A stretch of 64,000 nt of DNA from Pedococcus bigeumensis (GTDB lineage: Bacteria; Actinomycetota; Actinomycetes; Actinomycetales; Dermatophilaceae), in assembly GCF_006438965.1 (NCBI RefSeq), contig NZ_RCZM01000005.1:310001-374000 (forward strand), read 5' to 3'. Position 1 is the stretch's first letter; the number at the start of each line of letters is the position of its first letter. The translations under genes and the position numbers were made by a program. Below, one piece after another: positions 1 through 64,000 of this stretch. The notes beneath the pieces are model-generated. The model saw only the letters and a list, made by a program, of their open reading frames with translations, did no database searches and was not told the DNA's origin.

Positions 1-973
1 CGCGTTCGAGTGAGCGGCGGACCAGCCGACCGTGCAGCCGCCAGGCGGCCCGGATCTGGTCAGGGGTGCCCACGGGCAGGACGTTGGTCGAGCCGTCCGA
101 GAGGTGCACCCCGGTGCCCGCGGCGGCGACCTGCATCACCGCCTTCGCGTGGTCGGCGGCCGGGTGCTCCATCGACTGGTAGGCCGCGGCGATACCGCAC
201 GATGCCGAGTAGTCGTAGGTGCCATAGTGCAGGGACGTGCACCGACCGGCGGACGCGTGCACCATCCGGGCGACCAGGGCCGTGCCGTCGGGGCCACAGA
301 TGGCTTGGGGCGTCTCGACCTGGATCTCGAACCGGATCGCGCCGGCGTCCAGACCCACACCGGCCTCGACCTGCTCGCACGCGAGCACCATCGCCTCGAC
401 CTGCTCGACCGACGTCACCTTGGGGAAGGTCACCACGAACCCGTCCGGCAGTCGACCGTCCCGGGTCACCGCGGCGACGAACCGCGCGAACGTACGTAGC
501 CCGCGCTGCCGGGTCGGCGCCTCGAAGCTCTTGAACCGGATGCCCGAGAAGGCCGTGCCGCGACCGCTGTCGATCGCCCGCAGCAGGGACTCGGCGGCCG
601 CGTCCACCGCGGCATCCTCCTCGTCGTCGCCGCGAGTGCCGTAGCCGTCCTCGAAGTCGATCCGCAGGTCCTCGATCGGCTCGCGCTCCAGCTTGTCGCG
701 CAGCCGGCCGTCGAGGTCCACCGCGAGGTCGGGTCGCAGCCCGAAGGCATCGGCGAGGTCGGTGACGCCGCGACCGTGGTTGGCGAGGACGGCGAGCGCC
801 TCGGCCCGCCATCGGGGGACGAGGTCGGAGTCGTAGCGGTCCGCCGGTACGTAGACGGTGTGCACCGGTTGCCGGATCGCGCGCTCGCCGGGGAACTGCC
901 GCGCCAGCGCCGCATCGGCGTCGCGGAGCCGCTCGTCGAGGCTGGCGCTCAGGGCGTTCAGGTCCACAGTCAT
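1..973 (-). CDS. DUF6986-type aldolase/citrate-lyase-like protein, cut by window edge
   Basis: The first 324 codons are visible; the C-terminus lies beyond the left edge. The protein resembles the HpcH/HpaI aldolase and citrate lyase beta superfamily (TIM barrel, metal-dependent C-C lyases). Visible signatures are LRIDFEDGYG followed by an acidic stretch, FPKVTS, and FEIQVETPQAI, which carries the usual active-site glutamate. The ATG overlaps the malic enzyme stop in an ATGA, so the two genes are probably co-translated. Linkage to malic enzyme suggests a C4 or C2 acid (malate/glyoxylate) substrate, but that is inference. Family assignment is fairly secure; the substrate is unknown. Confidence 0.8.
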   Translation of the reverse strand, partial: MTVDLNALSASLDERLRDADAALARQFPGERAIRQPVHTVYVPADRYDSDLVPRWRAEALAVLANHGRGVTDLADAFGLRPDLAVDLDGRLRDKLEREPIEDLRIDFEDGYGTRGDDEEDAAVDAAAESLLRAIDSGRGTAFSGIRFKSFEAPTRQRGLRTFARFVAAVTRDGRLPDGFVVTFPKVTSVEQVEAMVLACEQVEAGVGLDAGAIRFEIQVETPQAICGPDGTALVARMVHASAGRCTSLHYGTYDYSASCGIAAAYQSMEHPAADHAKAVMQVAAAGTGVHLSDGSTNVLPVGTPDQIRAAWRLHGRLVRRSLER

Positions 974-2415
974 CGGGCGGGGGCCTCCGTCGTGGTGGTG
1001 TGGGTCTGCTGGGTGGTGGTGGGGGTATGCCGGGTGGTACCGGCCGCCTTGCGCACCGCGGCGGCAACCGCCGGGGCGACATCAGGGTCGAAGACGCTGG
1101 GCACGATGTAGCTAGCGTTGAGCTCGTCAGCGTGGACGCAGTCGGCGATGGCGGTCGCTGCGGCGATCATCATCTCGTCGGTGATGTCGCTGGCGCCTGC
1201 ATCGAGCAGCCCTCGGAAGAAGCCGGGGAAGGCCAGCACGTTGTTGATCTGGTTGGCGTAGTCAGAGCGCCCCGTCGCGACGACCGCCGCGTGCCGGCTC
1301 GCGGCCACCGGGTCCACCTCGGGGTCGGGGTTGGCGAGTGCGAAGACCACAGCGCGGTCGGCCATAGAGGCGATGTCGTCGCCGTCGAGCAGGTTCGGCG
1401 CCGAGACGCCGACAAAGATGTCCGCACCCTTGAGCACCTCCTTCAGCGTCCCCTGCGCGCCAGAGGGGTTGGTGTTCTTGGCGATCCAGCCGCGGAACTC
1501 GTCGCTCGGGGTGACCGACGGGTCGAGGGCGCCGTGCCGGTCGCAGCCGATGATGTCGGTTGCGCCTTCGGCGGCCAGCAACCGGACGATCGCGTGTCCT
1601 GCTGCGCCCACTCCCGAGACGACGATGCGCACGTCCTCGAGCCTCTTGTCCACGACCCGCAACGCGTTGGTGAGGGCGGCGAGCACGACGATCGCGGTGC
1701 CGTGCTGGTCGTCGTGGAAGACGGGGATGTCGAGCTCGTCGCGCAGCCGCCGCTCGATCTCGAAGCAGCGCGGGGCCGAGATGTCCTCGAGGTTGACGCC
1801 GCCGTAGACCGGGGCGAGCGCCTTGACGATCATGATGATCTGCTCGACGTCCTGGGTGTCGAGGCAGACCGGCCAGGCGTCGACGCCGGCGAACTGCTTG
1901 AACAGCGCGGCCTTGCCCTCCATCACCGGCAGCGCCGCCGCCGGCCCGATGTTGCCGAGGCCGAGTACTGCCGAGCCGTCGGTGACGACGGCGACGGTGT
2001 TGCGCTTGATGGTCAGCCGGCGTGCGTCGTCGGGGTTCTCGGCGATCGCGAGACAGACCCGCGCGACGCCGGGGGTGTAGGCGCGGGACAGGTCGTCGCG
2101 GTGCTTGAGCGGGACCTTGGGCACCACCTCGAGCTTGCCGCCGAGGTGCAGGAGGAAGGTGCGGTCGCTGACCTTGCGGACCGTCACGCCGGGAACGGCG
2201 GCGATCTCGGCGGTGATCCGATCGGCATGATCGGAGTCCGAGGCGTTGCAGGTGACGTCGACGACGATGTGGTCGCTGCGGGACTCGACCACGTCGAGCG
2301 CGGTGAGGGCGCCGCCGGCTGAGGCGACCGCGGCCGCAAGGACGCCGGTCGTGTCGATGGCGGCGGGCGCCTCGGCGCGGACGGTGATGGAGTACCCGGG
2401 GCTCGGTGCCGACAT
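970..2415 (-). CDS. NAD(P)-dependent malic enzyme with N-terminal ACT-like domain
   Basis: Oxidatively decarboxylates malate to pyruvate. Residues about 8-75 form an ACT-like regulatory domain (YSITVRAEAP...). The malic domain follows, with the catalytic-Tyr segment SRAYTPGVARV, the VVTDGSAVLGLGNIGP loop, the Lys in GKAALFKQF, and the metal site FHDDQHGTA. The Rossmann domain has GVGAAGHAIVRLL. The C-terminal 20 residues are Thr-rich and look dispensable. I chose the internal ATG because GAAGGGA lies 8 nt upstream of it; an in-frame ATG 33 bases further up (2448) lacks a ribosome-binding site. It is first in a two-gene unit with the aldolase-like gene. About 480 residues suits the short bacterial class. 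Confidence 0.93.
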   Translation of the reverse strand: MSAPSPGYSITVRAEAPAAIDTTGVLAAAVASAGGALTALDVVESRSDHIVVDVTCNASDSDHADRITAEIAAVPGVTVRKVSDRTFLLHLGGKLEVVPKVPLKHRDDLSRAYTPGVARVCLAIAENPDDARRLTIKRNTVAVVTDGSAVLGLGNIGPAAALPVMEGKAALFKQFAGVDAWPVCLDTQDVEQIIMIVKALAPVYGGVNLEDISAPRCFEIERRLRDELDIPVFHDDQHGTAIVVLAALTNALRVVDKRLEDVRIVVSGVGAAGHAIVRLLAAEGATDIIGCDRHGALDPSVTPSDEFRGWIAKNTNPSGAQGTLKEVLKGADIFVGVSAPNLLDGDDIASMADRAVVFALANPDPEVDPVAASRHAAVVATGRSDYANQINNVLAFPGFFRGLLDAGASDITDEMMIAAATAIADCVHADELNASYIVPSVFDPDVAPAVAAAVRKAAGTTRHTPTTTQQTHTTTTEAPAR

Positions 2416-2449
2416 GTCCGGCTTCCCTTCGCTACTATTTCGCATCATG

Positions 2450-2461
2450 GAAGTTTACTTC
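2450..2461. promoter_or_regulatory. Candidate operator GAAGT-TT-ACTTC upstream of malic enzyme
   Basis: A 12-bp interrupted palindrome (5-bp arms, TT centre) lies 35 bp upstream of the malic enzyme start, in the 118-bp divergent gap shared with the FMN reductase gene. Position and symmetry suit a repressor site of the GntR or IclR type. No regulator gene is adjacent and no clear -10/-35 pair was found. Confidence 0.3.
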
Positions 2462-2533
2462 TGATTTGCGGAAGACTACCGAGCGGCGGGCAACCTGACA
2501 AGAGAACGCCCAATCCCTGAAAGACTGCGCCGC

Positions 2534-3061
2534 ATGCCTCGCCTGTCCCTGATCATCGCCAGCACCCGACCCCAGCGGATCGGCCACCAGGTCGCACAGT
2601 GGGTGCTGGACGCCGTGCCGGCCGGCTTCACGGTCACCGTCCACGACCTGCGCGAGATCGCGCTGCCGTTCCTCGACGAGCCCGGCCAGCCCGCCGACGG
2701 CAACTACGCCCACGAGCACACCCGCCGCTGGTCGGCCGCCATCCAGGCCACCGACGCGCTGGTCCTGGTCATGCCCGAGTACAACCGCGGCTACAACGCC
2801 TCGCTCAAGAACGCCATCGACTACCTCTACGCCGAGTGGGAGGGCCTGCCGGTCGGCTGCGTCGGCTATGGCTGGCACGGTGCGAGCTATGCCAAGTCGG
2901 CGCTGCGCCAGACCCTCGAGCGGGTCAAGATGACGGTCGTGGACGGACCCGGGCTGGAGTTCGGGAAGACCCTGACCCAGGAGGGCGAGGTCAGCGCGAG
3001 CGCGACCGACGACGCCGCCCTCGCCACGATGTTCGCCGAGCTGCTGGCCAAGGCTCGATAG
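2534..3061 (+). CDS. NADPH-dependent FMN reductase (flavodoxin-like fold)
   Basis: A 175-residue flavodoxin-fold reductase of the SsuE/ChrR/YieF group, which uses NAD(P)H to reduce FMN, quinones or oxyanions. The first strand and phosphate loop read [14 protein letters not shown]. The family motif [19 protein letters not shown] at about residues 79-97 binds the flavin and forms the dimer contact. The [16 protein letters not shown] segment matches the G-GG-G region. Soluble, with no signal peptide. It is transcribed away from malic enzyme and has 79 bp before nhaA, so it may be monocistronic. The physiological substrate cannot be told. Confidence 0.9.
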
Positions 3062-3140
3062 ACTTCGTCCCGGTGAGCCGGGAAGTCTGGTCGGCGGCGT
3101 CTGTGGACGTCTTGAGACGACGTCGACCCCGAAGGGCCCC

Positions 3141-4481
3141 ATGAGCCTGAACCCGCTACGGCCCCGCCTCTTCGCCCGCACCACCTGGCAGGAGGCGCAG
3201 TACGTCGCCGGCGCCCTGCGCACCGAGACGGTCGGTGGCGCCCTGCTGCTCGCGGCGGCCGTGGCGGCGCTGGTGTGGGCGAACTCCCCCTGGTTCGACG
3301 CCTACTCCTCGCTTCGGGACTGGCAGGTGGGGCCGCACGCGCTGCACCTCGACCTCACGCTCGGGCAGTGGGCGGCAGACGGACTCCTCGCACTCTTCTT
3401 CTTCGTGGCCGGCCTGGAGCTGAAGCGCGAGTTCCTCGTCGGGGAGCTCCGGACGCCCGCCAAGGCGGCCCTCCCGGTCGCCGCGGCACTGTGCGGGGTC
3501 GCCCTCCCCGCCCTCGGGTATGCCGTGACCGTCACCCTTCTCGGCGCGGACGGTGATGCGCTGCGGGGCTGGGCGATCCCGACGGCGACCGACATCGCGT
3601 TCGCCCTCGCGGTGCTCGCCGTCATCGGGACCCACCTGCCCTCGGCGCTGCGCAGCTTCCTGCTGACCCTGGCTGTCGTCGACGACCTCGTGGCGATCAC
3701 GATCATCGCGATCTTCTACACCAAAAGCCTCGACCTCGCCCTGCTCGGGCTGGCGCTGCTCCCCCTCGCCGTCTTCGCCTGGCTGGTGCAGCGACGCATC
3801 GCCCGGTGGTGGCTCCTCCTGCCACTGGCCGCCCTGACCTGGGGACTGGTCCATGCCTCGGGGATCCACGCCACCGTCGCCGGCGTGCTGCTCGGGCTGG
3901 TGGTGCCGGTCAAGCCGCGCGCACGGGTGCCTCGCGTGAGCACCCTCGATGCGGATGTCGATGTGGCGCAACGCTTCGAGCACCGGCTGCGCCCCCTGTC
4001 GGCTGGGCTCGCCGTCCCGGTGTTCGCGTTCTTCGCGGCCGGGGTGCGCGTCGTGGGAGGTGGCTTCGGCGACAGCATCACCGACGCAGCCGCCCTCGCG
4101 GTGATGCTCGGTCTCGTCCTCGGGAAGCTGGTGGGCGTGTTCGGTGGCACCTGGGTCTTCGCCCGGTTCACCAGGGCCGAGCTGGATGACGACCTCGCCT
4201 GGTGGGACGTCGTGGGACTGTCCCTGCTTGCCGGGATCGGGTTCACCGTCTCGCTGCTCGTCGGCGAGCTGGCGTTCGGAGCAGGCAGTCCGCGCGATGA
4301 GCACGTCAAGCTCGCGGTGCTGCTCGGCTCCCTCGCCGCGGCCGCCCTGGCGACGGTCGTGCTGCGGACCCGAAACCGCGTCTACCGTCGGCTCGCCGAG
4401 CTCGAGACCCGCGACGATGACGGCAACGGGATCCCGGACTGCTTCGAGGTCTCGGATGTGGGGCCAGAGGGACGCCATTAG
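3141..4481 (+). CDS. nhaA: Na+/H+ antiporter NhaA
   Basis: Inner-membrane antiporter exchanging two H+ for one Na+, important at high sodium or alkaline pH. About twelve hydrophobic segments are visible. Hallmarks are [36 protein letters not shown] and [19 protein letters not shown], with the transport Asp pair in [20 protein letters not shown] and [15 protein letters not shown] complete the core. At 446 residues it is longer than E. coli NhaA (388), partly because of a hydrophilic C-terminal tail after residue ~415. That tail contains DDDGNGIPD, an unusual calcium-loop-like motif. Monocistronic by spacing. Confidence 0.96.
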
Positions 4482-4530
4482 GGTTGGGGGGCCGGCACAC
4501 CGGACATTCAGGAAGCAAAGGTGAACGCGC

Positions 4531-4950
4531 ATGGCCACCCAGCACGCGAACGACCAGACGAGCAGCCAGCCGAGCCCCGAGCGAACCATCGGCCAGCTCG
4601 TCGCGGACGCCACCCATGACGTCTCGACGATCGTCCGCAGCGAGATCGCGCTGGCCAAGGCCGAGATCGCCGCCGACGCCAAGAAGGCCGGTGCCGGTGC
4701 GGGGATGTTCGCCGCCGCAGCCTTCGTCGCCCTCCTCGGCCTGATCTTCCTGTTCCACACGATCGTCGCGGTGCTCGACATCTGGCTGCCCGAGTGGGCC
4801 GGCTACCTCATCACGACCGGTCTGCTGTTCCTCGTCGCCGCGATCCTGGCGCTCCTCGGTCGCAACAGCATGAAGGGCATGAAGGGCAAACCAGAGCGCA
4901 CCATCAAGAACGCCCAGGAGACCCTGAGCGCGCTCAAGTCCGACTCCTGA
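4531..4950 (+). CDS. Actinobacterial holin-X family membrane protein (phage-holin superfamily III)
   Basis: A 139-residue protein with an amphipathic charged N-terminal half (residues ~20-55, EIALAKAEIAADAKK) and two transmembrane segments (about 58-82 and 92-112). The basic tail ends in KGMKGKPERTIKNAQETL. This layout is typical of the actinobacterial holin-X family, chromosomal membrane proteins of unknown role that need not be lytic. It occupies the place of Rv3669 in the conserved block, directly before the EphE-like hydrolase. Confidence 0.8.
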   Translation: MATQHANDQTSSQPSPERTIGQLVADATHDVSTIVRSEIALAKAEIAADAKKAGAGAGMFAAAAFVALLGLIFLFHTIVAVLDIWLPEWAGYLITTGLLFLVAAILALLGRNSMKGMKGKPERTIKNAQETLSALKSDS

Positions 4951-4981
4951 CCCTCACCGGTCCCGGCCGACCCGCCACCCA

Positions 4982-5017
4982 GCGCTCCCCCAGATACCCG
5001 GCGCTCCCCCGACACCC
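4982..5017. repeat. Two short direct repeats GCGCTCCCCC
   Basis: GCGCTCCCCC occurs twice with a 19-bp period in the 88-bp gap before the alpha/beta hydrolase, each copy followed by a GA(T/C)ACCC-type tail. No function is evident; it may be a local duplication. Confidence 0.4.
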
Positions 5018-5038
5018 AGCCGAACGGCATACCAAGCC

Positions 5039-5950
5039 ATGAGTCTCGACGCTTCGATGGCCCTCATCGAGGGCCCGTGGGAGCACCGGTTCGTGGCTGC
5101 GAACGGTGCTCGCTTCCACGTGGCCGAGCAGGGTGAGGGGCCGGTTGTCCTGCTGCTGCACGGGTTCCCGCAGTTCTGGTGGGCCTGGCGGCACCAGATG
5201 CAGGCGCTCGCCGACGCCGGCTACCGCGCCTGTGCGATGGACCTGCGCGGCTACGGCGCCTCCGACAAACCGCCGCGCGGCTACGACACCCGCACCTCGG
5301 CCACCGACGTCGCCTCGGTGCTGCGCTCGCTCGGGGCCTCGCGCGCGGTCGTCGTCGGCCACGGCTGGGGCGGCTGGATCGCGTGGAGCATGCCAACCCT
5401 CCAGCCCACCGTGACCCGCGCCATCGGGTCCCTGTCGATGCCGCACCCGCTGGTCTTCCGCAAGGCCTCGTTCGCCAACCCCCGGCAGCTGAAGGCCAAC
5501 GCCTACCTCGGCGGGCTGCAACGGCCGTTCGTGCCGGAGCGGCAGATGACGATGCACGGCGGCTACGTCCAGCGGCTGCTACGCGAGTGGGCGTCGCCGG
5601 AGGGGATCTGGCCGTCGCCCGAGGAGGCCCGGATCTACTCGGACGCGATGGCGCTGCCGTTCGTGGCGCACTCCGCGGCGGAGTACTACCGCTGGGTGGT
5701 GCGCAGCCAGATCCGCCCCGACGGGTGGCGGTTCGCCGCGCGGATGCGGACCACCATCACGCTCCCAGTGCTCCAGCTGCACGGCGGTCATGACCGGGCG
5801 GTGCTGCCCGACACGTCCAGCGACTCGGCGGACTACGTCACCGGTCCGTTCGAGCGACACCTCGTGCCACGCGCCGGTCACTTCCTGCCCGAAGAGGCAC
5901 CCGACGTCGTGAACACCCACCTGCTCGGCTGGCTCGACACCCTCCCCTGA
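5039..5950 (+). CDS. Alpha/beta hydrolase, epoxide-hydrolase (EphE) type, nucleophile replaced
   Basis: A 303-residue alpha/beta-hydrolase fold. The oxyanion loop is LLLHGFPQFWWAW (res ~38-50), followed by the RGYGASDKPPRGYD motif. The nucleophile elbow reads VGHGWGGWIAW, whereas epoxide hydrolases have GHDWGG, so the catalytic Asp is Gly. The acid (GGHDRAVLP) and the histidine (RAGHFLPEE) are retained. Position next to marP matches mycobacterial ephE (Rv3670). With Gly at the elbow the classical covalent mechanism cannot run; it may be inactive, a binding protein, or use another chemistry. It faces marP tail-to-tail across a strong hairpin. Confidence 0.88.
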   Translation: MSLDASMALIEGPWEHRFVAANGARFHVAEQGEGPVVLLLHGFPQFWWAWRHQMQALADAGYRACAMDLRGYGASDKPPRGYDTRTSATDVASVLRSLGASRAVVVGHGWGGWIAWSMPTLQPTVTRAIGSLSMPHPLVFRKASFANPRQLKANAYLGGLQRPFVPERQMTMHGGYVQRLLREWASPEGIWPSPEEARIYSDAMALPFVAHSAAEYYRWVVRSQIRPDGWRFAARMRTTITLPVLQLHGGHDRAVLPDTSSDSADYVTGPFERHLVPRAGHFLPEEAPDVVNTHLLGWLDTLP

Positions 5951-5962
5951 CCACGCTCCTCC

Positions 5963-6032
5963 GACTTGTTGCTAAGGGATCGTCACCGAGGCGCCCATCA
6001 GGCGATCCGTGACCACCAGAAAGCAACAAGTC
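5963..6032. terminator. Bidirectional terminator between hydrolase and marP
   Basis: GACTTGTTGCT (5963-5973) pairs perfectly with AGCAACAAGTC (6022-6032). Inside it GGATCG (5977-5982) pairs with CGATCC (6003-6008). It lies between two convergent genes. Confidence 0.7.
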
Positions 6033-6084
6033 GCCGCGAGGTGGTGGGCGGAGCTTCCGGCGGGGACAGGCGAGCGGGGTCGGG

Positions 6085-7296
6085 TCAGCCGGCCACGCAG
6101 GCGCCGGTCTTGACCGGCGAGGACGCTGAGGACGCGGCATCGAGGACGGGGCGCGCCTCGTTCATGGTCAGGGCGTACCCGGTGCTGTCGTCGTCGAGGG
6201 ACTTGGCGAACACGACCCCGACGACCCGGCCGTCGCTCGACAGCAGCGGACCACCGGAGTTGCCCGGTCGGATCTGGGCGTAGAGCGAGTAGACCTCACG
6301 GCTGGTCCCCGGCTGGCCGTAGATGTCCGAGCCTCGCGCATCGACGACCTCACGGACCCGGCCGGCGTCGAGCCGGTAGGGCCCGTCGAGCGGGAAGCCG
6401 GCCACGACAGCACCGTCGCCGCGAGCCAGGTCAGGTCCCTGCCGCAGTGGATCGGCCGGGAGTCCGGGGACGGAGAGGACGGCCAGGTCGCGCTTGGCGT
6501 CGAAGATGACGACGCGGCCGGTGTAGGAGCGACCGGTGCCGTGGATGCGCAACGTGGCGGTCTCCATGCCGGCGACGACGTGGGCGTTGGTGACGACCCG
6601 CTCCCGGGCCACGACCCAGCCGCTGCCCTCTTGCCCGCGGTTGCAGGACGCCGCGACACCGGTGATCTTGATGATCGAGGCCGCTGCAGCACGCACGCCG
6701 GCGGTCTGGGCGACAGACGGGTCCGGCGGGGCGACCGGCGCGATCCGCTCGGTCTCGAGACCGTCGAACACCCGCGGGAAGCCCTCGCGGTCGAGCACCT
6801 CGCGGAACGACGCGAACAGCTTCGACGTGCTGGGGGGCACGACGTCGTCGATGGTGCGCAGCACCCGGGACTCACCGATCGCCTTGGCGATGGGAGCGGG
6901 GGCCCCGCCGCGCAGGGCACCGGCGATGAACCAGACGAGCACCGCGGCCGACAGCACGACGACCACCGCGCCGAAGGTGGCGTCGAACCACTGGGCCGGC
7001 TTGATCTTGAGCTTGGACCGCAGCGACCCGCCGACCGCAACGGCCACCGCCTGCCCGCTCGAGGCCAGGATGAACACACCGGCGATGAGCACGACCGACC
7101 GCAGCAGCGGTGAGGACTGCAGCTCGCTCCACTGTCCGATGGCCATCGGCAGCAACCACATGGCGAGCGCACCCCCGGTGAGGAAGCCGGCGAGGGACAG
7201 CACGCTGACCACCAGCCCCTGCCGGAACCCGGTGAAGGCATAGCTGATGAACAGCAGGATCAGCAGGTAGTCCAGGACGGTCAGTCCGAGGAACAT
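6085..7296 (-). CDS. marP: MarP-like membrane-anchored serine protease (CvpA + trypsin-like)
   Basis: Periplasmic serine protease needed in mycobacteria for acid and oxidative stress survival. Residues 1-150 are a CvpA/colicin-V-production membrane domain with four hydrophobic segments. A linker is followed by a chymotrypsin-fold domain with His in VTNAHVV, Asp in KRDLAVL and Ser in RPGNSGGPLL. One Cys before the catalytic domain (AASCNRG) and one at the extreme C-terminus (TGACVAG) match the stabilising disulfide described for MarP. Its start overlaps the Nudix stop in TGATG, so it is last in an nth-nudix-marP operon, the same order as in M. tuberculosis apart from a missing thioredoxin-like gene. 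Confidence 0.93.
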   Translation of the reverse strand: MFLGLTVLDYLLILLFISYAFTGFRQGLVVSVLSLAGFLTGGALAMWLLPMAIGQWSELQSSPLLRSVVLIAGVFILASSGQAVAVAVGGSLRSKLKIKPAQWFDATFGAVVVVLSAAVLVWFIAGALRGGAPAPIAKAIGESRVLRTIDDVVPPSTSKLFASFREVLDREGFPRVFDGLETERIAPVAPPDPSVAQTAGVRAAAASIIKITGVAASCNRGQEGSGWVVARERVVTNAHVVAGMETATLRIHGTGRSYTGRVVIFDAKRDLAVLSVPGLPADPLRQGPDLARGDGAVVAGFPLDGPYRLDAGRVREVVDARGSDIYGQPGTSREVYSLYAQIRPGNSGGPLLSSDGRVVGVVFAKSLDDDSTGYALTMNEARPVLDAASSASSPVKTGACVAG

Positions 7297-7991
7297 CAGG
7301 CTCGGCCTTCCGTCGCGGTCTTGGTCAGGGCGTCCTGCGAACCACCCGGTTGGTAGCGGACTGGCAGTGGACGCTCAACGCTACGGTCCCATGGAAGGGT
7401 CAAACCACCGAAATCGAGCACTGCCGACAGCAGTCCAGCGGTGAACCCCCACACGAACAAGCCATCGAACTCAAACCCGGGACCCCGGTAGCCACTGGGG
7501 TGCGAGACGGTGAACCTGGCCGCCGGGTCGAGCAGGTCGGGCAGCGGTGCGCGCACCGCGCGGTGCACCTCGGTCGGGTCGATGGCGTCCAAGGGGCCGG
7601 GCTCGCGCCACCAGCCCAGCACCGGGGTGACGACGAACTTGCGCGGGCTCAGGTAGATCTCGGGCAGCGTCCCCACCACGTCGATGGTGACCGGGTCGAT
7701 CCCCACTTCTTCCTGGGTCTCCCGCAGGGCCGCATCCGCGTCGGAGGCGTCCGCCTTCTCGCGCTTGCCTCCGGGGAAGGAGATGTCGCCGGGCTGGCTG
7801 CGCAGCGTGTGCGCCCGCTCCGTGAGCACGACGTCCTCGCCGCCACCGTCCGAGGACCCGAACAGGATCATCACGCTGGAGCGCCGCCCCCCGCCCCCTG
7901 GCGGTGGTGCGAACGTCTCGAAGTAGCCCCGGTCGGCAGCCGCGATCGCGTCGCGGGCACGGTCCAGCCAAGCCGGTCGGGCCACGGTCAC
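7296..7991 (-). CDS. Nudix hydrolase, CoA-pyrophosphatase type
   Basis: About 231 residues, cytosolic. The Nudix box is present as [25 protein letters not shown] (in pieces: GGKRE, then RETQEEVG), preceded by [10 protein letters not shown] as in the CoA pyrophosphatase (NudL/YeaB) family. These enzymes hydrolyse CoA or acyl-CoA to phosphopantetheine and 3',5'-ADP. I chose the GTG that overlaps the nth stop (GTGA); the reading frame stays open for 108 more codons upstream, but that stretch only shadows the nth C-terminus. Same location as Rv3672c. Confidence 0.9.
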
Positions 7992-8878
7992 GACGCGGTT
8001 GCCCCGGTCGACGTGGGTATGCCGCGTGGCTGGGACGGCGCGCCGGCGGTGGCAGGTGGCACCGCGCCCTGACCCGCCGGAGCCGACGCACCAGCGGTCG
8101 GCGAGCCGGGAAGGACAGGCGTCGAGGCGGCATACGGGTTGGTCGCACCGGGCGCGAGCTCGAACTTGAGCAGCTTGTCGGCCTTGACCGGGTCGGTCTC
8201 GCCGATGCCGTAGGACGGGCAGAGGCGTGCGATCGGGCAGGCGCCGCAGGCGGGCTTCTTGGCGTGGCAGGTGCGCCGACCGTGGAAGATCAGGACGTGC
8301 GACAGCATCGTCCACTCCTTGCGCGGGATCAGCGCACCGACGGCGTGCTCGACCTTGACCGGGTCGTCCTCGGTCGTCCAGCCGAACCGGCGGACCAGCC
8401 GCCCGAAGTGGGTGTCGACGGTGATGCCGGGGATGCCGAACGCGTTGCCGAGCGCGACGTTGGCCGTCTTGCGGCCCACCCCCGGCAGCGTCACGAGGTC
8501 CTTCATCCGCGGCGGGACCTCGCCGTCGAACCGCTCGACGAGCTCGGCACCGAGTTTCATCACCGAGTTGGTCTTGGCGCGGAAGAACCCGGTCGGCTTG
8601 AGCAGCGTCTCCATCTCGTCGCGGTCGGCGCCGGCGAGCGCGGCGGCGTCGGGGTAGCGCGCGAAGAGCTGGGGCGTGACCTTGTTGACCATCACGTCGG
8701 TGGTCTGGGCCGACAGGACGGTCGCCACCAGGAGCTGCAAGGGGTTCTCGAAGTCGAGCTCGCAGTGGGCGTAGGGGTAGTGCTCGTGGAGCATCCGGTA
8801 CATCCGCCGGGCGCGCCTCGTGAGGGCAACGGACGACTCGTCACCAGCGGTGCGCGCGGGGGCTCCAGACACCACCAC
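7988..8878 (-). CDS. nth: Endonuclease III (DNA glycosylase/AP lyase)
   Basis: Base-excision repair enzyme that removes oxidised pyrimidines. The helix-hairpin-helix motif [14 protein letters not shown] (~res 128-141) contains the catalytic Lys, and [11 protein letters not shown] contains the catalytic Asp. The [4Fe-4S] ligands follow as [17 protein letters not shown] (Cys-x6-Cys-x2-Cys-x5-Cys). After about residue 235 there is a roughly 60-residue Pro/Ala/Thr-rich tail, not part of the usual ~215-residue enzyme. Three consecutive GTG codons open the gene, so the exact start is uncertain. It is divergent from crp across only 45 bp. Confidence 0.95.
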
Positions 8879-8908
8879 AGACTACGGGGCGACCCGGACA
8901 TCCGGCGT

Positions 8909-8921
8909 GGCACACTGTGCC
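8909..8921. promoter_or_regulatory. Perfect palindrome GGCACA-C-TGTGCC before crp
   Basis: A 13-bp perfect inverted repeat ends 2 bp before the crp GTG, in the 45-bp gap shared with nth. The half-site order (CACA...TGTG) is the reverse of the canonical TGTGA-N6-TCACA Crp site, so autoregulation is only one possibility; it could also act as an RNA hairpin at the start of the message. Confidence 0.35.
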
Positions 8922-8923
8922 CC

Positions 8924-9601
8924 GTGGATCACGACGTGGTGAAGAAGGCCCCGCTTTTCGCAGCCCTCGACGAGGACGCGTCAGCGACCCTGATGGCCTC
9001 GATGACGCAGACCCGTCTCGAGCGTGGTGACGTGCTGTTCACCGAGGGCGACCAGGGCGACCGGCTCTATGTCATCCGCGAGGGCAAGATCAAGCTCGGC
9101 CGCCGCAGCGCCGACGGCCGAGAGAACCTCGTGGCGATCCTGGGTCCCGGCGAGATGTTCGGCGAGCTCAGCCTCTTCGACCCCGGTCCGCGCACGATGA
9201 CGGCGACCGCGGTGGCCGAGACCCAGCTGCTGGGCATCGGCAACGACGACCTCAACGGCCTGCTGGAAGGTCGCCCCAGTGTCGCGAAGGTGCTGCTCGC
9301 GGCCCTCGCCAAGCGGCTGCGCCGCACGAACGAGAACCTCGCCGATCTCGTCTTCACCGACGTCCCCGGCCGCGTCGCCAAGGCGTTGCTCGACCTCTCG
9401 GCCCGCTTCGGCCGCCCTGTCGAGGAGGGCATCCTCGTCGCCCACGACCTCACCCAGGAGGAGCTCGCCCAGCTGGTCGGCGCCTCCCGCGAGACGGTCA
9501 ACAAGGCGCTCGCAGACTTCGCCACCCGCGGCTGGCTGCGCCTCGAGGCCCGCGCCGTGCTGCTGCTCGACGTCGAGCGCCTCAAGCGCCGCGCCCGCTG
9601 A
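8924..9601 (+). CDS. crp: Crp/Fnr-family transcriptional regulator (Crp/GlxR type)
   Basis: 225 residues, almost identical in length to mycobacterial Crp (224). The cyclic-nucleotide domain has GDQGDRLYVIREGKIKL and the phosphate-binding cassette GEMFGELSLFDPGPRTMTATA, with the Arg-Thr pair expected for cAMP. The C-terminal helix-turn-helix reads LTQEELAQLVGASRETVNKAL with the recognition helix SRETVNK. The GTG start has no upstream Shine-Dalgarno sequence, so the message may be leaderless. Position beside nth matches Rv3676. Expected to control central metabolism and respiration genes. Confidence 0.95.
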   Translation: MDHDVVKKAPLFAALDEDASATLMASMTQTRLERGDVLFTEGDQGDRLYVIREGKIKLGRRSADGRENLVAILGPGEMFGELSLFDPGPRTMTATAVAETQLLGIGNDDLNGLLEGRPSVAKVLLAALAKRLRRTNENLADLVFTDVPGRVAKALLDLSARFGRPVEEGILVAHDLTQEELAQLVGASRETVNKALADFATRGWLRLEARAVLLLDVERLKRRAR

Positions 9602-9655
9602 CGATCCCGCCTTCCCCGACGACTCGCCGGTGATCTCGGGCGCGTTGTCGGCGAC

Positions 9656-10483
9656 TCAGCCGCCCTGCTGGAGGTAGTCCAGCTGGGCTGCCACGCTCAT
9701 CGCCGCCGCCGGCCAGACCTCGCGGGGCACGTCGGCATACACGCGCTCGACCACGGCCTGGACCACGTCCGGCGCGGTGCCCGCTCCGTCGACCAGCGCC
9801 CGCCGCACCTGCTCGAGGCGTTCGGCGCGGTGCGTCCGGTAGAACGCGACCATCGCTGCGGCATCCGGCACGACCGGGCCGTGCCCGGGCAGGATCGCGG
9901 TGACCTCGCCGTCGCCGGTCAGGTGGGCGATCCGCTCCAACGACGCCAGGTATGCCGCCAGCTCACCGTCCGGGTGCGCGACCACCGTGGTGCCGCGGCC
10001 GAGAACGGTGTCGCCGGTGAGCAGGGCATGGTCGGCGGGCAGGGCGAAGGACAGCGAGTCGGAGGTGTGGCCCGGGGTTGCGACGACGCGCAGCTCGAGC
10101 CCACCCGCCGTCACGACGTCACCGTCGGCGAGGTCGGCGTGGCCGCGCCCGACCGCACGCGTCGCGGCGCCGGTCAGCTCGGCGAACCGGTCGGCTCCCT
10201 CGGCGTGGTCGGCGTGACCGTGGGTGAGGATCGTCTGCGCGACGTGGGCGCCCCGGGCGGCGACTGCAGCGACGACCGCCTGCAGGTGGCCCTCGTCGAG
10301 TGGGCCGGGGTCGATGACGACCGCGGCGGTCGATCCGGGTTCGAGCAGCACCCAGGTGTTGGTGCCATCGAGGGTCATCGGGCTCGGGTTGGGGCACAGG
10401 ATGCACAGCGCCCGGTCGGTGACCTGCCCGCCGTGCCAGTCCCCGAACGCCGCCGACGGGGCGGGCGGCTGGGCCGGGGTCAT
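9656..10483 (-). CDS. Metallo-beta-lactamase-fold hydrolase (LACTB2-like)
   Basis: 275 residues. The metal site is LTHGHADHAEGA, followed by TPGHTSDS, TGDTVLG and LPGHGPVV. The N-terminal NPSPMTLDGTNTWVL and the C-terminal winged-helix-like tail (residues ~215-275) are those of the LACTB2/Rv3677c group, associated with RNA or thioester hydrolysis. The ATG overlaps the preceding Nudix stop (ATGA). Last gene of the DUF4177-ridA-nudix-MBL operon; it converges on crp. Confidence 0.9.
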   Translation of the reverse strand: MTPAQPPAPSAAFGDWHGGQVTDRALCILCPNPSPMTLDGTNTWVLLEPGSTAAVVIDPGPLDEGHLQAVVAAVAARGAHVAQTILTHGHADHAEGADRFAELTGAATRAVGRGHADLADGDVVTAGGLELRVVATPGHTSDSLSFALPADHALLTGDTVLGRGTTVVAHPDGELAAYLASLERIAHLTGDGEVTAILPGHGPVVPDAAAMVAFYRTHRAERLEQVRRALVDGAGTAPDVVQAVVERVYADVPREVWPAAAMSVAAQLDYLQQGG

Positions 10484-11364
10484 CGCATGAGCTCCGCCCG
10501 CATCACCAGGCCGGTGCCGGTGTCGACCAGCTCGGGCTGCACGGACACGACGACGGGCCGCTCGGCGATGAAGGCAGCGGCCGAGGTGGCCGCGGCGACG
10601 TCCTCGACGGCCACCACGGTCGGGGGGAGCATGAGCGCGCTCCCGTCCCGCCAGGCCTGGAGCAGGTCGGCCGGTCGGACCCAGTCGGCGACATCGGCCT
10701 CGGTGGTGTCGTCGTCGGCGCGTTGACCCTGCGGCACGGCCGCGCTGAAGAACCTGGTGTCGTAGCGCCGCACCTCGAACTCGGGGGTGATCCAGTGGGC
10801 GCGGTAGCCCAGCAGGTCCGAGCGCAGCAGCAGGTCGTGCTCGCGCAGCACCTCGGACAGCGAGGCCTCGCGGTCGAGCAGCCGTCGGCGTTGTTCGTGC
10901 CAGTGCTCACCCGTGACGTCGGCGATCACCTCGTCGGGCGTGGGCCCGGCCAACAGGACCCCGCACTCCTCGAACACCTCACGGACGGCCGCCGCCACGA
11001 GCACGCGCGCGGTCACCTCGTCCACGTCGAGCCGGGCCGCCCACTCGGCGGCCGTCGGACCAGCCCACGGCAGACCGGCATCGGCGTCGCGTGGGTCGAC
11101 CCCGCCGCCGGGGAAGACCATCATCCGCGGTGCGAACTCCATGGTCGCGACCCGGCGCAGCATGAAGACCTCGACACCACCAGCGCCGCGAGCGCCGGGC
11201 GCATCGTCAGCGCCGGACACACCCTCAGCGGCGTCGCGGACGAACATCACGGTGGCCGCCCGCTTGGGCGTCACCGGTTCGGCGGGCTCGGGCGCGCCCA
11301 TCCAGACGGCGGCCCGAGCCCGCAACGACGGCGACTCGGCGATCGGGAACTCGCGGATCACCAT
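10480..11364 (-). CDS. Nudix hydrolase, NUDT19-like with insertion in the Nudix box
   Basis: 294 residues. MMVFPGGGVDPRDAD opens the box and AAVREVFEECGVLL closes it, separated by a roughly 40-residue insertion. That interrupted arrangement is typical of NUDT19/RP2-type acyl-CoA diphosphatases. A low-complexity Ala/Gly loop (about residues 48-64) precedes the box. It lies 21 bp after ridA and overlaps the MBL gene by 4 bp. Substrate prediction (CoA esters) rests only on the box layout. Confidence 0.82.
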   Translation of the reverse strand: MVIREFPIAESPSLRARAAVWMGAPEPAEPVTPKRAATVMFVRDAAEGVSGADDAPGARGAGGVEVFMLRRVATMEFAPRMMVFPGGGVDPRDADAGLPWAGPTAAEWAARLDVDEVTARVLVAAAVREVFEECGVLLAGPTPDEVIADVTGEHWHEQRRRLLDREASLSEVLREHDLLLRSDLLGYRAHWITPEFEVRRYDTRFFSAAVPQGQRADDDTTEADVADWVRPADLLQAWRDGSALMLPPTVVAVEDVAAATSAAAFIAERPVVVSVQPELVDTGTGLVMRAELMR

Positions 11365-11385
11365 GTCGTCGATCGGGTCAACGGC

Positions 11386-11862
11386 TCACTCGTCGGCGAG
11401 GGCGACGACGATCTCGACCTCGACGGGGGCGTCCAGCGGGAGCACGGCGACCCCGACGGCCGACCGGGCGTGGATGCCCGCGTCGCCGAAGGCCTTGCCC
11501 ATCAGCTCGCTGGCGCCGTTGATGACGCCCGGCTGGCCGGTGAAGGCCGGGTCGGACGCGACGAACCCGACCAGCTTGACCACCTGGGTCACCTTGTCGA
11601 GGTCGCCCACGATGCTCTTGACTGCGGCGATGGCGTTGAGGGCGCAGATCTCCGCGAGCTTCTTGGCGTCCTCGGGCGGGACCAGGCCGTGGCCGTCGCC
11701 GACCTTGCCGGTCTGCACGAGCGCACCGGACACCATCGGCAGCTGCCCGGACGTGTAGATCCGGCGCCCGTCCTGGACGGCCGGGACGTACGCGGCCACC
11801 GGCTTGGCGACCTCGGGCACGGTCAGGCCGAGCTCGGCGAGACGATCTTCAACTGCACTCAT
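11386..11862 (-). CDS. RidA-family protein (enamine/imine deaminase fold)
   Basis: 158 residues of the YjgF/YER057c/UK114 fold, longer than canonical RidA (~128) and matching the Rv3678c subgroup. The core has YTSGQLPMVSG, and the active-site Arg is in GIHARSAVGVAVLPLDAPVEVEIV. RidA proteins remove reactive enamines such as 2-aminoacrylate; whether this long subgroup does so is not established. It starts inside the stop codon of the DUF4177 gene (TGATG). Confidence 0.9.
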   Translation of the reverse strand: MSAVEDRLAELGLTVPEVAKPVAAYVPAVQDGRRIYTSGQLPMVSGALVQTGKVGDGHGLVPPEDAKKLAEICALNAIAAVKSIVGDLDKVTQVVKLVGFVASDPAFTGQPGVINGASELMGKAFGDAGIHARSAVGVAVLPLDAPVEVEIVVALADE

Positions 11863-12017
11863 CAGGCTTTCTCCCGCTTCAGGTAGGCGACCAGTCCGTT
11901 GCCGTCAGGACCGGTGAGGACCTGGACGAGCTCCCAGCCGTCCTCACCCCACTGGTCGAGGATCTGCTTGGTCGCGTGCACGATCAGCGGCACGGTCGCG
12001 TACTCCCATTTCTGCAT
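11862..12017 (-). CDS. DUF4177-type small protein (51 aa)
   Basis: A 51-residue protein beginning MQKWEYATVPLIVH with WGEDGWELVQVL in the middle, the standard DUF4177 pattern. No known function. It starts the minus-strand operon and overlaps ridA by one base. The equivalent in M. tuberculosis is, by position, Rv3678A. Confidence 0.85.
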   Translation of the reverse strand: MQKWEYATVPLIVHATKQILDQWGEDGWELVQVLTGPDGNGLVAYLKREKA

Positions 12018-12080
12018 GTCCCGCAGCCTATCCCCGGGATGTCCGGGCGCCGACGGCCAGGAGTGGACGAGGATGGGGGC

Positions 12081-12851
12081 ATGGCCAACGACCGCGACCC
12101 CAGCCAGGTGCTCGACGAGGTGGCCGCCCCGCCCAGGCGCACGACGGCCTACGGCGAGGACCCCGCCCAGGTGTACGACGTGCGCCTTCCCGACCGGGTC
12201 ACGCGTGGTCTCACAGTGGTGGTGGTGCACGGTGGTTTCTGGCGTCCCGAGTACGACCGCACCCATGCCAGCCGCCAGGCCCAGGCCTTCGCCGACGCCG
12301 GATACCCCACCGCCGCAGTCGAATACCGCCGTCCCGGCATGCCCGGTGGTGGGTGGCCCGGAACTGCTGACGACGTCGCGGCTGCCATCACGGCGGTGCG
12401 ACGCGACCCCGACCTGGCAGCCAAGCCCCCGGTCCTGGTCGGTCACTCCGCGGGTGGCCAGCTGGTCGCCTGGGCTGCGGCTCAGCCCTGGGCCCACGGC
12501 CTGCGTGGGGTCGTGAGCCTCGCCGGGGTCCTCGACCTCGGCCACGGCGCGGACACCGAAGTGGGGGGCACCGCCATCGCGGACTTCCTCGGCGGCTCCC
12601 CCACGGACGTGCCGGACGCCTACGCCGCGGCCGACCCCGCGCGGCTCGCACCCGGCATACCCGTGCTGTTGGTGCACGCCCACGACGACGACGTGGTGCC
12701 GTTCGATCAGAGCCAGCGGTATGCCGCGGCGCACCACGGCCCGAACGTGCGCCTCACGCCGGTGAGGAGTGGCGGGCACTACGGGCTGATCGACCCGGAG
12801 AACGCGGCCTTCGCCGAGGTCCTCGCCGCGGTCGACCTGCTCGCCTCCTAG
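12081..12851 (+). CDS. Alpha/beta hydrolase, esterase/kynurenine-formamidase-like
   Basis: 256 residues. VVVHGGFWRPEYD is the HGG oxyanion motif, VGHSAGGQLVAW carries the Ser nucleophile, HAHDDDVVPF the Asp, and SGGHYGLID the His. This is an intact triad of the BD-FAE/kynurenine formamidase-like group. The ATG is preceded by GAGGATGGGGG. It is an addition relative to the mycobacterial block, standing between DUF4177 and the ATPase pair. The natural ester or amide substrate is unknown. Confidence 0.88.
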   Translation: MANDRDPSQVLDEVAAPPRRTTAYGEDPAQVYDVRLPDRVTRGLTVVVVHGGFWRPEYDRTHASRQAQAFADAGYPTAAVEYRRPGMPGGGWPGTADDVAAAITAVRRDPDLAAKPPVLVGHSAGGQLVAWAAAQPWAHGLRGVVSLAGVLDLGHGADTEVGGTAIADFLGGSPTDVPDAYAAADPARLAPGIPVLLVHAHDDDVVPFDQSQRYAAAHHGPNVRLTPVRSGGHYGLIDPENAAFAEVLAAVDLLAS

Positions 12852-12860
12852 GCTGGCGGC

Positions 12861-13865
12861 ATGCCCGAGACCGCCCCCGACCTGTCCGCCGTGCGGCTGC
12901 ACGTGGTCACCGGCAAGGGCGGCACCGGCAAGACCACGGTCGCTGCAGCACTGGCGCTCGCCCTCACCCGGCAGGGCAAGCGGGTGCTGCTCGCTGAGGT
13001 CGAGGGGCGGCAGGGGATCTCGCAGACGTTCGACGTGCCGCCGCTGGGTCACACCGAGACGCGAATCCTGACCGACCGGGGCGGCGGCCAGCTGTGGGCC
13101 ATCTCGGTCGACGCCAAGGAGTCGCTGCGCGAGTACCTCCAGAAGTTCTACAAGGTGGGCAAGGCGATGTCGGTGCTCGACCGGTTCGGCGCGGTCGACT
13201 TCGCCACGACGATCGCGCCCGGGGTCCGCGACGTGCTGCTGATCGGCAAGGTCTACGAGGCGGCGGGCCGGCGCACGGGCAAGGGTCCGGCGGCCCCGGC
13301 CTATGACGCCGTCGTGCTCGACGCGCCGCCGACCGGACGCGTCGTCCGGTTCCTCAACGTCAACGCGGAGGTCGCGGACGTCGCCAAGGTGGGCCCGATC
13401 CGCTCGCAGGCCGACTCGATCACCCGGATGCTCCGCAGCCACACGACCGCGGTCCACGTCGTCACGCTGCTCGAGGAGATGCCGGTGCAGGAGACCGTCG
13501 ACGCGCTCGCCGAGCTGCGTCGCACCGACCTTCCCCTGGGCGCCATCGTCGTCAACCAGCTTCGCGACCCGCTGCTGACCGACCAGGCGTTCAAGGCGGT
13601 GCGCAGTCGGCAGACCACCAGGCTCACCCGGGCCGTGGCGGCAGACCTCGCCACCGTCGGGGTCCGCGTCAGCAACGGCATGGTCGCCGGGCTGCTCGCC
13701 GACGCCGGCCACCACGCCGACCGGATCGCCCTCGAGCGGGAGCAGGACGCGATCCTGGCGGAGCAGGGCCGGCTCACGATCCGGCTGCCGTTGCTGGCCG
13801 AGGGCACCGAGGCCGGCGGCATCACCGTGCTGGCGCAGGCCCTGGCCGAGCAGGGGATGGTCTGA
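12861..13865 (+). CDS. ArsA/GET3-like ATPase (Rv3679-type)
   Basis: 334 residues, a deviant-Walker P-loop ATPase. GKGGTGKTTVAAALALAL holds the signature Lys plus P-loop at residues 15-32; the switch region is VVLDAPPTGRVVRFLN. It pairs with the next gene, and the mycobacterial homologues form a heterodimeric ATPase needed for envelope integrity. TAGGCT lies 6 nt before the ATG, so a leaderless transcript is possible. The stop overlaps the next start (TGATG). Confidence 0.93.
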   Translation: MPETAPDLSAVRLHVVTGKGGTGKTTVAAALALALTRQGKRVLLAEVEGRQGISQTFDVPPLGHTETRILTDRGGGQLWAISVDAKESLREYLQKFYKVGKAMSVLDRFGAVDFATTIAPGVRDVLLIGKVYEAAGRRTGKGPAAPAYDAVVLDAPPTGRVVRFLNVNAEVADVAKVGPIRSQADSITRMLRSHTTAVHVVTLLEEMPVQETVDALAELRRTDLPLGAIVVNQLRDPLLTDQAFKAVRSRQTTRLTRAVAADLATVGVRVSNGMVAGLLADAGHHADRIALEREQDAILAEQGRLTIRLPLLAEGTEAGGITVLAQALAEQGMV

Positions 13866-15115
13866 TGCCGCCCCGCACCAGGCCCGCGTCGAAGGCCACC
13901 CTGAACGCCGGAGCCCCGACGAGCGGAGCCTCCGTTGCACCCCTCGACCTGGCTGGTCTGCTGACCGACCCGCGAACCAGGATCGTCGTCTGCTGTGGCG
14001 CTGGCGGCGTGGGCAAGACCACGACGGCCGCCGCGCTGGGGCTGTGGGCCGCGGAGCACGGTCGCAAGGCCGTCGTCCTCACCATCGACCCGGCGCGCCG
14101 GCTGGCCCAGTCCCTCGGCCTGACCGAGCTCGACAACACACCCCGTCCGGTGGCGGGCGTCGGGACTGTGGCTGGGACTGGGGCTGGGGCTGCTGACGGC
14201 TCCGGTGGCTCGCTCGACGCGATGATGCTCGACATGAAGCGCACCTTCGACGAGGTGGTCGAGCAGCACGCCACCCCCGACAAGGCCGCCCAGATCCTCG
14301 CCAACCCGTTCTACCAAGCCGTCTCCAGCTCGTTCGCGGGCACCCAGGAGTACATGGCGATGGAGAAGCTGGGCCAGCTGCGCACCGAGGCCGGCCGGGA
14401 CGGCCGCTGGGACCTGATCATCGTCGACACGCCCCCGTCTCGGTCGGCGCTGGACTTCCTCGACGCCCCCAAGCGGCTCGGCTCGTTCCTCGACGGTCGC
14501 TTCATCCGGCTGCTCTCGGCACCGGCCAAGGCGGGTGGCCGGGCCGGCTTCAAGGTGTTCAGTGTCGGGGTCAACGTCGTCACCAACACCCTGTCCAAGG
14601 TGCTCGGCGGCCAGCTCCTCCAGGACGTGCAGACGTTCGTGGCGGCCCTCGACACGATGTTCGGCGGGTTCCGGGAGCGCGCCGACCAGACCTACGCCCT
14701 GCTCAAGGCCCCCGAGACCGCGTTCGTCGTGGTGGCCGCCCCGGAGCGCGACGCACTGCGCGAGGCGTCCTTCTTCGCCGGTCGCCTCGACGAGGAAGGT
14801 ATGCCGCTCGCCGGCCTGGTCGTGAACCGGATCCAGCGCGTGGCCGCGCCTTCGTTGACCGCCTCGCGGGCGCTAGCAGCTGCCGAGCAGCTCGCCGACG
14901 CCGACGACAGCTCGACGACTGCGGCCACCACCGAAGGACTGCTGCGCCTGCACGCCTCGCTGGCCGAGACGGCCGACCGGCAGGAGCGGTTGACGGCGCG
15001 GTTCACGGCCGGGCACCCCGGCATACCCGTCGTCGAGGTGCCGGCCTCGGCCCAGGACATCCACGACCTCGACGGGCTGCGCGAGGTGGCAGCCGCTCTC
15101 ACCCGCGCGGGCTGA
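13865..15115 (+). CDS. ArsA/GET3-like ATPase (Rv3680-type)
   Basis: 416 residues. A ~35-residue N-terminal extension is followed by the P-loop CGAGGVGKTTTAAALGLWAA and TIDPARRLAQSLGL; the switch region is IIVDTPPSRSALDFLDAPKRL. A Gly/Ala/Thr-rich loop at residues ~97-118 looks disordered. It is translationally coupled to the partner ATPase. In M. tuberculosis the pair has been compared with eukaryotic GET3, but no tail-anchored client is evident here. Ends in a strong hairpin shared with convergent whiB. Confidence 0.93.
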   Translation: MPPRTRPASKATLNAGAPTSGASVAPLDLAGLLTDPRTRIVVCCGAGGVGKTTTAAALGLWAAEHGRKAVVLTIDPARRLAQSLGLTELDNTPRPVAGVGTVAGTGAGAADGSGGSLDAMMLDMKRTFDEVVEQHATPDKAAQILANPFYQAVSSSFAGTQEYMAMEKLGQLRTEAGRDGRWDLIIVDTPPSRSALDFLDAPKRLGSFLDGRFIRLLSAPAKAGGRAGFKVFSVGVNVVTNTLSKVLGGQLLQDVQTFVAALDTMFGGFRERADQTYALLKAPETAFVVVAAPERDALREASFFAGRLDEEGMPLAGLVVNRIQRVAAPSLTASRALAAAEQLADADDSSTTAATTEGLLRLHASLAETADRQERLTARFTAGHPGIPVVEVPASAQDIHDLDGLREVAAALTRAG

Positions 15116-15174
15116 CCGGCATACCGGCCGGCTCGCGGCCGGCTCGCCGGCACCCGAGCCCCTCGGACGCAACG

Positions 15175-15208
15175 AAGTCCCTGGACCCGGGGGGTGGTCC
15201 AGGGACTT
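15175..15208. terminator. Bidirectional terminator between ATPase pair and whiB
   Basis: AAGTCCCTGGACC (15175-15187) and GGTCCAGGGACTT (15196-15208) form a perfect 13-bp stem with an 8-nt G-rich loop between two convergent genes. Confidence 0.8.
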
Positions 15209-15262
15209 GGCTGCGAAGGTGCGGGGCTTTTGGTGCGGCGCTGCCCGGGTGGGCGGTGCCGC

Positions 15263-15598
15263 TCAGGCGCTCTCGGCCTCGGAGGGCGTCTGGTTGCGGG
15301 CCGAGGCGAACAGGGCGGCCCAGGAGGCGATGTTGGGCCGACGCTTGAGCAGGGCCCGGCGCTCACGCTCGGTCATCCCACCCCAGACACCGAACTCGGT
15401 GCGGTTGTCGAGGGCGTCGGCGAGGCACTCTGCGATGACGGGGCACCGCTGGCAGACGACCTTGGCGGTCTGCTGCGCCGCGCCCTGGACGAACAGTGCA
15501 TCCGGGTCGGACTTCGAGCAGGAGCCCATGGGCGCCCAGTCGTCCATCCATCCCGTGCCGGCAGACTGCCCGCTCGGTCGCGCTGGTGCGATGGTCAT
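15263..15598 (-). CDS. whiB4: WhiB-family iron-sulfur transcription factor (WhiB4 by position)
   Basis: 111 residues. The four [4Fe-4S] ligands are the Cys in MGSCSKSDPDALF and the Cys in CQRCPVIAEC. The family turn EFGVWGGMTERERRALLKR precedes a basic C-terminal DNA-binding tail. WhiB4 senses O2/NO in mycobacteria. The ATG was chosen because GGAGG sits 7 nt upstream; the frame stays open further but lacks a better start. It is divergent from ponA2. Its ribosome-binding site lies in one arm of a perfect inverted repeat (separate entry). Confidence 0.94.
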   Translation of the reverse strand: MTIAPARPSGQSAGTGWMDDWAPMGSCSKSDPDALFVQGAAQQTAKVVCQRCPVIAECLADALDNRTEFGVWGGMTERERRALLKRRPNIASWAALFASARNQTPSEAESA

Positions 15599-15602
15599 CT
15601 CA

Positions 15603-15688
15603 GTGCCTCCAGATACTGCTGATTCAGACGCTTCGAACTGCGTCTTATGTCCGTATCGACGTTTGAAAACGATAGGAACTGGAGGCAC
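15603..15688 (-). promoter_or_regulatory. Inverted repeat that can mask the whiB ribosome-binding site
   Basis: On the whiB transcript strand, GTGCCTCCAG (15688-15679) is followed 66 nt later by its exact complement CTGGAGGCAC (15612-15603), which contains the GGAGG Shine-Dalgarno. If transcription starts upstream of 15688 the two can pair and hide the start site. Between them lies a 12-bp near-palindrome CGTTT-GA-AAACG (15660-15671). The transcription start is unknown. Confidence 0.4.
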
Positions 15689-15836
15689 CTCTACGACATG
15701 GCCCATTCGTGTAGTTCTGCGATGGCCAAAGGGACTAGTCATTCCGAGCCATGTCGTCTCGCCCGATGGGGTCGTGGCCAAATCATGTCAACGGTGACGA
15801 GCAGCCCCAATTCGACCCGCACCTGCTCGGAAACCG

Positions 15837-15868
15837 GTTACCCAAGGTTCGGCAGTTACCCTGTGGCC
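15837..15868 (+). promoter_or_regulatory. GTTACCC direct repeats and leaderless -10 candidate for ponA2
   Basis: GTTACCC occurs at 15837 and 15855, exactly 18 bp apart. The second copy contains TACCCT (15857-15862), a TANNNT-type -10 whose spacing would start transcription on the ponA2 ATG at 15869. No Shine-Dalgarno precedes that ATG. The repeats could be an activator site (the GTTAC/GTAAC core is like that of MtrA). Confidence 0.35.
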
Positions 15869-18301
15869 ATGCAAGAACGTGCCTCCGACCTCGGAAAAGT
15901 CGTCAGCCTGCTGGGAGCCTTCGTCGCCATCGCGGTGATCGCGGGCTTCCTGGCGGCCGGTCTGCTGATCCCCGCAGCCTTCGCCACGGGACAGGCCGCC
16001 ACCGGCGGAGTCAAGATGTTCGACGACCTCCCGGGCGAGTTCACGGCCACCCAGCTGTCGCAGCAGTCCACCATCAAGGACGCGCGCGGCGGGATCCTCG
16101 CGACCCCCCAGCAGGAGAACCGGATCGTCGTCAACCTCAAGGACGTCGCGCCGATCATGCAGAAGGCCCAGATCGCGATCGAGGACAGCCGGTTCTACGA
16201 GCACGGCGGCGTCGACCCCCGCGGCATCCTGCGCGCGGTGGCGTCCAACGCCCAGGGCGGAGACGTCCAGGGTGCGTCCACGCTGACCCAGCAGTACGTC
16301 AAGCTGACGCTGCAGGAGAACGCCCTGCGCAACAACGACGAGGAAGCAGCACAGGCGGCGGTACGCAAGAGCGCGGCCCGCAAGGTGCAGGAGATCAAGT
16401 ACGCGGTCACGCTCGAGAAGGAGATGACCAAGGACCAGATCCTGCAGGGCTACCTCAACCTGGCCTACTACGGCGACCTGGCCTATGGCGTCGAGGCAGC
16501 CTCGCAGCACTACTTCAGCGTCCCTGCGAAGAAGCTCAGCCTCCCGCAGGCTGCCCTGCTCGCCGGCCTGGTGCAGAACCCCGGGAGGACCGACCCGGTG
16601 CACTACCCCGATAAGGCCCAGGCCCGCCGCGACATCGTCCTGGACCGGATGCACGCCCTCGGCATCATCAGCGACAAGGATCTCAAGACCTCCAAGGCGA
16701 TCCCGGTCGGGAAGATGCTCAAGCTGAAGAACCCGCTGAGCAACTGCGACGCCTCGTCCGAGCCGTTCTTCTGCAACTACGTCATGGAGTACCTCCAGGA
16801 CACCAGCAACCACGCGCTGGACGCCCTCGGGAAGACCGAGCCGGAGCGGATCAAGAACATCACCGGCGGTGGGCTGACCATCCAGACCACCCTCGACCCA
16901 CGGATCCAGGAGCAGTCGCTCAAGGACCTGACCAAGCGGGTCCCCTTCGCCAACAAGGCGATGCGCAAGGACACCGAGCACGACAAGAGCCCGATCGGAC
17001 GGTCTCGCATGGTCGGTGCCGCCGCCAGCATCATCGAGCCCGGGACCGGCAAGGTCCTGGCGATGGTCCAGAACTCGCGGTACCCCACCACCAAGAAGCA
17101 GCAGAACCAGTACGGCTTCACCCAGGTGAACTGGAACGTCGACACCAAGTACCAGGGAACCACCGGCTTCCAGTTCGGCTCGACGGCCAAGATGTACGCG
17201 ATCGTGCGGGCCCTCGAGACCGGCACCCCGGTGAACGGGACCGTGCCGTCCAAGTTCGCCAGCACCACCCGTCCCGCGATCTACACGCCCAAGGAGCAGG
17301 GCTCCTGCGGTGACATCAGGGACTGGAGCGTGAAGAACGACTTCGCGGTTGGCGGCAAGCCGATCCCGTTCCGCAAGGCCACCGCACAGTCCATCAACAC
17401 CGCGTTCGCCTCCCTCGCCATGAAGCTGGGGACGACCAAGGTGCGCGACACCATGACCAAGATGCACCTGACCCAGGGTGACGGGTCGAAGATCGGGTGC
17501 AACCCGAGCTCGGTGCTGGGTACCGGCGTGGTCACGCCCCTGACGCTCGCGTCGTCCTACGCCACCCTGGCCAACAACGGCAAGTACTGCGCGCCCAACC
17601 CGATCCTGTCGATCACCACGGCCGACAAGAAGCCGCTCAAGATCGGTGCGACCCCGTGCAAGCAGGTCATCGACCCCGATGTGGCCAAGGGCGCCACCGA
17701 GCTGCTGAAGGGCGTCATCAAGGACGGCACCGGCAAGGCCGCCACCCTGGGCGCACGACCGGCGGCCGGCAAGACGGGCACCACCGACGACCACGTCGAG
17801 TCCTGGTTCGTCGGCTACACCGTCCAGCGTGCCACCGCCGTGTGGGTGGGCACGCCGTACTCCCAGCAGGGCATGAACCACATCACCCTCGCCGGCAGGG
17901 GCTACTCCGGCGTCTTCGGTGGTGACATCGCTGCACCGATCTGGAAGGACCTCACCGAGACGGCCTCGGAGGGTCTCCCGATCCGCCAGTTCGACGACCC
18001 CAGCACCAAGGTCCTGAACGGCGACAAGATCTCGGTGCCCTACGTCAGCGGCCTGTCCGTCGAGGCGGCCACGGCCAGGCTCAAGGACGCTGGCTTCCTC
18101 GCGCAGGTGGCCGGCAAGACCAACAGTGGGCTGCCCCAGGGTTTCGTGGTCTACACCGACCCCAGCGGCTCAGCCGTCCGCGGCTCGACGATCGGTCTCT
18201 ACACCTCGTCCGGGGTCGCGTCCACGCCGACCCCGACCAAGACGCCTAACCCCAAGCCGACCAAGACCAAGGGTCCACCGCCCCCGCCGGGCAAGCACTG
18301 A
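15869..18301 (+). CDS. ponA2: Bifunctional class A penicillin-binding protein PonA2
   Basis: 810 residues, the size of mycobacterial PonA2. One N-terminal membrane anchor (about residues 12-36) is followed by a glycosyltransferase domain with IEDSRFYEHGGVDPRGILRA and QGASTLTQQYVKLTL. The transpeptidase has FQFGSTAKMYAI (SxxK), SINTAFASL (SxN) and GKTGTTDDHVESW (KTG). A PASTA-like domain (YVSGLSVEAATARLKDAGF) and a Pro/Thr/Lys-rich tail end the protein. It polymerises and cross-links peptidoglycan at the outer face of the membrane. Position beside whiB4 matches Rv3682. Confidence 0.96.
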   Translation: MQERASDLGKVVSLLGAFVAIAVIAGFLAAGLLIPAAFATGQAATGGVKMFDDLPGEFTATQLSQQSTIKDARGGILATPQQENRIVVNLKDVAPIMQKAQIAIEDSRFYEHGGVDPRGILRAVASNAQGGDVQGASTLTQQYVKLTLQENALRNNDEEAAQAAVRKSAARKVQEIKYAVTLEKEMTKDQILQGYLNLAYYGDLAYGVEAASQHYFSVPAKKLSLPQAALLAGLVQNPGRTDPVHYPDKAQARRDIVLDRMHALGIISDKDLKTSKAIPVGKMLKLKNPLSNCDASSEPFFCNYVMEYLQDTSNHALDALGKTEPERIKNITGGGLTIQTTLDPRIQEQSLKDLTKRVPFANKAMRKDTEHDKSPIGRSRMVGAAASIIEPGTGKVLAMVQNSRYPTTKKQQNQYGFTQVNWNVDTKYQGTTGFQFGSTAKMYAIVRALETGTPVNGTVPSKFASTTRPAIYTPKEQGSCGDIRDWSVKNDFAVGGKPIPFRKATAQSINTAFASLAMKLGTTKVRDTMTKMHLTQGDGSKIGCNPSSVLGTGVVTPLTLASSYATLANNGKYCAPNPILSITTADKKPLKIGATPCKQVIDPDVAKGATELLKGVIKDGTGKAATLGARPAAGKTGTTDDHVESWFVGYTVQRATAVWVGTPYSQQGMNHITLAGRGYSGVFGGDIAAPIWKDLTETASEGLPIRQFDDPSTKVLNGDKISVPYVSGLSVEAATARLKDAGFLAQVAGKTNSGLPQGFVVYTDPSGSAVRGSTIGLYTSSGVASTPTPTKTPNPKPTKTKGPPPPPGKH

Positions 18302-18305
18302 CGTC

Positions 18306-18350
18306 ACGTCGAAGGGGCTCCTCACCGGCGCTGAGGAGCCCCTTCGACGT
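18306..18350. terminator. Strong hairpin terminator after ponA2
   Basis: Perfect 19-bp stem (18306-18324 with 18332-18350) and a 7-nt loop, starting 4 bp past the stop codon. Confidence 0.85.
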
Positions 18351-18351
18351 T

Positions 18352-18405
18352 GGTATGCCGTGCGGTTCCGGGCGCCGCGCGGGCGCGCCGGCCGCGCGGC
18401 ATACC
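18352..18405. terminator. Hairpin built from two opposed GTATGCCG words
   Basis: GGTATGCCGTGCGG and CCGCGCGGCATACC form a 14-bp stem with one G-U wobble around a very GC-rich loop, directly behind the ponA2 terminator and facing the convergent GatB/YqeY gene. The stem ends are copies of the dispersed 8-mer. Confidence 0.55.
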
Positions 18406-18419
18406 TGAACTCTCTGGTC

Positions 18420-18884
18420 TCAGCCCGCGCTCAGGGCCGCCTTGACGACGGCAGCGACGCGGCCCCCGTCGGCGCGACCGGCCACGACGGCCTGGGCGGC
18501 CTTCATGACCTGGCCCAGCTGCGGCATGCCAGTGGCTCCGGTCTGTTCGATGGCGGCCGCCACGATCGTGGCGAGCTCGCCGTCGGAGAGCTGGGCGGGC
18601 AGGTAGGCCTCGAGGACGAGGAGCTCGGCCTCCTCCTTGGCGGCGAGCTCGGGACGGGCCGCGTCGGTGTAGGCGGCCGCGGCCTCCTTGCGCTTCTTGG
18701 CCTCCTTGGCCAGCACCTTGAGGATCTCGTCGTCGCTGAGCTCACGGGCCTCGGTGCCGGAGACCTCTTCGTTGGTGATGGCGGTCAGCGCCAGGCGCAG
18801 GGTGCCCGAACGCACCTGGTCGCGCTGCCGGATCGCGTCGGTGAGGTCGCTCTGGACGGTGGCCTTGAGGCTCTGGTCGGTCAT
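18420..18884 (-). CDS. GatB/YqeY-domain protein
   Basis: 154 residues with the YqeY pattern: RDQVRSGTLRLALTAITNEEV, ILKVLAKEAKKRKEAAAAY and LVLEAYLPAQLSD. The fold matches the tail domain of the GatB amidotransferase subunit, which binds tRNA; the free-standing protein's role is unsettled. Single gene, divergent from the phosphoesterase by 78 bp. Confidence 0.92.
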   Translation of the reverse strand: MTDQSLKATVQSDLTDAIRQRDQVRSGTLRLALTAITNEEVSGTEARELSDDEILKVLAKEAKKRKEAAAAYTDAARPELAAKEEAELLVLEAYLPAQLSDGELATIVAAAIEQTGATGMPQLGQVMKAAQAVVAGRADGGRVAAVVKAALSAG

Positions 18885-18962
18885 GGGGCCAGTCTCGCAG
18901 GCAGGGGGTGGTCCGACCTACCGACATTTCCCGGCAGGGACCGGTTTGCAAGGATGGCGGTG

Positions 18963-19898
18963 ATGAACAGGATCCTGGGGACTGCTGCTGGTGTCGTCGC
19001 GCTGGGCGTTGGCGGCATCGGGTACGCCAGTGTGGTCGAGCGGAACTGGTTCGCGCTGCGGCGGTTCACCGTCCCGGTGCTGGCTCCCGGGACGGCCCCT
19101 TTGCGCATCCTGCAGATCTCGGACCTGCACCTCGTGCCACGGCAACGACGCCGCATCGAGTGGGTGCGGGGACTCGCTGCGTTGTCGCCCGACCTGGTCG
19201 TCAACTCCGGCGACAACCTGGCTGCCCTCGACGCGGTGCCGGGAGCCCTGCACGCGATGGAGCCGCTGTTCGCCTTCCCCGGCGTCTTCGTCATGGGGTC
19301 GAACGACTACTACGCGCCGGTGCCCAAGAACCCGGCCCGCTACCTGACCCGCCGCCACGCCGAGGCGCCGCCAGGCCTGGTGCACCTGCCTACCGAGGAC
19401 CTGCGCGCCGGCATGCGCGACGGCGGCTGGGTCGACCTCGACAACGTGCGCACCACGATCACGGTGGGGGGTGCCGCGGTCGAGCTGGTGGGCACCGATG
19501 ACGCCCACATCCGCAACGACAGGTATGCCGAGGTGGCCGGTTCCGCGTCGGATGCTGTGGCGGTGACCATCGGCGTCACCCACGCGCCCTACCAGCGGGT
19601 GCTGGACCCGATGGCGGCCGACGGAGCGCGGCTGCTGATTGCCGGCCACACCCACGGCGGGCAGCTGGCGCTGCCGTTCTACGGCGCGCTGGTGACCAAC
19701 TGCGACCTGCCGACCGACCGCGCCAAGGGCGTCTCCCGGTGGTGGCCCGGAGCAGGTTCGACGCCCTCGTCAGCGGCTCCCCCGGATGCCGCCTGGCTGC
19801 ACGTGTCGGCCGGGCTCGGCACGTCGCCGTACGCCCCCGTGCGGTTCGCCTGCCGGCCGGAGGCCACCCTGCTCACCCTGGTGCCGCGCGACGCCTGA
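18963..19898 (+). CDS. Calcineurin-like metallophosphoesterase, membrane-anchored
   Basis: 311 residues. An N-terminal hydrophobic helix (about residues 4-23, GTAAGVVALGVGGIGYASVV) anchors or exports the protein. Metal ligands are in QISDLHLVP, NSGDNL, GSNDYY (the subgroup form of GNHD), VTHAPY and AGHTHGGQL. Two Met codons are possible: the second (18963) has AAGG 9 nt upstream, the first is at 18954. Position after ponA2 matches Rv3683. Substrate unknown; YkuE-type homologues act at the envelope. Confidence 0.9.
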   Translation: MNRILGTAAGVVALGVGGIGYASVVERNWFALRRFTVPVLAPGTAPLRILQISDLHLVPRQRRRIEWVRGLAALSPDLVVNSGDNLAALDAVPGALHAMEPLFAFPGVFVMGSNDYYAPVPKNPARYLTRRHAEAPPGLVHLPTEDLRAGMRDGGWVDLDNVRTTITVGGAAVELVGTDDAHIRNDRYAEVAGSASDAVAVTIGVTHAPYQRVLDPMAADGARLLIAGHTHGGQLALPFYGALVTNCDLPTDRAKGVSRWWPGAGSTPSSAAPPDAAWLHVSAGLGTSPYAPVRFACRPEATLLTLVPRDA

Positions 19899-19937
19899 CC
19901 AGGCGCTGGTGACCGTTCCTTGACCGCCCCTCCTACC

Positions 19938-19961
19938 GTTCGTGGTCACTGAGCCACGAAC
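19938..19961. terminator. Hairpin downstream of phosphoesterase
   Basis: GTTCGTGG (19938-19945) and CCACGAAC (19954-19961) form a perfect 8-bp stem with an 8-nt loop in the gap between the phosphoesterase and tRNA-Pro. A second weak stem (CCACAA...TTGTGG) follows at about 19981. Confidence 0.5.
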
Positions 19962-20051
19962 AGCCGCCAGCCGCACGGATCCACAACTGTTTGTGGCTCG
20001 CGGGCCACCGATGGCAGCGCCCGACCGCGCGCTGGCGGCGCGGCATACCGA

Positions 20052-20082
20052 TTGGGAGCGGCCGGGTCGGGTGGGCTATCCT
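20052..20082 (+). promoter_or_regulatory. Candidate tRNA-Pro promoter
   Basis: TTGGGA (20052-20057) and TATCCT (20077-20082) with a 19-bp spacer, ending 45 bp before the mature tRNA. The spacer is slightly long, so assignment is tentative. Confidence 0.4.
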
Positions 20083-20127
20083 TCACTGTCGCTGCTCCCG
20101 TCGAACTGGCGTGGGTGGCGATTGCCA

Positions 20128-20204
<77 letters not shown>

Positions 20205-20219
20205 GCAGAACAGCACGGC

Positions 20220-20254
20220 AAAGGCCCTCCGTCGGATTCGCGACGAGGGCCTTT
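20220..20254 (+). terminator. Terminator after tRNA-Pro
   Basis: AAAGGCCCTC (20220-20229) pairs with GAGGGCCTTT (20245-20254): a perfect 10-bp stem ending in T residues, extended inside by GTC/GAC. Confidence 0.85.
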
Positions 20255-20349
20255 GTCGTGGCTGAGGGACTGTGCATCCGGTTCGCGTCGACAGGTGAGG
20301 CGTGCGCCTCGACAGGTGCGGGCGCCGCTTCGGGAGGGTCGTCCCGGAG

Positions 20350-20709
20350 TCAGTCGGTCCGCGGCTGCGGCTTGAAGAGGCGCACCTCGTGGGGCCAGCC
20401 GCACGCCGCCGAGATCTTGCCCGCCCACATCTTGGCGGCCTCGTCGTCGGCCACCTCCACGACGGCGAACCCACCCAGGAACTCCTTGGTCTCGACGTAG
20501 GGACCGTCGGTGATCAGCACCGTCCCACCGGTGGGGTCGGCGCTGTAGACCGGGCCGTCCTCCTCCTCCAGCCCCCCGGCGAAGACGTACACGCCGGCCG
20601 CCTTCATCTCGTTCACGACCGCCATGGCGAGGGGTCCGCGCTCGCGGAACCACTCCTCGGTGTGGTCGCCGACCCACTGCTGGTTGAAGTACAAGAGGTA
20701 CTCGGCCAC
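20350..20709 (-). CDS. YciI-like (DGPF/YCII-domain) protein
   Basis: 119 residues: AEYLLYFNQQWVGD at the start, LITDGPYVETKEFLGGFAVVEV with the DGP-ETKE-GG pattern of the YCII/DGPF family, and a short C-terminal helix. Often linked to ECF sigma factors and PhnB proteins, but none is adjacent here. Role unknown. Single gene, convergent with the tRNA. Confidence 0.88.
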   Translation of the reverse strand: MAEYLLYFNQQWVGDHTEEWFRERGPLAMAVVNEMKAAGVYVFAGGLEEEDGPVYSADPTGGTVLITDGPYVETKEFLGGFAVVEVADDEAAKMWAGKISAACGWPHEVRLFKPQPRTD

Positions 20710-21074
20710 GACTGCTCCTTCTGCTGGGGCGGACCCGGGTGGCCGCCTTCACCTACCCCACGAACGGTGGCAGACGAATCCGACACGGTCGTCACGGGAA
20801 ATCGACGCATCCGAGGCGCTGGTGGGCGCAGCCCTATCGCGCCCCCATCTACCTGCGGTTTCACGGTGTTCGGACGCGATCCTTGGCTCGCGTCGAGGAG
20901 GTCTCGATGGAGCGAAAACCCAAGGGGCGCATGATAATCCATAAGTCTTGATCGCGCGCGTCGAGATGATTTCAAGATCATCCGTTCAACTGCTGGCGAC
21001 ACGCGCGGGGACGCTGCTCTACTGGTCGAGGGAGTGGGTCACCGCTCCGCGGGGCCAATGGCAGAGGTCACCGA
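20710..21074. other. 365-bp divergent intergenic region upstream of the giant-protein unit
   Basis: No supported gene. It is more AT-rich than its surroundings around 20925-20985. Possible elements for the plus-strand unit are an extended -10-like TGATAAT (20932-20938) and an inverted repeat GATGAT-TTCAAG-ATCATC (20965-20982). AGAGGT lies 7 nt before the ATG of the first gene. No convincing -35 was found. Confidence 0.4.
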
Positions 21075-21686
21075 ATGGCTGCTGGAGTCGGTAAGGCGAC
21101 GGGGTTGAGCGCGGTCCTCAAGGACGCGTCCACTCTCAAGGCGATCCGCGGTGCCGAGCGGCTCAAGCCCGGTGACGTGCCCAAGAAGGGCGTGACCCTC
21201 AAGGCGGCCGAGGCGACGCGCCTGCTGCGCAGCGTCATCCGCTTCGTCGCCGACGTGCCCGCCGACTCCTCACCGATCGTGGTGTGGGAGCAGGAGGGCA
21301 GCGAGCTCTGGGTCGACATCTCGACGGTCTCGCTCACCTGCATCCCGGGTGTGATCCGGGTAGCCGTCAAGGTCGGCTGCGACCAGCTGCCCGAACCGGC
21401 CATGATCACCGTCCCCTTCGGGGTCGGAACACCTGAAGCACCAACGGGTCTCGTGATGTCGAGCCTGAGCCGGCTCGACGGGCCCGAGGTCGTCACCGGA
21501 CGCTGGACCGCGGCGCTGACGGCCTTCACCTGGGAGGCGATCCTGGAGCTCGCGAGCCGGATGTGTGCCGAGCTCGGGCGGGATGCCACCGGCCTGCCGC
21601 TCATCCCGGGGTCGATCGCCGCGGGGTCGCAGACCTTCGTCGTGCAGCCGATGGCTCGCAACGACCTGTCCGGGCTGAGGCGCTGA
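21075..21686 (+). CDS. Conserved-unit protein of unknown function (203 aa), first gene of giant-protein operon
   Basis: I do not recognise this 203-residue protein. It starts with an Ala/Lys-rich basic segment (residues 1-45), then mixed strands and helices (ATRLLRSVIRFVADVP, VVWEQEGSELWVDISTVSL, VIRVAVKVGCDQL). It has no signal peptide or membrane segment. The ATG follows AGAGGT at 7 nt. The stop is 3 bp from the giant gene, so co-expression is near certain. It could be an adaptor or chaperone for the giant protein; that is inference from position only. Confidence 0.8.
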   Translation: MAAGVGKATGLSAVLKDASTLKAIRGAERLKPGDVPKKGVTLKAAEATRLLRSVIRFVADVPADSSPIVVWEQEGSELWVDISTVSLTCIPGVIRVAVKVGCDQLPEPAMITVPFGVGTPEAPTGLVMSSLSRLDGPEVVTGRWTAALTAFTWEAILELASRMCAELGRDATGLPLIPGSIAAGSQTFVVQPMARNDLSGLRR

Positions 21687-21689
21687 GCG

Positions 21690-24600
21690 ATGACACTGAC
21701 CCAGGACGGGATGGGCGCCTTCGGGTCGCTCGCCCAGGCCCTGGGCATCACCGACGGGTCAGCGGCCAACAGCGCCTGGTTCGGCGACCCGATGGGCACC
21801 TCAGGCAACACCCACGGGCTGACGACGATCCTCGCCGACACCGGTCAGCGGGACGCGCTGATCGCGTTCGTCGACGAGGCCCTCGGCCCGCCGGAGCTGC
21901 ACCGCGAGGGTGAGCAGAAGTGGATCCCCCTGTTCGCCGAGTCCTCGCCGGCGATCACCGTGTATGCCGTCGTCGAGCCAGTCCAGGGCGCGGTGCGGGT
22001 GGGCGTCGCCGTGGAGCACCAGGCCGGCACCGGAGCGCCGACGGTCAAGACGACGATCCACGTCCCGATCTTCCACGTCCCCCGCACCGGCCAGACCGAC
22101 AGTCGCCCTACTGACGCAACGCTTCCACGCTGGCTGCTCCTCGGCCGACCCGGCGGCCGCATCACCATCGGCGTCGAGGCCGACTTCGCGGCCGCTCCGC
22201 CGGTCCCCGGCGAGGCCTACCTCGGCGGCGCGAACATCAAGCTCGCCATCCCGACCACGGCCGACGACACCGTCGGCTTCTCCCTCTCGCTCGTCGACCT
22301 CCAGCTCCCCGGCGCGACGACGCCCCAGAGCCGCACCCTCGACCTGGACTCCCTGACCACGCTCGGCGCCGACGTCCTCGAGTTCGTCATCGGCATGGTG
22401 CGGCAGCAGATCGACGCCCTCAACCCGGCCGACCCGGTCTTCCGGCACGTCATGGGCCTGGCCGGGATGCTCGGCCTGCGCGGGCCCGCTGTCGGCGTCC
22501 CACCCCTGCCGATCGCCGAGCTCCCGACCCGCGGCCTGGCCGCCCTCGTTCAGTGGGTCGAGTCGATCCTGGAGGACGACGACACGCTGGACGCCTGGCT
22601 GGCCGAGCTCGCCCGCCTCGTCGGCGGGCTGCCCGATGCCGCGACCAACTCGGTGGGCTTCGCCATCGGCCCGGCAACGCTGCGACTCGGCCTGCGCGTG
22701 ACGCCCGGCACCGGTGGACACGCGACCCTCGTGCCGTGGCTGGACGTCCGCTGGTCGCCGGCACCGGGGACGGCGGACCTGGCGGCGACCGTCGACCTCC
22801 TGCGGGCGGACACCGGCACCGGGGCCGTGACCGCCGTCCCGGGGCTGCGGGCCGAGGCGGTCTTCGGCAACCAGGCCACCGGCGGCACACCGCTGCTGAC
22901 CGGTGCCACCGCGGTGGCCGGGCTGCGCGTCGGCATCGGCCTGGACGCGGCACGACAACCGGCCTTCACGCTGACCCTCCACGGGGTCGACCTCCCCGGC
23001 GGCATCCACCACGACCTGCTCGACCTCTCGTCGCCGCAGGCCGCCGTCGCCGCGGTCGACTCGGTCGTGTCCACGGCCCTCGCCGCCGCGCTCGCGGGCC
23101 TCGGCGGAGCCCAAGGTGCCGTCGAGCGGCTCCTGGGCATCGCGGCCCCGGCCAACGTCACCGCCATCACCGCGTCGGCCCTCATCGCCGACCCGATGGC
23201 CGCGGTCCGGAACTACTGGCTCGACGTCCTGCAGACCCCGAACGCCATGGCCGACGTCCTCGGCCACCTGGCCGAGCTGCTCACCGGCACGGCGCAGGTC
23301 CCGACCCACACTGGCGCCGTGGGCAACCCGTGGCGGCTCGACATCGCCACCGGCGTCGGCCTGCGTGCCTGGCGCGAGACCGACAGCACGCACGGCACCG
23401 ACACCCTCGTCCTCGCCCTCGGCGCCGATGCGGCACTGCCCGTCCTCACCGACCTCGAGGTCGCCGTGGGCGCCGACGTGGTACTCCTGCGGGCTGAGCT
23501 CACGGGCGGTCACCTGTCGCTCGCCAGCGGAGCCAACGCCCAAGTGGTGCTCCGGCCCGTCGGCACCGACCCGAAGACCCTCGACCTCGAGCTCGCCACG
23601 ATCGCCTTCACCGGCATCGGCGTCGCGGCCACCTGGGCCCCGAGCGCGGGACTGGCCGCCCGCGTCCTCGGCGACGGGCTCAGCGTCACCTACACCGACC
23701 CGCGCACCCTCCTGCCGCGCGTGCACGGCATACCCCTGCCCGAGGTGTCGCCCACCGGGGTCGTGACGTTCACGCCCGACTGGGACCAGATCGAGGGCCT
23801 GGTCACCGCCTTGCTCGGCGGGGCGCGGTCCGACGTCGTCGGCACCCTCCTGGACCTCGTCGGGTGGCGCGGGACGGGCGCGCACCTGCGTCTCGGCGCC
23901 CTCATCGCCGACCCCGGCACGGCCGTCGAGAACTGGCTGCTCGACCTCGCCCTGGACTGCGCCCACATACGCACGGCGCTGGGCCCCGTCGCGCAGCTGC
24001 TCAGCGGCGGCGCGCTCACGACGCCGTTCGGGGGTGGCCGGCCGGCCGATCCCTACCGGTGCCCGATCGGCGGCGATGCCCGCGCGCCCGGTCTGGCGGT
24101 CTGGACCGTCCCCGGCTGCCCGCCCGTCTCGACCGCCGGTCCCGGTGGACCCGGCTATGCCGAGCTGCTGCGGGGCTACACGGTGCCCGACGGGCGAGCG
24201 GTCGCCGCCACGCTGCGCGCGGCCCGCACGAGTGCGCCCGACCTGGCCGACCTCCTGGTGGGCCGGACCAGACTGGGCGAGGGCATCGACTCCCTCGTCA
24301 CCCGCTGGAAGGACACCGACGGCGTCGTCGGTGCGGTGGCGCCCACCGGCGTGACCACGAACGTCCTCACCGGCCTGTCGTATGCCGAGCTGGTCGCCAA
24401 CGGGCGAACCGGCAGCTACGTCCTGGACGGGGTCGGGGTCGCCAAGGACACTGTGGTCCACGTCGGCTGCGGCGCGGACTGGCTCACCGGTGTGCCGAGC
24501 AACCGCGCGGTCGACGCGACGTCGACCGCACCCACGGCGATGCCCGACGCGACGACCGGACAGTGGTTCGTCCAGCTGCCCACTCCCCCGTCGGTCGCCA

Positions 24601-27600
24601 CCGACCGTCCCGACCACGACACCGTCGCCGCCCTCGCCGGCCGGCTGACCACAGTGCTGGCGGGGCGCACCGCCGACGTGGTGCTCGTGGCCTACGGCGC
24701 GGCCGGCGCAGCCGCGGTGCGCGCAGCGGTGGCTCAGCCGCGGGTCACGGCAGTTGTCACGGTCGGGACGCCGTGGTCGGCGGTCGCGCTGACCTCGCTG
24801 ACGACCGGTCTGGGCGGCGACGCGGTGCGCTTCCTCGACCGGCTCGTGCCGGACCCGTTGCCGGTCTGGACCGACACGCTGCTCGCCCTCGGCTGCGACC
24901 CACTGCGCCGCGGGCAGGGCCTGGTGCGGCGCGCCATGACGCTGCGCGACCCGGCCGACCTGCCGAGCGCCGCCGCCGAGGTCCTGCCGTCCACCGCCGA
25001 GGTGCACGCGGTGTTCGGCGCAGTGCCTGAAGCCGAGGTGCGTTCAGCCATCGCGTCGGTCGCGGTGGCCGGCATCGCCGCCCGTTCGGCTGCAGCGGCT
25101 GCCGACGTCGCCCGTACCACCGGGCCCCCGACCGAGGTCCACGTCGGCGTCGACCTGCCCGTCCTCGACCTAGACCTTGGTGGCCTGCTCGTCGGGGTCG
25201 GCGCGCGCGTCGACCTCGCCTCGGCCCGCCGGGCGACCCCGCACCTCCAGCAGCTGCGCGAGGTCACGCTCGACGTCCACCTCGGCGTCACTGACGGCTG
25301 GCTCGTGGGCGGACCGGGGGCCGAACAGCAGGACCTCGCCGTCCGCTGGGTCGAGGCGCGAGTGACCATCCCGCTCAGCGGGAGCGGTGACGGGACCACC
25401 GAGATCGTGCTCCACGAGGCTCGGGCGTTCACGGCATACCGGGAGTCGTGGGTGGTGCGCGCCGACGGCGACGGGTCCACCGCCACCACCGCGCTGCCCG
25501 AGGTCAAGATCCTGCTGTCCGAGATCGGCAGCCGCATCCGCACCACCTCCCCGGCGCTCGCCGGCCTGCTCACCCACCTCGGGATCCTGCGCGACGACGG
25601 GGTCGACCCCGACGCCATCGACCACCTGCTCCACGACCCGGTCAGCACGATCCGTCCCCTCGTCGTCACGCGCGCCGCCCAGCTCGCCGACGACCTCCGA
25701 GCCCTGACCGGCGTGACGGTCCGCCCCAGCGACCTGGCGCCGACCGCGGTCCGGATCGGGGCGAGCGGCCTGCACGTCGACGTGGACCTCGCCACCGGCA
25801 CCATCACCGGAGACGTGACGCTGGCCGTCGAGGGCATGCCGCCGCTGGAGGTGACGCTGGCCGCCAGTGCCGCGGGCGTGACGGCGACGGCAGCCCTCGG
25901 CGCCTTCGTCGACGGGGCGGGCGGCCTGCGCCTGGTCGGGTCCGCCGGGACCTCGGGTGCCCACCTGGCCCTGGAGTCGCGGGCTCCTGGCGCGACCTCG
26001 TCGACGACCACCGCGCTCTACCCGACCGTCGACACCGAGGCGCTGATCCGGCAGGCGACGGTGGCCGTCCCGGCCATCCTCGCCCAGCAGCTCGCGCGCT
26101 GGTGCCGCACGGAGGCGAGCGATGTCGGTCTCGCCACGATCGACGCGGGGCTGTCGGCCATCGGGCTCCTCGGTCCGGCCACGCCCTCGGGCGCCCGCGA
26201 CGTCGTGCTGCCGTTCGGACTGTTCACCGACCCCGGCGCCTGGTTGCGGACCCGGTCGGACCCCCTTGCCGCGGCCGTCGCCGTGCTCGACGCGCTGGCT
26301 CCCGTCGTCGTCCCGGGTCGCCCCCTCGGCGTGACCGGCTGGCCGCTCGGCAACGGCCTGACCATCTCGTATGCCGTGACGGCAGGCCGGCTCGACCTGT
26401 CGGCCGAGCTCGCGCTGACCCCCGACGTCGGTGGCAAGGCGGTCACGGTCGCGGTGACCGGAGGCCTGTCGATCACCGCAGCCGGCGTGGTCGCCCCCCT
26501 GCTCGACGCCGAGGTCCTCATCGACGGCCCGGGCCTGCGGCTGCAGGTCGCCCCCACCGTCACCCTCGACCTCGTGCGCTCTTCGCCGGGCACGCCGATC
26601 CGGCTCTACCCCGCTGGCGCGGGTCTGGCCGACATCATCGGGGCGGCCGCCGAGTCCGCCGTCCGGGTCGCCCTCAACGAGGTCGTCGGCCACCGCAACG
26701 ACGCCACGGCCACCCCCCTTCGCGCCGTCGCGAGGGCGGTGCACGAGCTGGGCTCCGGACTGGACCTCCTCGTGGCCGACCAGTTCACCGACGGACGGAT
26801 CGCCGCCTTCATCAGTCCCAGCCCAGCGGCATACCTCGAAGGCCACCTGGCCGGCGTCGTCACCGCAGGGTTGTCCGCCCTGGCCGAGGCACTCGACCCG
26901 ACCCACGCCATCGTCCAGGTCGGCCCGGTCGTCAGTGGGGTCCGGCGGATCACCTTCGGCACGGTCACCCAGATCCACGTCGACCTCGACGCCACGACGC
27001 CGTCGCTGACGATCGGCGGCGACGTCACGCTCCGCGACCGCGACGCCCACCTGATCGGTCACATCGCACTCGAGGGCCTCACCGTCTCGGCGCAGGGGGT
27101 GCGGGTCGCCGTGCGCGCGGGGCCGTTCGCCATCCCCGCGGGGCCAGTGCTGCTCCGGCCGATCACGGTGATCCGAGCCGGCTTCACCGGGAACGGCTTC
27201 ATCCCCCTCGTCGGCGTCGGGGTCGGACTCGACGCCGCCGGAGCGCAGTCGGTCGAGGTGCGCTTCGGTCCGACGGGTGTCGCGGTGGCCGCGGTGACCC
27301 GCGTCGCCGGCGTCGAGACGGGCACCGACCTGACACCAGAGGGCGTGGCGCCGCGGATCCTGGGCATCGCGCTCGACCTGGCCGCCAGCGTCCTCACCGA
27401 GCATCTGGGCACCGTCGTCACCGACCGCGCGACCGGCATGCTCCAGGGCGTCGTCTTCACCGGGGGTGGTCGGCAGATCGACACCACCCTGTTCGGCGAC
27501 TTCGAGCACCCGGAGCGGTTGCTGCACCGCCTCGAGGTGCTGCTGTGGAACTGCGCCACCGACCCCGGTCACGGCGTCAACCCGGTGCGTCCGCTCGGCG

Positions 27601-30600
27601 TGACCATCGCCGGGGCCGTCAAGATCTCGCTCGCGAGCGAGGACCTCGGGGGCGGGCAGAAGCAGATCGGGCTCAACGTGACCCCGGTGGGCGACTTCGC
27701 CTTCCCGACGTCCGGGGTGAACGTGGTCCTGCGGGCCGACGCGTCGTGGATCGACGACGACGTCCTGCCCGGCCTGTCGATCTTCGTCCTCAAGGGCACG
27801 GGGGTCGACGACCTCGTGATCTCCCCAGCCTTCACGGTCGCCGGCTTGGGCGTCCGGATCACCAAGCCGGCCGGCCCGCTGCTCGAGCTGGGGTCGATCG
27901 CCCTGGACGGCATCGGCCTGTCCATCTATGCGGCCGTCAATCCCGACGGCGTCGGCGGCGGCGCCCAGATCGAGCTGGTCGGGCTCGCGGTCGCCCCCGG
28001 TGGTGGCGGCGACAACGGCGTCGCGAACAACATCATGAACGACGTCGGGTCAGCGAGCCAGAACAACCGGCCCAACTTCAGCCCCGCCCTGTCGGTCCAG
28101 CGACAACCCGGACCCGGGCAGCAGATCAAGGTCGGGCTGCGTGCCGGCGAGCCGCCGGGCCCGTGGTGGCTGGTCATCCAGCGCCAGCTCGGGCCGCTGT
28201 ATGTCGACCGGATCGGGCTGGGCGTCGTCGAGTCGGGCGGTCGGGTCACCGAGATCTCGCTGCTGTTCTCCGGCCAACTGTCCGTCTTCGGCCTCACCGC
28301 GGCCGTGGACCGGCTGTCGATCACCTGGCACGGTGGCGACGTCCTGTCGATCTCCAGCTGGTCGGTCGACCTGATGGGCCTGGCCGTCTCGGCTGACTTC
28401 TCGGGCCTGTCCCTCACCGGTGGACTGCTCAAGACCGTCGACGGCGACACCACGTCCTACGTCGGCATGCTGATGGGTCGGTTCGCGGCCTACGGGCTGT
28501 CGGTCTTCGGCGGCTACTCCGACGACGGGCACGGCCACGCGAGCTTCTTCATCTTCGGCGCGATCAACGGGCCGATCGGCGGCCCGCCGGCCTTCTTCCT
28601 CACCGGCCTCGGCGGCGGCCTGGGCATCAACCGCGGGCTGGTCATCCCGCAGGACATCTCCCGGTTCGGCGAGTTCCCCTTCATCCAGGCACTCGACCCG
28701 AGTGCCAAGCCGCCCGCCAACCCGATGGACGAGCTGCACCGGCTCTCGATCTACTTCCCGCACCAGATGGGCAACTTCTGGTTCGCGGCCGGCATCTCGT
28801 TCACCTGCTTCAGCCTCATCGACGGCGTCGCGGTCGTCGCTGTGTCCTTCGGCAACGGGCTGAACATCGACCTGCTCGGACTGGCCCGGATGGCACTCCC
28901 CCGTCCGCAGGCCGCGATCGTCTCCATCGAGCTGGCGCTGCTCGTGCACTTCTCGACGAGCGAGGGCGTCTTCCTCATGAAGGCCCAGCTCACCGACAAC
29001 TCGTGGCTGCTCTACGAGGACGTCCGGCTCACCGGCGGGTTCGCGTTCGCCCTGTGGTGGAAGGGTCCGCTCGCCGGACAGTTCGTCGTGACGATGGGCG
29101 GCTACCACCCCAGCTTCCACCGCGACGGCTACCCGGTGGTGCCGCGGCTGGGGATCGTCTGGCAGATCAGCAGCGTGCTCGTCATCAAGGGCGAGTCCTA
29201 CTTCGCGCTCACGTCCGAGGCGCTGATGGCCGGGACCAAGGTCGTCGTGTCCCTGGACCTCGGCTGGGTCTGGGCGCGGGTCGAGTTCGGGGCCGACGGC
29301 ATCGTCTACTTCGACCCGTTCTGGTTCGAGGTCAGCGCCTACGCCCGGATCTCGGCCGGCATCCACATCGACCTCGGCTGGTTCGGGACGATCAGCTTCA
29401 GCATCACCCTCGGCGCGAGCATCAAGGTGTGGGGTCCGGAGTTCGCCGGCCGGGCCGAGTTCGAGATCGGGCCGTGCACCGTCCCCGTCGAGTTCGGCGG
29501 CTCCAAGGCGCTGCCGCCGCCCATGCCGTGGACCGCCTTCGTCGCCAAGTACCTCGAGGCGTCCGGCAACGCCGCGCGCACCCTGTCGGCCATCACCGGC
29601 AAGGGCACCCTGCCGACGGCTGCAGGGGGCCAGGCCGGCGCGCCGTCCTCCGACGGGACACCTGCCCTGCCGTTCCGAGTGTTCGCCGAGTTCGAGATCA
29701 CCATCACGACGAGCGCCCCGGCGACGACCTTCGCCTTCGGTGCCACCACGCACGAGGTGCCCATCCTCCGGGCCGGCCAGTCCACGCGCCTCGGACTGTC
29801 GCCGATGCAGGCCCACGACCTCACGTCGACGGTCGCCGTCCAGCTCTTCGCCCTCGACCCGGTGACCGGGGTGGCCACGCCCGATGCGCGCCTGGCCAAG
29901 CTGGTCACCGGCTTCAACTCCAGCCCCACCAGCCCGCGGTGGGGGACCGACGCCTACCCGGTCGGGGTGTGGGGCCCGCCGGGTGCCGACGTGCCGAACA
30001 AGCCGCTCCCCCAGGGTGACGTCGTCCAGGCCGGCAAGCTCGTCGTCCTCGTCGCGGGCATCGAGGGCGCCGCCGTCGGACCCCAGATCGACTACCGCCA
30101 GGTCAAGGCGCGCCCCGAGGACCGCCGCCCGCTGCCGCTCACCGCCAAGGGCACCGACCGCAAGCAGTTCCTCAACGTCGCCAAGGCGATCGACGACGAG
30201 CCCGTCAAGGCGATCGCGTCGGCGGGCGACGCGCTGGCGCTGGCTGCCGCCCGCCTGTTCACCGAACGGGGCGGTCTGCCGCGTGGCGGGCACAGCGCGG
30301 TGGCCCGCGCGGCATACCGGCTGGACCGCAGCGCACCGCCCATGTTCGGCACGCTCACCGACGGACTGGCCCCGGCGAACGCCGACAAGGGAGTCAAGAC
30401 CGAGCTCACCCCACCGACCGCACCCGGGAAGCGCGACCCACGGAGCCCGTTCGTCGCGGGGCACCTCACCGCTGGCGTCGGGGCCGTCATCCGCGCCACC
30501 GGGACGACCGTCGCGGATGGCCGGCTCAAGCGTCGCCCGGCTCCGTCGGTCGAGTCGGTCCACGGGCGGATGGCCCTGCAGCTGCCCGTGTCGCTGACCC

Positions 30601-31670
30601 TCGGGGCACCCCCCTCGGTCGCGGCCCGTGGCACCGTGCTCGCGTCCGGGTCGGTGCCCCGCACCGACTCCGTCGGCTCGATGCGTTCGTATGCCGCCGG
30701 CCCCCTCGGCACCCCCGGCCTCCAGTCCCTCGTCGGTGGGCTCGACCTGCGCGGTGGCCTCGGTCCCAACGCCCCGCGCACCTCGGCCCGCGGCCGCCGG
30801 TCGGCGGCAGCCCGCGCGGACGCCGCGGCGACCATCCTGCGCAGCGGCGACGTCGTCGCGCTCCAGTGCCCCGACGCCGCCTTCGACGTCGACGACGCCC
30901 GCCGCCCGCGCCTCACGGTCGCCGGCAAGGCCCGGGTCACCTTCCTGCACGGACGCAACGTGCTGTTCGACGACGACGTCATCGACAGCACCGTCGCGGT
31001 CCCCGCCGGCGCCACCCACATCGGCGTCCACTCGGACGGCGACGCCGACGCAGCGGACGGACTGTCGGGCTGGCACGAGGGCACTCGGGTGGCGCGGCTG
31101 GGCAGCCAGACCGCCCTTGCGGCCGGGTGTGTCGTGTCGTCCGCCATGACCGGCGGCACCGGCGTTCTCCAGTGGGACAGCGCAGGATCCGTGGCGCACG
31201 AGGCACCCGAGGTGACGACGCGGTTCAGCCGTCCTGTGCACACCGTCGCCGTCGCCCTGACCGGCACGATCCCCTCGACCCTCGACCCGACCGAGCTGCG
31301 CCTCGTGGGTGGTCACGTGGCGACCGACCGCGCCGGTGTGGAGCGGCCGCCCCAGGCGGTCTCGCTCGGCTCGACCAGCGTCCTGGTGTATGCCGTCGTG
31401 CCCGACAAGGACGCCACGGCGATGTCCGTGGTTGTCACGGCGGGTTCGGCGTGGGTGGTCTCCGGCGTCGTCGGTTCGGACCTGGCCCCGGAGGAGCTCG
31501 CGACCGTCCTGGCCGCGCGTGGGTTCGCGGCCGCGACGGCCAAGGTGCTCGCGGTCGCCGGGCCGGGGTGCCAGGTCAGCTGGACCGGGCCGGCCCAGGC
31601 GCCGACCGGTGGACCGCGGCGGTCACGGAAGGGCGCCACGGGTCGCCCGAAGAGGAAGGCCACGCCATGA
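21690..31670 (+). CDS. Giant 3326-aa protein with repeated modules and DUF6603-like region
   Basis: No signal peptide or transmembrane helix is visible, so cytoplasmic or non-classically exported. Residues ~240-1500 are a series of modules: an amphipathic helical piece (e.g. ALIADPMAAVRNYWLDVLQ at ~497 and ALIADPGTAVENWLLDLAL at ~733) followed by long alternating beta strands. Residues ~900-1070 resemble a lipase/PGAP1-like alpha/beta hydrolase (VVLVAYGAAGAAAV, VVTVGTPWSAV) without the Ser. Residues ~2150-2615 match what I know as DUF6603 (FFLTGLGGGLGINRGLVIP, FWFAAGISFTCFSLIDG). Later segments are Ala/Arg-rich with Ig-like strands and a basic tail (RRSRKGATGRPKRKATP). Function unknown; the stop overlaps the next start (ATGA). 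Confidence 0.88.
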   Translation: MTLTQDGMGAFGSLAQALGITDGSAANSAWFGDPMGTSGNTHGLTTILADTGQRDALIAFVDEALGPPELHREGEQKWIPLFAESSPAITVYAVVEPVQGAVRVGVAVEHQAGTGAPTVKTTIHVPIFHVPRTGQTDSRPTDATLPRWLLLGRPGGRITIGVEADFAAAPPVPGEAYLGGANIKLAIPTTADDTVGFSLSLVDLQLPGATTPQSRTLDLDSLTTLGADVLEFVIGMVRQQIDALNPADPVFRHVMGLAGMLGLRGPAVGVPPLPIAELPTRGLAALVQWVESILEDDDTLDAWLAELARLVGGLPDAATNSVGFAIGPATLRLGLRVTPGTGGHATLVPWLDVRWSPAPGTADLAATVDLLRADTGTGAVTAVPGLRAEAVFGNQATGGTPLLTGATAVAGLRVGIGLDAARQPAFTLTLHGVDLPGGIHHDLLDLSSPQAAVAAVDSVVSTALAAALAGLGGAQGAVERLLGIAAPANVTAITASALIADPMAAVRNYWLDVLQTPNAMADVLGHLAELLTGTAQVPTHTGAVGNPWRLDIATGVGLRAWRETDSTHGTDTLVLALGADAALPVLTDLEVAVGADVVLLRAELTGGHLSLASGANAQVVLRPVGTDPKTLDLELATIAFTGIGVAATWAPSAGLAARVLGDGLSVTYTDPRTLLPRVHGIPLPEVSPTGVVTFTPDWDQIEGLVTALLGGARSDVVGTLLDLVGWRGTGAHLRLGALIADPGTAVENWLLDLALDCAHIRTALGPVAQLLSGGALTTPFGGGRPADPYRCPIGGDARAPGLAVWTVPGCPPVSTAGPGGPGYAELLRGYTVPDGRAVAATLRAARTSAPDLADLLVGRTRLGEGIDSLVTRWKDTDGVVGAVAPTGVTTNVLTGLSYAELVANGRTGSYVLDGVGVAKDTVVHVGCGADWLTGVPSNRAVDATSTAPTAMPDATTGQWFVQLPTPPSVATDRPDHDTVAALAGRLTTVLAGRTADVVLVAYGAAGAAAVRAAVAQPRVTAVVTVGTPWSAVALTSLTTGLGGDAVRFLDRLVPDPLPVWTDTLLALGCDPLRRGQGLVRRAMTLRDPADLPSAAAEVLPSTAEVHAVFGAVPEAEVRSAIASVAVAGIAARSAAAAADVARTTGPPTEVHVGVDLPVLDLDLGGLLVGVGARVDLASARRATPHLQQLREVTLDVHLGVTDGWLVGGPGAEQQDLAVRWVEARVTIPLSGSGDGTTEIVLHEARAFTAYRESWVVRADGDGSTATTALPEVKILLSEIGSRIRTTSPALAGLLTHLGILRDDGVDPDAIDHLLHDPVSTIRPLVVTRAAQLADDLRALTGVTVRPSDLAPTAVRIGASGLHVDVDLATGTITGDVTLAVEGMPPLEVTLAASAAGVTATAALGAFVDGAGGLRLVGSAGTSGAHLALESRAPGATSSTTTALYPTVDTEALIRQATVAVPAILAQQLARWCRTEASDVGLATIDAGLSAIGLLGPATPSGARDVVLPFGLFTDPGAWLRTRSDPLAAAVAVLDALAPVVVPGRPLGVTGWPLGNGLTISYAVTAGRLDLSAELALTPDVGGKAVTVAVTGGLSITAAGVVAPLLDAEVLIDGPGLRLQVAPTVTLDLVRSSPGTPIRLYPAGAGLADIIGAAAESAVRVALNEVVGHRNDATATPLRAVARAVHELGSGLDLLVADQFTDGRIAAFISPSPAAYLEGHLAGVVTAGLSALAEALDPTHAIVQVGPVVSGVRRITFGTVTQIHVDLDATTPSLTIGGDVTLRDRDAHLIGHIALEGLTVSAQGVRVAVRAGPFAIPAGPVLLRPITVIRAGFTGNGFIPLVGVGVGLDAAGAQSVEVRFGPTGVAVAAVTRVAGVETGTDLTPEGVAPRILGIALDLAASVLTEHLGTVVTDRATGMLQGVVFTGGGRQIDTTLFGDFEHPERLLHRLEVLLWNCATDPGHGVNPVRPLGVTIAGAVKISLASEDLGGGQKQIGLNVTPVGDFAFPTSGVNVVLRADASWIDDDVLPGLSIFVLKGTGVDDLVISPAFTVAGLGVRITKPAGPLLELGSIALDGIGLSIYAAVNPDGVGGGAQIELVGLAVAPGGGGDNGVANNIMNDVGSASQNNRPNFSPALSVQRQPGPGQQIKVGLRAGEPPGPWWLVIQRQLGPLYVDRIGLGVVESGGRVTEISLLFSGQLSVFGLTAAVDRLSITWHGGDVLSISSWSVDLMGLAVSADFSGLSLTGGLLKTVDGDTTSYVGMLMGRFAAYGLSVFGGYSDDGHGHASFFIFGAINGPIGGPPAFFLTGLGGGLGINRGLVIPQDISRFGEFPFIQALDPSAKPPANPMDELHRLSIYFPHQMGNFWFAAGISFTCFSLIDGVAVVAVSFGNGLNIDLLGLARMALPRPQAAIVSIELALLVHFSTSEGVFLMKAQLTDNSWLLYEDVRLTGGFAFALWWKGPLAGQFVVTMGGYHPSFHRDGYPVVPRLGIVWQISSVLVIKGESYFALTSEALMAGTKVVVSLDLGWVWARVEFGADGIVYFDPFWFEVSAYARISAGIHIDLGWFGTISFSITLGASIKVWGPEFAGRAEFEIGPCTVPVEFGGSKALPPPMPWTAFVAKYLEASGNAARTLSAITGKGTLPTAAGGQAGAPSSDGTPALPFRVFAEFEITITTSAPATTFAFGATTHEVPILRAGQSTRLGLSPMQAHDLTSTVAVQLFALDPVTGVATPDARLAKLVTGFNSSPTSPRWGTDAYPVGVWGPPGADVPNKPLPQGDVVQAGKLVVLVAGIEGAAVGPQIDYRQVKARPEDRRPLPLTAKGTDRKQFLNVAKAIDDEPVKAIASAGDALALAAARLFTERGGLPRGGHSAVARAAYRLDRSAPPMFGTLTDGLAPANADKGVKTELTPPTAPGKRDPRSPFVAGHLTAGVGAVIRATGTTVADGRLKRRPAPSVESVHGRMALQLPVSLTLGAPPSVAARGTVLASGSVPRTDSVGSMRSYAAGPLGTPGLQSLVGGLDLRGGLGPNAPRTSARGRRSAAARADAAATILRSGDVVALQCPDAAFDVDDARRPRLTVAGKARVTFLHGRNVLFDDDVIDSTVAVPAGATHIGVHSDGDADAADGLSGWHEGTRVARLGSQTALAAGCVVSSAMTGGTGVLQWDSAGSVAHEAPEVTTRFSRPVHTVAVALTGTIPSTLDPTELRLVGGHVATDRAGVERPPQAVSLGSTSVLVYAVVPDKDATAMSVVVTAGSAWVVSGVVGSDLAPEELATVLAARGFAAATAKVLAVAGPGCQVSWTGPAQAPTGGPRRSRKGATGRPKRKATP

Positions 31671-33754
31671 CGATGCAACCGGGCCACTTCCAGCTCTACA
31701 CGAAGTTCTCGCCGGCCCTCACCGCGGGCAGCTACAAGTTCACGACGAACCAGAACCTCGCGGCCGTCGGCAAGGACGGGGCGCTGGGCGCCAGCGACCT
31801 GCCGGTCGCCCGGCTCGACACCCACGTCACCGTCACCTCACCGCGCTACCTCCTCCCTCCGGACCAGGCCCTGTCGACCTACCCCCCGGCCGGCACCGAG
31901 GGCGCCTACGGCTCCCGGCTGCCGCAGGTCGTCATCAAGCGCCGCACGCTGCCCTGGGAGCGCGCGGTCGCGGGAGCGCCGGCCGACACCCCGTGGCTGG
32001 CCCTCGTGGTCTTCGCCGAGGGCGAGGCCGACGTCCTCACGAACGTGGACGTCGCCCAGTGCGTCACGTCCGGGGTCACGCTGCCCGGGGCGCCGGACGT
32101 CGCCAAGGGCTCGTGCCTGTCGATCCGCAAGTCGATGGTGGACACGATCATGCCGACCCAGAAGGACGTGCCGCTGCTCGTCCACGGCCGCCAGGTCGAC
32201 CTCGACGACACCGAGCTGATGATGGGCGACGACGACGGCTTCCTGGCGGTCGTCATCGCCAACCGGCTGCCGTTGGCCGTGAAGGACTCGGACGGCAAGG
32301 AGGTGCCGGTCAAGTACAACGCCTGCCTGGTCAACCTCGAGGGCCAGTTCGACCAGCTGCTGCCGCAGGCGCCACCACACCGTCGCTTCACCGACCACCT
32401 CGTCCTCGAGACCGGCTACTACCAGTACACCCAGGCCGCATACGACCAGAAGGTCATGGGGATGTCGACGTCGGCGACCAAGGTCGGGCTGTTCGCCCAC
32501 GACGAGTCCATCGACGGCCCGGCAGCGGAACCTGCGGATGGACCAGCCGCGGACCCGGCCGAGGGACCTGCCGGACCGGGGACAGGCCCGGCACCGCGAG
32601 CGGCCCAGGTCGCCACCCACTATGCCGCGACGGTGACCCCCGAGACGACGACCAAGGCCTACACCGGGTCCACCTCCTGGGTGGCCGGCAAGGCGTCCTC
32701 GGCGATCTCGAAGGACGTGGCCATCTCCGCCGTGGGGGACAGCATCATCCTGGCGCTCGACCCGGTGCTGCGCTTCCCCGTGCTGCTGCGCTGGAGCTTC
32801 ACCTCGGTCGGCGACGCGACCTTCGAACAGCTCATGAAGAACGTCGACTCCGGGCTGCTCGGCACCCGCGGAGTCACCCCCGTCGAGCCGGTCGGTCGGG
32901 CCGCCCTCGAGGTGACCGAGACCGGGCACGTCGGCCTCGACCAGCGCACCCGCCGGGGCGACCTGGTCCGGGCCTGGTACCGCGGACCGCTGCTGCCGCA
33001 CCCGGCGGACCTCGCCGGACCGCGACTGCCGCTCGCGCACACCGGTGACCAGTTGCGCGCTGTCATCCCCGACGGCCGCGAGGACCTGTCGCTCGCCGCC
33101 GCGTTCGAGATCGGCCGGCTGCTCGCGCTGAGCCAGCCGTCGATGGTCGCCGCGCTGCTGGAGTGGCGGCAGCGGGACTACCAGGTGGCCCGCGGGCACG
33201 CGATCTGGGACGGGATCATCGCCGACCTGGGCATCAAGGGCGTCGCCATGAACGCCGCGCCGAGCCTGGGGGTCATGCTGACCCGCGCCTTCGCCGGGGC
33301 CGCCGCGTCCGCCCCGGGCGCCGTCATCGGGCCACCGCGCGAGCTTGTCACCCCGGGCGCACCGATGGAGCTCAAGGGTGAGGGGCTGGCCACGGTGCTC
33401 CAGCACTTCGGCCTCGACGTCGCGGCCGACGTGGACCTCCCGGTTCTGCTCCGCACCTTGCGGGAGACCGAGGTGCCTCGTGTGCCGCTCGTCGACCTCA
33501 CCCGTCCGGCCGCCAACGCGGCGCTCACCTCGGCCCTGCGCGAGTCCCACGAGCGCATCGTCTCCCAGTTCGTGGCCGGCGCCCTGTCCAGCCAGATCAT
33601 GACCCGACCCGGCCTGCCGGTCGGGCTCCCAGGTACGCCGGGTCTGCCCGGCGGCATCATCGGCGGCGTGCCGGTCCTGCCGCACGACGCCCCGCAGGAC
33701 GAGGGTGCGGACCCGCTCGACCGGGCCCTGCACGACCGGACGGAGGAGTCGTGA
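31667..33754 (+). CDS. Large protein of unknown function (695 aa), operon gene 3
   Basis: Not assigned to a named family. Distinct blocks are SPRYLLPPDQALSTYPPAG, LPQVVIKRRTLPWERAV (~res 85), PWLALVVFAEGEAD, MGDDDGFLAVVIANRLP, and near the end LALSQPSMVAALLEWRQRDY (~487). Residues 284-315 are an Ala/Pro/Asp-rich linker (repeated GPAA-PADGPA) dividing two folded halves. The C-terminus is Gly/Pro-rich (GLPVGLPGTPGLPGG). It has few cysteines and no export signal. The ATG lies inside the giant gene's stop (ATGA) and the end overlaps the next gene (GTGA), pointing to fixed stoichiometry with its neighbours. Confidence 0.82.
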   Translation: MTMQPGHFQLYTKFSPALTAGSYKFTTNQNLAAVGKDGALGASDLPVARLDTHVTVTSPRYLLPPDQALSTYPPAGTEGAYGSRLPQVVIKRRTLPWERAVAGAPADTPWLALVVFAEGEADVLTNVDVAQCVTSGVTLPGAPDVAKGSCLSIRKSMVDTIMPTQKDVPLLVHGRQVDLDDTELMMGDDDGFLAVVIANRLPLAVKDSDGKEVPVKYNACLVNLEGQFDQLLPQAPPHRRFTDHLVLETGYYQYTQAAYDQKVMGMSTSATKVGLFAHDESIDGPAAEPADGPAADPAEGPAGPGTGPAPRAAQVATHYAATVTPETTTKAYTGSTSWVAGKASSAISKDVAISAVGDSIILALDPVLRFPVLLRWSFTSVGDATFEQLMKNVDSGLLGTRGVTPVEPVGRAALEVTETGHVGLDQRTRRGDLVRAWYRGPLLPHPADLAGPRLPLAHTGDQLRAVIPDGREDLSLAAAFEIGRLLALSQPSMVAALLEWRQRDYQVARGHAIWDGIIADLGIKGVAMNAAPSLGVMLTRAFAGAAASAPGAVIGPPRELVTPGAPMELKGEGLATVLQHFGLDVAADVDLPVLLRTLRETEVPRVPLVDLTRPAANAALTSALRESHERIVSQFVAGALSSQIMTRPGLPVGLPGTPGLPGGIIGGVPVLPHDAPQDEGADPLDRALHDRTEES

Positions 33755-34740
33755 AGCTCGACGTGCCCACGATGGTCCTGGACCTGCCGCTGAAGCTGAG
33801 CGAGGCGATCGCCATCCCCACGACGGTCGAGGACGACGACACCGACTCGGCCATCCCCGCCGCCCTGCGCGCCTGGCTGGTCCGGCTCCGGCTGCTCGAG
33901 GGTGTGCCGTTCGCCAACCTCGTCGCCGACAGCGAGCTGCTGCCGCCGGAGTCGATCCGATGGTTCTACCTCGACCGCCGCTGGACCGACGCGCTGGTCA
34001 TGGGCGCGCTCTCGGTCGGCACGGTCAACAGCGACGACCGGACCCAGCTCACCGCCGCCTACGACGCGATCCGCACCGAGCTCGACCAGGAGGAGCGCAA
34101 CGCCCGGCGCCACCCGGGTCAGCCGCGGTTCGGGGGGACCGTCGACGCGGTCAGCGGTTTCATCCTGCGCTCCCAGGCCGTCTCTGGCTGGCCGGGCCTG
34201 CACGTGCGGGCGATGACCATCGACCCCGTCGACGAGGCCGACAACCGGTTCGTCCCCGAGGACGACCCCAACCGGATGCGGCTGCTGCGGCTGGAGCGGC
34301 TGGCTCCGGCGGTGCTGTTCTGCCTCTTCGACGGCATCCCCTCGGTCGTCCACGTCGAGGAGCCGCGGCAGGGCGTCCAGTTCGGCTTCGACCCCGGCCA
34401 GGTCGACGGGTCGTTCAGCTACATCCCGCGCGATGTCAACACCTTCGCTGACCTCGAGAAGCCCGGCGGTGCCCCGGTGCGCCTCGACGTGCCGTTCCGG
34501 GCCACCGACGGGGCCACGGGGGTCATCGACATCCAGCAGGTGCAGAAGGACCTGGTCGCCCTCCCCGCGACCCACGTCGGGGCCAGCCTCGACGCCGCGG
34601 AGTACGCCCTGCAGCTGCTCCGGTTCCCCTACCGGCAGGTCTTCGGCGACCCCCGCGGCGTGAGCATCGGCACGGTCTTCAAGGCCTCCGTCGCCTACGC
34701 CAAGCAGGTCAACGACACGTTCAAGCTCGGAGGAGTGTGA
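33751..34740 (+). CDS. Protein of unknown function (329 aa), operon gene 4
   Basis: Compact mixed alpha/beta protein. The strongest motif is LLPPESIRWFYLDRRWTDAL (~res 64-83), followed by VSGFILRSQAVSGWPGLHV (~134) and LAPAVLFCLFDGIPSVVHVEEP (~184). I believe this combination recurs in uncharacterised bacterial proteins but cannot name a family. The end (YALQLLRFPYRQVFG) is helical. GTG start overlapping the previous stop. No membrane segment or signal peptide. Confidence 0.82.
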   Translation: MKLDVPTMVLDLPLKLSEAIAIPTTVEDDDTDSAIPAALRAWLVRLRLLEGVPFANLVADSELLPPESIRWFYLDRRWTDALVMGALSVGTVNSDDRTQLTAAYDAIRTELDQEERNARRHPGQPRFGGTVDAVSGFILRSQAVSGWPGLHVRAMTIDPVDEADNRFVPEDDPNRMRLLRLERLAPAVLFCLFDGIPSVVHVEEPRQGVQFGFDPGQVDGSFSYIPRDVNTFADLEKPGGAPVRLDVPFRATDGATGVIDIQQVQKDLVALPATHVGASLDAAEYALQLLRFPYRQVFGDPRGVSIGTVFKASVAYAKQVNDTFKLGGV

Positions 34741-37700
34741 TGGCCGACTTCGACCTGACCCCCGAGCGGCTCACCAAGAGCGTCTACACCGACCGCTTCG
34801 CCGCGCTCGCCCGCGCCGACGTGGACCTCGCCACGTGGAAGACGTGGGACAAGTTCCTCGTCCGCGAGAAGCGGATCCTCGTGCCGGTCGACGTCCAGGC
34901 CTACGTCGTGCCCGTCGGCGGCCAGGAGCCGTGCGTCGACGTCGCCGGTGTCGACGGCGACCCAGCCCCCTTCGACGCCGGTGCGGTGCGACCGGCAGGG
35001 GTGCACCTCCACTGGGCGCTCCCCGACGCGTTGCTGCGCGGCGAGAACGACCCGGTCACCAAGAAGGTCAAGCTGCCGCGGCTTCCCGACCGGTGGGTCG
35101 TGGTCCGCACCCTGCTCCCCGAGGGTGGGCGCACGGCATACGCCTCGGGGTGGGTGCTGGACGCGGTCACCGGCGGCATCACGCCGCTGTCCACGTATGC
35201 CGGGACCGTCCCGCCCGGCACGCCACCCCTCGACGGCGGCGTGCCGCTCGAGGTGCTCGACGGTGCTGCTCGGGGCAGCCTGATGTGGACGGCGACCTAC
35301 ATGGGGGCGCTCAACCGGTTCGCCCTGCACGACCCGCTCGTCGACCTGCCGGGCGTCGAGGTGGCGCCGCACGGCTTCCACCGTGGCAAGGCCAGCTACA
35401 CCGTCGCCGGCTGGTGGACCGACTCGGCCACCGACCCGCTCGCCGGGAGCCGCGGGGAGACCAGCGTGCGAGCACGCCTCGCCGAGCTGCGGTGGTGGGT
35501 CAGCCCCGACGGCGAGGACGCCGTGGAGTACGCCGAGGACCCGCGGACCGCCAAGCTGGAGCAGTATGCCGGGCTGAAGTCGCCACGGACTTATGCGCCG
35601 ACGACCGTCCAGACCCCGTACGCGAAGTCGACGACGACCTACAGCGCGGTCGCCCCGGAGGCTCCGATGGCCCTCGCCGACGTGGCCGGGATGACCGTCG
35701 GGATCGGGGCCACGAGGTACCACACGATGCTGCACGGCTCGGTGATCGGCGTGCCCGTCGACGGCACGGCCGGCGGTGCCGACGACCGGCCGGATCCCTC
35801 GACCTTGGCGGCGAGCCTGGGCACGGACATCGACGACATCGTGTCCGCGTTCGCGGCCCCCGCGCTGGGGATCGACCCGGCCAAGCGGCTCACTGCGGAG
35901 CGGCTGTGCGCGGCGTTCACCGGCGACCTGCTCGGGCGGATCGGCACCCCTGACGGGCTCTCCGACCTCGCCGACCAGGAGCACGCCAACGGCTTTTGGG
36001 CGCTTCCCGGGCGTCCCGTCGCGGGAGCCAAGGCGGACCGCCTGCGGACCGAGGACTCGACGCCGTTCGGCCCGCTGGCAGTCGGCCGCAAGGGTCGGGC
36101 CGCCCAGCCCACCAAGGGATCCGGGCTGCCCAAGGGCACCAAGGTCGGCTGGCGGGGCGTGGCCCCGATGACCAGCGGCAAGAAGGTGACGGCGCACGAC
36201 GAGACCCTGGTGGAACGCGACGACCCCGGACCGGGGACGCGCAAGGGCGGGACGAGCACGGCACCTCCGGCCAGTCGCGACGTCGTGCGGGCCGCACCGC
36301 GCGTGTTCCGCCCCGCGCCGGTCATGGTGGGTCTGCGTGGCGTCCACCCCTCGGCCCGGCACCACGGGGACGGGATGTTCGACGACCAGGGGCTGCTGCG
36401 CTGCCGCTTCCCCGGCGAGGTGTCGCCGTCGATCGACGGCACCGTCGACGGGCGCTCGGTGCTGCCCACCCTGGGTAGCGGGGCGGTGCCCAGCGAGGTC
36501 ACCCGGGTGGTCCGCGAGGCGATCATCTTCGACGGCTACTCAGTCGGCTGGCTCGCGGCCTCCTCCGGCCGCAAGGGTGCCGACGTGCAGGCCCTCGAAG
36601 CGAGGCTGACCGCCGAGATGCTGCGGCTCTACGGCACGACGGCACGCTATGACGGGTCCGGCACCGGTCTGGTCGCCGAGGCCGCCAAGGCCCGGATGCC
36701 GAGGGCGGCGGCCCAGGACTCCTGGTCGGGCTACTCACAGCTCGAGGAGGTCGAGACCCTTCAGGTCGCGGCCGAGCTGTCCCGGTTCTCCCTCGTGGCC
36801 TGGAGCCCGCCCAGCCCGATCGCGATCACGACCTGGCGGCAGCCCTGGGTGCCCATCTGGCTGGAGTGGCGGGTCGAGCTCACCGGCACCGAGGACCTGG
36901 CCGGCTGGTCGCTGGCGGACGGCGACCTGCGCCGCAGTGACCCCGTCGTGGGTTCGACGCGGACGCTGACCGGGCGCAGCCCGCTGACGACGGGAGTGGG
37001 CCAGTCGCTGACGACGGCGATGGCCAAGTGGCTGGAGCAGGAGCAGGCGCGTGACCTGGCCTCGCCGAGCCAGTCCGTGATCCCCGACCCCGACGAGGAC
37101 GTCCTGGCCGCGGTGGCCAACCTGGTCCGGCCGCTGGACCTGTGCTCGGCCTCCTTCGACGGGATCCGGGAGCAGCTGCTCGGGATTGCCTACGAGGGTT
37201 TCGTCCAACGGGTCCGGGGCACCGACGGGGTCAACCGGCCGCGCGCGACCGGTCTGCCCGTGCCGCTCTTCGGTGGTTCGCTGACGGTGCTGGACCTGCG
37301 GCTGGTCGACGGGTTCGGGCGGGTGGTCGTCATCCCCCTGACCGGGCTGGCCCGGACGAGCACCCAGGAGCTGCCGGACGAACCTGCGGGTGTCCTGCTT
37401 CCCCCTCGCATCCAGAACAGCGCCCGCTGGTTGCTGCGGCTGGTCGACCCGGCCTACGGGCTCGACCAGGACCCGGCCGACGCCCCCGAGGCCTACGTCG
37501 ACCAGCTGCGGGCCGCGCTGGCCGTCACGCCGGTGTCCGGCTTCCTGCTGCCCGACCACATCGACGAGGCGCTGGAGGTGTTCGACCGCGACGGCCACCC
37601 ACTGGGGCAGCTCGAGCACGACTCGTTCAGCGTCGACGACGGCCCCGGCTCGGTGCGCTGGGACCCCGCGCCGGGACGGCCGGTCCCCCCGGATGCGGGC

Positions 37701-38612
37701 CCGCTGACCGACGTCCCACCGCATGCGCAGCATGCGGCGCTGTTCGCCGCCGGGCTCGTCCAGGCCGACATCGAGGCCCGGCAGGCGACCTCGCCACCGT
37801 CCTGCAGCTCGTTGTCCGCCCTGCTGCGCGCGATCGACTCGACCTTGTGGACGGTCGACACGTTCGCCGCCATCGGGACCCCGACGATCGCGGGGCTGGT
37901 CGGGCGCCCGGTCGCGATCGTCAGGGCCACGTTGCGTCTGGACGCGCCCGATGACGTTGACGAGGTGCAGATCGACGAGGCTGGCGGCCCGGCGGCGCGC
38001 GCGGCGGCATACGAAGCCCTCGCGGCTCACGAGTTCCCTTTCCGGATAGGCGAACTGGGTCGCAGTGACGACAGCGTCCTCGGGTTCTTCGTCGACGACG
38101 ACTACACCCGCTTCCACGTCGTCGACAAGGTGGTGGCCGACTCGGCGATGGCCTCAGGGCCCCGGACCGGCTTCCTCGGCCGGCTCGGCGACACCCCCGG
38201 CCAGGACCCGATCGAGCATGGCTACCTCATCCTGGAGGACACCCTCACCATCCGCATCGGGCAGACCCGGCGCCTGACGATCCTGATGCTGCCGGCCGGC
38301 AAGGTGCACGTCACGTCGGGCATCCTGCCGCGCAAGGCACTTGAGCTGGCCGACACCTGGGTCGGTCCCGGCCTGGCCGCGATGGTGCCGTCGATGCGCG
38401 TGGGGCCGTTGCTCGTCGACCCGGCCGAGATCCGGCTGCCCAACGTCGCCTCGCTCGGCGGCAAGCAGCAGTTCACCCGGCGCACCGGCCCGATCAGCTG
38501 GCGCGACGACCCGATCCTGGCCTCGACCACCAACGCCTACCTGCCCAAGATGCCGCACGAGGTCCAGGAGGGCTGGATCCGCGTGGCGCCCGACGAGGAG
38601 GGCAGCCCATGA
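34740..38612 (+). CDS. Large protein of unknown function (1290 aa), operon gene 5
   Basis: Begins ADFDLTPERLTKSVYTDRFAAL; the most distinctive motif is AGVHLHWALPDALLRG (~res 86-101) followed by LPRLPDRWVVVR. Strand-rich blocks alternate with basic Gly/Lys-rich loops (around residues 445-520). Near the C-terminus there are three consecutive conserved-looking blocks (VLGFFVDDDYTRFHVVDK, LILEDTLTIRIGQTRRLTILMLP, and a closing Trp/Pro-rich piece). The ATG has GGAGGAG 5-6 nt upstream, preferred over a GTG three bases earlier. Unknown function; the TGATG overlap couples it to gene 4 and ATGA to gene 6. Confidence 0.82.
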   Translation: MADFDLTPERLTKSVYTDRFAALARADVDLATWKTWDKFLVREKRILVPVDVQAYVVPVGGQEPCVDVAGVDGDPAPFDAGAVRPAGVHLHWALPDALLRGENDPVTKKVKLPRLPDRWVVVRTLLPEGGRTAYASGWVLDAVTGGITPLSTYAGTVPPGTPPLDGGVPLEVLDGAARGSLMWTATYMGALNRFALHDPLVDLPGVEVAPHGFHRGKASYTVAGWWTDSATDPLAGSRGETSVRARLAELRWWVSPDGEDAVEYAEDPRTAKLEQYAGLKSPRTYAPTTVQTPYAKSTTTYSAVAPEAPMALADVAGMTVGIGATRYHTMLHGSVIGVPVDGTAGGADDRPDPSTLAASLGTDIDDIVSAFAAPALGIDPAKRLTAERLCAAFTGDLLGRIGTPDGLSDLADQEHANGFWALPGRPVAGAKADRLRTEDSTPFGPLAVGRKGRAAQPTKGSGLPKGTKVGWRGVAPMTSGKKVTAHDETLVERDDPGPGTRKGGTSTAPPASRDVVRAAPRVFRPAPVMVGLRGVHPSARHHGDGMFDDQGLLRCRFPGEVSPSIDGTVDGRSVLPTLGSGAVPSEVTRVVREAIIFDGYSVGWLAASSGRKGADVQALEARLTAEMLRLYGTTARYDGSGTGLVAEAAKARMPRAAAQDSWSGYSQLEEVETLQVAAELSRFSLVAWSPPSPIAITTWRQPWVPIWLEWRVELTGTEDLAGWSLADGDLRRSDPVVGSTRTLTGRSPLTTGVGQSLTTAMAKWLEQEQARDLASPSQSVIPDPDEDVLAAVANLVRPLDLCSASFDGIREQLLGIAYEGFVQRVRGTDGVNRPRATGLPVPLFGGSLTVLDLRLVDGFGRVVVIPLTGLARTSTQELPDEPAGVLLPPRIQNSARWLLRLVDPAYGLDQDPADAPEAYVDQLRAALAVTPVSGFLLPDHIDEALEVFDRDGHPLGQLEHDSFSVDDGPGSVRWDPAPGRPVPPDAGPLTDVPPHAQHAALFAAGLVQADIEARQATSPPSCSSLSALLRAIDSTLWTVDTFAAIGTPTIAGLVGRPVAIVRATLRLDAPDDVDEVQIDEAGGPAARAAAYEALAAHEFPFRIGELGRSDDSVLGFFVDDDYTRFHVVDKVVADSAMASGPRTGFLGRLGDTPGQDPIEHGYLILEDTLTIRIGQTRRLTILMLPAGKVHVTSGILPRKALELADTWVGPGLAAMVPSMRVGPLLVDPAEIRLPNVASLGGKQQFTRRTGPISWRDDPILASTTNAYLPKMPHEVQEGWIRVAPDEEGSP

Positions 38613-41600
38613 CGGCCAAGCGGCGGGCACCCCTGGGGTCCAAGGCGCAGCGGGAGGCGCTGGCCGCGTCAACGCGCCGGGAGGCAGCCCGCGCGGCCAA
38701 GCGTGGCCAGGCCGCCGACCGGGCGGCGCGCGACGCCCAGCTCCTCGAGGGCGTCGACCGGGTCGCACTCGAGGAGGCCATGCGTTCGGTCCTCGCCGCA
38801 CGCGAGGAGGCGCCCGCCGACGCGCCGCACGCCGACGCGGCAGATGCTGCACGGGCCTTCCCGTCTGCCGTCGATCCGGCCGGGCGCTGGGTGCCCATCG
38901 GACCCTCGGTCGTGCGGCGCGGCCAGGCGGTCGACCGCCCGCGGGTGGCCGGCCGCATCCGTGACATCGCGGTGGACGCGACGGGCCGGCGGGCTTATGC
39001 CGCGACTGCCCAGGGCGGCGTCTGGTACACCGACGACGGCGCAGCGACCTGGTCACCGGTCGGGGGGTGGTCCGAGCGGCGCCGGATCCGTGGGGGCGCG
39101 GTCAACGCCCAGGCCTGTGGGGCCCTGCTCGTCTCCTTCGACGCGATGCCCCTGCTCGACGTGGTTCTCGTCGGGACCGGTGAGCCGACCTTCGTCCCGG
39201 CCGGATTCGTCGCCGCCACGGGCGAGACGACGATCGACGGGGTCGGTGTGCTGTCCGCGATCGGACCCACGTTCCCGGCGGGCCAGGCCGAGCCCTGGGA
39301 GGTCGACACCGGGATCGCCCAGCTGGAGGGACTGGGGATCTTCAAGCTCCTGCGCAGCCCCGCCAGCTCGCCGGGCACGGCCACGGCCGGCGCCACCCAG
39401 GACGTGGTCGTCGCCTGCACCACCAACGGCGCCTTCCTCGGCCGTCGACAGTCGCTCCCGGCCGGTGGCGGCAACCCGGTGCGCGACGGCTACGTCTGGC
39501 AACAGCTCGCCGCAGTGACCGCGGCCTTCCCCGGAGCGGCGATCTCCGACGGGCTCTGGCTGCCCGGTGGGCGCCTCATCCTCGCGGTGGCGGGGCAGGG
39601 CCTGGCCTTCAGCGACAACCTCGGCGCGGCGGTGACCCCGATCGCGCTGACCAACCCGGTCGCCGTCACCGGGCACGTCAGCCTCGCGGCGGCCGGCAAC
39701 ACGGTCTACGCCATCGGCGAGACGGGCGGCAACCCCGCCTTGTGGCGCGTCGCCGACGCGACCGTGGCCGCCCCCACGGCCGACGACGTCGGCACACCCG
39801 GCGCAGCCACCGGGGTGCCGGCGACGCTGTGGAACGTCGCCGGCGGCAACCAGCGCGACTACGACCAGTGCATCGCCGTGGACACCGTCGGCGCAGTGCA
39901 CCGCGTCTACCTGGGCGGGAGCTCGTTCTCCTACGGCCAGGCCGACGGCGACTGGGGCGCGAGCCTGTACTGCTTCGACGTCGCTGCGTCGGGCGTGGCC
40001 AACCCGCCCTTCGTCCTCCAGGCCACCGTGGGAATCTCCTCTGCGGCCGCCCTGCCCGGCGGTGACGGCGCGACCGCGGCCGGGGCCATCGGCAACAACG
40101 TCCACGGCGACGTGCACCGGCTCGTTCTCACCGGCAACGCCCCGCCGCGCCGTCAGGTCTGGGCAGCCACCGACGGTGGCATCTTCGTCTCGGACCGCTC
40201 CGGTCGGGTCGGCACGTTCGCCGCCTGCAACACCGGGCTCGCCTCGCTCCAACCGGTCTTCGTCCGCAGCCACCCGGTCAACGGACACCTCGTCGCCACC
40301 GGCTGCCAGGACAACGGCAGCCAGGTCCGCATCGGCGACTCGGTCTGGGACGAACCGTTCACCGGCGATGGCGGCGGGGTCGCGTGGCACCCCACTGCGT
40401 CGCACCTCCTTGTCCGCCAGTTCAACCTCTCCGGGTGGTACTGCACGTCGACCACGGCCTTCGTCGACCCGATGACCCGCAACCCCGGCGAGCCGAGCCG
40501 GCTGGTCGGTCCCGGTGGCGAGGGGACCGCGCAGTTCAGCTCCTTCTACTCGGGCGCGAGCACGGTGCGCGTCCCGCCCGTCGGACCCAACCCGGCCACC
40601 GGTCGGCTCGCCCTCGGCACCTACCGCGTCTGGCTCACCGACGACCTCGGCATCGGAGTCGGCCCCAACACCTGGCGGGCCATTCCCTACCCGAACGGTG
40701 TCGCGGCCGACGGCCGCCCGGGAGTCAATGGTGCGGCCAACCCCGCCCAGATGGCGATCGGCTTCACGGCACCGTTCCTGGGGCCGATCGTCACGCTCAC
40801 CTGGGCGTCGCCGACCCAGCTGCTCGTCATCTACCGGGGTGGCATCGTCCGCTACACCGAGAACCCGCCGGGGACCTGGGCGTCGACGACCTGGTCACTG
40901 ACCAACCTCGCCGTGGCGATCCCGCGCACGACGACGTTGACCGACGTCGCGGCGGTGCCGGGCACCCAGAACTTCTACGTCGCGACGACCGGCGTGGTCG
41001 GCGGGCCCGACGAGACCCTCTGGTTCTTCAACAATGCCGACGGGCGCTTCAAGCGCACCACCCTGCGCCGCCAGCTGGACGCCGGTGGGGCGGTGAACAG
41101 CGGTCCCCGCGATCCCGTCTTCTCGGTGATCGTCGACCCCGGCGACGCCACCGGCAACACGGTGTATGCCGGCACCGTCACCGGTGTCTGGCAGGGCACC
41201 CGCACCAACAACACCACCGGTGCCCACACCTGGGTCCCCTACGTCAACGGACTGCCCCAGGCGACCGTCCAAGACCTCGACATCTGGCGCGACCCAGGTG
41301 GCGCGCTGACGGCACCCCGTCTGCTCCGCGCCGCCGTCCAGTCGCGAGGGGTGTGGGAGGTCGATCTGGCGCGAGATGCGTTGCCGCAGACGTGGATCCG
41401 TTCGAACCGGTTCGACGACCGGCGCAACCCGCTGACCATCCACACAGACCCACTTGCTGCGCCCCCCGCCCTCCCTGCGTCGCTCTCCGCGAGCCCGGAC
41501 ATCACCGTCAGGCCGAAGTGGCCGGTCGCGGCCACCCCTGCCTTCCTGCCGGTCCCCGCGATCACCGCAATCAACGCGCCGGCATACGACGTGTGGACCT

Positions 41601-42406
41601 TCCAGACGGCGTTCCGGTGGCTGCATCCCAGCGTCGTCGCCAACGGCCAGTTCTCCGATGCGCTCGGGCGGCTCGTGGCGTTGCACCGGACCCAGATGGT
41701 GCCGCCCAAGTCCGCCATCCCGGAGATCGACGCAGCCGTGTGGGCCGATGTGGTCGGCGGCGTGCGCGTCAAGGTCGACGGCACGGTCACCACCGACACC
41801 GCGGACTCGCGGGCGGTCTACCGCGCCCCGTGGCAGACGCCGCGCGCCGCGGCCGTGACGGCGACCGAGGCGGACCTGCTCGACCTGGTGCCCCGCAACG
41901 TCGTCAACGACCTGTGGACCGTCTTCCACGAGCCGTCGACCGTCGACGTCCTCGTGCACCACCGCGATGCGATCGGGCTGCGGGCCAACCAGGGTTTCGT
42001 CGTGCTGCTGTGGCGAGTGGGGGCGAACCCGTCGGACCTGATGGCTCTCTCGGTGACCACGCTCCTGCCGTTCCTCACGGCGGCTGCCGCGGGGACGGCG
42101 CAGGCGGTGCCGGCCGGGTGGAACCTCGCGACGGGCGGGGGCGGGGTCACCTGGCGCACGGTGCCGACGGCGGTCGACGCTCGGATGCCGCGAGCCGTGT
42201 CCATCGACGTCGACCTCACCACCGCGCCGAACAAGCAGCAGGTGCTGTTCCTCGCGTTCGTCGGGTCGATCGGCGCGGGCGAGGTGTTCGTGCCACCCAC
42301 CATGGCGCCGGGCGCGGTCGTCCCCCCGACCACCGTCGCGGAGCTCGTGCGCTTCTGCCCGTATGCCGCCGCGCGCATCGTCCACCTCGAGGAACGCCCC
42401 ACCTGA
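38609..42406 (+). CDS. Large beta-propeller protein (1265 aa, Asp-box/BNR-like), operon gene 6
   Basis: The first ~75 residues are an Ala/Arg/Glu-rich helix, probably a docking segment. Residues ~90-950 carry propeller-type repeats, including the Asp-box-like VWYTDDGAATWSPVGGW (~137-153) and repeated endings such as VWAATDGGIFVSDRSGRVG, YVATTGVVGGPDETLWFF and VYAGTVTGVWQG. This resembles sialidase/VPS10/HCF136-type propellers. Residues ~1000-1265 form separate strand-rich domains. There is no signal peptide despite the fold's usual extracellular setting. Last gene of the unit; it converges on the minus-strand propeller operon 64 bp away. Confidence 0.83.
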   Translation: MTAKRRAPLGSKAQREALAASTRREAARAAKRGQAADRAARDAQLLEGVDRVALEEAMRSVLAAREEAPADAPHADAADAARAFPSAVDPAGRWVPIGPSVVRRGQAVDRPRVAGRIRDIAVDATGRRAYAATAQGGVWYTDDGAATWSPVGGWSERRRIRGGAVNAQACGALLVSFDAMPLLDVVLVGTGEPTFVPAGFVAATGETTIDGVGVLSAIGPTFPAGQAEPWEVDTGIAQLEGLGIFKLLRSPASSPGTATAGATQDVVVACTTNGAFLGRRQSLPAGGGNPVRDGYVWQQLAAVTAAFPGAAISDGLWLPGGRLILAVAGQGLAFSDNLGAAVTPIALTNPVAVTGHVSLAAAGNTVYAIGETGGNPALWRVADATVAAPTADDVGTPGAATGVPATLWNVAGGNQRDYDQCIAVDTVGAVHRVYLGGSSFSYGQADGDWGASLYCFDVAASGVANPPFVLQATVGISSAAALPGGDGATAAGAIGNNVHGDVHRLVLTGNAPPRRQVWAATDGGIFVSDRSGRVGTFAACNTGLASLQPVFVRSHPVNGHLVATGCQDNGSQVRIGDSVWDEPFTGDGGGVAWHPTASHLLVRQFNLSGWYCTSTTAFVDPMTRNPGEPSRLVGPGGEGTAQFSSFYSGASTVRVPPVGPNPATGRLALGTYRVWLTDDLGIGVGPNTWRAIPYPNGVAADGRPGVNGAANPAQMAIGFTAPFLGPIVTLTWASPTQLLVIYRGGIVRYTENPPGTWASTTWSLTNLAVAIPRTTTLTDVAAVPGTQNFYVATTGVVGGPDETLWFFNNADGRFKRTTLRRQLDAGGAVNSGPRDPVFSVIVDPGDATGNTVYAGTVTGVWQGTRTNNTTGAHTWVPYVNGLPQATVQDLDIWRDPGGALTAPRLLRAAVQSRGVWEVDLARDALPQTWIRSNRFDDRRNPLTIHTDPLAAPPALPASLSASPDITVRPKWPVAATPAFLPVPAITAINAPAYDVWTFQTAFRWLHPSVVANGQFSDALGRLVALHRTQMVPPKSAIPEIDAAVWADVVGGVRVKVDGTVTTDTADSRAVYRAPWQTPRAAAVTATEADLLDLVPRNVVNDLWTVFHEPSTVDVLVHHRDAIGLRANQGFVVLLWRVGANPSDLMALSVTTLLPFLTAAAAGTAQAVPAGWNLATGGGGVTWRTVPTAVDARMPRAVSIDVDLTTAPNKQQVLFLAFVGSIGAGEVFVPPTMAPGAVVPPTTVAELVRFCPYAAARIVHLEERPT

Positions 42407-42470
42407 CGTCCCCGACCCGTCGTTCGCCACCCCCGTCGGGTGGAAACGGTCAGGCGCCGAACGGGGCAGG

Positions 42471-43682
42471 TCACGAGCGGAAGACGACCACGCGAGGCTC
42501 GATGTTGCGGCGGTCCTGACCCCCCTGCAGGGTGTAGCCGCTGGCGACCCACGAGGTCGTCCGACTGGGGTGCGCCCGGCAGACGACGTAGTCTCCCCAC
42601 TTGCCCGCCTGCGGCGCGTGGGTCGACGTCGAGGTCGTCTTCGTGGTCCAGGTGTTGGCCTGCTGGTCGAGGATGCCGACCGCATGCGCCGGCTGGGTGG
42701 GGCCGCCGAAGAAGGCGGCGAGACCGATGCTCCCTCGCTTGTTCGGCGCTGCCGCCGGGTAGGCCCAGGCGCCGTTCTGGCTCCAGAGGTCCGGCTCGGC
42801 CACGACCGTCAGCGACTGCTCGTCGAGGGTCACTGCGCGGATGTAGGGCTGCGGCCGCCCGGGCCCCCGGCCGGCACTCCACAGGAAGCCGAGCCGGCCA
42901 CCCGCCCGCCAGGCGCCGGTGATCCGATCGTCACAGCGGCTGAGCCACGGGTTGCCGTCCGGTCCGATCGAGCGGTAGTCGCTGTCGTTCCACGCCGTGA
43001 CCGGGATGGTCCAGGCGGTGACGCCGGCCGCATCGTCCGGCCACTGGAACAGCCGCACGGACCGGTGCGCCTGGTCGTTGCCGGCGAACCACATCGAGGA
43101 ACCGGCTCCGGAGACGAGGCGTAACGAGCCGACGGCCGTCGTCGACCAGTGCCGCCTGGTCAGGGGTGCGGTCCGGGTCAGGTCAGCGCGTGCATACCGG
43201 ATGACCCCGGCCCGCACCCACCGGTCGGAGCCGTCGTAGTGGTTGAAGGTCAGCCACAGGTTCTTCGTGCTGACCGCGAGGTCCGGGAAGTCGAACCACA
43301 CGTCGGTCCACGCCGGGTCGAGGTCGGCTGGCGCGACGTCCCACCAACGCCACGTCCCTGCGGCGGCCGTCCGACTCACGGCGAGGCGAAAGATATTGCT
43401 GCGCCCCGATTTCGAGTACTGCAGCAGCCACACCCAGAGCCGCTGGGTCGGCAGGTAAGTCACGAGCTGGTCGCAGCAGAAGATGCCGCGGTCGGTGGGG
43501 AACTCGGTGAACGGGTCGAGCAGCGTCCAGGTCGCACCGCGGTCCGCCGAGCGCGTGGCGTACCAGTTGCCCGTCACGAACAGGGTCGAGGAGGACACCC
43601 CGACGGACGGCTCTCCGACCGTGCCGGTCTGGGTGCCGGTGGCCGCATCGTCGAGCGCGAGGTTCGCGGTGATCGTCAGCAC
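42471..43682 (-). CDS. Asp-box beta-propeller (sialidase-like fold, 403 aa)
   Basis: Contains a canonical Asp-box, RSADRGATWTLLDPF (~res 39-53), and recurrent strand blocks (IFRLAVSRTAAAGTWRWW, DFPDLAVSTKNLWLTFNHYD, GRLGFLWSAGRG). Two adjacent Cys (GIFCCDQL) are notable. Catalytic residues of true sialidases are not obvious, so it is more likely a binding propeller. GTG start 13 nt after the upstream gene; no signal peptide. The frame is open for 50 further codons upstream, overlapping the Pro-rich gene. Last gene of a three-gene operon facing the giant-protein unit. Confidence 0.75.
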   Translation of the reverse strand: MLTITANLALDDAATGTQTGTVGEPSVGVSSSTLFVTGNWYATRSADRGATWTLLDPFTEFPTDRGIFCCDQLVTYLPTQRLWVWLLQYSKSGRSNIFRLAVSRTAAAGTWRWWDVAPADLDPAWTDVWFDFPDLAVSTKNLWLTFNHYDGSDRWVRAGVIRYARADLTRTAPLTRRHWSTTAVGSLRLVSGAGSSMWFAGNDQAHRSVRLFQWPDDAAGVTAWTIPVTAWNDSDYRSIGPDGNPWLSRCDDRITGAWRAGGRLGFLWSAGRGPGRPQPYIRAVTLDEQSLTVVAEPDLWSQNGAWAYPAAAPNKRGSIGLAAFFGGPTQPAHAVGILDQQANTWTTKTTSTSTHAPQAGKWGDYVVCRAHPSRTTSWVASGYTLQGGQDRRNIEPRVVVFRS

Positions 43683-43695
43683 TGGTCGACCCAGC

Positions 43696-44013
43696 TCACT
43701 CGGGGTCGGACGGCGGTGGGGCCGAGGGCGCCGGCTCGACCGGTGCAGCCGGCGGCGTCTCGGGCGGTTTGGGTCCCGGCTTCTTGCGGTCAGCCGACTG
43801 CTGCCGGTCCCGCTGGTCGAGCTGCCGGTCACTCATCGGTGTGCCGAGGTCCGGCTCGGCTGCGGCGGGAAGGCGTTCCGCCGACTCGGCCCCGGCCAGT
43901 GCGTCTTCGCGCGCCCGGTCGCGCCGCGAGCGCGGTCGGACGTGGGTGCCCGCCAAGGGATCCACGCCCTCGTGCGTGGTCTCGGTGGAGTCAGCCCGCC
44001 GCCTGGTGGTCAT
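43696..44013 (-). CDS. Disordered Pro/Arg-rich protein (105 aa)
   Basis: Low-complexity hydrophilic protein: an Arg/Asp-rich N-terminal half (VRPRSRRDRAREDALAG), a charged middle (SDRQLDQRDRQQSADRKK), and a Pro-rich end (PPETPPAAPVEPAPSAPPP). No fold expected. The ATG overlaps the stop of the membrane protein (ATGA), which supports it being real. It could be a tether or linker between the membrane protein and the propeller. Confidence 0.6.
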   Translation of the reverse strand: MTTRRRADSTETTHEGVDPLAGTHVRPRSRRDRAREDALAGAESAERLPAAAEPDLGTPMSDRQLDQRDRQQSADRKKPGPKPPETPPAAPVEPAPSAPPPSDPE

Positions 44014-44285
44014 CGGCCCGGGTCGCCACCTGAGCCGTCGCGGGCCAGCGCAGGCTGCATCGGACGGCGCCACTCCACCCGGGCAAGCAACGCCAGCACG
44101 GCGGCAGCCAGGAGGAACGCGAGGGCGACGGCGCGCTCCGTCCCGCCGCTGCCGGCGTCCCCGCCCTCACCGCCGAGACGCTCGATCCAGTCCGGCACCA
44201 GAGCCGTCACGACGGCCAGGACCAGACCGATCCCCGCCAGGACCAGCTCCGCCCAGAACCGTCGCCGCACCACGCGTCCGCGCAT
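44010..44285 (-). CDS. Small two-helix membrane protein (91 aa)
   Basis: Starts MRGRVVRRRFWAELVLAG with GGGAGGAG 6 nt upstream. Two transmembrane helices (about residues 10-30 and 53-72) are separated by an acidic/Gly loop (DWIERLGGEGGDAGSGG); the ends are basic. First gene of the minus operon that carries the Asp-box propeller. Function unknown. Confidence 0.72.
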   Translation of the reverse strand: MRGRVVRRRFWAELVLAGIGLVLAVVTALVPDWIERLGGEGGDAGSGGTERAVALAFLLAAAVLALLARVEWRRPMQPALARDGSGGDPGR

Positions 44286-44484
44286 TGCCCGCTCCTCCCG
44301 ATCGGCCGGCCGGGCCGTGTCCGCCGCTCCCGGTGAGGCCCTGCGGCCCCCTCCAAGGATGGACCCGCACCGCCACCGCGACAAGGTGCTCAACAGGGTC
44401 TTAATCCCGGGGAGGTCCGGCCCTGGCGCTCCCCCTGATGAGTTCGCGTCATCGGGCAGCCTGGCGGCGGATGACCACCCGACG

Positions 44485-44637
44485 TCAGCGGCGCAGCAGG
44501 ATCGCCACCACGCAGAAGAGGACCATTGAGCCCAGGGCGAGGAGGTGGTCGCGCAGGTCGTGGGTGGGGTGCTCGTCGAGGTCGAGGGAACACATCATCC
44601 GCAGCCGCGGCGGACCAGCCGGTGTCGGAGCAGCCAT
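44485..44637 (-). CDS. Small single-helix membrane protein (50 aa)
   Basis: A 50-codon gene with GGGAGGT 4 nt before the ATG. Basic/Pro N-terminus (APTPAGPPRLRMMC), an acidic His-containing segment (SLDLDEHPTHDLRDHLL), and a C-terminal transmembrane helix ending ILLRR. Codon use is typical for the genome. I do not recognise the family. Confidence 0.55.
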   Translation of the reverse strand: MAAPTPAGPPRLRMMCSLDLDEHPTHDLRDHLLALGSMVLFCVVAILLRR

Positions 44638-44756
44638 CGCGACCTCCCAAGGAGCCTGCGGCATCGTGCCGTACCCATCAGGCTACGGCCGTCCGCGCAC
44701 TCTGGGTAGACCAACCGCGAACGTCCCGAGGGCCGCCGTAGCTCCGACATATTCGG

Positions 44757-44785
44757 TTGGCGCACCCCCGCCGATCACCTAGCGT
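44757..44785 (+). promoter_or_regulatory. Candidate promoter giving a leaderless VOC message
   Basis: TTGGCG (44757-44762), 17-bp spacer, TAGCGT (44780-44785). The GTG start at 44792 is 6 nt beyond the -10, where a transcription start would fall, and there is no Shine-Dalgarno. Confidence 0.5.
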
Positions 44786-44791
44786 CGTGGG

Positions 44792-45511
44792 GTGACCTGT
44801 CACCTCCACGCAGTCAGCCTCGACGCGAACGACCCTCTGCGCCTAGGGACCTTCTGGGCCGGTGTCCTGCGCCGTGAGCTCGACGACAGCGCCGACGGTG
44901 TTGCGCTCCTGCCGAGCGACCGGCCGGGGTACCGGATCGAGTTCCCCCTCACCCGGGAGCCAAAGGTCGGCCCCAACCAGATCCACTTCGACGTGACCAG
45001 CACCTCCCTCGAGGACCAGCGGCGGACGGTCGCCCGGGCACTCGAGCTCGGCGGCCGGCACCTCGACATCGGCCAGGACCCGAACGACGGCCACGTCGTG
45101 CTGGCAGACCCCGAAGGCAACGAGTTCTGCGTCATCGAGGCGGAGAACAACTTCCTCGCCGACACCGGGCGCATCGGCGCGATCAACTGCGACGGCTCGC
45201 AGGAGGTCGGCTACTTCTGGGCCGAGGCGCTGGGCTGGCGGCTGGTCTGGGACCAGGACGAGGAGACCGCGATCCAGTCGCCGCTCGGCGGATCGAAGAT
45301 GTCGTGGGGCGGTCCGCCCGTGCGGACGAAGACGGGGAAGAACCGGCTGCACCTAGACATCGCGCCCTCCGCCGGTGGTGACCAGCAGGCGGAGGTCGAT
45401 CGGCTCGTCACCCTCGGGGCGACCAGCATCGACATCGGCCAGGGCGAGGTCAGCTGGGTGGTCATGGCCGACCCCGACGGCAACGAGTTCTGCGTCCTGT
45501 CGCCCCGCTAG
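44792..45511 (+). CDS. VOC-family protein with two glyoxalase-like domains
   Basis: 239 residues, two tandem halves: residues 1-118 (LHAVSLDANDPLRLGTFWAGVL ending DPEGNEFCVIEAE) and 126-239 (INCDGSQEVGYFWAEALGW ending DPDGNEFCVLSPR). Both have the DP-GNEFCV metal-strand pattern of glyoxalase/bleomycin-resistance proteins. GTG start, probably leaderless. Substrate unknown. Confidence 0.9.
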   Translation: MTCHLHAVSLDANDPLRLGTFWAGVLRRELDDSADGVALLPSDRPGYRIEFPLTREPKVGPNQIHFDVTSTSLEDQRRTVARALELGGRHLDIGQDPNDGHVVLADPEGNEFCVIEAENNFLADTGRIGAINCDGSQEVGYFWAEALGWRLVWDQDEETAIQSPLGGSKMSWGGPPVRTKTGKNRLHLDIAPSAGGDQQAEVDRLVTLGATSIDIGQGEVSWVVMADPDGNEFCVLSPR

Positions 45512-45584
45512 CCGCCAGAGCTCGGCGGGCGCAAACCTCCGCGGGGGCTGGTCGGGGCAGCGCACACTGGGTACATGTGGAGCC

Positions 45585-46121
45585 ATGCCTGAGGAACCCC
45601 TCAACCAGGATCGTCACGAGACCCCCACCGAGCGGCTCGACCGCAACTGGGACGAGCTGCTCCAGGAGCTGCGCGTCGTGCAGACGGGCGTGCAGATCCT
45701 GGCGGGCTTCCTGCTGACCCTGCCGTTCCAGCAGCGGTTCACCGAGGTCGACGAGGTCGACCGGCAGGTCTACCTCGTCGCGTTCTGCCTCACCGTGGCG
45801 GCCACCGCCTTCCTCGTCGCCCCCGTAGGGTCGCACCGCCTGTTGTTCCGCAGGCACGAGAAGGCCACCCTCGTGGCCATCGCCCACGCCTGTGCGCGCA
45901 TCGGTCTGGTCGCTCTCGGCCTGGCCGTCAGCAGCGTGGCCTTCGTCATCTTCGACGTCGTCACCGGCACCCTCGGGGCCGTGGTGGCCACCAGTGGCAG
46001 CCTTCTCCTCTTCCTCGTGAACTGGCTGCTCCTGCCACTGGGCGTCATCCGCCGCGAGCGGGCTCCCGATCGCGCAGATGCCTCCGACCACGGCCAGGCC
46101 TCCGATCGCGACCCGGCGTAG
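45585..46121 (+). CDS. DUF6328-like four-helix membrane protein
   Basis: 178 residues. A charged N-terminus (ETPTERLDRNWDELLQELRVVQTGVQILAGFLLTLPFQQRF) leads into four transmembrane segments (about 42-57, 67-88, 105-127, 134-155). The pattern matches actinobacterial DUF6328 proteins. The C-terminus is acidic/His-rich. The MBL gene follows within 20 bp, so the two may be co-transcribed. Confidence 0.82.
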   Translation: MPEEPLNQDRHETPTERLDRNWDELLQELRVVQTGVQILAGFLLTLPFQQRFTEVDEVDRQVYLVAFCLTVAATAFLVAPVGSHRLLFRRHEKATLVAIAHACARIGLVALGLAVSSVAFVIFDVVTGTLGAVVATSGSLLLFLVNWLLLPLGVIRRERAPDRADASDHGQASDRDPA

Positions 46122-46139
46122 ATGGGCGAGGATGGAGGT

Positions 46140-46793
46140 ATGCCGGACATCGCACCTTCGCCGGGCGGCGTGCGCGTTCAGCGCGTCGTCACCGCAGGCA
46201 CCTTCGACCGACCCGAGGGCGCGCTGACCCTCGAGAACAACACCTGGGTGATCGGCGACGACGCGGACTGCCTGGTCATCGACGCCGGACACGACGGCAG
46301 GGCCATCGTGAAGTCGATCCCCCGCGCGCAGCGCGTGCAGGGCGTCCTCATCACGCACGGGCACTTCGACCACCTCGACGCGGTCGGCGAGGTCTGCGAC
46401 GGCACTCGCGCCCCGGCATACCTGCACCCGGCGGACCGGTTCCTGTGGGACGAGCTCTATCCCGTCACCCCCGACGGCGAGCTGGCCGACGGCCAGACCC
46501 TGTTGGTCGGCGACGTCGAGCTGCACGTCATCCACACACCGGGCCACACCCCGGGATCGACCTGTTTCCACGCGCCGTCACTGGGCGTCGTGTTCACCGG
46601 CGACACCTTGTTCCCGGGCGGCCCGGGTGCGACTCGCCACGACTACAGCGACTTCGACACCATCATCGAGTCGGTGCGCAGCCGGCTGTTCACCCTGCCC
46701 GAGGACACCGTGGTCCTGCCCGGGCACGGAGAGGCGACCGTCATCGGCGCGGAGCGGCCGCACCTGCAGGAGTGGATCGACCGGCGGTGGTGA
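46140..46793 (+). CDS. MBL-fold hydrolase (glyoxalase II/persulfide dioxygenase-like)
   Basis: 217 residues. LITHGHFDHLDAV gives the HxHxDH metal site, with HTPGHTPGSTCF, FTGDTLFPGGPG and VLPGHGEATVIG. The start was chosen because GAGG lies 8 nt upstream; an ATG 18 bp earlier abuts the previous stop. No Cys-rich or rhodanese domain. Substrate is likely a thioester or persulfide, by family only. Confidence 0.88.
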   Translation: MPDIAPSPGGVRVQRVVTAGTFDRPEGALTLENNTWVIGDDADCLVIDAGHDGRAIVKSIPRAQRVQGVLITHGHFDHLDAVGEVCDGTRAPAYLHPADRFLWDELYPVTPDGELADGQTLLVGDVELHVIHTPGHTPGSTCFHAPSLGVVFTGDTLFPGGPGATRHDYSDFDTIIESVRSRLFTLPEDTVVLPGHGEATVIGAERPHLQEWIDRRW

Positions 46794-46814
46794 CGGCCGT
46801 CGGCTGCAGGAGCG

Positions 46815-46964
46815 TCAGGTGACGAGCAGCACGCCGGCGAGGACCAGCAGGACCGCGGCCGCGTAGACGAGCAGGAGGGCCGCGGCGATCGCGGCGGCGC
46901 TGTGGCTGAGCCACCACGTCGGCTCGTGGTGGGGGACATGCAGGTGGGCGAGTGCTGTGCGCAT
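46815..46964 (-). CDS. Small single-helix membrane protein (49 aa)
   Basis: A 49-codon gene with GGGGG about 6 nt before the ATG. Soluble His-rich start (RTALAHLHVPHHEPTWWLSH) followed by a long hydrophobic helix (AAAIAAALLLVYAAAVLLVL). Unknown family; the size and layout suit a small membrane regulator. Confidence 0.55.
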   Translation of the reverse strand: MRTALAHLHVPHHEPTWWLSHSAAAIAAALLLVYAAAVLLVLAGVLLVT

Positions 46965-47058
46965 GGCGCACCCCCTTGGGTTGGGAACCGGCCTCTTTCG
47001 AGAGTAGGACGCTCACCCGTCCTGTCCAGTCCGCCACGCCGGACGTCCGCCCTGAGCC

Positions 47059-47307
47059 TCAGCCCCGGTAGTTCTCCACCGTGCCGGCGTCGCGCACCTG
47101 GGCGTCGGCGGGGTTCTCCCCGAACTCCCGCTTGGCCCGCCGCTGCCGGAGCAGGTCCCAGCACTGGTCCAGCTCGACCTCGATGGTCCGCAGCCGCTGG
47201 TTCTCCTCCTCGACGCTGATCTCGCCCGCGCCGAGCCGGCCGCGCAGCCCGTGCTCCTCGTCGATGAGTCCCTTGATGTGCTGCTGGATGTCGATGTCGT
47301 CGGCCAC
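47059..47307 (-). CDS. DUF2630-family protein (82 aa)
   Basis: Short, highly charged helical protein: DDIDIQQHIKGLIDEEHGL, LRTIEVELDQCWDLLRQRR and the ending ENPADAQVRDAGTVENYRG are the DUF2630 pattern common in actinobacteria. Probably a coiled-coil dimer. Function unknown. Confidence 0.9.
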   Translation of the reverse strand: MADDIDIQQHIKGLIDEEHGLRGRLGAGEISVEEENQRLRTIEVELDQCWDLLRQRRAKREFGENPADAQVRDAGTVENYRG

Positions 47308-47365
47308 CCGCTCACTATGGCACCGCCCCCTGTCGCTGGCGAGGGTGCGCTGGTTTCATGGACGC

Positions 47366-49384
47366 GTGGCACCCCGAGGTGTGCCGAGCCGGGACCCGCT
47401 GGCCTGCGTCGTGGTCAGAGGTGGGGACGTCGCCGCCCTGGGCCCGGCGATCGCCAGGCTCGGCGCCTCCTGGGACAGCCAGGCCGTCGTCCTCGCCCGG
47501 CTCTCGCAGCCGACTCCCGTGAGCGCGCCAGTGGTCCATGCGCTGGTCGACCTGTTGCACGACGCGGGCTGTGCGCCGGTGTCCGTGGGCTCCACCCTGC
47601 ACTCCTACGACCGCGACCGCGGACACCTCTCGGTGACCGACCTCGCCCGGCGGGCCGGACTGCTGGGTCGCACTCCCCGAGGCCGCTCCTACGACGTCGT
47701 CGACCTCGGCGTCGAGCTATTGGACGCACCAGTCCCCGAGGCGAGCGTCCTGTCAGGACAACAGGTCTCGCGACTCTGGGCCGCGGCGGGAGTGCGCGTG
47801 GTCGTCGGCCGCGCCGTCACCGACCTCGTCCACGGGTATGCCGCGTGCCTTGCCACGTTGCTCGGCGCGGCACCCGAGGTGGCCGGTGCGAACCCTGCCG
47901 ACGTCGCGGCCGACCTCCTCGCCCACCTCCCGCCTGCGCTCGCCGTGGTGGATGCCCTGTCGGCGAGCGTCGGCCCGGACGGTGGCCGGCTCCCCCAGCC
48001 CATCGACAGCCGCGCGCTCGTCGTCGCCACGGACGCGCTGGCGGCGGACAGCGCCTGCGCCGCCCTGCTGGGTGTCGACCGGTCCGCGTCCCTCCTCGTG
48101 GAGCGGTCGCTCCGCGCTCTCGGCGCACCGAGCGGCCGGACCGAGGGGCGGCTCTCGACGCTGGAGGGTGCGCACTCGGCTCATCCCCTCGCCCGCTCCG
48201 CAGCGCGGTCGCTCGCGGCCGAGCCACGGCTGGCGCGCGTGCTCAGCGCGGCCACCGGCGGTCCGGACGACGGGGCGCAGCCAGCCGACCCGGTGCTCTC
48301 GACGGTCCGGGCGCTCCTGACCCCGCTCGTCGTGGCGGCCGACGACCCTGCCGGCCACCTCCCGCTGACCACCGTCCTGGGTGGCGTCGCGAGCCTGCGG
48401 CAAGGGACGGTCGCGTGGGCGACCGGTGCGGACAAGGCGACCGTCGACCGACGGGAGGTGCCGCTGGGGTTCGACCCCGCGGCCTACCCCGATGCTGAAT
48501 TCGACGGACTGCCGGAGTTCTTTGCCCCGTTCGACGAGCTGCTCGCCGGGTTGCCAGTCGGGCTGCCCGACGGGCTGCCCGACGGGTTGTCCGACACAGG
48601 CGACGGGATGCGGTGGCGGCTGGTCGACGGGGCGACGGTGTTCGAGGTGAGCCGCCACATCCGGGCCGACTTCGACGCGTTCGTCGCCAGGGTGGACGTG
48701 GGAGCCGGGATCAGCCTGATGGCCGACTACCTCGGGGGCCGGCGGGTCATCCTGGCTGACCAGTCCGGGGGCTCCACCACGACGGACGGCCCGGGCGAGT
48801 CGGGCAAGGACGCCGTCACCCGCACCCGGCAGGCCGAACGCAACCTCTACCTCCCCCAGCCCAACTACCTGGCCGCGTGGGGTGGCGAGCCGATCGACGT
48901 CTGCAAGATCGAGCTCGTCGAGCGAGGCGCCGACTGGCACCGGCTCACCTGGCGAACTGTCAGCAGCCCCAACGGTTCTGCGGAATTCGATGACGGCAGC
49001 CTCACCTTCACCCGCACCGACTCTTGGACGCGTGCCGTCGTGCGCGGCCGACAGCTCTTCGCGCTGCCGACGGCCTGGGCGGGCATCGACCTCGCGGCCC
49101 TCCCGGAGCTGCGCAACCCGCTCCTCGAGGAGGCCTACCGCCGGTTCTTCACCACCACCTTCGACAACCTCGAGGCCTGCTTCGAGGGGCGCGAGTTCCG
49201 CATCGGCCGGCCACCGATGGATCCCACCGAACCGCTGCTCACCCAGTCGCTGGACCTCCTGCTCGGCGCGGTCACCCAGGGACTCGGCGACCCTCCGGAG
49301 TCCGCGGCGAGAAGGTCCGGCGACAGCGCCGTCGACAGCGCCGTCGACGCCCATGGGTTCCGTCACGTCAGGGGCGCCAGGTGA
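47366..49384 (+). CDS. DUF362-like protein with additional C-terminal domain (672 aa)
   Basis: Residues ~10-230 look like a DUF362-type domain (VVHALVDLLHDAGCAPVSVGS, TDLVHGYAACLATLLG). A hydrophobic/Ala-rich middle part follows, and residues ~430-620 form a strand-rich domain with paired motifs (VFEVSRHIRADFDAFVARVD; LYLPQPNYLAAWGGEPIDV; WHRLTWRTVSSPNGSAEFDDG). A short repeat VGLPDGLPDGL lies at ~405. GTG start is tentative. The end overlaps the epimerase start (GTGA), suggesting one pathway. No Cys cluster for an iron-sulfur centre was seen. Reaction unknown. Confidence 0.68.
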   Translation: MAPRGVPSRDPLACVVVRGGDVAALGPAIARLGASWDSQAVVLARLSQPTPVSAPVVHALVDLLHDAGCAPVSVGSTLHSYDRDRGHLSVTDLARRAGLLGRTPRGRSYDVVDLGVELLDAPVPEASVLSGQQVSRLWAAAGVRVVVGRAVTDLVHGYAACLATLLGAAPEVAGANPADVAADLLAHLPPALAVVDALSASVGPDGGRLPQPIDSRALVVATDALAADSACAALLGVDRSASLLVERSLRALGAPSGRTEGRLSTLEGAHSAHPLARSAARSLAAEPRLARVLSAATGGPDDGAQPADPVLSTVRALLTPLVVAADDPAGHLPLTTVLGGVASLRQGTVAWATGADKATVDRREVPLGFDPAAYPDAEFDGLPEFFAPFDELLAGLPVGLPDGLPDGLSDTGDGMRWRLVDGATVFEVSRHIRADFDAFVARVDVGAGISLMADYLGGRRVILADQSGGSTTTDGPGESGKDAVTRTRQAERNLYLPQPNYLAAWGGEPIDVCKIELVERGADWHRLTWRTVSSPNGSAEFDDGSLTFTRTDSWTRAVVRGRQLFALPTAWAGIDLAALPELRNPLLEEAYRRFFTTTFDNLEACFEGREFRIGRPPMDPTEPLLTQSLDLLLGAVTQGLGDPPESAARRSGDSAVDSAVDAHGFRHVRGAR

Positions 49385-50514
49385 AGATCGCCGTCACCGG
49401 GGCCACCGGCATGGTCGGTGGCCAGGTCGTCAGCGCCGCCCTGGCGGCCGGTCACGAGGTCGTCGCCATCGCCCGCCCAGATCCCGAGCGCCGCGGCAAC
49501 ACCCTGCGTGTCGGCGGACACGACGTCCCCCGGGCTGCGGCGGCCCTCACCGACACCGCCTCCCTCACCCGGGCCCTGCGCGGGTGCGACGGCCTCATCC
49601 ACTGCGCAGCGGTCTATGCCTTCGGGGCGGCCCGAGCCGCAGAGGTCGACCAGGTCAACACGGACGGCACCCGTGCCGTCATCGAGGCGGCGGCTGCCGC
49701 AGAGGTGTCCCGGGTGGTCGTGACGACATCGTCGGTCACCTGCGGTTCGAGCCTGCTCCCTCGCGCGCGATCCGAGGACGACCACCTCGGTGTCGAACCC
49801 GCCCCCGCCTACTACGCGAGCAAGGTCGCCCAGGAGGAGGTGGCCCTGGAGACCGGTCAACGACACGGCATACCGGTGGTGTTGGCCCTGCCGACCGTGG
49901 TCCTCGGGGGTCCGTTCATCCGCCTCGCGCCGAGCAACGCCATCGTGCTGCGCTACCTGCTCGACCCCACCCGCAGCACCTTCGCCGGGGGCTGCAACGT
50001 CGTTGACGCTCGTGACGTGGGGGCCGGGCACATCGCCCTCCTCGAGCACGGCAGTCCCGGCGAGCGCTACCTGCTCGGCGGCGAGGACCTCAGCTGGCGG
50101 ATGCTGCACAGCCTGGTCGCCGACCTCGCGGGTCTCCCGGGACCGTTCGCCGAGATGCCCGCCGCAAGCGCCTGGGCCCTCTCCGCCGCCGCCGAGTGGT
50201 GGGCCGGGCTGAGCGACTCCACCCCCCTGACCACGCGCGAGGAAGCCTCGACCGTCGGGCGGTTCTACTGGTACACCTCCGCCAGGGCACACGACCTCGG
50301 GTATGCCGCGCGGCCGGCTCGGGCCGCCGTCGCCGCCTCGCTGGCCTGGCTCGCGGTCAGCCCGGACCTGCCGAGGTGGGCGCGCGAGGGCCTGCGGCTG
50401 CACCCCGAGGTGCGTGCCGCGCGCGACCTCGTGGGGGCACCCCTGGCTGCGGCGGACGACCTCAGTCCGCGACCTCGACGGTCACCTCCAGCGTGGCCTC
50501 GTCGCCGCCGCTGA
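49381..50514 (+). CDS. NAD-dependent epimerase/dehydratase (extended SDR)
   Basis: 377 residues. NAD-binding TGATGMVGGQVV at the start, then GLIHCAAVYAFG, the active-site Ser in VVTTSSVTCGS, and YYASK as the Tyr-x3-Lys pair. Resembles the dihydroflavonol-4-reductase/3-beta-HSD branch of extended SDRs. GTG start inside the upstream stop. The final ~18 residues (Arg/Pro-rich) run 53 bp into the antisense 3' end of the next gene and are probably not conserved. Confidence 0.87.
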   Translation: MKIAVTGATGMVGGQVVSAALAAGHEVVAIARPDPERRGNTLRVGGHDVPRAAAALTDTASLTRALRGCDGLIHCAAVYAFGAARAAEVDQVNTDGTRAVIEAAAAAEVSRVVVTTSSVTCGSSLLPRARSEDDHLGVEPAPAYYASKVAQEEVALETGQRHGIPVVLALPTVVLGGPFIRLAPSNAIVLRYLLDPTRSTFAGGCNVVDARDVGAGHIALLEHGSPGERYLLGGEDLSWRMLHSLVADLAGLPGPFAEMPAASAWALSAAAEWWAGLSDSTPLTTREEASTVGRFYWYTSARAHDLGYAARPARAAVAASLAWLAVSPDLPRWAREGLRLHPEVRAARDLVGAPLAAADDLSPRPRRSPPAWPRRRR

Positions 50515-51172
50515 CCGCCACGCTCCCGACGTACTGCTGGCCCGGCTGGACCACGGCCTCGTCGAGGTCCGCCTCGATCCGCACCTGGTACTCGCCACCG
50601 GCGGGGATGGTGACCCGGTCGGGGTCGACGGTCAGCGTCACCGCGACCACCGTGCCGGTCGCGTCACGCAGCTCGCTCGGCTCCAGCTCGACCCTCCGTG
50701 CCCGTGGATGGCGGTTCACGACCGTGACCGAGGCCTGTGCCGTCTGCCCGACAGCAGCCCGCAGCAGGACCCGCGAGCGACGTATCCCGTCGTCCTCCTC
50801 GGCGGCGGGAGCAGGCGGTGCCGTCCCGTTGCGACTCTGGGCCGTAGCCTGGCGGGTTCTCGTGCCCGCGCCGGCAGTGGTCGCATCGCTGATGATGCGG
50901 GCCGCGCTGCGCGTGCCGAGCGCCATCAGCTCGCTCGCGTAGTCGAGGCCGAGCGCCCCAGCCTCACGCCAGTACCGCGCTCCCTCGCGGCTGACGGCGT
51001 CGAGGTAGGCACGACTCGACGAGGACCGGTCCACGTCTCCTGAGAGCGTGGCCCTCCCCAGCTCGAGGGACTGCTTGGCGAGGCTCGCCTGGGACTGCAG
51101 GGCCTGCCTCGCGAGCTCGGTGATCCGCGCGAGCGTCTCGTCCGCGGCAGTGGTCTTGTTCGTGTCGGTCAT
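50462..51172 (-). CDS. Phasin-like helical domain fused to Ig-like domain (236 aa)
   Basis: Residues 1-95 are an amphipathic helical bundle without Pro or Cys (ITELARQALQSQASLAKQSLELGRATL, YLDAVSREGARYWREAGALGLDYASELM), similar in character to phasins that coat storage granules. After a Thr/Ala/Pro linker, residues ~130-236 form a beta-sandwich (VGQTAQASVTVVNRHPRARRVELEPSELRD, VTIPAGGEYQVRIEADL). Last gene of a five-gene operon, 10 bp after the His/Cys-rich gene. Function unknown; granule or surface association is a hypothesis. Confidence 0.78.
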   Translation of the reverse strand: MTDTNKTTAADETLARITELARQALQSQASLAKQSLELGRATLSGDVDRSSSSRAYLDAVSREGARYWREAGALGLDYASELMALGTRSAARIISDATTAGAGTRTRQATAQSRNGTAPPAPAAEEDDGIRRSRVLLRAAVGQTAQASVTVVNRHPRARRVELEPSELRDATGTVVAVTLTVDPDRVTIPAGGEYQVRIEADLDEAVVQPGQQYVGSVAVSGGDEATLEVTVEVAD

Positions 51173-51182
51173 CGCAGCACTC

Positions 51183-52094
51183 CTAGCAGCAGCATCCGCA
51201 GTCACACCCGACGTCGACGGGGTCGCACTCGGCGGGCAGCACCACGACAGCCACCCTCTGCGGACGGGCACAACCCTCGAACCGCACGTCCGCGTAGGCG
51301 CTGACGCAGGACCCCACGTCCGTCGTGCGTCGTCGTGTGTCGACCACGACGTCGACCGGCTTGCGCCCCGTGGTGCGGGTTGGCTTGGCGGTCTTGCCGG
51401 CCTCGTCGACCGGCTCCGCCGGCACGGCCGGGTCGTTGGGGTCCTTGTCCCGCGTGCTCGACGAACCGTCGTCGTTGGCACCCCGGGTCGAGATGAGCAG
51501 CCGGACGACGCGGTCCTCGCACGGCTTGAGGACGACCTTGTCCTCCTCCAGGATGGCGCGGATCTCGAGGTCGTCGTCGCCCGAGCAGATGTGCCACGGC
51601 CCGACCTCGAGGGACACCTCGCGCTCCCGGCGCCAGGTGTTGTGCAGCCGGAACGGGACCACCCGCACCTCACCTGCCCTGGCCCGCACGACCACGTCCG
51701 CCTCGGGCACGCAACAGTCGCACGCATCGCGACAGCAGCTGTCGTGGCACCCGTCGGCCTGGCTGTGGGCGCGCCCCTCGCCACAGCCACAGCCGTGGTG
51801 CCCCCGCTCGTCTTTCTCGCCGTGGTGGCGGTGTTGTCCACCGTGCTCACGACACCCGCTGCCGGAATCCCCACAGCCACAGCCCTTTTCGCCGTGGTGG
51901 TGACCACCCTTGTGATGGTGACCCGGAGCGGCGGCGGGTGCGCCCGGCATACTCAGTCCGACGGCGGCGGCAGCCGGTGACCAGGCTTGCGACCACTGGT
52001 CCCAAGCCGTGGTCGACTGGTCCACCCACTGCTGTACGGCCTCGGCGAACCCGTCGCGGAGGGTGGTGAGGTACTCGGGCGCGGTGCTGCTCAT
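51183..52094 (-). CDS. His/Cys-rich protein with two strand-rich domains (303 aa)
   Basis: Residues ~1-45 are helical (EYLTTLRDGFAEAVQQWVD). Residues ~58-130 are an extraordinary His/Cys/Gly tract, with blocks such as GHHHKGGHHHGEKGCGCGD, HHGCGCGEG and CHDSCCRDACDCC; I count about 14 His and 11 Cys. Two Ig-like stretches follow (VRVVPFRLHNTWRREREVSLEVG; then after a charged linker VGSCVSAYADVRFEGC), and the protein ends GCDCGCCC. Strong metal binding (Zn, Cu, Ni) or disulfide cross-linking is expected. ATG with GGAG 8 nt upstream; a GTG 9 bp earlier overlaps the previous stop. Function unknown. Confidence 0.82.
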   Translation of the reverse strand: MSSTAPEYLTTLRDGFAEAVQQWVDQSTTAWDQWSQAWSPAAAAVGLSMPGAPAAAPGHHHKGGHHHGEKGCGCGDSGSGCREHGGQHRHHGEKDERGHHGCGCGEGRAHSQADGCHDSCCRDACDCCVPEADVVVRARAGEVRVVPFRLHNTWRREREVSLEVGPWHICSGDDDLEIRAILEEDKVVLKPCEDRVVRLLISTRGANDDGSSSTRDKDPNDPAVPAEPVDEAGKTAKPTRTTGRKPVDVVVDTRRRTTDVGSCVSAYADVRFEGCARPQRVAVVVLPAECDPVDVGCDCGCCC

Positions 52095-52099
52095 GCTGA

Positions 52100-52996
52100 T
52101 CACTCCGATGGGTCGCGGGGCAGGATGATGACGTCGAGATCGGCTGTGCCGACAGGGATCCGTGCGGTATGCCGGCGGGCCGGGTCGAGCTCCGCGGGCA
52201 CCGTGAGGTGGCTCTGGAGGACGGTTGTGCTGCCGGGTGCCAGCGTGGTGGTGGCCGTCAGCGTCAGGGTGACATCGGGGCCCGGACCGGGGCCCCCGTC
52301 ATCGGTGCCGGCGCGCACGACGGCCGATCCGTCATCGATGTGGGCGCGCACGACCGCCCCACCGTCATTGGTGCGGGCGCGCACCACGGCTGCCAGCGGG
52401 ATGGTGAGGTTGCCGTCGTTGGTGACGGTGAGGGTGACTGCCTGCCGGCCGACCTCGGCCAGGATGCGCCGCGGTGAGACATGCATGGACAGGTCGGGCT
52501 CGACCCGCAGCAGCGCCTCGCGGCGGACGCCGCCGACCTCCACCTCGGCGGCGTACTCCCCCGGCGGGGTGTCCTGCTCAAGCCGGAAGGCGACAGGCAC
52601 GTCGGCCGTTGCACCTGGCGCGATGACGGCCGCTCCGGACCCAGTCAGGGCCTGCTGACCGCTGCGGTGGAGGATGAGGCCGCGCACGGAGACCCGCTGG
52701 TCCACGGCGTTCTCCACCGAGACCGTGGCACGCAGCAGGCTGGGTGGACCGGTCAGCACAATCACGTCCGCCCCATCGGAACCCTGGGGCGGCGTCTGCG
52801 CCGCGGGCTTCCTGGCGGCCGATGCCTTCGTGGCGCCGGCCTTCTTGGCCGCGGTGGCCGGCTTCGTCGCCGTGCCAGCCTTCTTGGTCGCTGTGACAGG
52901 CTTCGTCGCCGCGCCGGCCTTCTTGGCCGCGATCGTCTTGGCCGTGGTCGTCTTGGCCGCGCTGGACTTGGTGGGTTTGCGACGGGCCGTCGTCAT
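52100..52996 (-). CDS. Lys/Ala-repeat (histone-H1-like) tail fused to Ig-like domains (298 aa)
   Basis: Residues 1-66 consist of repeats of the AAKKAGxATKP type, like bacterial histone-H1 or PhaF tails that bind DNA or polyphosphate. Residues ~75-298 are strand-rich (LLRATVSVENAVDQRVSVRG, GATADVPVAFRLEQDTPPGEYAAEVEV, RQAVTLTVTNDGNLTIPLAAVV), probably two Ig-like domains. A threefold 11-residue repeat sits near residue 200-235 (separate entry). No signal peptide. Seven bases after the Ser/Thr-rich gene. Confidence 0.8.
   Translation of the reverse strand: MTTARRKPTKSSAAKTTTAKTIAAKKAGAATKPVTATKKAGTATKPATAAKKAGATKASAARKPAAQTPPQGSDGADVIVLTGPPSLLRATVSVENAVDQRVSVRGLILHRSGQQALTGSGAAVIAPGATADVPVAFRLEQDTPPGEYAAEVEVGGVRREALLRVEPDLSMHVSPRRILAEVGRQAVTLTVTNDGNLTIPLAAVVRARTNDGGAVVRAHIDDGSAVVRAGTDDGGPGPGPDVTLTLTATTTLAPGSTTVLQSHLTVPAELDPARRHTARIPVGTADLDVIILPRDPSE
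52295..52393. repeat. Three tandem 33-bp repeats inside a coding sequence
   Basis: Three imperfect 33-bp units encode VVRARTNDGGA, VVRAHIDDGSA and VVRAGTDDGGP on the minus strand, in frame within the Lys/Ala-repeat gene, in a loop of its Ig-like part. Copy number could vary between strains. Confidence 0.75.
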
Positions 52997-53003
52997 GGCG
53001 CGC

Positions 53004-53480
53004 TCACAGGTCGATCACGACGGGCCCGTGGTGCTCGGGCCGGATGTGGGTGGTCGTGCTGCCCCGAACCGTGATCGCGAAGAGCTCGAGACCCAGCAGC
53101 GACCACCCCCAGGTCTGTTCGTACGGCGTGCACACCTCGGTGGCCGGTGGCGGGCCGAGCTCGAGCCGGACGCAGGTGTCCACGGCCACCGGCTTGAGGT
53201 CGAAGGTCGAGTTCGTGTCGACGCTCGAGTCCGACGTGACAGTGGAGGTCGAGTCGATGCTGGACGTGGCGTTGACGGTGGACGTCGTCGTGACCGGCTC
53301 GAGGGTGATCGTGGCATCGCTGTGCACCGTGTTCACGCCGTTGTTGGTGTTCGTCGTGCCTCCTGCGAGGGTCAGCTTCATGTCGTCGAGCCCGGTGAGG
53401 GTCGACGTCACGTCCGCGGAGACGTCGGAGCTGAAGGTGTTGCCACCGAACACGGTGGTGTCGATCGTGTAGTCGGCCAT
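53004..53480 (-). CDS. Ser/Thr/Asp-rich repetitive protein (158 aa)
   Basis: Residues 1-95 are low-complexity alternating Thr/Ser/Val/Asn/Asp (FGGNTFSSDVSADVTSTL, TTTSTVNATSSIDSTSTV), suggesting a beta-solenoid or fibre-like fold. The last 60 residues are a more ordinary strand-rich domain with two Cys (DTCVRLELGPPPATEVC) and EQTWGWSLLGLELFAITV. No signal peptide. Coupled to the propeller gene by TGATG. Unknown family. Confidence 0.78.
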   Translation of the reverse strand: MADYTIDTTVFGGNTFSSDVSADVTSTLTGLDDMKLTLAGGTTNTNNGVNTVHSDATITLEPVTTTSTVNATSSIDSTSTVTSDSSVDTNSTFDLKPVAVDTCVRLELGPPPATEVCTPYEQTWGWSLLGLELFAITVRGSTTTHIRPEHHGPVVIDL

Positions 53481-54721
53481 CAGAGCTCTCCTGCGGGGCG
53501 TGGTGCATCGGGACTGACGAGGTAGGAGTGGTGGAACCCGAGGCGGGGGTCGCCCCAGGCCCCCAGCCGGGAGTCGAACTCCTGGAGCTCTGGCATGACG
53601 ATCCGGTCGCGGACCTCGAGAGACGGGTAGTCGTAGACCGTGATGTGGTTCTGGCCGCGGTTCGCGGTGAAGAGCAGGGTCTGGTCGCCCGAGAGCTGGC
53701 AGGCGTAGATGCCGTCGACGAGGGCGCCGCGACTGACGCGCAGCGACTCGGCATACAGCTGGGAGTTGCTGAAGAAGTTGCCGCGCATCACGGACTCGGC
53801 CAGCGTGTTCGCCGACTGACGGGTGAGGGCCAGGCTCTCCAGCGCGCCGGGGTGCTCATCGATCAGCCGGTGCTGGCTGAGCGTGAGCAGGTCGACGAAG
53901 ACCACGGTGTGACTGCCCCCGGTGCAGAAGATGAGCTCGGAGTCGGAGATGGTCACGTCCGAGTTGATGTGCGCCGGGAGGTCGCGGTCGGCGGCCCAGT
54001 GCCGCACGATGCGACCGTCCTCGGCATCGATCTCGAAGGCGTACTGCCGCAGCCAGGCCATGCCCCAGTGCTCCCAGTCGGAGCGGTCAGCGGCGTTGAC
54101 CCGGAACGAGATCGCGTAGAAGACGTCGAGGACCGGGTGACAGACCACGTGCCAGCAGGTCGTCGGCAACACGATGCGGCGCACCTCTCCGGTGACCGTG
54201 TCGAGGATGCCGACCTCCTTGGCCTCACCTCTGGTCGGATGGTCCATGCCGCCGTAGACGATGTAGCGGCCCGACGCGGTGCGCTTCATCGCGTGGGGGA
54301 TCTTGAGGCCGTGCGGGGCGACCTTCTCGGCCTTGGTCAGCCGGTTCACGTCAAACTTCCACAGGTGCTCGCCGATCGAGGTGACGAACTGCGTGTCATC
54401 GAGCCAGACCAGGTGGGTGCTGCCCTTGATCGTCGTGTCAGGCACCTCGAAGCGCAGCGTCGAGACCCGGTCGGCCTCCTCCAAAGTGGCGAGGTCGTAG
54501 AAGAGCAGGTGCTGGCCGGTGTTGCCCAGGAAGCCGATCCGACGGCTCGGGTCGACGCTCGGTGCGTGACCGCCGGAGGCGCCGGAGAAGTAGCTGACCT
54601 TGTAGGCGTGGTCGCCGGTCACCGGGTCGTAGTGGAACAGGCACACGCCGGCCCGTCCCTCGAGACCGTTGAGTCCGTTGCCGTCGAGGGCGACGTGGAA
54701 CGCGTATGAGTAGGTCCGCAC
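53480..54721 (-). CDS. Beta-propeller protein (about 413 aa), first gene of Ig/His-Cys operon
   Basis: Recurrent four-strand blocks typical of a seven-bladed propeller: HLLFYDLATLEEADRVSTLR, HLWKFDVNRLTKAEKV, EVGILDTVTGEVRRIVLP, VVFVDLLTLSQHRLI and HITVYDYPSLEVRDRIVMP. A His/Trp-rich stretch (TTCWHVVCHPVLD) may form a site. The GTG at 54721 was preferred; the frame continues 37 codons upstream to a TTG. The 176 bp before the next gene probably hold the promoter, but no clear elements were seen. Function unknown. Confidence 0.78.
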   Translation of the reverse strand: MRTYSYAFHVALDGNGLNGLEGRAGVCLFHYDPVTGDHAYKVSYFSGASGGHAPSVDPSRRIGFLGNTGQHLLFYDLATLEEADRVSTLRFEVPDTTIKGSTHLVWLDDTQFVTSIGEHLWKFDVNRLTKAEKVAPHGLKIPHAMKRTASGRYIVYGGMDHPTRGEAKEVGILDTVTGEVRRIVLPTTCWHVVCHPVLDVFYAISFRVNAADRSDWEHWGMAWLRQYAFEIDAEDGRIVRHWAADRDLPAHINSDVTISDSELIFCTGGSHTVVFVDLLTLSQHRLIDEHPGALESLALTRQSANTLAESVMRGNFFSNSQLYAESLRVSRGALVDGIYACQLSGDQTLLFTANRGQNHITVYDYPSLEVRDRIVMPELQEFDSRLGAWGDPRLGFHHSYLVSPDAPRPAGEL

Positions 54722-54897
54722 TGGCAGCCCCGGCCTGGTCGTGTGCCCCAGCGGACCTGGCGGACCGCTGCTTTCACGGTACTCGGGGTCGAACGGCCTC
54801 GAAAGGCCCCAACGACCACCCAGTGGGACCAACCGCGTTCACCCGCAACAGAATGCCCCGAATGGCCGGAATGCCCGACCACGGCCGGGCGGACCGG

Positions 54898-55323
54898 TCA
54901 GGTGTCGGGCCAGATCATCGACCAGCGCGAGGCCAGCGCCTTGCGGGTCCGGGCCGAGAGGTTGAGCCCGACGATCTCCGGCAGCGTCCACCAGAGAGCG
55001 GATGAGGCCCCGCCCGGGCGCAGCAGCGAGGGTTCGGCGCCGCACTCGAAGACCATGTGCACCACGTGCAGGCCGCGCCCCACGACGCTCTCGAGGTCGA
55101 TGACCTCCACCCTGGTCGCCGTCAGCGCACCCGCTTCGGAGACCAGCCGCCGGGCCCGGACGACCGGGTCCTCGCCGACCGCCACCAGGGCGCTCGGCAG
55201 CCCCCACAGGGGCTCGTGCGGGGGCTGGGCTCGGTCGAGCAGCACCCGACGCTCCGGGTCGATCCCGAGCACGTGCACGGCGATACGCGTCGTCAACGGC
55301 ACAACTGTGGCCAGTCGAGACAT
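54898..55323 (-). CDS. Nudix-fold protein with degenerate Nudix box (141 aa)
   Basis: The fold pattern fits Nudix (RIAVHVLGIDPERRVLLDRA, LWGLPSALVAVGEDP), but where RExxEExG is expected the sequence reads RRLVSEAG, so at most one metal-binding Glu remains. SWMIWP-like ending (SRWSMIWPDT). GGGAG lies 5 nt before the ATG. Likely binds a nucleotide or is inactive. The 142-bp gap to the acyl-CoA synthetase gene may contain its own promoter. Confidence 0.68.
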   Translation of the reverse strand: MSRLATVVPLTTRIAVHVLGIDPERRVLLDRAQPPHEPLWGLPSALVAVGEDPVVRARRLVSEAGALTATRVEVIDLESVVGRGLHVVHMVFECGAEPSLLRPGGASSALWWTLPEIVGLNLSARTRKALASRWSMIWPDT

Positions 55324-55465
55324 GCCAGCTCCCACTCGGACAAACGGTCGGTAACGCCCCACGATCGTCGGTCGGTGCCGCCCCCGGCTCCCGGTCGACC
55401 GCCCCAGCGTAGACGAGCTGTCTGAGCGTGACCACGAGGGGCACCAGGCGCACCAGCCGCCGCAG

Positions 55466-57184
55466 TCACGCCTTGAGGTCGGGGAACTGGTCGTCGCGGA
55501 ACTCCTCCGACAGCGAGGTCCCGCCCTCGAAGGCGTGCTGCTCGCGATCGCGCAGCTCGACCCGGCGGATCTTGCCCGAGATGGTTTTCGGCAGCTCGAA
55601 GAACTCGACCCGTCGCACCCGCAGGTAGGGAGCCAGGTTCTCGCGGGCGTGGGCGAGGATCGCCTGGGCGGTCTCCGCGTCCGGGGACCAGCCGGGAGCC
55701 AGCGCGATGTAGGCCTTGGGCACGGCCAGCCGGGTCGCATCCGGCGCCGGCACCACGGCCGCCTCGGCCACCGCAGGGTGCTCGATGAGCACGCTCTCGA
55801 GCTCGAACGGCGACACCTTGTAGTCGCTCGCCTTGAAGACGTCGTCGGTGCGCCCGATGTAGGTGATGTAGCCGTCCGAGTCCCGCTGGGCCACGTCGCC
55901 GGTGTGGTAGTAGCCACCAGCCATCGCCTCGGCCTGGCGTTCGTCGTCACCGAGGTAGCCGGTCATCAGGTTGACCGGGTGCTGGGACAGGTCGAGGACG
56001 ATCTCGCCCTCCTCGGCGAGCTCGCCGCTGAGGGGGTCGACGAGCGCTACCGGCACGCCGGGCATGGGGCGTCCCATCGACCCGGGCTTGAGCGGCTCTC
56101 CGGCGATGTTGCCGATCTGGAGGGTGGTCTCGGTCTGGCCGTAGCCGTCGCGGATGGTCAGGTCCCACGCGCGCTGGACCTGGGTGATCACCTCGGGGTT
56201 GAGTGGTTCGCCGGCGGCGAGGAGCTCGCGCAGCTCGCCCCTCCCTCCGCTGAGGTCGGCCTGGATCAGCATCCGCCAGACCGTGGGAGGAGCGCAGAAG
56301 GTGGTCACGCCGGCCCGCCTGATCTGGTCCAGCAGAGATGCCGCGTCGAACCGCGTGTAGTTGTAGACGAAGATCGTGGACTCGGCGATCCAGGGCGCGA
56401 AGAAGCACGACCACGCGTGCTTGGCCCACCCCGGCGAGCTGATCGCGAGGTGCACGTCTCCGGGCCGGGCGCCGATCCAGTACATCGTGGACAGGTGCCC
56501 GACAGGGTACGAAACCTGGGTGTGCTCGACGAGCTTCGGCTTGCTCGTGGTGCCGGAGGTGAAGTAGAGCAGGAGCGGATCCGTTGCGGCTGTAGTGGTC
56601 TCGAACGGGTGACCATCGACCGCGTACGCGTCCGTATAGGTGTGCCAGCCGTCCGCCTCGCCCACGCACACGCGCAGGTAGTCGCCCGCCACCTCGTCGA
56701 ACTTGGCCGCGTCGGCGGCGTTGGCCACCACCACCTTCGCGCCGCCCCGGTCGACGCGGTCGCGCAGGTCGGCTGGTCCGAGGGCGGCCGTGGTGGGCAT
56801 GACGACCGCGCCGAGCTTGAAGACCGCCAGCATCGTCTCCCACAGCTCGACCTGGTTGCCGAGCATGAGCAGCACGTGATCCCCCCTGCCCACGCCGAGC
56901 CCGGAGAGCCAGGTCGCCACCTGGTCGGAGCGCAGGGCCAGCTCGTCGAAGCTCAGCTTGAGCTCGGACCCGTCCTCCTCGACGATCCAGAGCGCGGTCG
57001 CGGCGTTGTCACGCGCGATCGCGTCGAACCAGTCGACCGCCCAGTTGAACCGCTCCCCCACGTCCGGCCAACGGAACTCACTGACCGCGCGGTCGTGCTG
57101 CCCGGTGAGCGCGACGAGAGTGTCCCGCGCCTCCCGGTATGCCGCCGTGCTGGGTCTGGTCTCGGCCGGGGAGGTGGGTGCCAT
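55466..57184 (-). CDS. AMP-forming acyl-CoA synthetase (medium-chain/acetoacetyl-like)
   Basis: 572 residues, ANL superfamily. The phosphate loop is LLLYFTSGTTSKPKLVEHT (~res 193-211); the adenine motif is IRDGYGQTETTLQIGN, then GYYHTGDVAQRDSDGYITYIGRTDDVFKASDYKVSPFE, and the C-terminal Lys is in PKTISGKIRRVEL. Together these give fatty or other carboxylic acid activation to acyl-CoA. It lies 13 bp after the phosphofructokinase gene in the same direction. Chain-length preference cannot be read from sequence. Confidence 0.93.
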   Translation of the reverse strand: MAPTSPAETRPSTAAYREARDTLVALTGQHDRAVSEFRWPDVGERFNWAVDWFDAIARDNAATALWIVEEDGSELKLSFDELALRSDQVATWLSGLGVGRGDHVLLMLGNQVELWETMLAVFKLGAVVMPTTAALGPADLRDRVDRGGAKVVVANAADAAKFDEVAGDYLRVCVGEADGWHTYTDAYAVDGHPFETTTAATDPLLLYFTSGTTSKPKLVEHTQVSYPVGHLSTMYWIGARPGDVHLAISSPGWAKHAWSCFFAPWIAESTIFVYNYTRFDAASLLDQIRRAGVTTFCAPPTVWRMLIQADLSGGRGELRELLAAGEPLNPEVITQVQRAWDLTIRDGYGQTETTLQIGNIAGEPLKPGSMGRPMPGVPVALVDPLSGELAEEGEIVLDLSQHPVNLMTGYLGDDERQAEAMAGGYYHTGDVAQRDSDGYITYIGRTDDVFKASDYKVSPFELESVLIEHPAVAEAAVVPAPDATRLAVPKAYIALAPGWSPDAETAQAILAHARENLAPYLRVRRVEFFELPKTISGKIRRVELRDREQHAFEGGTSLSEEFRDDQFPDLKA

Positions 57185-57197
57185 GCCCTCGACTTTG

Positions 57198-58397
57198 CTA
57201 CGCCTGCCCCAGGTCGGCAAGCAATGTGGTGAACCAGTCGACCGACGGGTCGAAAGCCTTGCCACCCTTGATCCGGTCGAACTCGACGGCCCGCAGCGCG
57301 TCGTCGCGCTCCTCGTCGTGCCCCACCACACCGGACTCACCCCGCAGCGCCGCGTCCACGGCATACGTCGTGCAGTCCCTGATGAGGGCGAGGTCGGCGT
57401 CGTTGGCCGCCGCGGACCTCGCGAAGTAGCCGCTCTTCTGGACCAGCACCTTGTCGGCACCCAGCTGGTCGGCGAACTGCTTGGCGAACCATGCGCCCGG
57501 GTTGACCTTGTCGAGCTGGACGTGCCCGAACGGGTCGCGCGGCACGTCCTGCCCGGCGTCCTCCATCGCGGCGACGATCTCGGCGACGCCCGCACCCTCG
57601 GAGACGAAGAGGTTGACGCCGTCGAGCTCGTCCATCACGGTGCGCAGCCGCTTCGCCTCACTGGCGATGTCGAGCGGGCGTTCCGGGACGAACACCCCGT
57701 GGACGTCCCAGCGCTCGGGAGAGTTCTCGAGCCAACCACTGAACTCCGCGCCCTGCACCCACAGGTGGTGTGCGAGAGCCGTGGCGGCCGTGAGCCATCC
57801 GCAGTTGCGACCCATCACCTCGTGCACGATGAGCATGCGTGGGTTGGCGGAGTGCTCGGCGATGACGTTGCGGGCAAAGGTCGCGCCCTGCTCGGCCGCC
57901 GTCCAGGCGCCGAGGGACTGACGGATCGGGATGACGTCGTTGTCGATCGTCTTGGGGAGGCCGACGACGGTCAGCTCATAGCCGTTGGAGTGCAGGTATG
58001 CCGCGAGGTCGGCTGCGGTGCCGTTGGTGTCGTCGCCGCCGATGGTGTGCAGGACGTCGACGCCGTCGCGTGTGAGCTGTTCGGCCGCGACGTGCAACGG
58101 GTCCTGGCCCTCCTGGACCAGACCGCGCTTGACGCAGTCCTTGACGTTGGTGAGCTTGACCCGGCTGTTGCCGATCGGGCTACCGCCGAAGCCGTGCAGC
58201 AGGTGCGCGCTGGCGCGCACCTCGTCGGTGACCTCCACCGAGTCGCCGGTGAGCAGGCCGGCATACCCGTTGCGGTAGGCCATGATCCGCACGTCGGGCG
58301 CCACCTCGGAGTAGCGCTCGATGAGCCCACCCACGGCTGAAGAGAGGCAGGGGGCGAGGCCACCAGCGGTGAGCATGGCGACGGTCTTTACAGTCAT
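57198..58397 (-). CDS. pfp: Pyrophosphate-dependent phosphofructokinase
   Basis: 399 residues. TIGGDDTNGTAADLAAYL has the GGDD pattern (Asp where ATP enzymes have Gly), diagnostic of PPi use. GLPKTIDNDVIP and EVMGRNCGWLTAATAL are the substrate loops. Reversible interconversion of fructose-6-phosphate and fructose-1,6-bisphosphate with PPi. The internal ATG (MTVKTVAML) was chosen over one 36 bp upstream. Upstream of, and probably co-transcribed with, the acyl-CoA synthetase. Confidence 0.94.
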   Translation of the reverse strand: MTVKTVAMLTAGGLAPCLSSAVGGLIERYSEVAPDVRIMAYRNGYAGLLTGDSVEVTDEVRASAHLLHGFGGSPIGNSRVKLTNVKDCVKRGLVQEGQDPLHVAAEQLTRDGVDVLHTIGGDDTNGTAADLAAYLHSNGYELTVVGLPKTIDNDVIPIRQSLGAWTAAEQGATFARNVIAEHSANPRMLIVHEVMGRNCGWLTAATALAHHLWVQGAEFSGWLENSPERWDVHGVFVPERPLDIASEAKRLRTVMDELDGVNLFVSEGAGVAEIVAAMEDAGQDVPRDPFGHVQLDKVNPGAWFAKQFADQLGADKVLVQKSGYFARSAAANDADLALIRDCTTYAVDAALRGESGVVGHDEERDDALRAVEFDRIKGGKAFDPSVDWFTTLLADLGQA

Positions 58398-58470
58398 GCG
58401 CCTACTCTGCCGTGTCGGGGTGGGCACGGCCATAGCGGTCTCAGCGGACCGACACCCAGAGCTCGAACCG

Positions 58471-59355
58471 TCAGCTGATCGACATGACCGCGCCGGATCG
58501 CTCCCACCGCATCACGGCGAGCAGCGCCGACGTCGGGAGGGAGACGCACCCGGCGGTGCCGCGGCCCGTGTCGACGTGGAAGAAGATCGCCGAGCCCTTG
58601 CCCGCGACCCGCGACTCGTTGTAGCCGATCACCTGGGCGTAGTTGTACGCCGGCGTGTTCAGCAGGTTCTCCGCCGAGGTCCACCGACCGCCGACCGGCT
58701 TGCGCTGGTGGGTGTTGTAGAGGCTCGACTGGCTGTCGTCGACCCACACGTCGTTGCTGTCGACGCGGAACCAGCCTTGCGGCAGACCGGGATTTGCCCG
58801 CGCACCGAAGCCTCCCCGCAGCGGGAAGGTACCAGCCGGGGTCTTGAGGTCGCCCTCGCGCTTGGACCAGCTGACCCCGTTGAGGCCGACGTGCCCGTAG
58901 TAGGGGCCGAGGTCCACGACGTAGCCCGCGGAGGTCCTGCGGCAGGCGCGCACCGTCGCGCTCGAGCCCGACGACCGGACGAGCACGACCTGGGCGGCGC
59001 GGATGCCGGAGGGCACGGCGCAGGTCGGTGCGGTCTTCGGTTTCGGGCTCGGCTTGGGGCTGGGTTTCGGACTGGGGCGGGGCGTGGCCGCACGCGTCGT
59101 CGCGGCCGGCTTGGGCGTGGCTGTCGTGGCCGTCGTCGTGGTCGTGGTGCTCGACGTCGTGGTCGTCGAAGCCGTGGTGGTCGACGATGTCGTGGCCTGG
59201 CTGGAGGTCGGGGACACGGTCTCGGCTCCTCCCGAGCAGGCCGCGAGCAGGGCGACGGCGGCCAGCCCCACAGCGGTGGACCACGCGGCATACCCGCGGC
59301 GCGGCGGACGACCGGAGCGGCCCACCGGCCGGCCGGACGAACACAGCCGAGTCAT
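58471..59355 (-). CDS. L,D-transpeptidase-like (YkuD fold) lipoprotein
   Basis: 294 residues. Lipobox LLAAC at the end of a hydrophobic signal (~res 30-42), then a long Thr/Ser/Pro/Lys linker (residues ~45-110) reaching through the wall. The catalytic domain has FFHVDTGRGTAGCVSLP, the His-x8-GC(V)S pattern of YkuD enzymes, which make 3-3 cross-links or attach proteins. The ATG overlaps the M15 gene stop (ATGA). Third gene of the LytR_C-M15-YkuD operon. Confidence 0.88.
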   Translation of the reverse strand: MTRLCSSGRPVGRSGRPPRRGYAAWSTAVGLAAVALLAACSGGAETVSPTSSQATTSSTTTASTTTTSSTTTTTTATTATPKPAATTRAATPRPSPKPSPKPSPKPKTAPTCAVPSGIRAAQVVLVRSSGSSATVRACRRTSAGYVVDLGPYYGHVGLNGVSWSKREGDLKTPAGTFPLRGGFGARANPGLPQGWFRVDSNDVWVDDSQSSLYNTHQRKPVGGRWTSAENLLNTPAYNYAQVIGYNESRVAGKGSAIFFHVDTGRGTAGCVSLPTSALLAVMRWERSGAVMSIS

Positions 59356-60278
59356 CGGTCGAAGTGCTGGTAGTCGGGGTGCGACCAGAGGCCGCCCCAG
59401 CGCAGGCCCTGGCTGGTGAACGCGCGCACCGCCGCGCTCCCGCTGGACGAGAACACACCCGGCGCCGGGCGGCGTCGGCTCAGGAAGTAGCGGTCGGGAT
59501 AGACCGTCCCGTCGTCGGCGACGTAGGGGTTCTCGAAGTCGTTGACGTCGATCGCGGTGCCGTAGGCGTGCTTGCTGTAGACCTTGCTGGCCTCCTCGCC
59601 CCCGACGTAGCGGCAGTTGAACGCCGAGGTGTTGTCGGCCTCCATCGCTGCGTAGTCGTTGGCACCGGGGCCCTTGGGGTTCTTGCCCCACGACGAGTCC
59701 ATCGGCTTCATCTGCCGGATCCGGAACTGCAGGGCGTAGAGCCGGGTGAAGGCCGCGGCGGCCTCGTCGGCGATCGACGCATTGACCACGATCGAACCCC
59801 GCGAGCGCTTGCCGTCGAAGCCCCAGAAGTTGACCCGGACGTACCTCAGCTGCGAGCGCCCCACCGGGCAGCCGGCGGTCCACGAGTAGCCCACCATGCG
59901 CGTCCACACGCTGTCAGGGACCTGCGCGATCGAGGCGTTGGCTCCCGAGCCGATGGCTGCCTCGTTCTTCGGGAAACGCACCGTCGGCTCCGCGCCGGCC
60001 CGCGGGACGGGGGCCAGGCTGGTCGCCGGCCCGGGTTTCGGCGCAGCAGTGGTAGGCCGCGTGGCTGGTGCCGGAGCCTTCGTCGCCTTCGTGGGTGTCG
60101 CGGGAGGTTTCGTCGTGGTCGGCGCAGCGCTGGTCATCGGTGCCGACGAGGTCGTCGCGGTGGTCGACGACGCGGGCCTGGACGAGGTGGCGGCCGAGGA
60201 GTCGGGTTCGCCGCCGCCACACGCCGAGGCGAGCAGGGCGCAGAGGAGGGGTACGGCATACAGGGGGCTAGGCGTCAT
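59352..60278 (-). CDS. M15-family D,D-/L,D-carboxypeptidase lipoprotein
   Basis: 308 residues. Lipobox LLASAC, a Thr/Pro/Ala linker to about residue 95, then a peptidase M15C/VanY-like domain. Zinc ligands are in YSKHAYGTAIDVN and in the closing WSHPDYQHFDR. Acts on peptidoglycan stem peptides. Coupled by ATGA to the YkuD gene, giving a wall-remodelling pair, both tethered outside the membrane. Confidence 0.91.
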   Translation of the reverse strand: MTPSPLYAVPLLCALLASACGGGEPDSSAATSSRPASSTTATTSSAPMTSAAPTTTKPPATPTKATKAPAPATRPTTAAPKPGPATSLAPVPRAGAEPTVRFPKNEAAIGSGANASIAQVPDSVWTRMVGYSWTAGCPVGRSQLRYVRVNFWGFDGKRSRGSIVVNASIADEAAAAFTRLYALQFRIRQMKPMDSSWGKNPKGPGANDYAAMEADNTSAFNCRYVGGEEASKVYSKHAYGTAIDVNDFENPYVADDGTVYPDRYFLSRRRPAPGVFSSSGSAAVRAFTSQGLRWGGLWSHPDYQHFDR

Positions 60279-60344
60279 TGGGCACCTACTGTGCCTTTTC
60301 CCGCCGTCCGATGCCAGCCCGAGGCGCCCTCGCCCAGGTGGTGG

Positions 60345-61199
60345 TCACGTGCAGGGGCGTGCCACCGTGGGGACGGCCTGCGGGGATCGGACGGGCAGCG
60401 GGGGGACGTCGGCCGTGGGCGTCAGGTCCGTGAACGCGTTGCCGATGACGAGGTCGAGGGTCGCCCCGAGGCGGGTGTCCTTGACCAGCTGGGCGCCCGG
60501 GACGTGCCCCTGGAGCAGGGCGGCAGCCAGGTCACCGTCCTCGCCGTAGCGGATCACGGCGGTGCCCCGCTGCATGGTGCGCAGCGGGTCGTTGGACACC
60601 TCTTTGACCTTGAAGCCGCGGGCAGCCACGGCATCGGCGACGGTCTTGGCCAACCCGGTCTTGTAGGTCGTGTTGTAGACGTTGACCTTGACCTCGGACG
60701 GGATCGGCTTGAGCCGGGCGGGGATCGGGACCATGCCCTGGTAGCCCAGCCCCACGACCACGTCGACCGAGGTGCCAGAGCGCGTGTCGCCGAACAGCTT
60801 GGCGCCGGGGATCTGGGAGGCGACGAGGAGTGCCTCGTCCAGGCCCTTGGAGCCGTGGTGCACGACCGCGGTCTGCGTGACGTACCAGGACCTGGGGGCG
60901 TTGCTGATGCCGCCGACGGCGAACGTGCGCTTGACCAGCCCCGATGCGACGTCGGCCGCCACCCCCTTGCGACCGGTGGCGTTCATGACGTTGACCGTGA
61001 AGGACGCGCGCGCCGGCGCCGGGACGACGACGGGCGTGCAGCTCGGCTTCGGCGGGGGCGGGCTCATCCAGCCTGCGGAGTACGCGGCGGTGATGCTGGC
61101 GGTGCCGAGGAGCACCCCGGGGACGGTGACGAAGAGCATGACCTGGCGCAACCGGTGCTTGCGCCACAGCTGAGTCGGTGTGAGGTTCTCATCCTTCAT
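60345..61199 (-). CDS. Membrane protein with two LytR_C-terminal domains
   Basis: 284 residues. One N-terminal transmembrane helix (about 20-42) after a basic start, then two LytR_C-type domains: FTVNVMNATGRKGVAADVASGL (~67-145) and VKVNVYNTTYKTGLAKTVADAV (~170-250), each ending in an SDVVVGLGY- or LDLVIGNAF-type strand. These domains accompany LytR-CpsA-Psr wall-polymer ligases but here stand alone. Good ribosome-binding site AGGGGGC. First gene of the wall operon. Confidence 0.88.
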   Translation of the reverse strand: MKDENLTPTQLWRKHRLRQVMLFVTVPGVLLGTASITAAYSAGWMSPPPPKPSCTPVVVPAPARASFTVNVMNATGRKGVAADVASGLVKRTFAVGGISNAPRSWYVTQTAVVHHGSKGLDEALLVASQIPGAKLFGDTRSGTSVDVVVGLGYQGMVPIPARLKPIPSEVKVNVYNTTYKTGLAKTVADAVAARGFKVKEVSNDPLRTMQRGTAVIRYGEDGDLAAALLQGHVPGAQLVKDTRLGATLDLVIGNAFTDLTPTADVPPLPVRSPQAVPTVARPCT

Positions 61200-61228
61200 C
61201 GCGTGCCCCCTGGCTCCCACGTGCTCGA

Positions 61229-61264
61229 GTCACAATCGTCACACCAGTAACACCCGTCACATGT
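61229..61264. promoter_or_regulatory. Four tandem 9-bp GT(C/A)ACANNN repeats (MtrA-box-like)
   Basis: Units GTCACAATC, GTCACACCA, GTAACACCC and GTCACATGT follow each other without a gap between the divergent wall operon and the lipoprotein gene. A TTGACA (minus strand, 61268-61263) overlaps the last unit. The 9-mer matches the GTCACAgcg-type repeats described for the response regulator MtrA, which controls wall-hydrolase genes. Confidence 0.6.
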
Positions 61265-61337
61265 CAAGCGACACGCGCACGCCGTCATTCGTCACCGAGC
61301 CGTGACAACGCGGCCCCCTCGGGCAGGATGGCTCGCG

Positions 61338-61883
61338 ATGTCCTCCCCCACCCACGCGTCACCCCGTCCCGCGCCCGGCGCACCTCTCGCCGGGTTCGTC
61401 GGTATCTCGCGTCGGAGGGTCCCCCGCGTCGCCGTCGTTGCCGTCGTCACGGCGCTCGGCCTGGCACTGGGAGGCCTCACCGGCTGCGGTGGGCCGGACG
61501 GGCTCAAGGGCACCCTCCGGACCGCCGACACGAAGACCAAGCACGGCGGCCCGATGTCCGGTGGCTGGATCGCGGTGCTGACCACCGACCAGCTGGCCGA
61601 CTTCCTGAGGGAGTCAGGCATCAGCCAGCCCAGCGCTCAAGATTCCGCCTTCGTCGAGGGACGGGTCCGGCACGAGGCGATCGGCGAAGCCGGCGGCACC
61701 CTCCTGCCCGTCGACGACAAGGGGAAGTTCACGACCACGGTCACCGGTCCCCGCCAGCTGTGTGTGCTGCGCGAGCTGCCCCAGGTCGACGTCCTGCGTG
61801 GCTGCGCGTCCGTCGACCTGCCTGCCGACGGCGACCTCGCCATCACCATCGGCGACGACGGCGTGGTGGCGAAGCTCCGCTGA
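61338..61883 (+). CDS. Small lipoprotein of unknown function (181 aa)
   Basis: Twin-Arg-like basic stretch (ISRRRVPRVAVV), hydrophobic segment and lipobox LGGLTGC at about residue 50 give a lipid-anchored mature protein of ~130 residues. The mature part is strand-rich with two Cys (RQLCVLRELP, LRGCASVDL) that could form a disulfide. Divergent from the wall operon and sharing its repeat-containing promoter region. Confidence 0.8.
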   Translation: MSSPTHASPRPAPGAPLAGFVGISRRRVPRVAVVAVVTALGLALGGLTGCGGPDGLKGTLRTADTKTKHGGPMSGGWIAVLTTDQLADFLRESGISQPSAQDSAFVEGRVRHEAIGEAGGTLLPVDDKGKFTTTVTGPRQLCVLRELPQVDVLRGCASVDLPADGDLAITIGDDGVVAKLR

Positions 61884-61916
61884 CCCGCCACCTCGGGGCC
61901 GGCCACGCCAGTCCGC

Positions 61917-61947
61917 GGTATGCCGCGTGGTGACCACGCGGCATACC
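61917..61947. terminator. Terminator hairpin built from two opposed GTATGCCG words
   Basis: Perfect 14-bp stem GGTATGCCGCGTGG/CCACGCGGCATACC with a 3-nt TGA loop, between the lipoprotein gene and the convergent asd gene. Both arms contain the dispersed 8-mer. Confidence 0.75.
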
Positions 61948-62001
61948 CGCACCGCCGGAGGCGGCTGGGTCAGCCGACGGCTGGGTCGGACGACGGCTGG
62001 G

Positions 62002-63090
62002 TCAGACGACGGCGAGGTCGCGCGCCACGAGCTCGGCGACCTGCACCATGTTGAGGGCAGCCCCCTTGCGGAGGTTGTCGCCGCAGATGAAGAAGTCGAG
62101 CGTGTTGGGGAAGTCGAGTGCCTGGCGCAGCCGGCCGGCAAAGCGCGGATCCGAGCCGACGATGTCGGAGGGGGTCGGGAACTCGAGGCTCTCGGGGTCG
62201 TCCAGCACCACCACGGCCGGCGCCTCGACCAGGGCCTGCCTGGCTTCGCCGACGTCGATCTTGCGGGCGAAGGTGGCGTGCACGGCGACCGAGTGCGTCG
62301 TGACGACGGGCACCCGGACGCAGGTCGCCGAGACGCGCAGGTCGGGCAGGCCCAGCACCTTGCGGGTCTCGTTGCGGATCTTCAGCTCCTCGGACGTCCA
62401 GCCGTCCTCGGCCGCCACCCCGATCCACGGGATCACGTTGAGGGCGAGCGGGGCCGGGAAGGGCGACTCGGCGCCGAGCTCGTGCTCGATCAGGCGCCGC
62501 ACGTCACCGGGCTGGTGGCCGAGCTCGCGGTGGCCGGAGACCACCTCGAGCTCGTCGTAGAGCCGGGCCATCCCGACCCGGCCCGCGCCGGACGCGGCCT
62601 GGTAGGAGGCCACCACCAGCTCGGTGAGCTCCCAGCCGGCGTGCAGGACACCGAGCGCGTCGATCATGGTCAGCGTCGTGGCACCGGGGTTGGCGATGAT
62701 GCCCTTGGGGCGGTTGCGGATCTGCAGGGGGTTGACCTCCGGGACGACCAGCGGGACCTCCGGGTCGCCGCGGAGGGCCGAGCTGTTGTCGATGACGACC
62801 GCCCCGCGAGCCGCGGCGATGGGCGCCCACAGGGCGGCCACCGGCGCCGGCACGTCGACCAGCGCGATGTCGACGCCGTCGAAGAACTCCGGCGACAGCT
62901 CCTGGACGACGACCTCCCGGCCGCACACGACCAGCACGGTGCCGGCGTCGTCGGCAGAGGCGGCCGCCCGGATCTCACCCCAGATGTCGGCCCGCATCGC
63001 CAGCACCTGCTGGGTCACCGCCCCCACGGCACCCGTGGCACCGACCAGCGCGAGGGTCGGGCGCGGGGCCTTCGAGGCCAGTGAGGTCAC
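62002..63090 (-). CDS. asd: Aspartate-semialdehyde dehydrogenase homologue lacking the catalytic Cys
   Basis: 362 residues, full family length. NADP loop [16 protein letters not shown], phosphate-binding Arg in [36 protein letters not shown], and the catalytic His region [12 protein letters not shown] are all present. The nucleophile motif, normally NP(N/G)CST or NPNCTT, reads [12 protein letters not shown]: Ala replaces Cys. The three Cys in the protein are elsewhere (VVCGRE, SATCVRV, FICGDN). The GTG start overlaps the lysC stop (GTGA), the standard lysC-asd order. Either a non-canonical subfamily or catalytically dead. Confidence 0.9.
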
Positions 63091-64000
63091 CGGCCGGAGC
63101 CTCCGTAGACCACGGCTTCGCCCTCCGTGGAGTCCAGCCCGAAGGCGGTGTGCACGGCGCGCACGGCGTCGTCCAGGACGTCGGCCCGCGTGACGACCGA
63201 GATGCGGATCTCGGAGGTCGAGATCATCTCGATGTTGACGCCGGTGTTGGCGAGGGCCCTGAAGAAGGTCGCGGAGACGCCCGGGTGCGAACGCATCCCG
63301 GCGCCGACCAGGGAGAGCTTGCCGATCTGGTCGTCGTACTGGATCGAGGCGAACCCGACGGACGCCTGCACCTTCCTCAGCGCCTGCACGCCGGTCTGGC
63401 CGTCCGTCTTGGGGCAGGTGAACGAGATGTCCGTCAGGCCGGTCTCGGTCGCCGACACGTTCTGCACGATCATGTCGATGTTGATCTCGGCGTCGGCGCA
63501 GGTCTGGAAGATCTCGGCCGCCTTGCCCGGGTGGTCCGGGACGCCGACGACGGTGATCTTGGCTTCGCTGCGGTCGTGGGCGACACCGGCGATGATGGGG
63601 GCTTCCACGGTGTCTCCTTCAGCTGGTTTGTCCGTGACGATGGTGCCCTCCTTCGCTGAGAAGGAGCTGCGGACGTGGATCGGGATGTTGAACCGGCGGG
63701 CGTACTCGACGCTGCGCAGGTGCAGGACCTTGGAGCCGGAGGCCGCCAGCTCGAGCATCTCCTCGTTGGAGATGCGGTGGATCTTCTTGGCAGCCGGGAC
63801 GATTCGCGGGTCGGCGGTGAAGACGCCGTCGACGTCGGTGTAGATCTCGCAGACCTCGGCATTGAGGGCGGCGGCCAGGGCGACCGCAGTGGTGTCGGTG
63901 CCACCGCGCCCCAGCGTGGTGATCTCCTTGGTGTCCTGGCTGACGCCCTGGAACCCGGCGACGATGACGATGTGGCCCTTCTCGAGGGCGTCGGTGACGC
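63087..64000 (-). CDS. lysC: Aspartate kinase, C-terminal part (5' end beyond window)
   Basis: The visible ~304 codons hold the end of the kinase domain ([31 protein letters not shown], in overlapping pieces; [14 protein letters not shown]) and both regulatory ACT domains ([18 protein letters not shown] and [20 protein letters not shown]). Catalyses the first, feedback-controlled step to lysine, threonine and methionine. In many actinobacteria an internal start yields a beta subunit of the two ACT domains; a suitable internal Met with a clear ribosome-binding site was not verified. Runs off the right edge. Confidence 0.95.

What the first reader, a model, noticed from the sequence alone, without database searches (positions are those of the whole stretch)
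21075..42406. A six-gene, 21-kb coupled unit encoding a 3326-aa protein and four other very large or unknown proteins
Seen: all five junctions are within 3 bp or overlapping (3-bp gap, ATGA, GTGA, TGATG, ATGA), so the products are probably made together. Five products (203, 3326, 695, 329, 1290 aa) have no function I can name; the sixth (1265 aa) is a propeller. None has a signal peptide, and I found no baseplate, sheath, tube or ATPase gene nearby. Known: DUF6603 is an uncharacterised domain of giant proteins. Inference: a dedicated multi-protein assembly in which the giant protein is a scaffold or conduit, the propeller a recognition part, and the motif proteins (LLPPESIRWFYLDRRW; GVHLHWALPDALLRG) assembly partners.
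Basis: partly seen in the sequence, partly recalled or inferred. Interest (0 to 1): 0.88.

Follow-up and report, generated by a model that had tools for sequence, protein, structure and literature searches.

The report
Mobile giant-protein operon with swappable binders
A 21-kb block of bacterial genes, nearly always inherited together, makes a giant protein plus several large partners of unknown function, ends in an exchangeable part that looks built to bind something, and seems to have spread between very different bacteria.

Summary
The six-gene, 21-kb coupled unit is real, with correct coordinates. It is a conserved cassette: a scan with one motif of the 1290-aa protein found 57 loci in seven phyla. 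All 50 loci holding at least 4 kb upstream carry the giant/DUF6603 gene, P3 (695-aa family) and P4 (329-aa family); 49 of 49 testable are collinear. P1 precedes the giant in 24 of 24 long-form loci examined. Tight junctions recur. The tree mixes phyla.

The last slot is exchangeable: BNR-like P6, or c0, a constant N-domain with variable, partly fibre- or lectin-like ends. Of 49 loci, 26 have P6, 17 c0, none both, 6 neither. A seventh gene (42471-43832, minus) often follows P6.

Predicted DUF6603 is a long antiparallel beta meander resembling porins and ApoB, at high rmsd. Only DUF6603 was recognised over a cut-off; no signal peptide, sheath, phage copy or PADLOC match was seen.

Best reading: a soluble multi-protein particle, a beta-meander giant with an interchangeable recognition arm. 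Assembly, export, target and cargo are inferred or unknown.

The parts
21075..21686 (+). P1, 203 aa, family without Pfam match; first gene of the cassette
   Evidence: found directly upstream of the giant in 24 of 24 class A loci examined
21690..31670 (+). P2, giant protein, 3326 aa
   Evidence: open frame of 3251-3525 aa in the 23 other genomes where the match is not split between contigs
21990..24450 (+). N-terminal repeats of P2 (residues about 101-920): diverged copies about 300 aa apart
   Evidence: profile-profile self-comparison: windows 100 and 400, 95.9%; 400 and 700, 97.8%
24030..25229 (+). P2 residues 781-1180: region with weak alpha/beta-hydrolase resemblance, elbow serine absent here
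   Evidence: alignment A5; best related Pfam row Palm_thioest, E 0.053, in the one member with serine: a lead, not a result
28176..29555 (+). DUF6603 domain (P2 residues 2163-2622): long antiparallel beta meander
31667..33754 (+). P3, 695 aa; fused to P4 in most class B loci
33751..34740 (+). P4, 329 aa, LLPPESIRWFYLDRRW family
34740..38612 (+). P5, 1290 aa, GVHLHWALPDALLRG family
38609..42406 (+). P6, 1265 aa, BNR-repeat-like (propeller probable); occupies the exchangeable last slot
   Evidence: profile match to BNR-repeat protein 3b7f in the PDB, E 0.0003, 32 residues
42471..43832 (-). c1, 453 aa as an open frame (likely starts later, near residue 51); Asp-box-like motif by eye
   Evidence: 46 to 1055 bp after P6 in 13 rows, 12 distinct places because L048 and L025 are one genome; 10 of the 26 P6 loci have it; no Pfam or PDB match

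Best explanation
The cassette encodes one large soluble multi-protein particle. Core: the DUF6603 beta-meander protein with P3, P4 and P5, made together by coupled translation in fixed order. The last slot carries an interchangeable recognition protein: P6 (often with c1) in the long form, c0, a protein with a constant N-domain and variable ends, in the short form. The particle would assemble in the cytoplasm, leave the cell without a signal peptide (lysis or a non-classical route), and bind a target through the last-slot protein; the partly amphipathic beta meander of the giant protein would contact, line or enclose a hydrophobic or membrane surface. SHOWN: the genes, their co-inheritance and order, tight junctions, mixed phyla on the tree, and exchange of last-slot proteins. 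PREDICTED: the beta meander. INFERRED: physical complex, export, binding, membrane contact. No cargo is identified.
For: 50 of 50 loci with at least 4 kb upstream carry giant/DUF6603, P3 and P4 next to P5, found by a P5 motif alone (L077 and L087 are second copies of L076 and L080 on one chromosome; in L074 only the C-terminal part of the giant is held); collinear in 49 of 49 with a DUF6603-domain hit. P1 in 24 of 24. P4 and P5 occur in the same 4 of 296 phylum genomes, all among the 9 with DUF6603 (A1/A2 contain members of these genomes). Tight junctions. P6 26, c0 17, both 0, neither 6 of 49. Ends in c0 frames: S74 chaperone, F5/8 type C, Fib_succ_major in 3 of 10 scanned; fibre-, collagen- and propeller-like ends by eye. 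A phage tail collar protein follows the operon in Mucilaginibacter L071. The tree has a supported 18-row set mixing Actinomycetota, Pseudomonadota and Gemmatimonadota. Beta meander.
Against: No secretion, lysis or pore gene was recognised among recurrent neighbours (not every cluster was scanned against Pfam). No toxin or cargo is shared; enzyme-like neighbours vary from locus to locus. The propeller and fibre readings are mostly weak matches or by eye; 6 of 10 c0-type proteins scanned have no Pfam row at E <= 0.01. Structure hits have rmsd of 9.9 A or more, and in the DUF6603 part amphipathicity is clear only in some strands. P3, P4 and P5 have no solved relative by sequence and could not be folded. 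The Paenibacillus sonchi plasmid has P3P4 and P5 but no DUF6603 in the 40 kb read. Six of 49 loci have neither P6 nor c0, and 16 of 26 P6 loci have no c1 detected in the DNA held.
Confidence: 0.38

Rival explanations
1. A cytoplasmic lipid or hydrophobic-polymer handling complex: the ApoB/porin-like beta meander of the giant protein holds lipid, the hydrolase-like region is a remnant of a lipase, and P3-P5 coat the particle.
Against: S74, F5/8 and Fib_succ_major domains and fibre- or collagen-like ends in the last slot have no obvious role inside a cell; the Palm_thioest row is only E 0.053; porins rank above ApoB.
Confidence: 0.2
2. A cell-surface adhesion or matrix assembly displayed by the producer by non-classical export, not acting on other cells.
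For: PorP/SprF (T9SS membrane protein) directly upstream in Mucilaginibacter L071 (E 2.7e-55), and a similar sequence by eye in L072; haloarchaeal relative beside a gene annotated 'BGTF surface domain'; variable, binding-like ends.
Against: No signal peptide seen by eye in the five L071 proteins or the five haloarchaeal ones read (DUF6603 of L072 and P3 of L074 likewise); PorP/SprF was seen beside the operon only in the two Mucilaginibacter loci; Pfam does not confirm the BGTF label.
Confidence: 0.17
3. A toxin-delivery particle in the style of Tc toxins: neighbouring hydrolases or metallopeptidases are its payload and DUF6603 the shell or pore.
For: Enzyme-like genes sit beside the core in several lineages: MBL-fold over the cut-off in L010 and below it in L011 and L033, L081 and L083 by clustering with L033; M64 in L037, astacin-like in L056, PhoD-like over the cut-off in L098 and below it in L036; M91-like below cut-off in L076. 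Tc toxins are large complexes released by a lysis cassette (PMC10847046, passages read).
Against: The enzymes differ and none is conserved; the window has no such gene in the unit; no RHS, SpvB or TcdA family in any of the six.
Confidence: 0.13
4. An anti-phage or intragenomic-conflict system with sporadic, mobile distribution.
For: Patchy distribution and mixed phyla on the tree; plasmid copies; one plasmid copy lies near CHAT/CATRA conflict genes.
Against: No PADLOC match for seven queries, of the giant only residues 1560-2700; no nuclease or NTPase family in the six.
Confidence: 0.07

Closest known systems
DUF6603 (PF20248), uncharacterised Pfam family
   Same: The giant protein contains the domain, 392.7 bits against a cut-off of 27.
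   Different: Pfam gives no function; here the domain is part of a conserved multi-gene unit, in long (3251-3525 aa open frames) and short (about 700-1700 aa) forms with different partners.
Extracellular contractile injection systems / phage tail fibres
   Same: Modular receptor-binding proteins with constant base and variable ends; the eCIS catalogue (PMC12923769, passages only) names S74, C1q, collagen and beta-propeller lectins, which overlap the c0 end types in part.
   Different: No sheath gene in the window's genome; PHROGs gives P1 and P4 only rows at E 0.015-0.016 to families of unknown function and P3, P5, P6 none; no phage copy found. Resemblance is of the recognition part only.
Tc (ABC) toxin complexes
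   Same: Large multi-protein complex released by lysis (PMC10847046, passages); that its proteins lack signal peptides and form one operon is recalled.
   Different: No Tc or RHS Pfam family in the six proteins; no shared payload.
Outer-membrane porins / apolipoprotein B beta sheets
   Different: 5-12% identity and rmsd of 9.9-15.5 A in the rows shown: topology-level resemblance, closed barrel not shown; no export signal.

Membership tests
DUF6603 (PF20248) | Match to the Pfam model over the curated cut-off | tested here: met
   392.7 bits against cut-off 27
eCIS / contractile tail | Contractile sheath protein (PF04984) in the genome | tested here: not met
   0 matches in G000; the same search rings in 3 of 14 control genomes
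eCIS / contractile tail | Tube, baseplate and AAA ATPase genes with the cassette | tested here: not met
   No Pfam match of that kind in the six proteins or ten neighbouring frames of the window (its ATPase rows are on two ArsA-type proteins), nor PHROG match for five of the six; the whole genome was searched for the sheath only
Tc toxin complex | TcA / SpvB / RHS families | tested here: not met
   No such Pfam family in P1-P6 at E <= 1
Tc toxin complex | Pore-forming delivery of a toxic payload | not testable with these tools
   needs biochemistry
Porin-type beta barrel | Closed transmembrane barrel | tested here: inconclusive
BNR / sialidase propeller (P6) | Several BNR blades | tested here: inconclusive
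   One blade only: NCBIfam 18.7 bits against cut-off 175, PDB 3b7f E 0.0003 over 32 residues; Pfam none in six P6 proteins
Anti-phage defence systems | Match to a PADLOC model | tested here: not met
   0 of 7 queries; of the giant only residues 1560-2700 were given
Alpha/beta hydrolase (P2 residues 781-1180) | Nucleophile elbow with serine and family match | tested here: not met
   Serine at the elbow in 1 of 24 (L039), not in the window; best related row E 0.053

The most novel reading that the evidence does not exclude
A previously undescribed class of non-contractile, phage-independent, lysis-released recognition and delivery particle: a DUF6603 beta-meander shell or pore with P3-P4-P5 as core and an interchangeable binding arm, found in at least seven bacterial phyla and moved between some of them, with a related form in a haloarchaeon.
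Probability: 0.25. Interest if true: 0.92.

Novelty: categorically new. Interest (0 to 1): 0.72.

Why it matters
A co-inherited set of very large proteins, with no recognised relatives apart from one DUF, occurs in loci of Actinomycetota, Pseudomonadota, Bacteroidota, Bacillota, Planctomycetota, Myxococcota and Gemmatimonadota. It keeps its order and tight junctions while appearing in mixed phyla on the tree and swapping a binding-like end piece. That pattern is what one expects of machines that act on something outside the cell, and it makes the function testable: one operon to express, one particle to look for, one part to compare. It also gives a context for DUF6603 proteins in databases.

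Tried and rejected
Known-family searches that gave nothing usable for P1 and P3-P6: Pfam, NCBIfam (rows at E 0.11 and 0.17 for P1 and P4, the BNR row for P6), PHROGs (rows at E 0.015-0.016 for P1 and P4, function unknown), PADLOC, PDB by sequence for P3 and P5, P6 alone, the A3 profile of P3/P4 (four rows, E 0.37-0.98) and A4 (one row, E 0.8). Phage origin: no relative in two viral-contig scans, each with one motif, or by the DUF6603 domain in INPHARED phages; the same query found 12 of 72,556 plasmid records. A lipase activity of the giant protein: rejected as a claim. P1 as a piece of the giant: no window above 5% probability. P5 and the class C protein c6 as homologues: not detected (probability 0.11%), whereas the class C P3-like alignment matches P3 (98.2%) and possibly P4 (67.8%). 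Empty-site comparison: abandoned, because the downstream glyoxalase gene is not a syntenic anchor and the upstream query returned no answer. A conserved gene upstream of P1: none seen; the other large clusters are opposite-strand frames over P1/P2 (read by eye) and the rest are sets of 3 loci.

Not obtained: a structure of P3+P4 (A3 never accepted), a plain Foldseek search of the DUF6603 model in 'pdb' or 'viral' (not asked). Absence of eCIS, RHS or other folds from the VIA list excludes nothing.

Literature: no paper of the held library contains 'DUF6603' or 'PF20248'; two broader searches gave listings only, from which passages of PMC12923769 and PMC10847046 were read. Subscription papers are mostly missing and preprints are not held.
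Full report
OBSERVATION. Of the six products only the 3326-aa protein matches Pfam: DUF6603 at residues 2163-2622, E 3e-117. NCBIfam adds one row below E 0.01, a partial match of P6 to a BNR-type glycosylhydrolase model, 18.7 bits against a cut-off of 175. None of the six has a hydrophobic N-terminus in a Kyte-Doolittle scan; cysteines are few (1 to 12 per protein). The window is G000:C9:310001-374000. Its family is probably Intrasporangiaceae: the same-family genome G027 has a contig of 349,390 bases, the length of the Knoellia locipacati contig behind L048 (inference).

A CONSERVED UNIT. I call the proteins P1 to P6. A first tblastn found P4 relatives in 7 plasmid records of Streptomyces, Embleya and Paenibacillus, where P3 and P4 are often one protein and, in three of the four loci read, DUF6603 is the gene before. 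A P5 alignment was then used for the one genome-contig scan. Its only pattern was a P5 motif, so the result does not depend on the other genes: 117 stretches matched and 57 encode a P5 relative. Profile searches of all loci and a count gave: 50 of 57 loci hold at least 4 kb upstream of P5, and all 50 carry the giant or DUF6603 gene, P3 and P4; in L074 only the C-terminal part of the giant is held, and the 49 with a DUF6603-domain hit are collinear on one strand. L077 and L087 repeat L076 and L080 at the two ends of one Streptomyces chromosome, so 48 of the 50 are distinct places. The profiles were built iteratively with these same loci. The other 7 loci are cut short by contig ends or by the stretch held; of these, L045 still shows parts of all four genes.

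TWO FORMS. Class A (window type): giant of about 3300 aa, separate P3 and P4, P5, usually P6. Class B: DUF6603 open frame of about 820-1700 aa, P3-P4 fused in most (separate in L010, L071, L072, L074, L075), P5, no P6. On the P5 tree the 33 class A rows are one side of a branch with SH-aLRT 100. Class C: DUF6603 with a P3 profile hit in L026, L027 and L037 and an unrelated protein c6 of about 1400-1900 aa in L026, L032, L035, L036 and L037 by clustering and in L099 by position; an alignment of five class C P3-position proteins (L026, L035, L036, L037, L099) matches P3 at 98.2% and possibly P4 at 67.8%.

LONG FORM DETAIL. A search with the first 1566 residues of the giant found it in 24 of 29 genomes asked, with open frames of 3251-3525 aa in the 23 that are not split between contigs. 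The five without a match are those of L071, L082, L088 and L094 (class B) and of L070, the earliest-branching class A member on the tree as drawn. I fetched upstream DNA for 20 of the 24; with L022, L024, L039 and the window, P1 sits directly upstream in 24 of 24. No further upstream gene recurs in more than 3 loci, apart from opposite-strand frames.

COUPLING. Taking the start codon nearest to the previous stop, the gap lies between -20 and +40 bp at 51 of 57 P2-P3, 32 of 34 P3-P4, 56 of 59 P4-P5 and 26 of 29 P5-P6 junctions; -4 and -1 are the commonest values at the last three. Choosing the nearest start favours small gaps, so this is supportive, not decisive.

CO-OCCURRENCE AND SPREAD. Among 296 genomes of the phylum, DUF6603 is in 9, P5 in 4 and P4 in 4; the four are the same genomes and are within the nine. 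The window itself, L033 and L034 (and L039 for P4) are members of the query alignments, so those detections were expected; what matters is that no genome has P4 or P5 alone. In 58 genomes drawn as relatives, 9 match DUF6603: the window, G004 and G027 at 397-399 bits, G047 at 346, G030 at 212, and four at 26-29 bits. The P5 tree (quick method, SH-aLRT only; it warns of long branches, all the named ones in class B, and of odd composition) needs at least 7 changes of the Actinomycetota label and 4 of Pseudomonadota on starred branches, and an 18-row set around the window (SH-aLRT 100) mixes Actinomycetota, Pseudomonadota and Gemmatimonadota. The tool notes that such counts are no proof of transfer; bins may hold foreign contigs. 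G004, of the same genus, carries P1 to P6 and c1 at about 86-92% identity. Of the other 14 window frames tested, only 43483-44529, which overlaps the start of c1, was found in the fetched G004 flanks, about 12 kb upstream and 6 kb downstream. I read all this as horizontal spread. An exception to co-occurrence: the Paenibacillus sonchi plasmid has P3P4 and P5 (in two frames) but no DUF6603 in the 40 kb read.

THE EXCHANGEABLE LAST SLOT. Of 49 loci with at least 3 kb after P5, 26 have P6, 17 have c0, none has both and 6 have neither; two of the 17 are the duplicate copies. c0 proteins share an N-terminal domain of about 180 residues and then diverge. Of 10 open frames with this domain given to Pfam, three have rows over the cut-off: an S74 endosialidase chaperone (L082), F5/8 type C (L086) and Fib_succ_major (L010, in a frame that also covers other sequence); L074 has a sub-cut-off cupin row and six have none. 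Fibre-like repeats, collagen-like stretches and propeller-like ends were read by eye. In Mucilaginibacter L071 the operon is followed by three related proteins; the one scanned is a phage tail collar domain protein (E 4.9e-16). Such end types overlap those of eCIS tail fibres (PMC12923769, passages only). L056, one of the six with neither, has an astacin-like protease there. In the window P6 is followed, on the other strand, by c1 (42471-43832); c1 lies 46-1055 bp after P6 in 13 rows, 12 distinct places, on the other strand in the window and G004 and on the same strand elsewhere. In seven of these (four Marinobacter, one Ketobacter and two other gammaproteobacterial bins) another small gene, c2, lies between, and 16 of the 26 P6 loci show no c1 in the DNA held, so c1 is a frequent companion, not a constant part. 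P6 as a propeller is supported by one BNR blade only (Pfam none); c1 has no database match.

A DEGENERATE HYDROLASE-LIKE REGION. Residues 781-1180 of the giant have a VTVGTP-type motif (the link to lipases is recalled); one distant member (L039) reads AHSTAG at the elbow, the other 23 of 24 lack that serine. The only related family row is Palm_thioest at E 0.053 in L039; four other families have one weak member each. I do not claim an enzyme.

MECHANISM. Committed reading: one soluble particle, core of DUF6603 protein, P3, P4 and P5, with an interchangeable recognition protein, made without export signals and probably freed by lysis or a non-classical route; the beta meander would contact or enclose a hydrophobic surface. 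Only co-inheritance, order, tight junctions, mixed phyla on the tree and slot exchange are shown. Neighbouring enzyme genes (MBL-fold, M64, PhoD-like, astacin-like, M91-like and LCAT-like, several below cut-off) vary too much to be called payload. Lipid handling, surface adhesion, Tc-like delivery and defence are kept as rivals with the stated weights.

COMPARISON. It is a DUF6603 system by test. It is not a contractile system: no sheath in the genome. No Tc or RHS families, no phage copy in the collections searched, no defence model. No paper of the held library mentions DUF6603 or PF20248. On this evidence the unit belongs to no described kind, with the caveat that preprints and most subscription papers were not searchable.

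Noticed in passing
window 42471-43832 (-): A seventh gene (c1), convergent with P6 here and in G004 but in the same direction in other genomes, follows P6 in 12 distinct places; no database match.
   Followed up: yes
window 24030-25229 (+), and L039:9778-10920 (-): A lipase-like elbow motif with serine only in L039; the other 23 of 24 giants lack it.
   Followed up: partly
L026, L032, L035, L036, L037, L099: A third architecture: DUF6603, a longer P3-like protein and a 1400-1900-aa protein (c6) instead of P5; on the Streptomyces europaeiscabiei plasmid (L099) a pentapeptide-repeat protein follows.
   Followed up: partly
L098 (Salinigranum marinum plasmid, Archaea): A haloarchaeal DUF6603 operon with a PhoD-like gene before it and large proteins after it.
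   Followed up: partly
L071:30-974 and L072:1-438: A PorP/SprF-type T9SS membrane protein directly upstream of the DUF6603 operon in Mucilaginibacter (Pfam run on L071 only).
   Followed up: partly
L076, L077, L080, L087 (Streptomyces olivoreticuli): Two class B operons near each chromosome end, so four copies, with M91-like metallopeptidase genes (below cut-off) beside them.
   Followed up: no
L010, L011, L033, L081, L083: A metallo-beta-lactamase-fold gene directly upstream of the class B operon (three scanned, two of them below the Pfam cut-off; L081 and L083 by clustering).
   Followed up: partly
L028-L031 (G003, G006, G007, G008): A protein of about 2270-2330 aa (open frame) with a weak DUF6603 match in four other genomes of the window's genus; no P3, P4 or P5 hit in the 20 kb held.
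   Followed up: no
L012 (Paenibacillus sonchi plasmid): P3P4 and P5 without a DUF6603 gene in the 40 kb read, and P5 split in two frames: possibly a decaying copy.
   Followed up: no
window 12861-15115 (+): Two adjacent ArsA-type ATPase genes upstream of a penicillin-binding protein gene; ordinary chromosomal neighbours.
   Followed up: no
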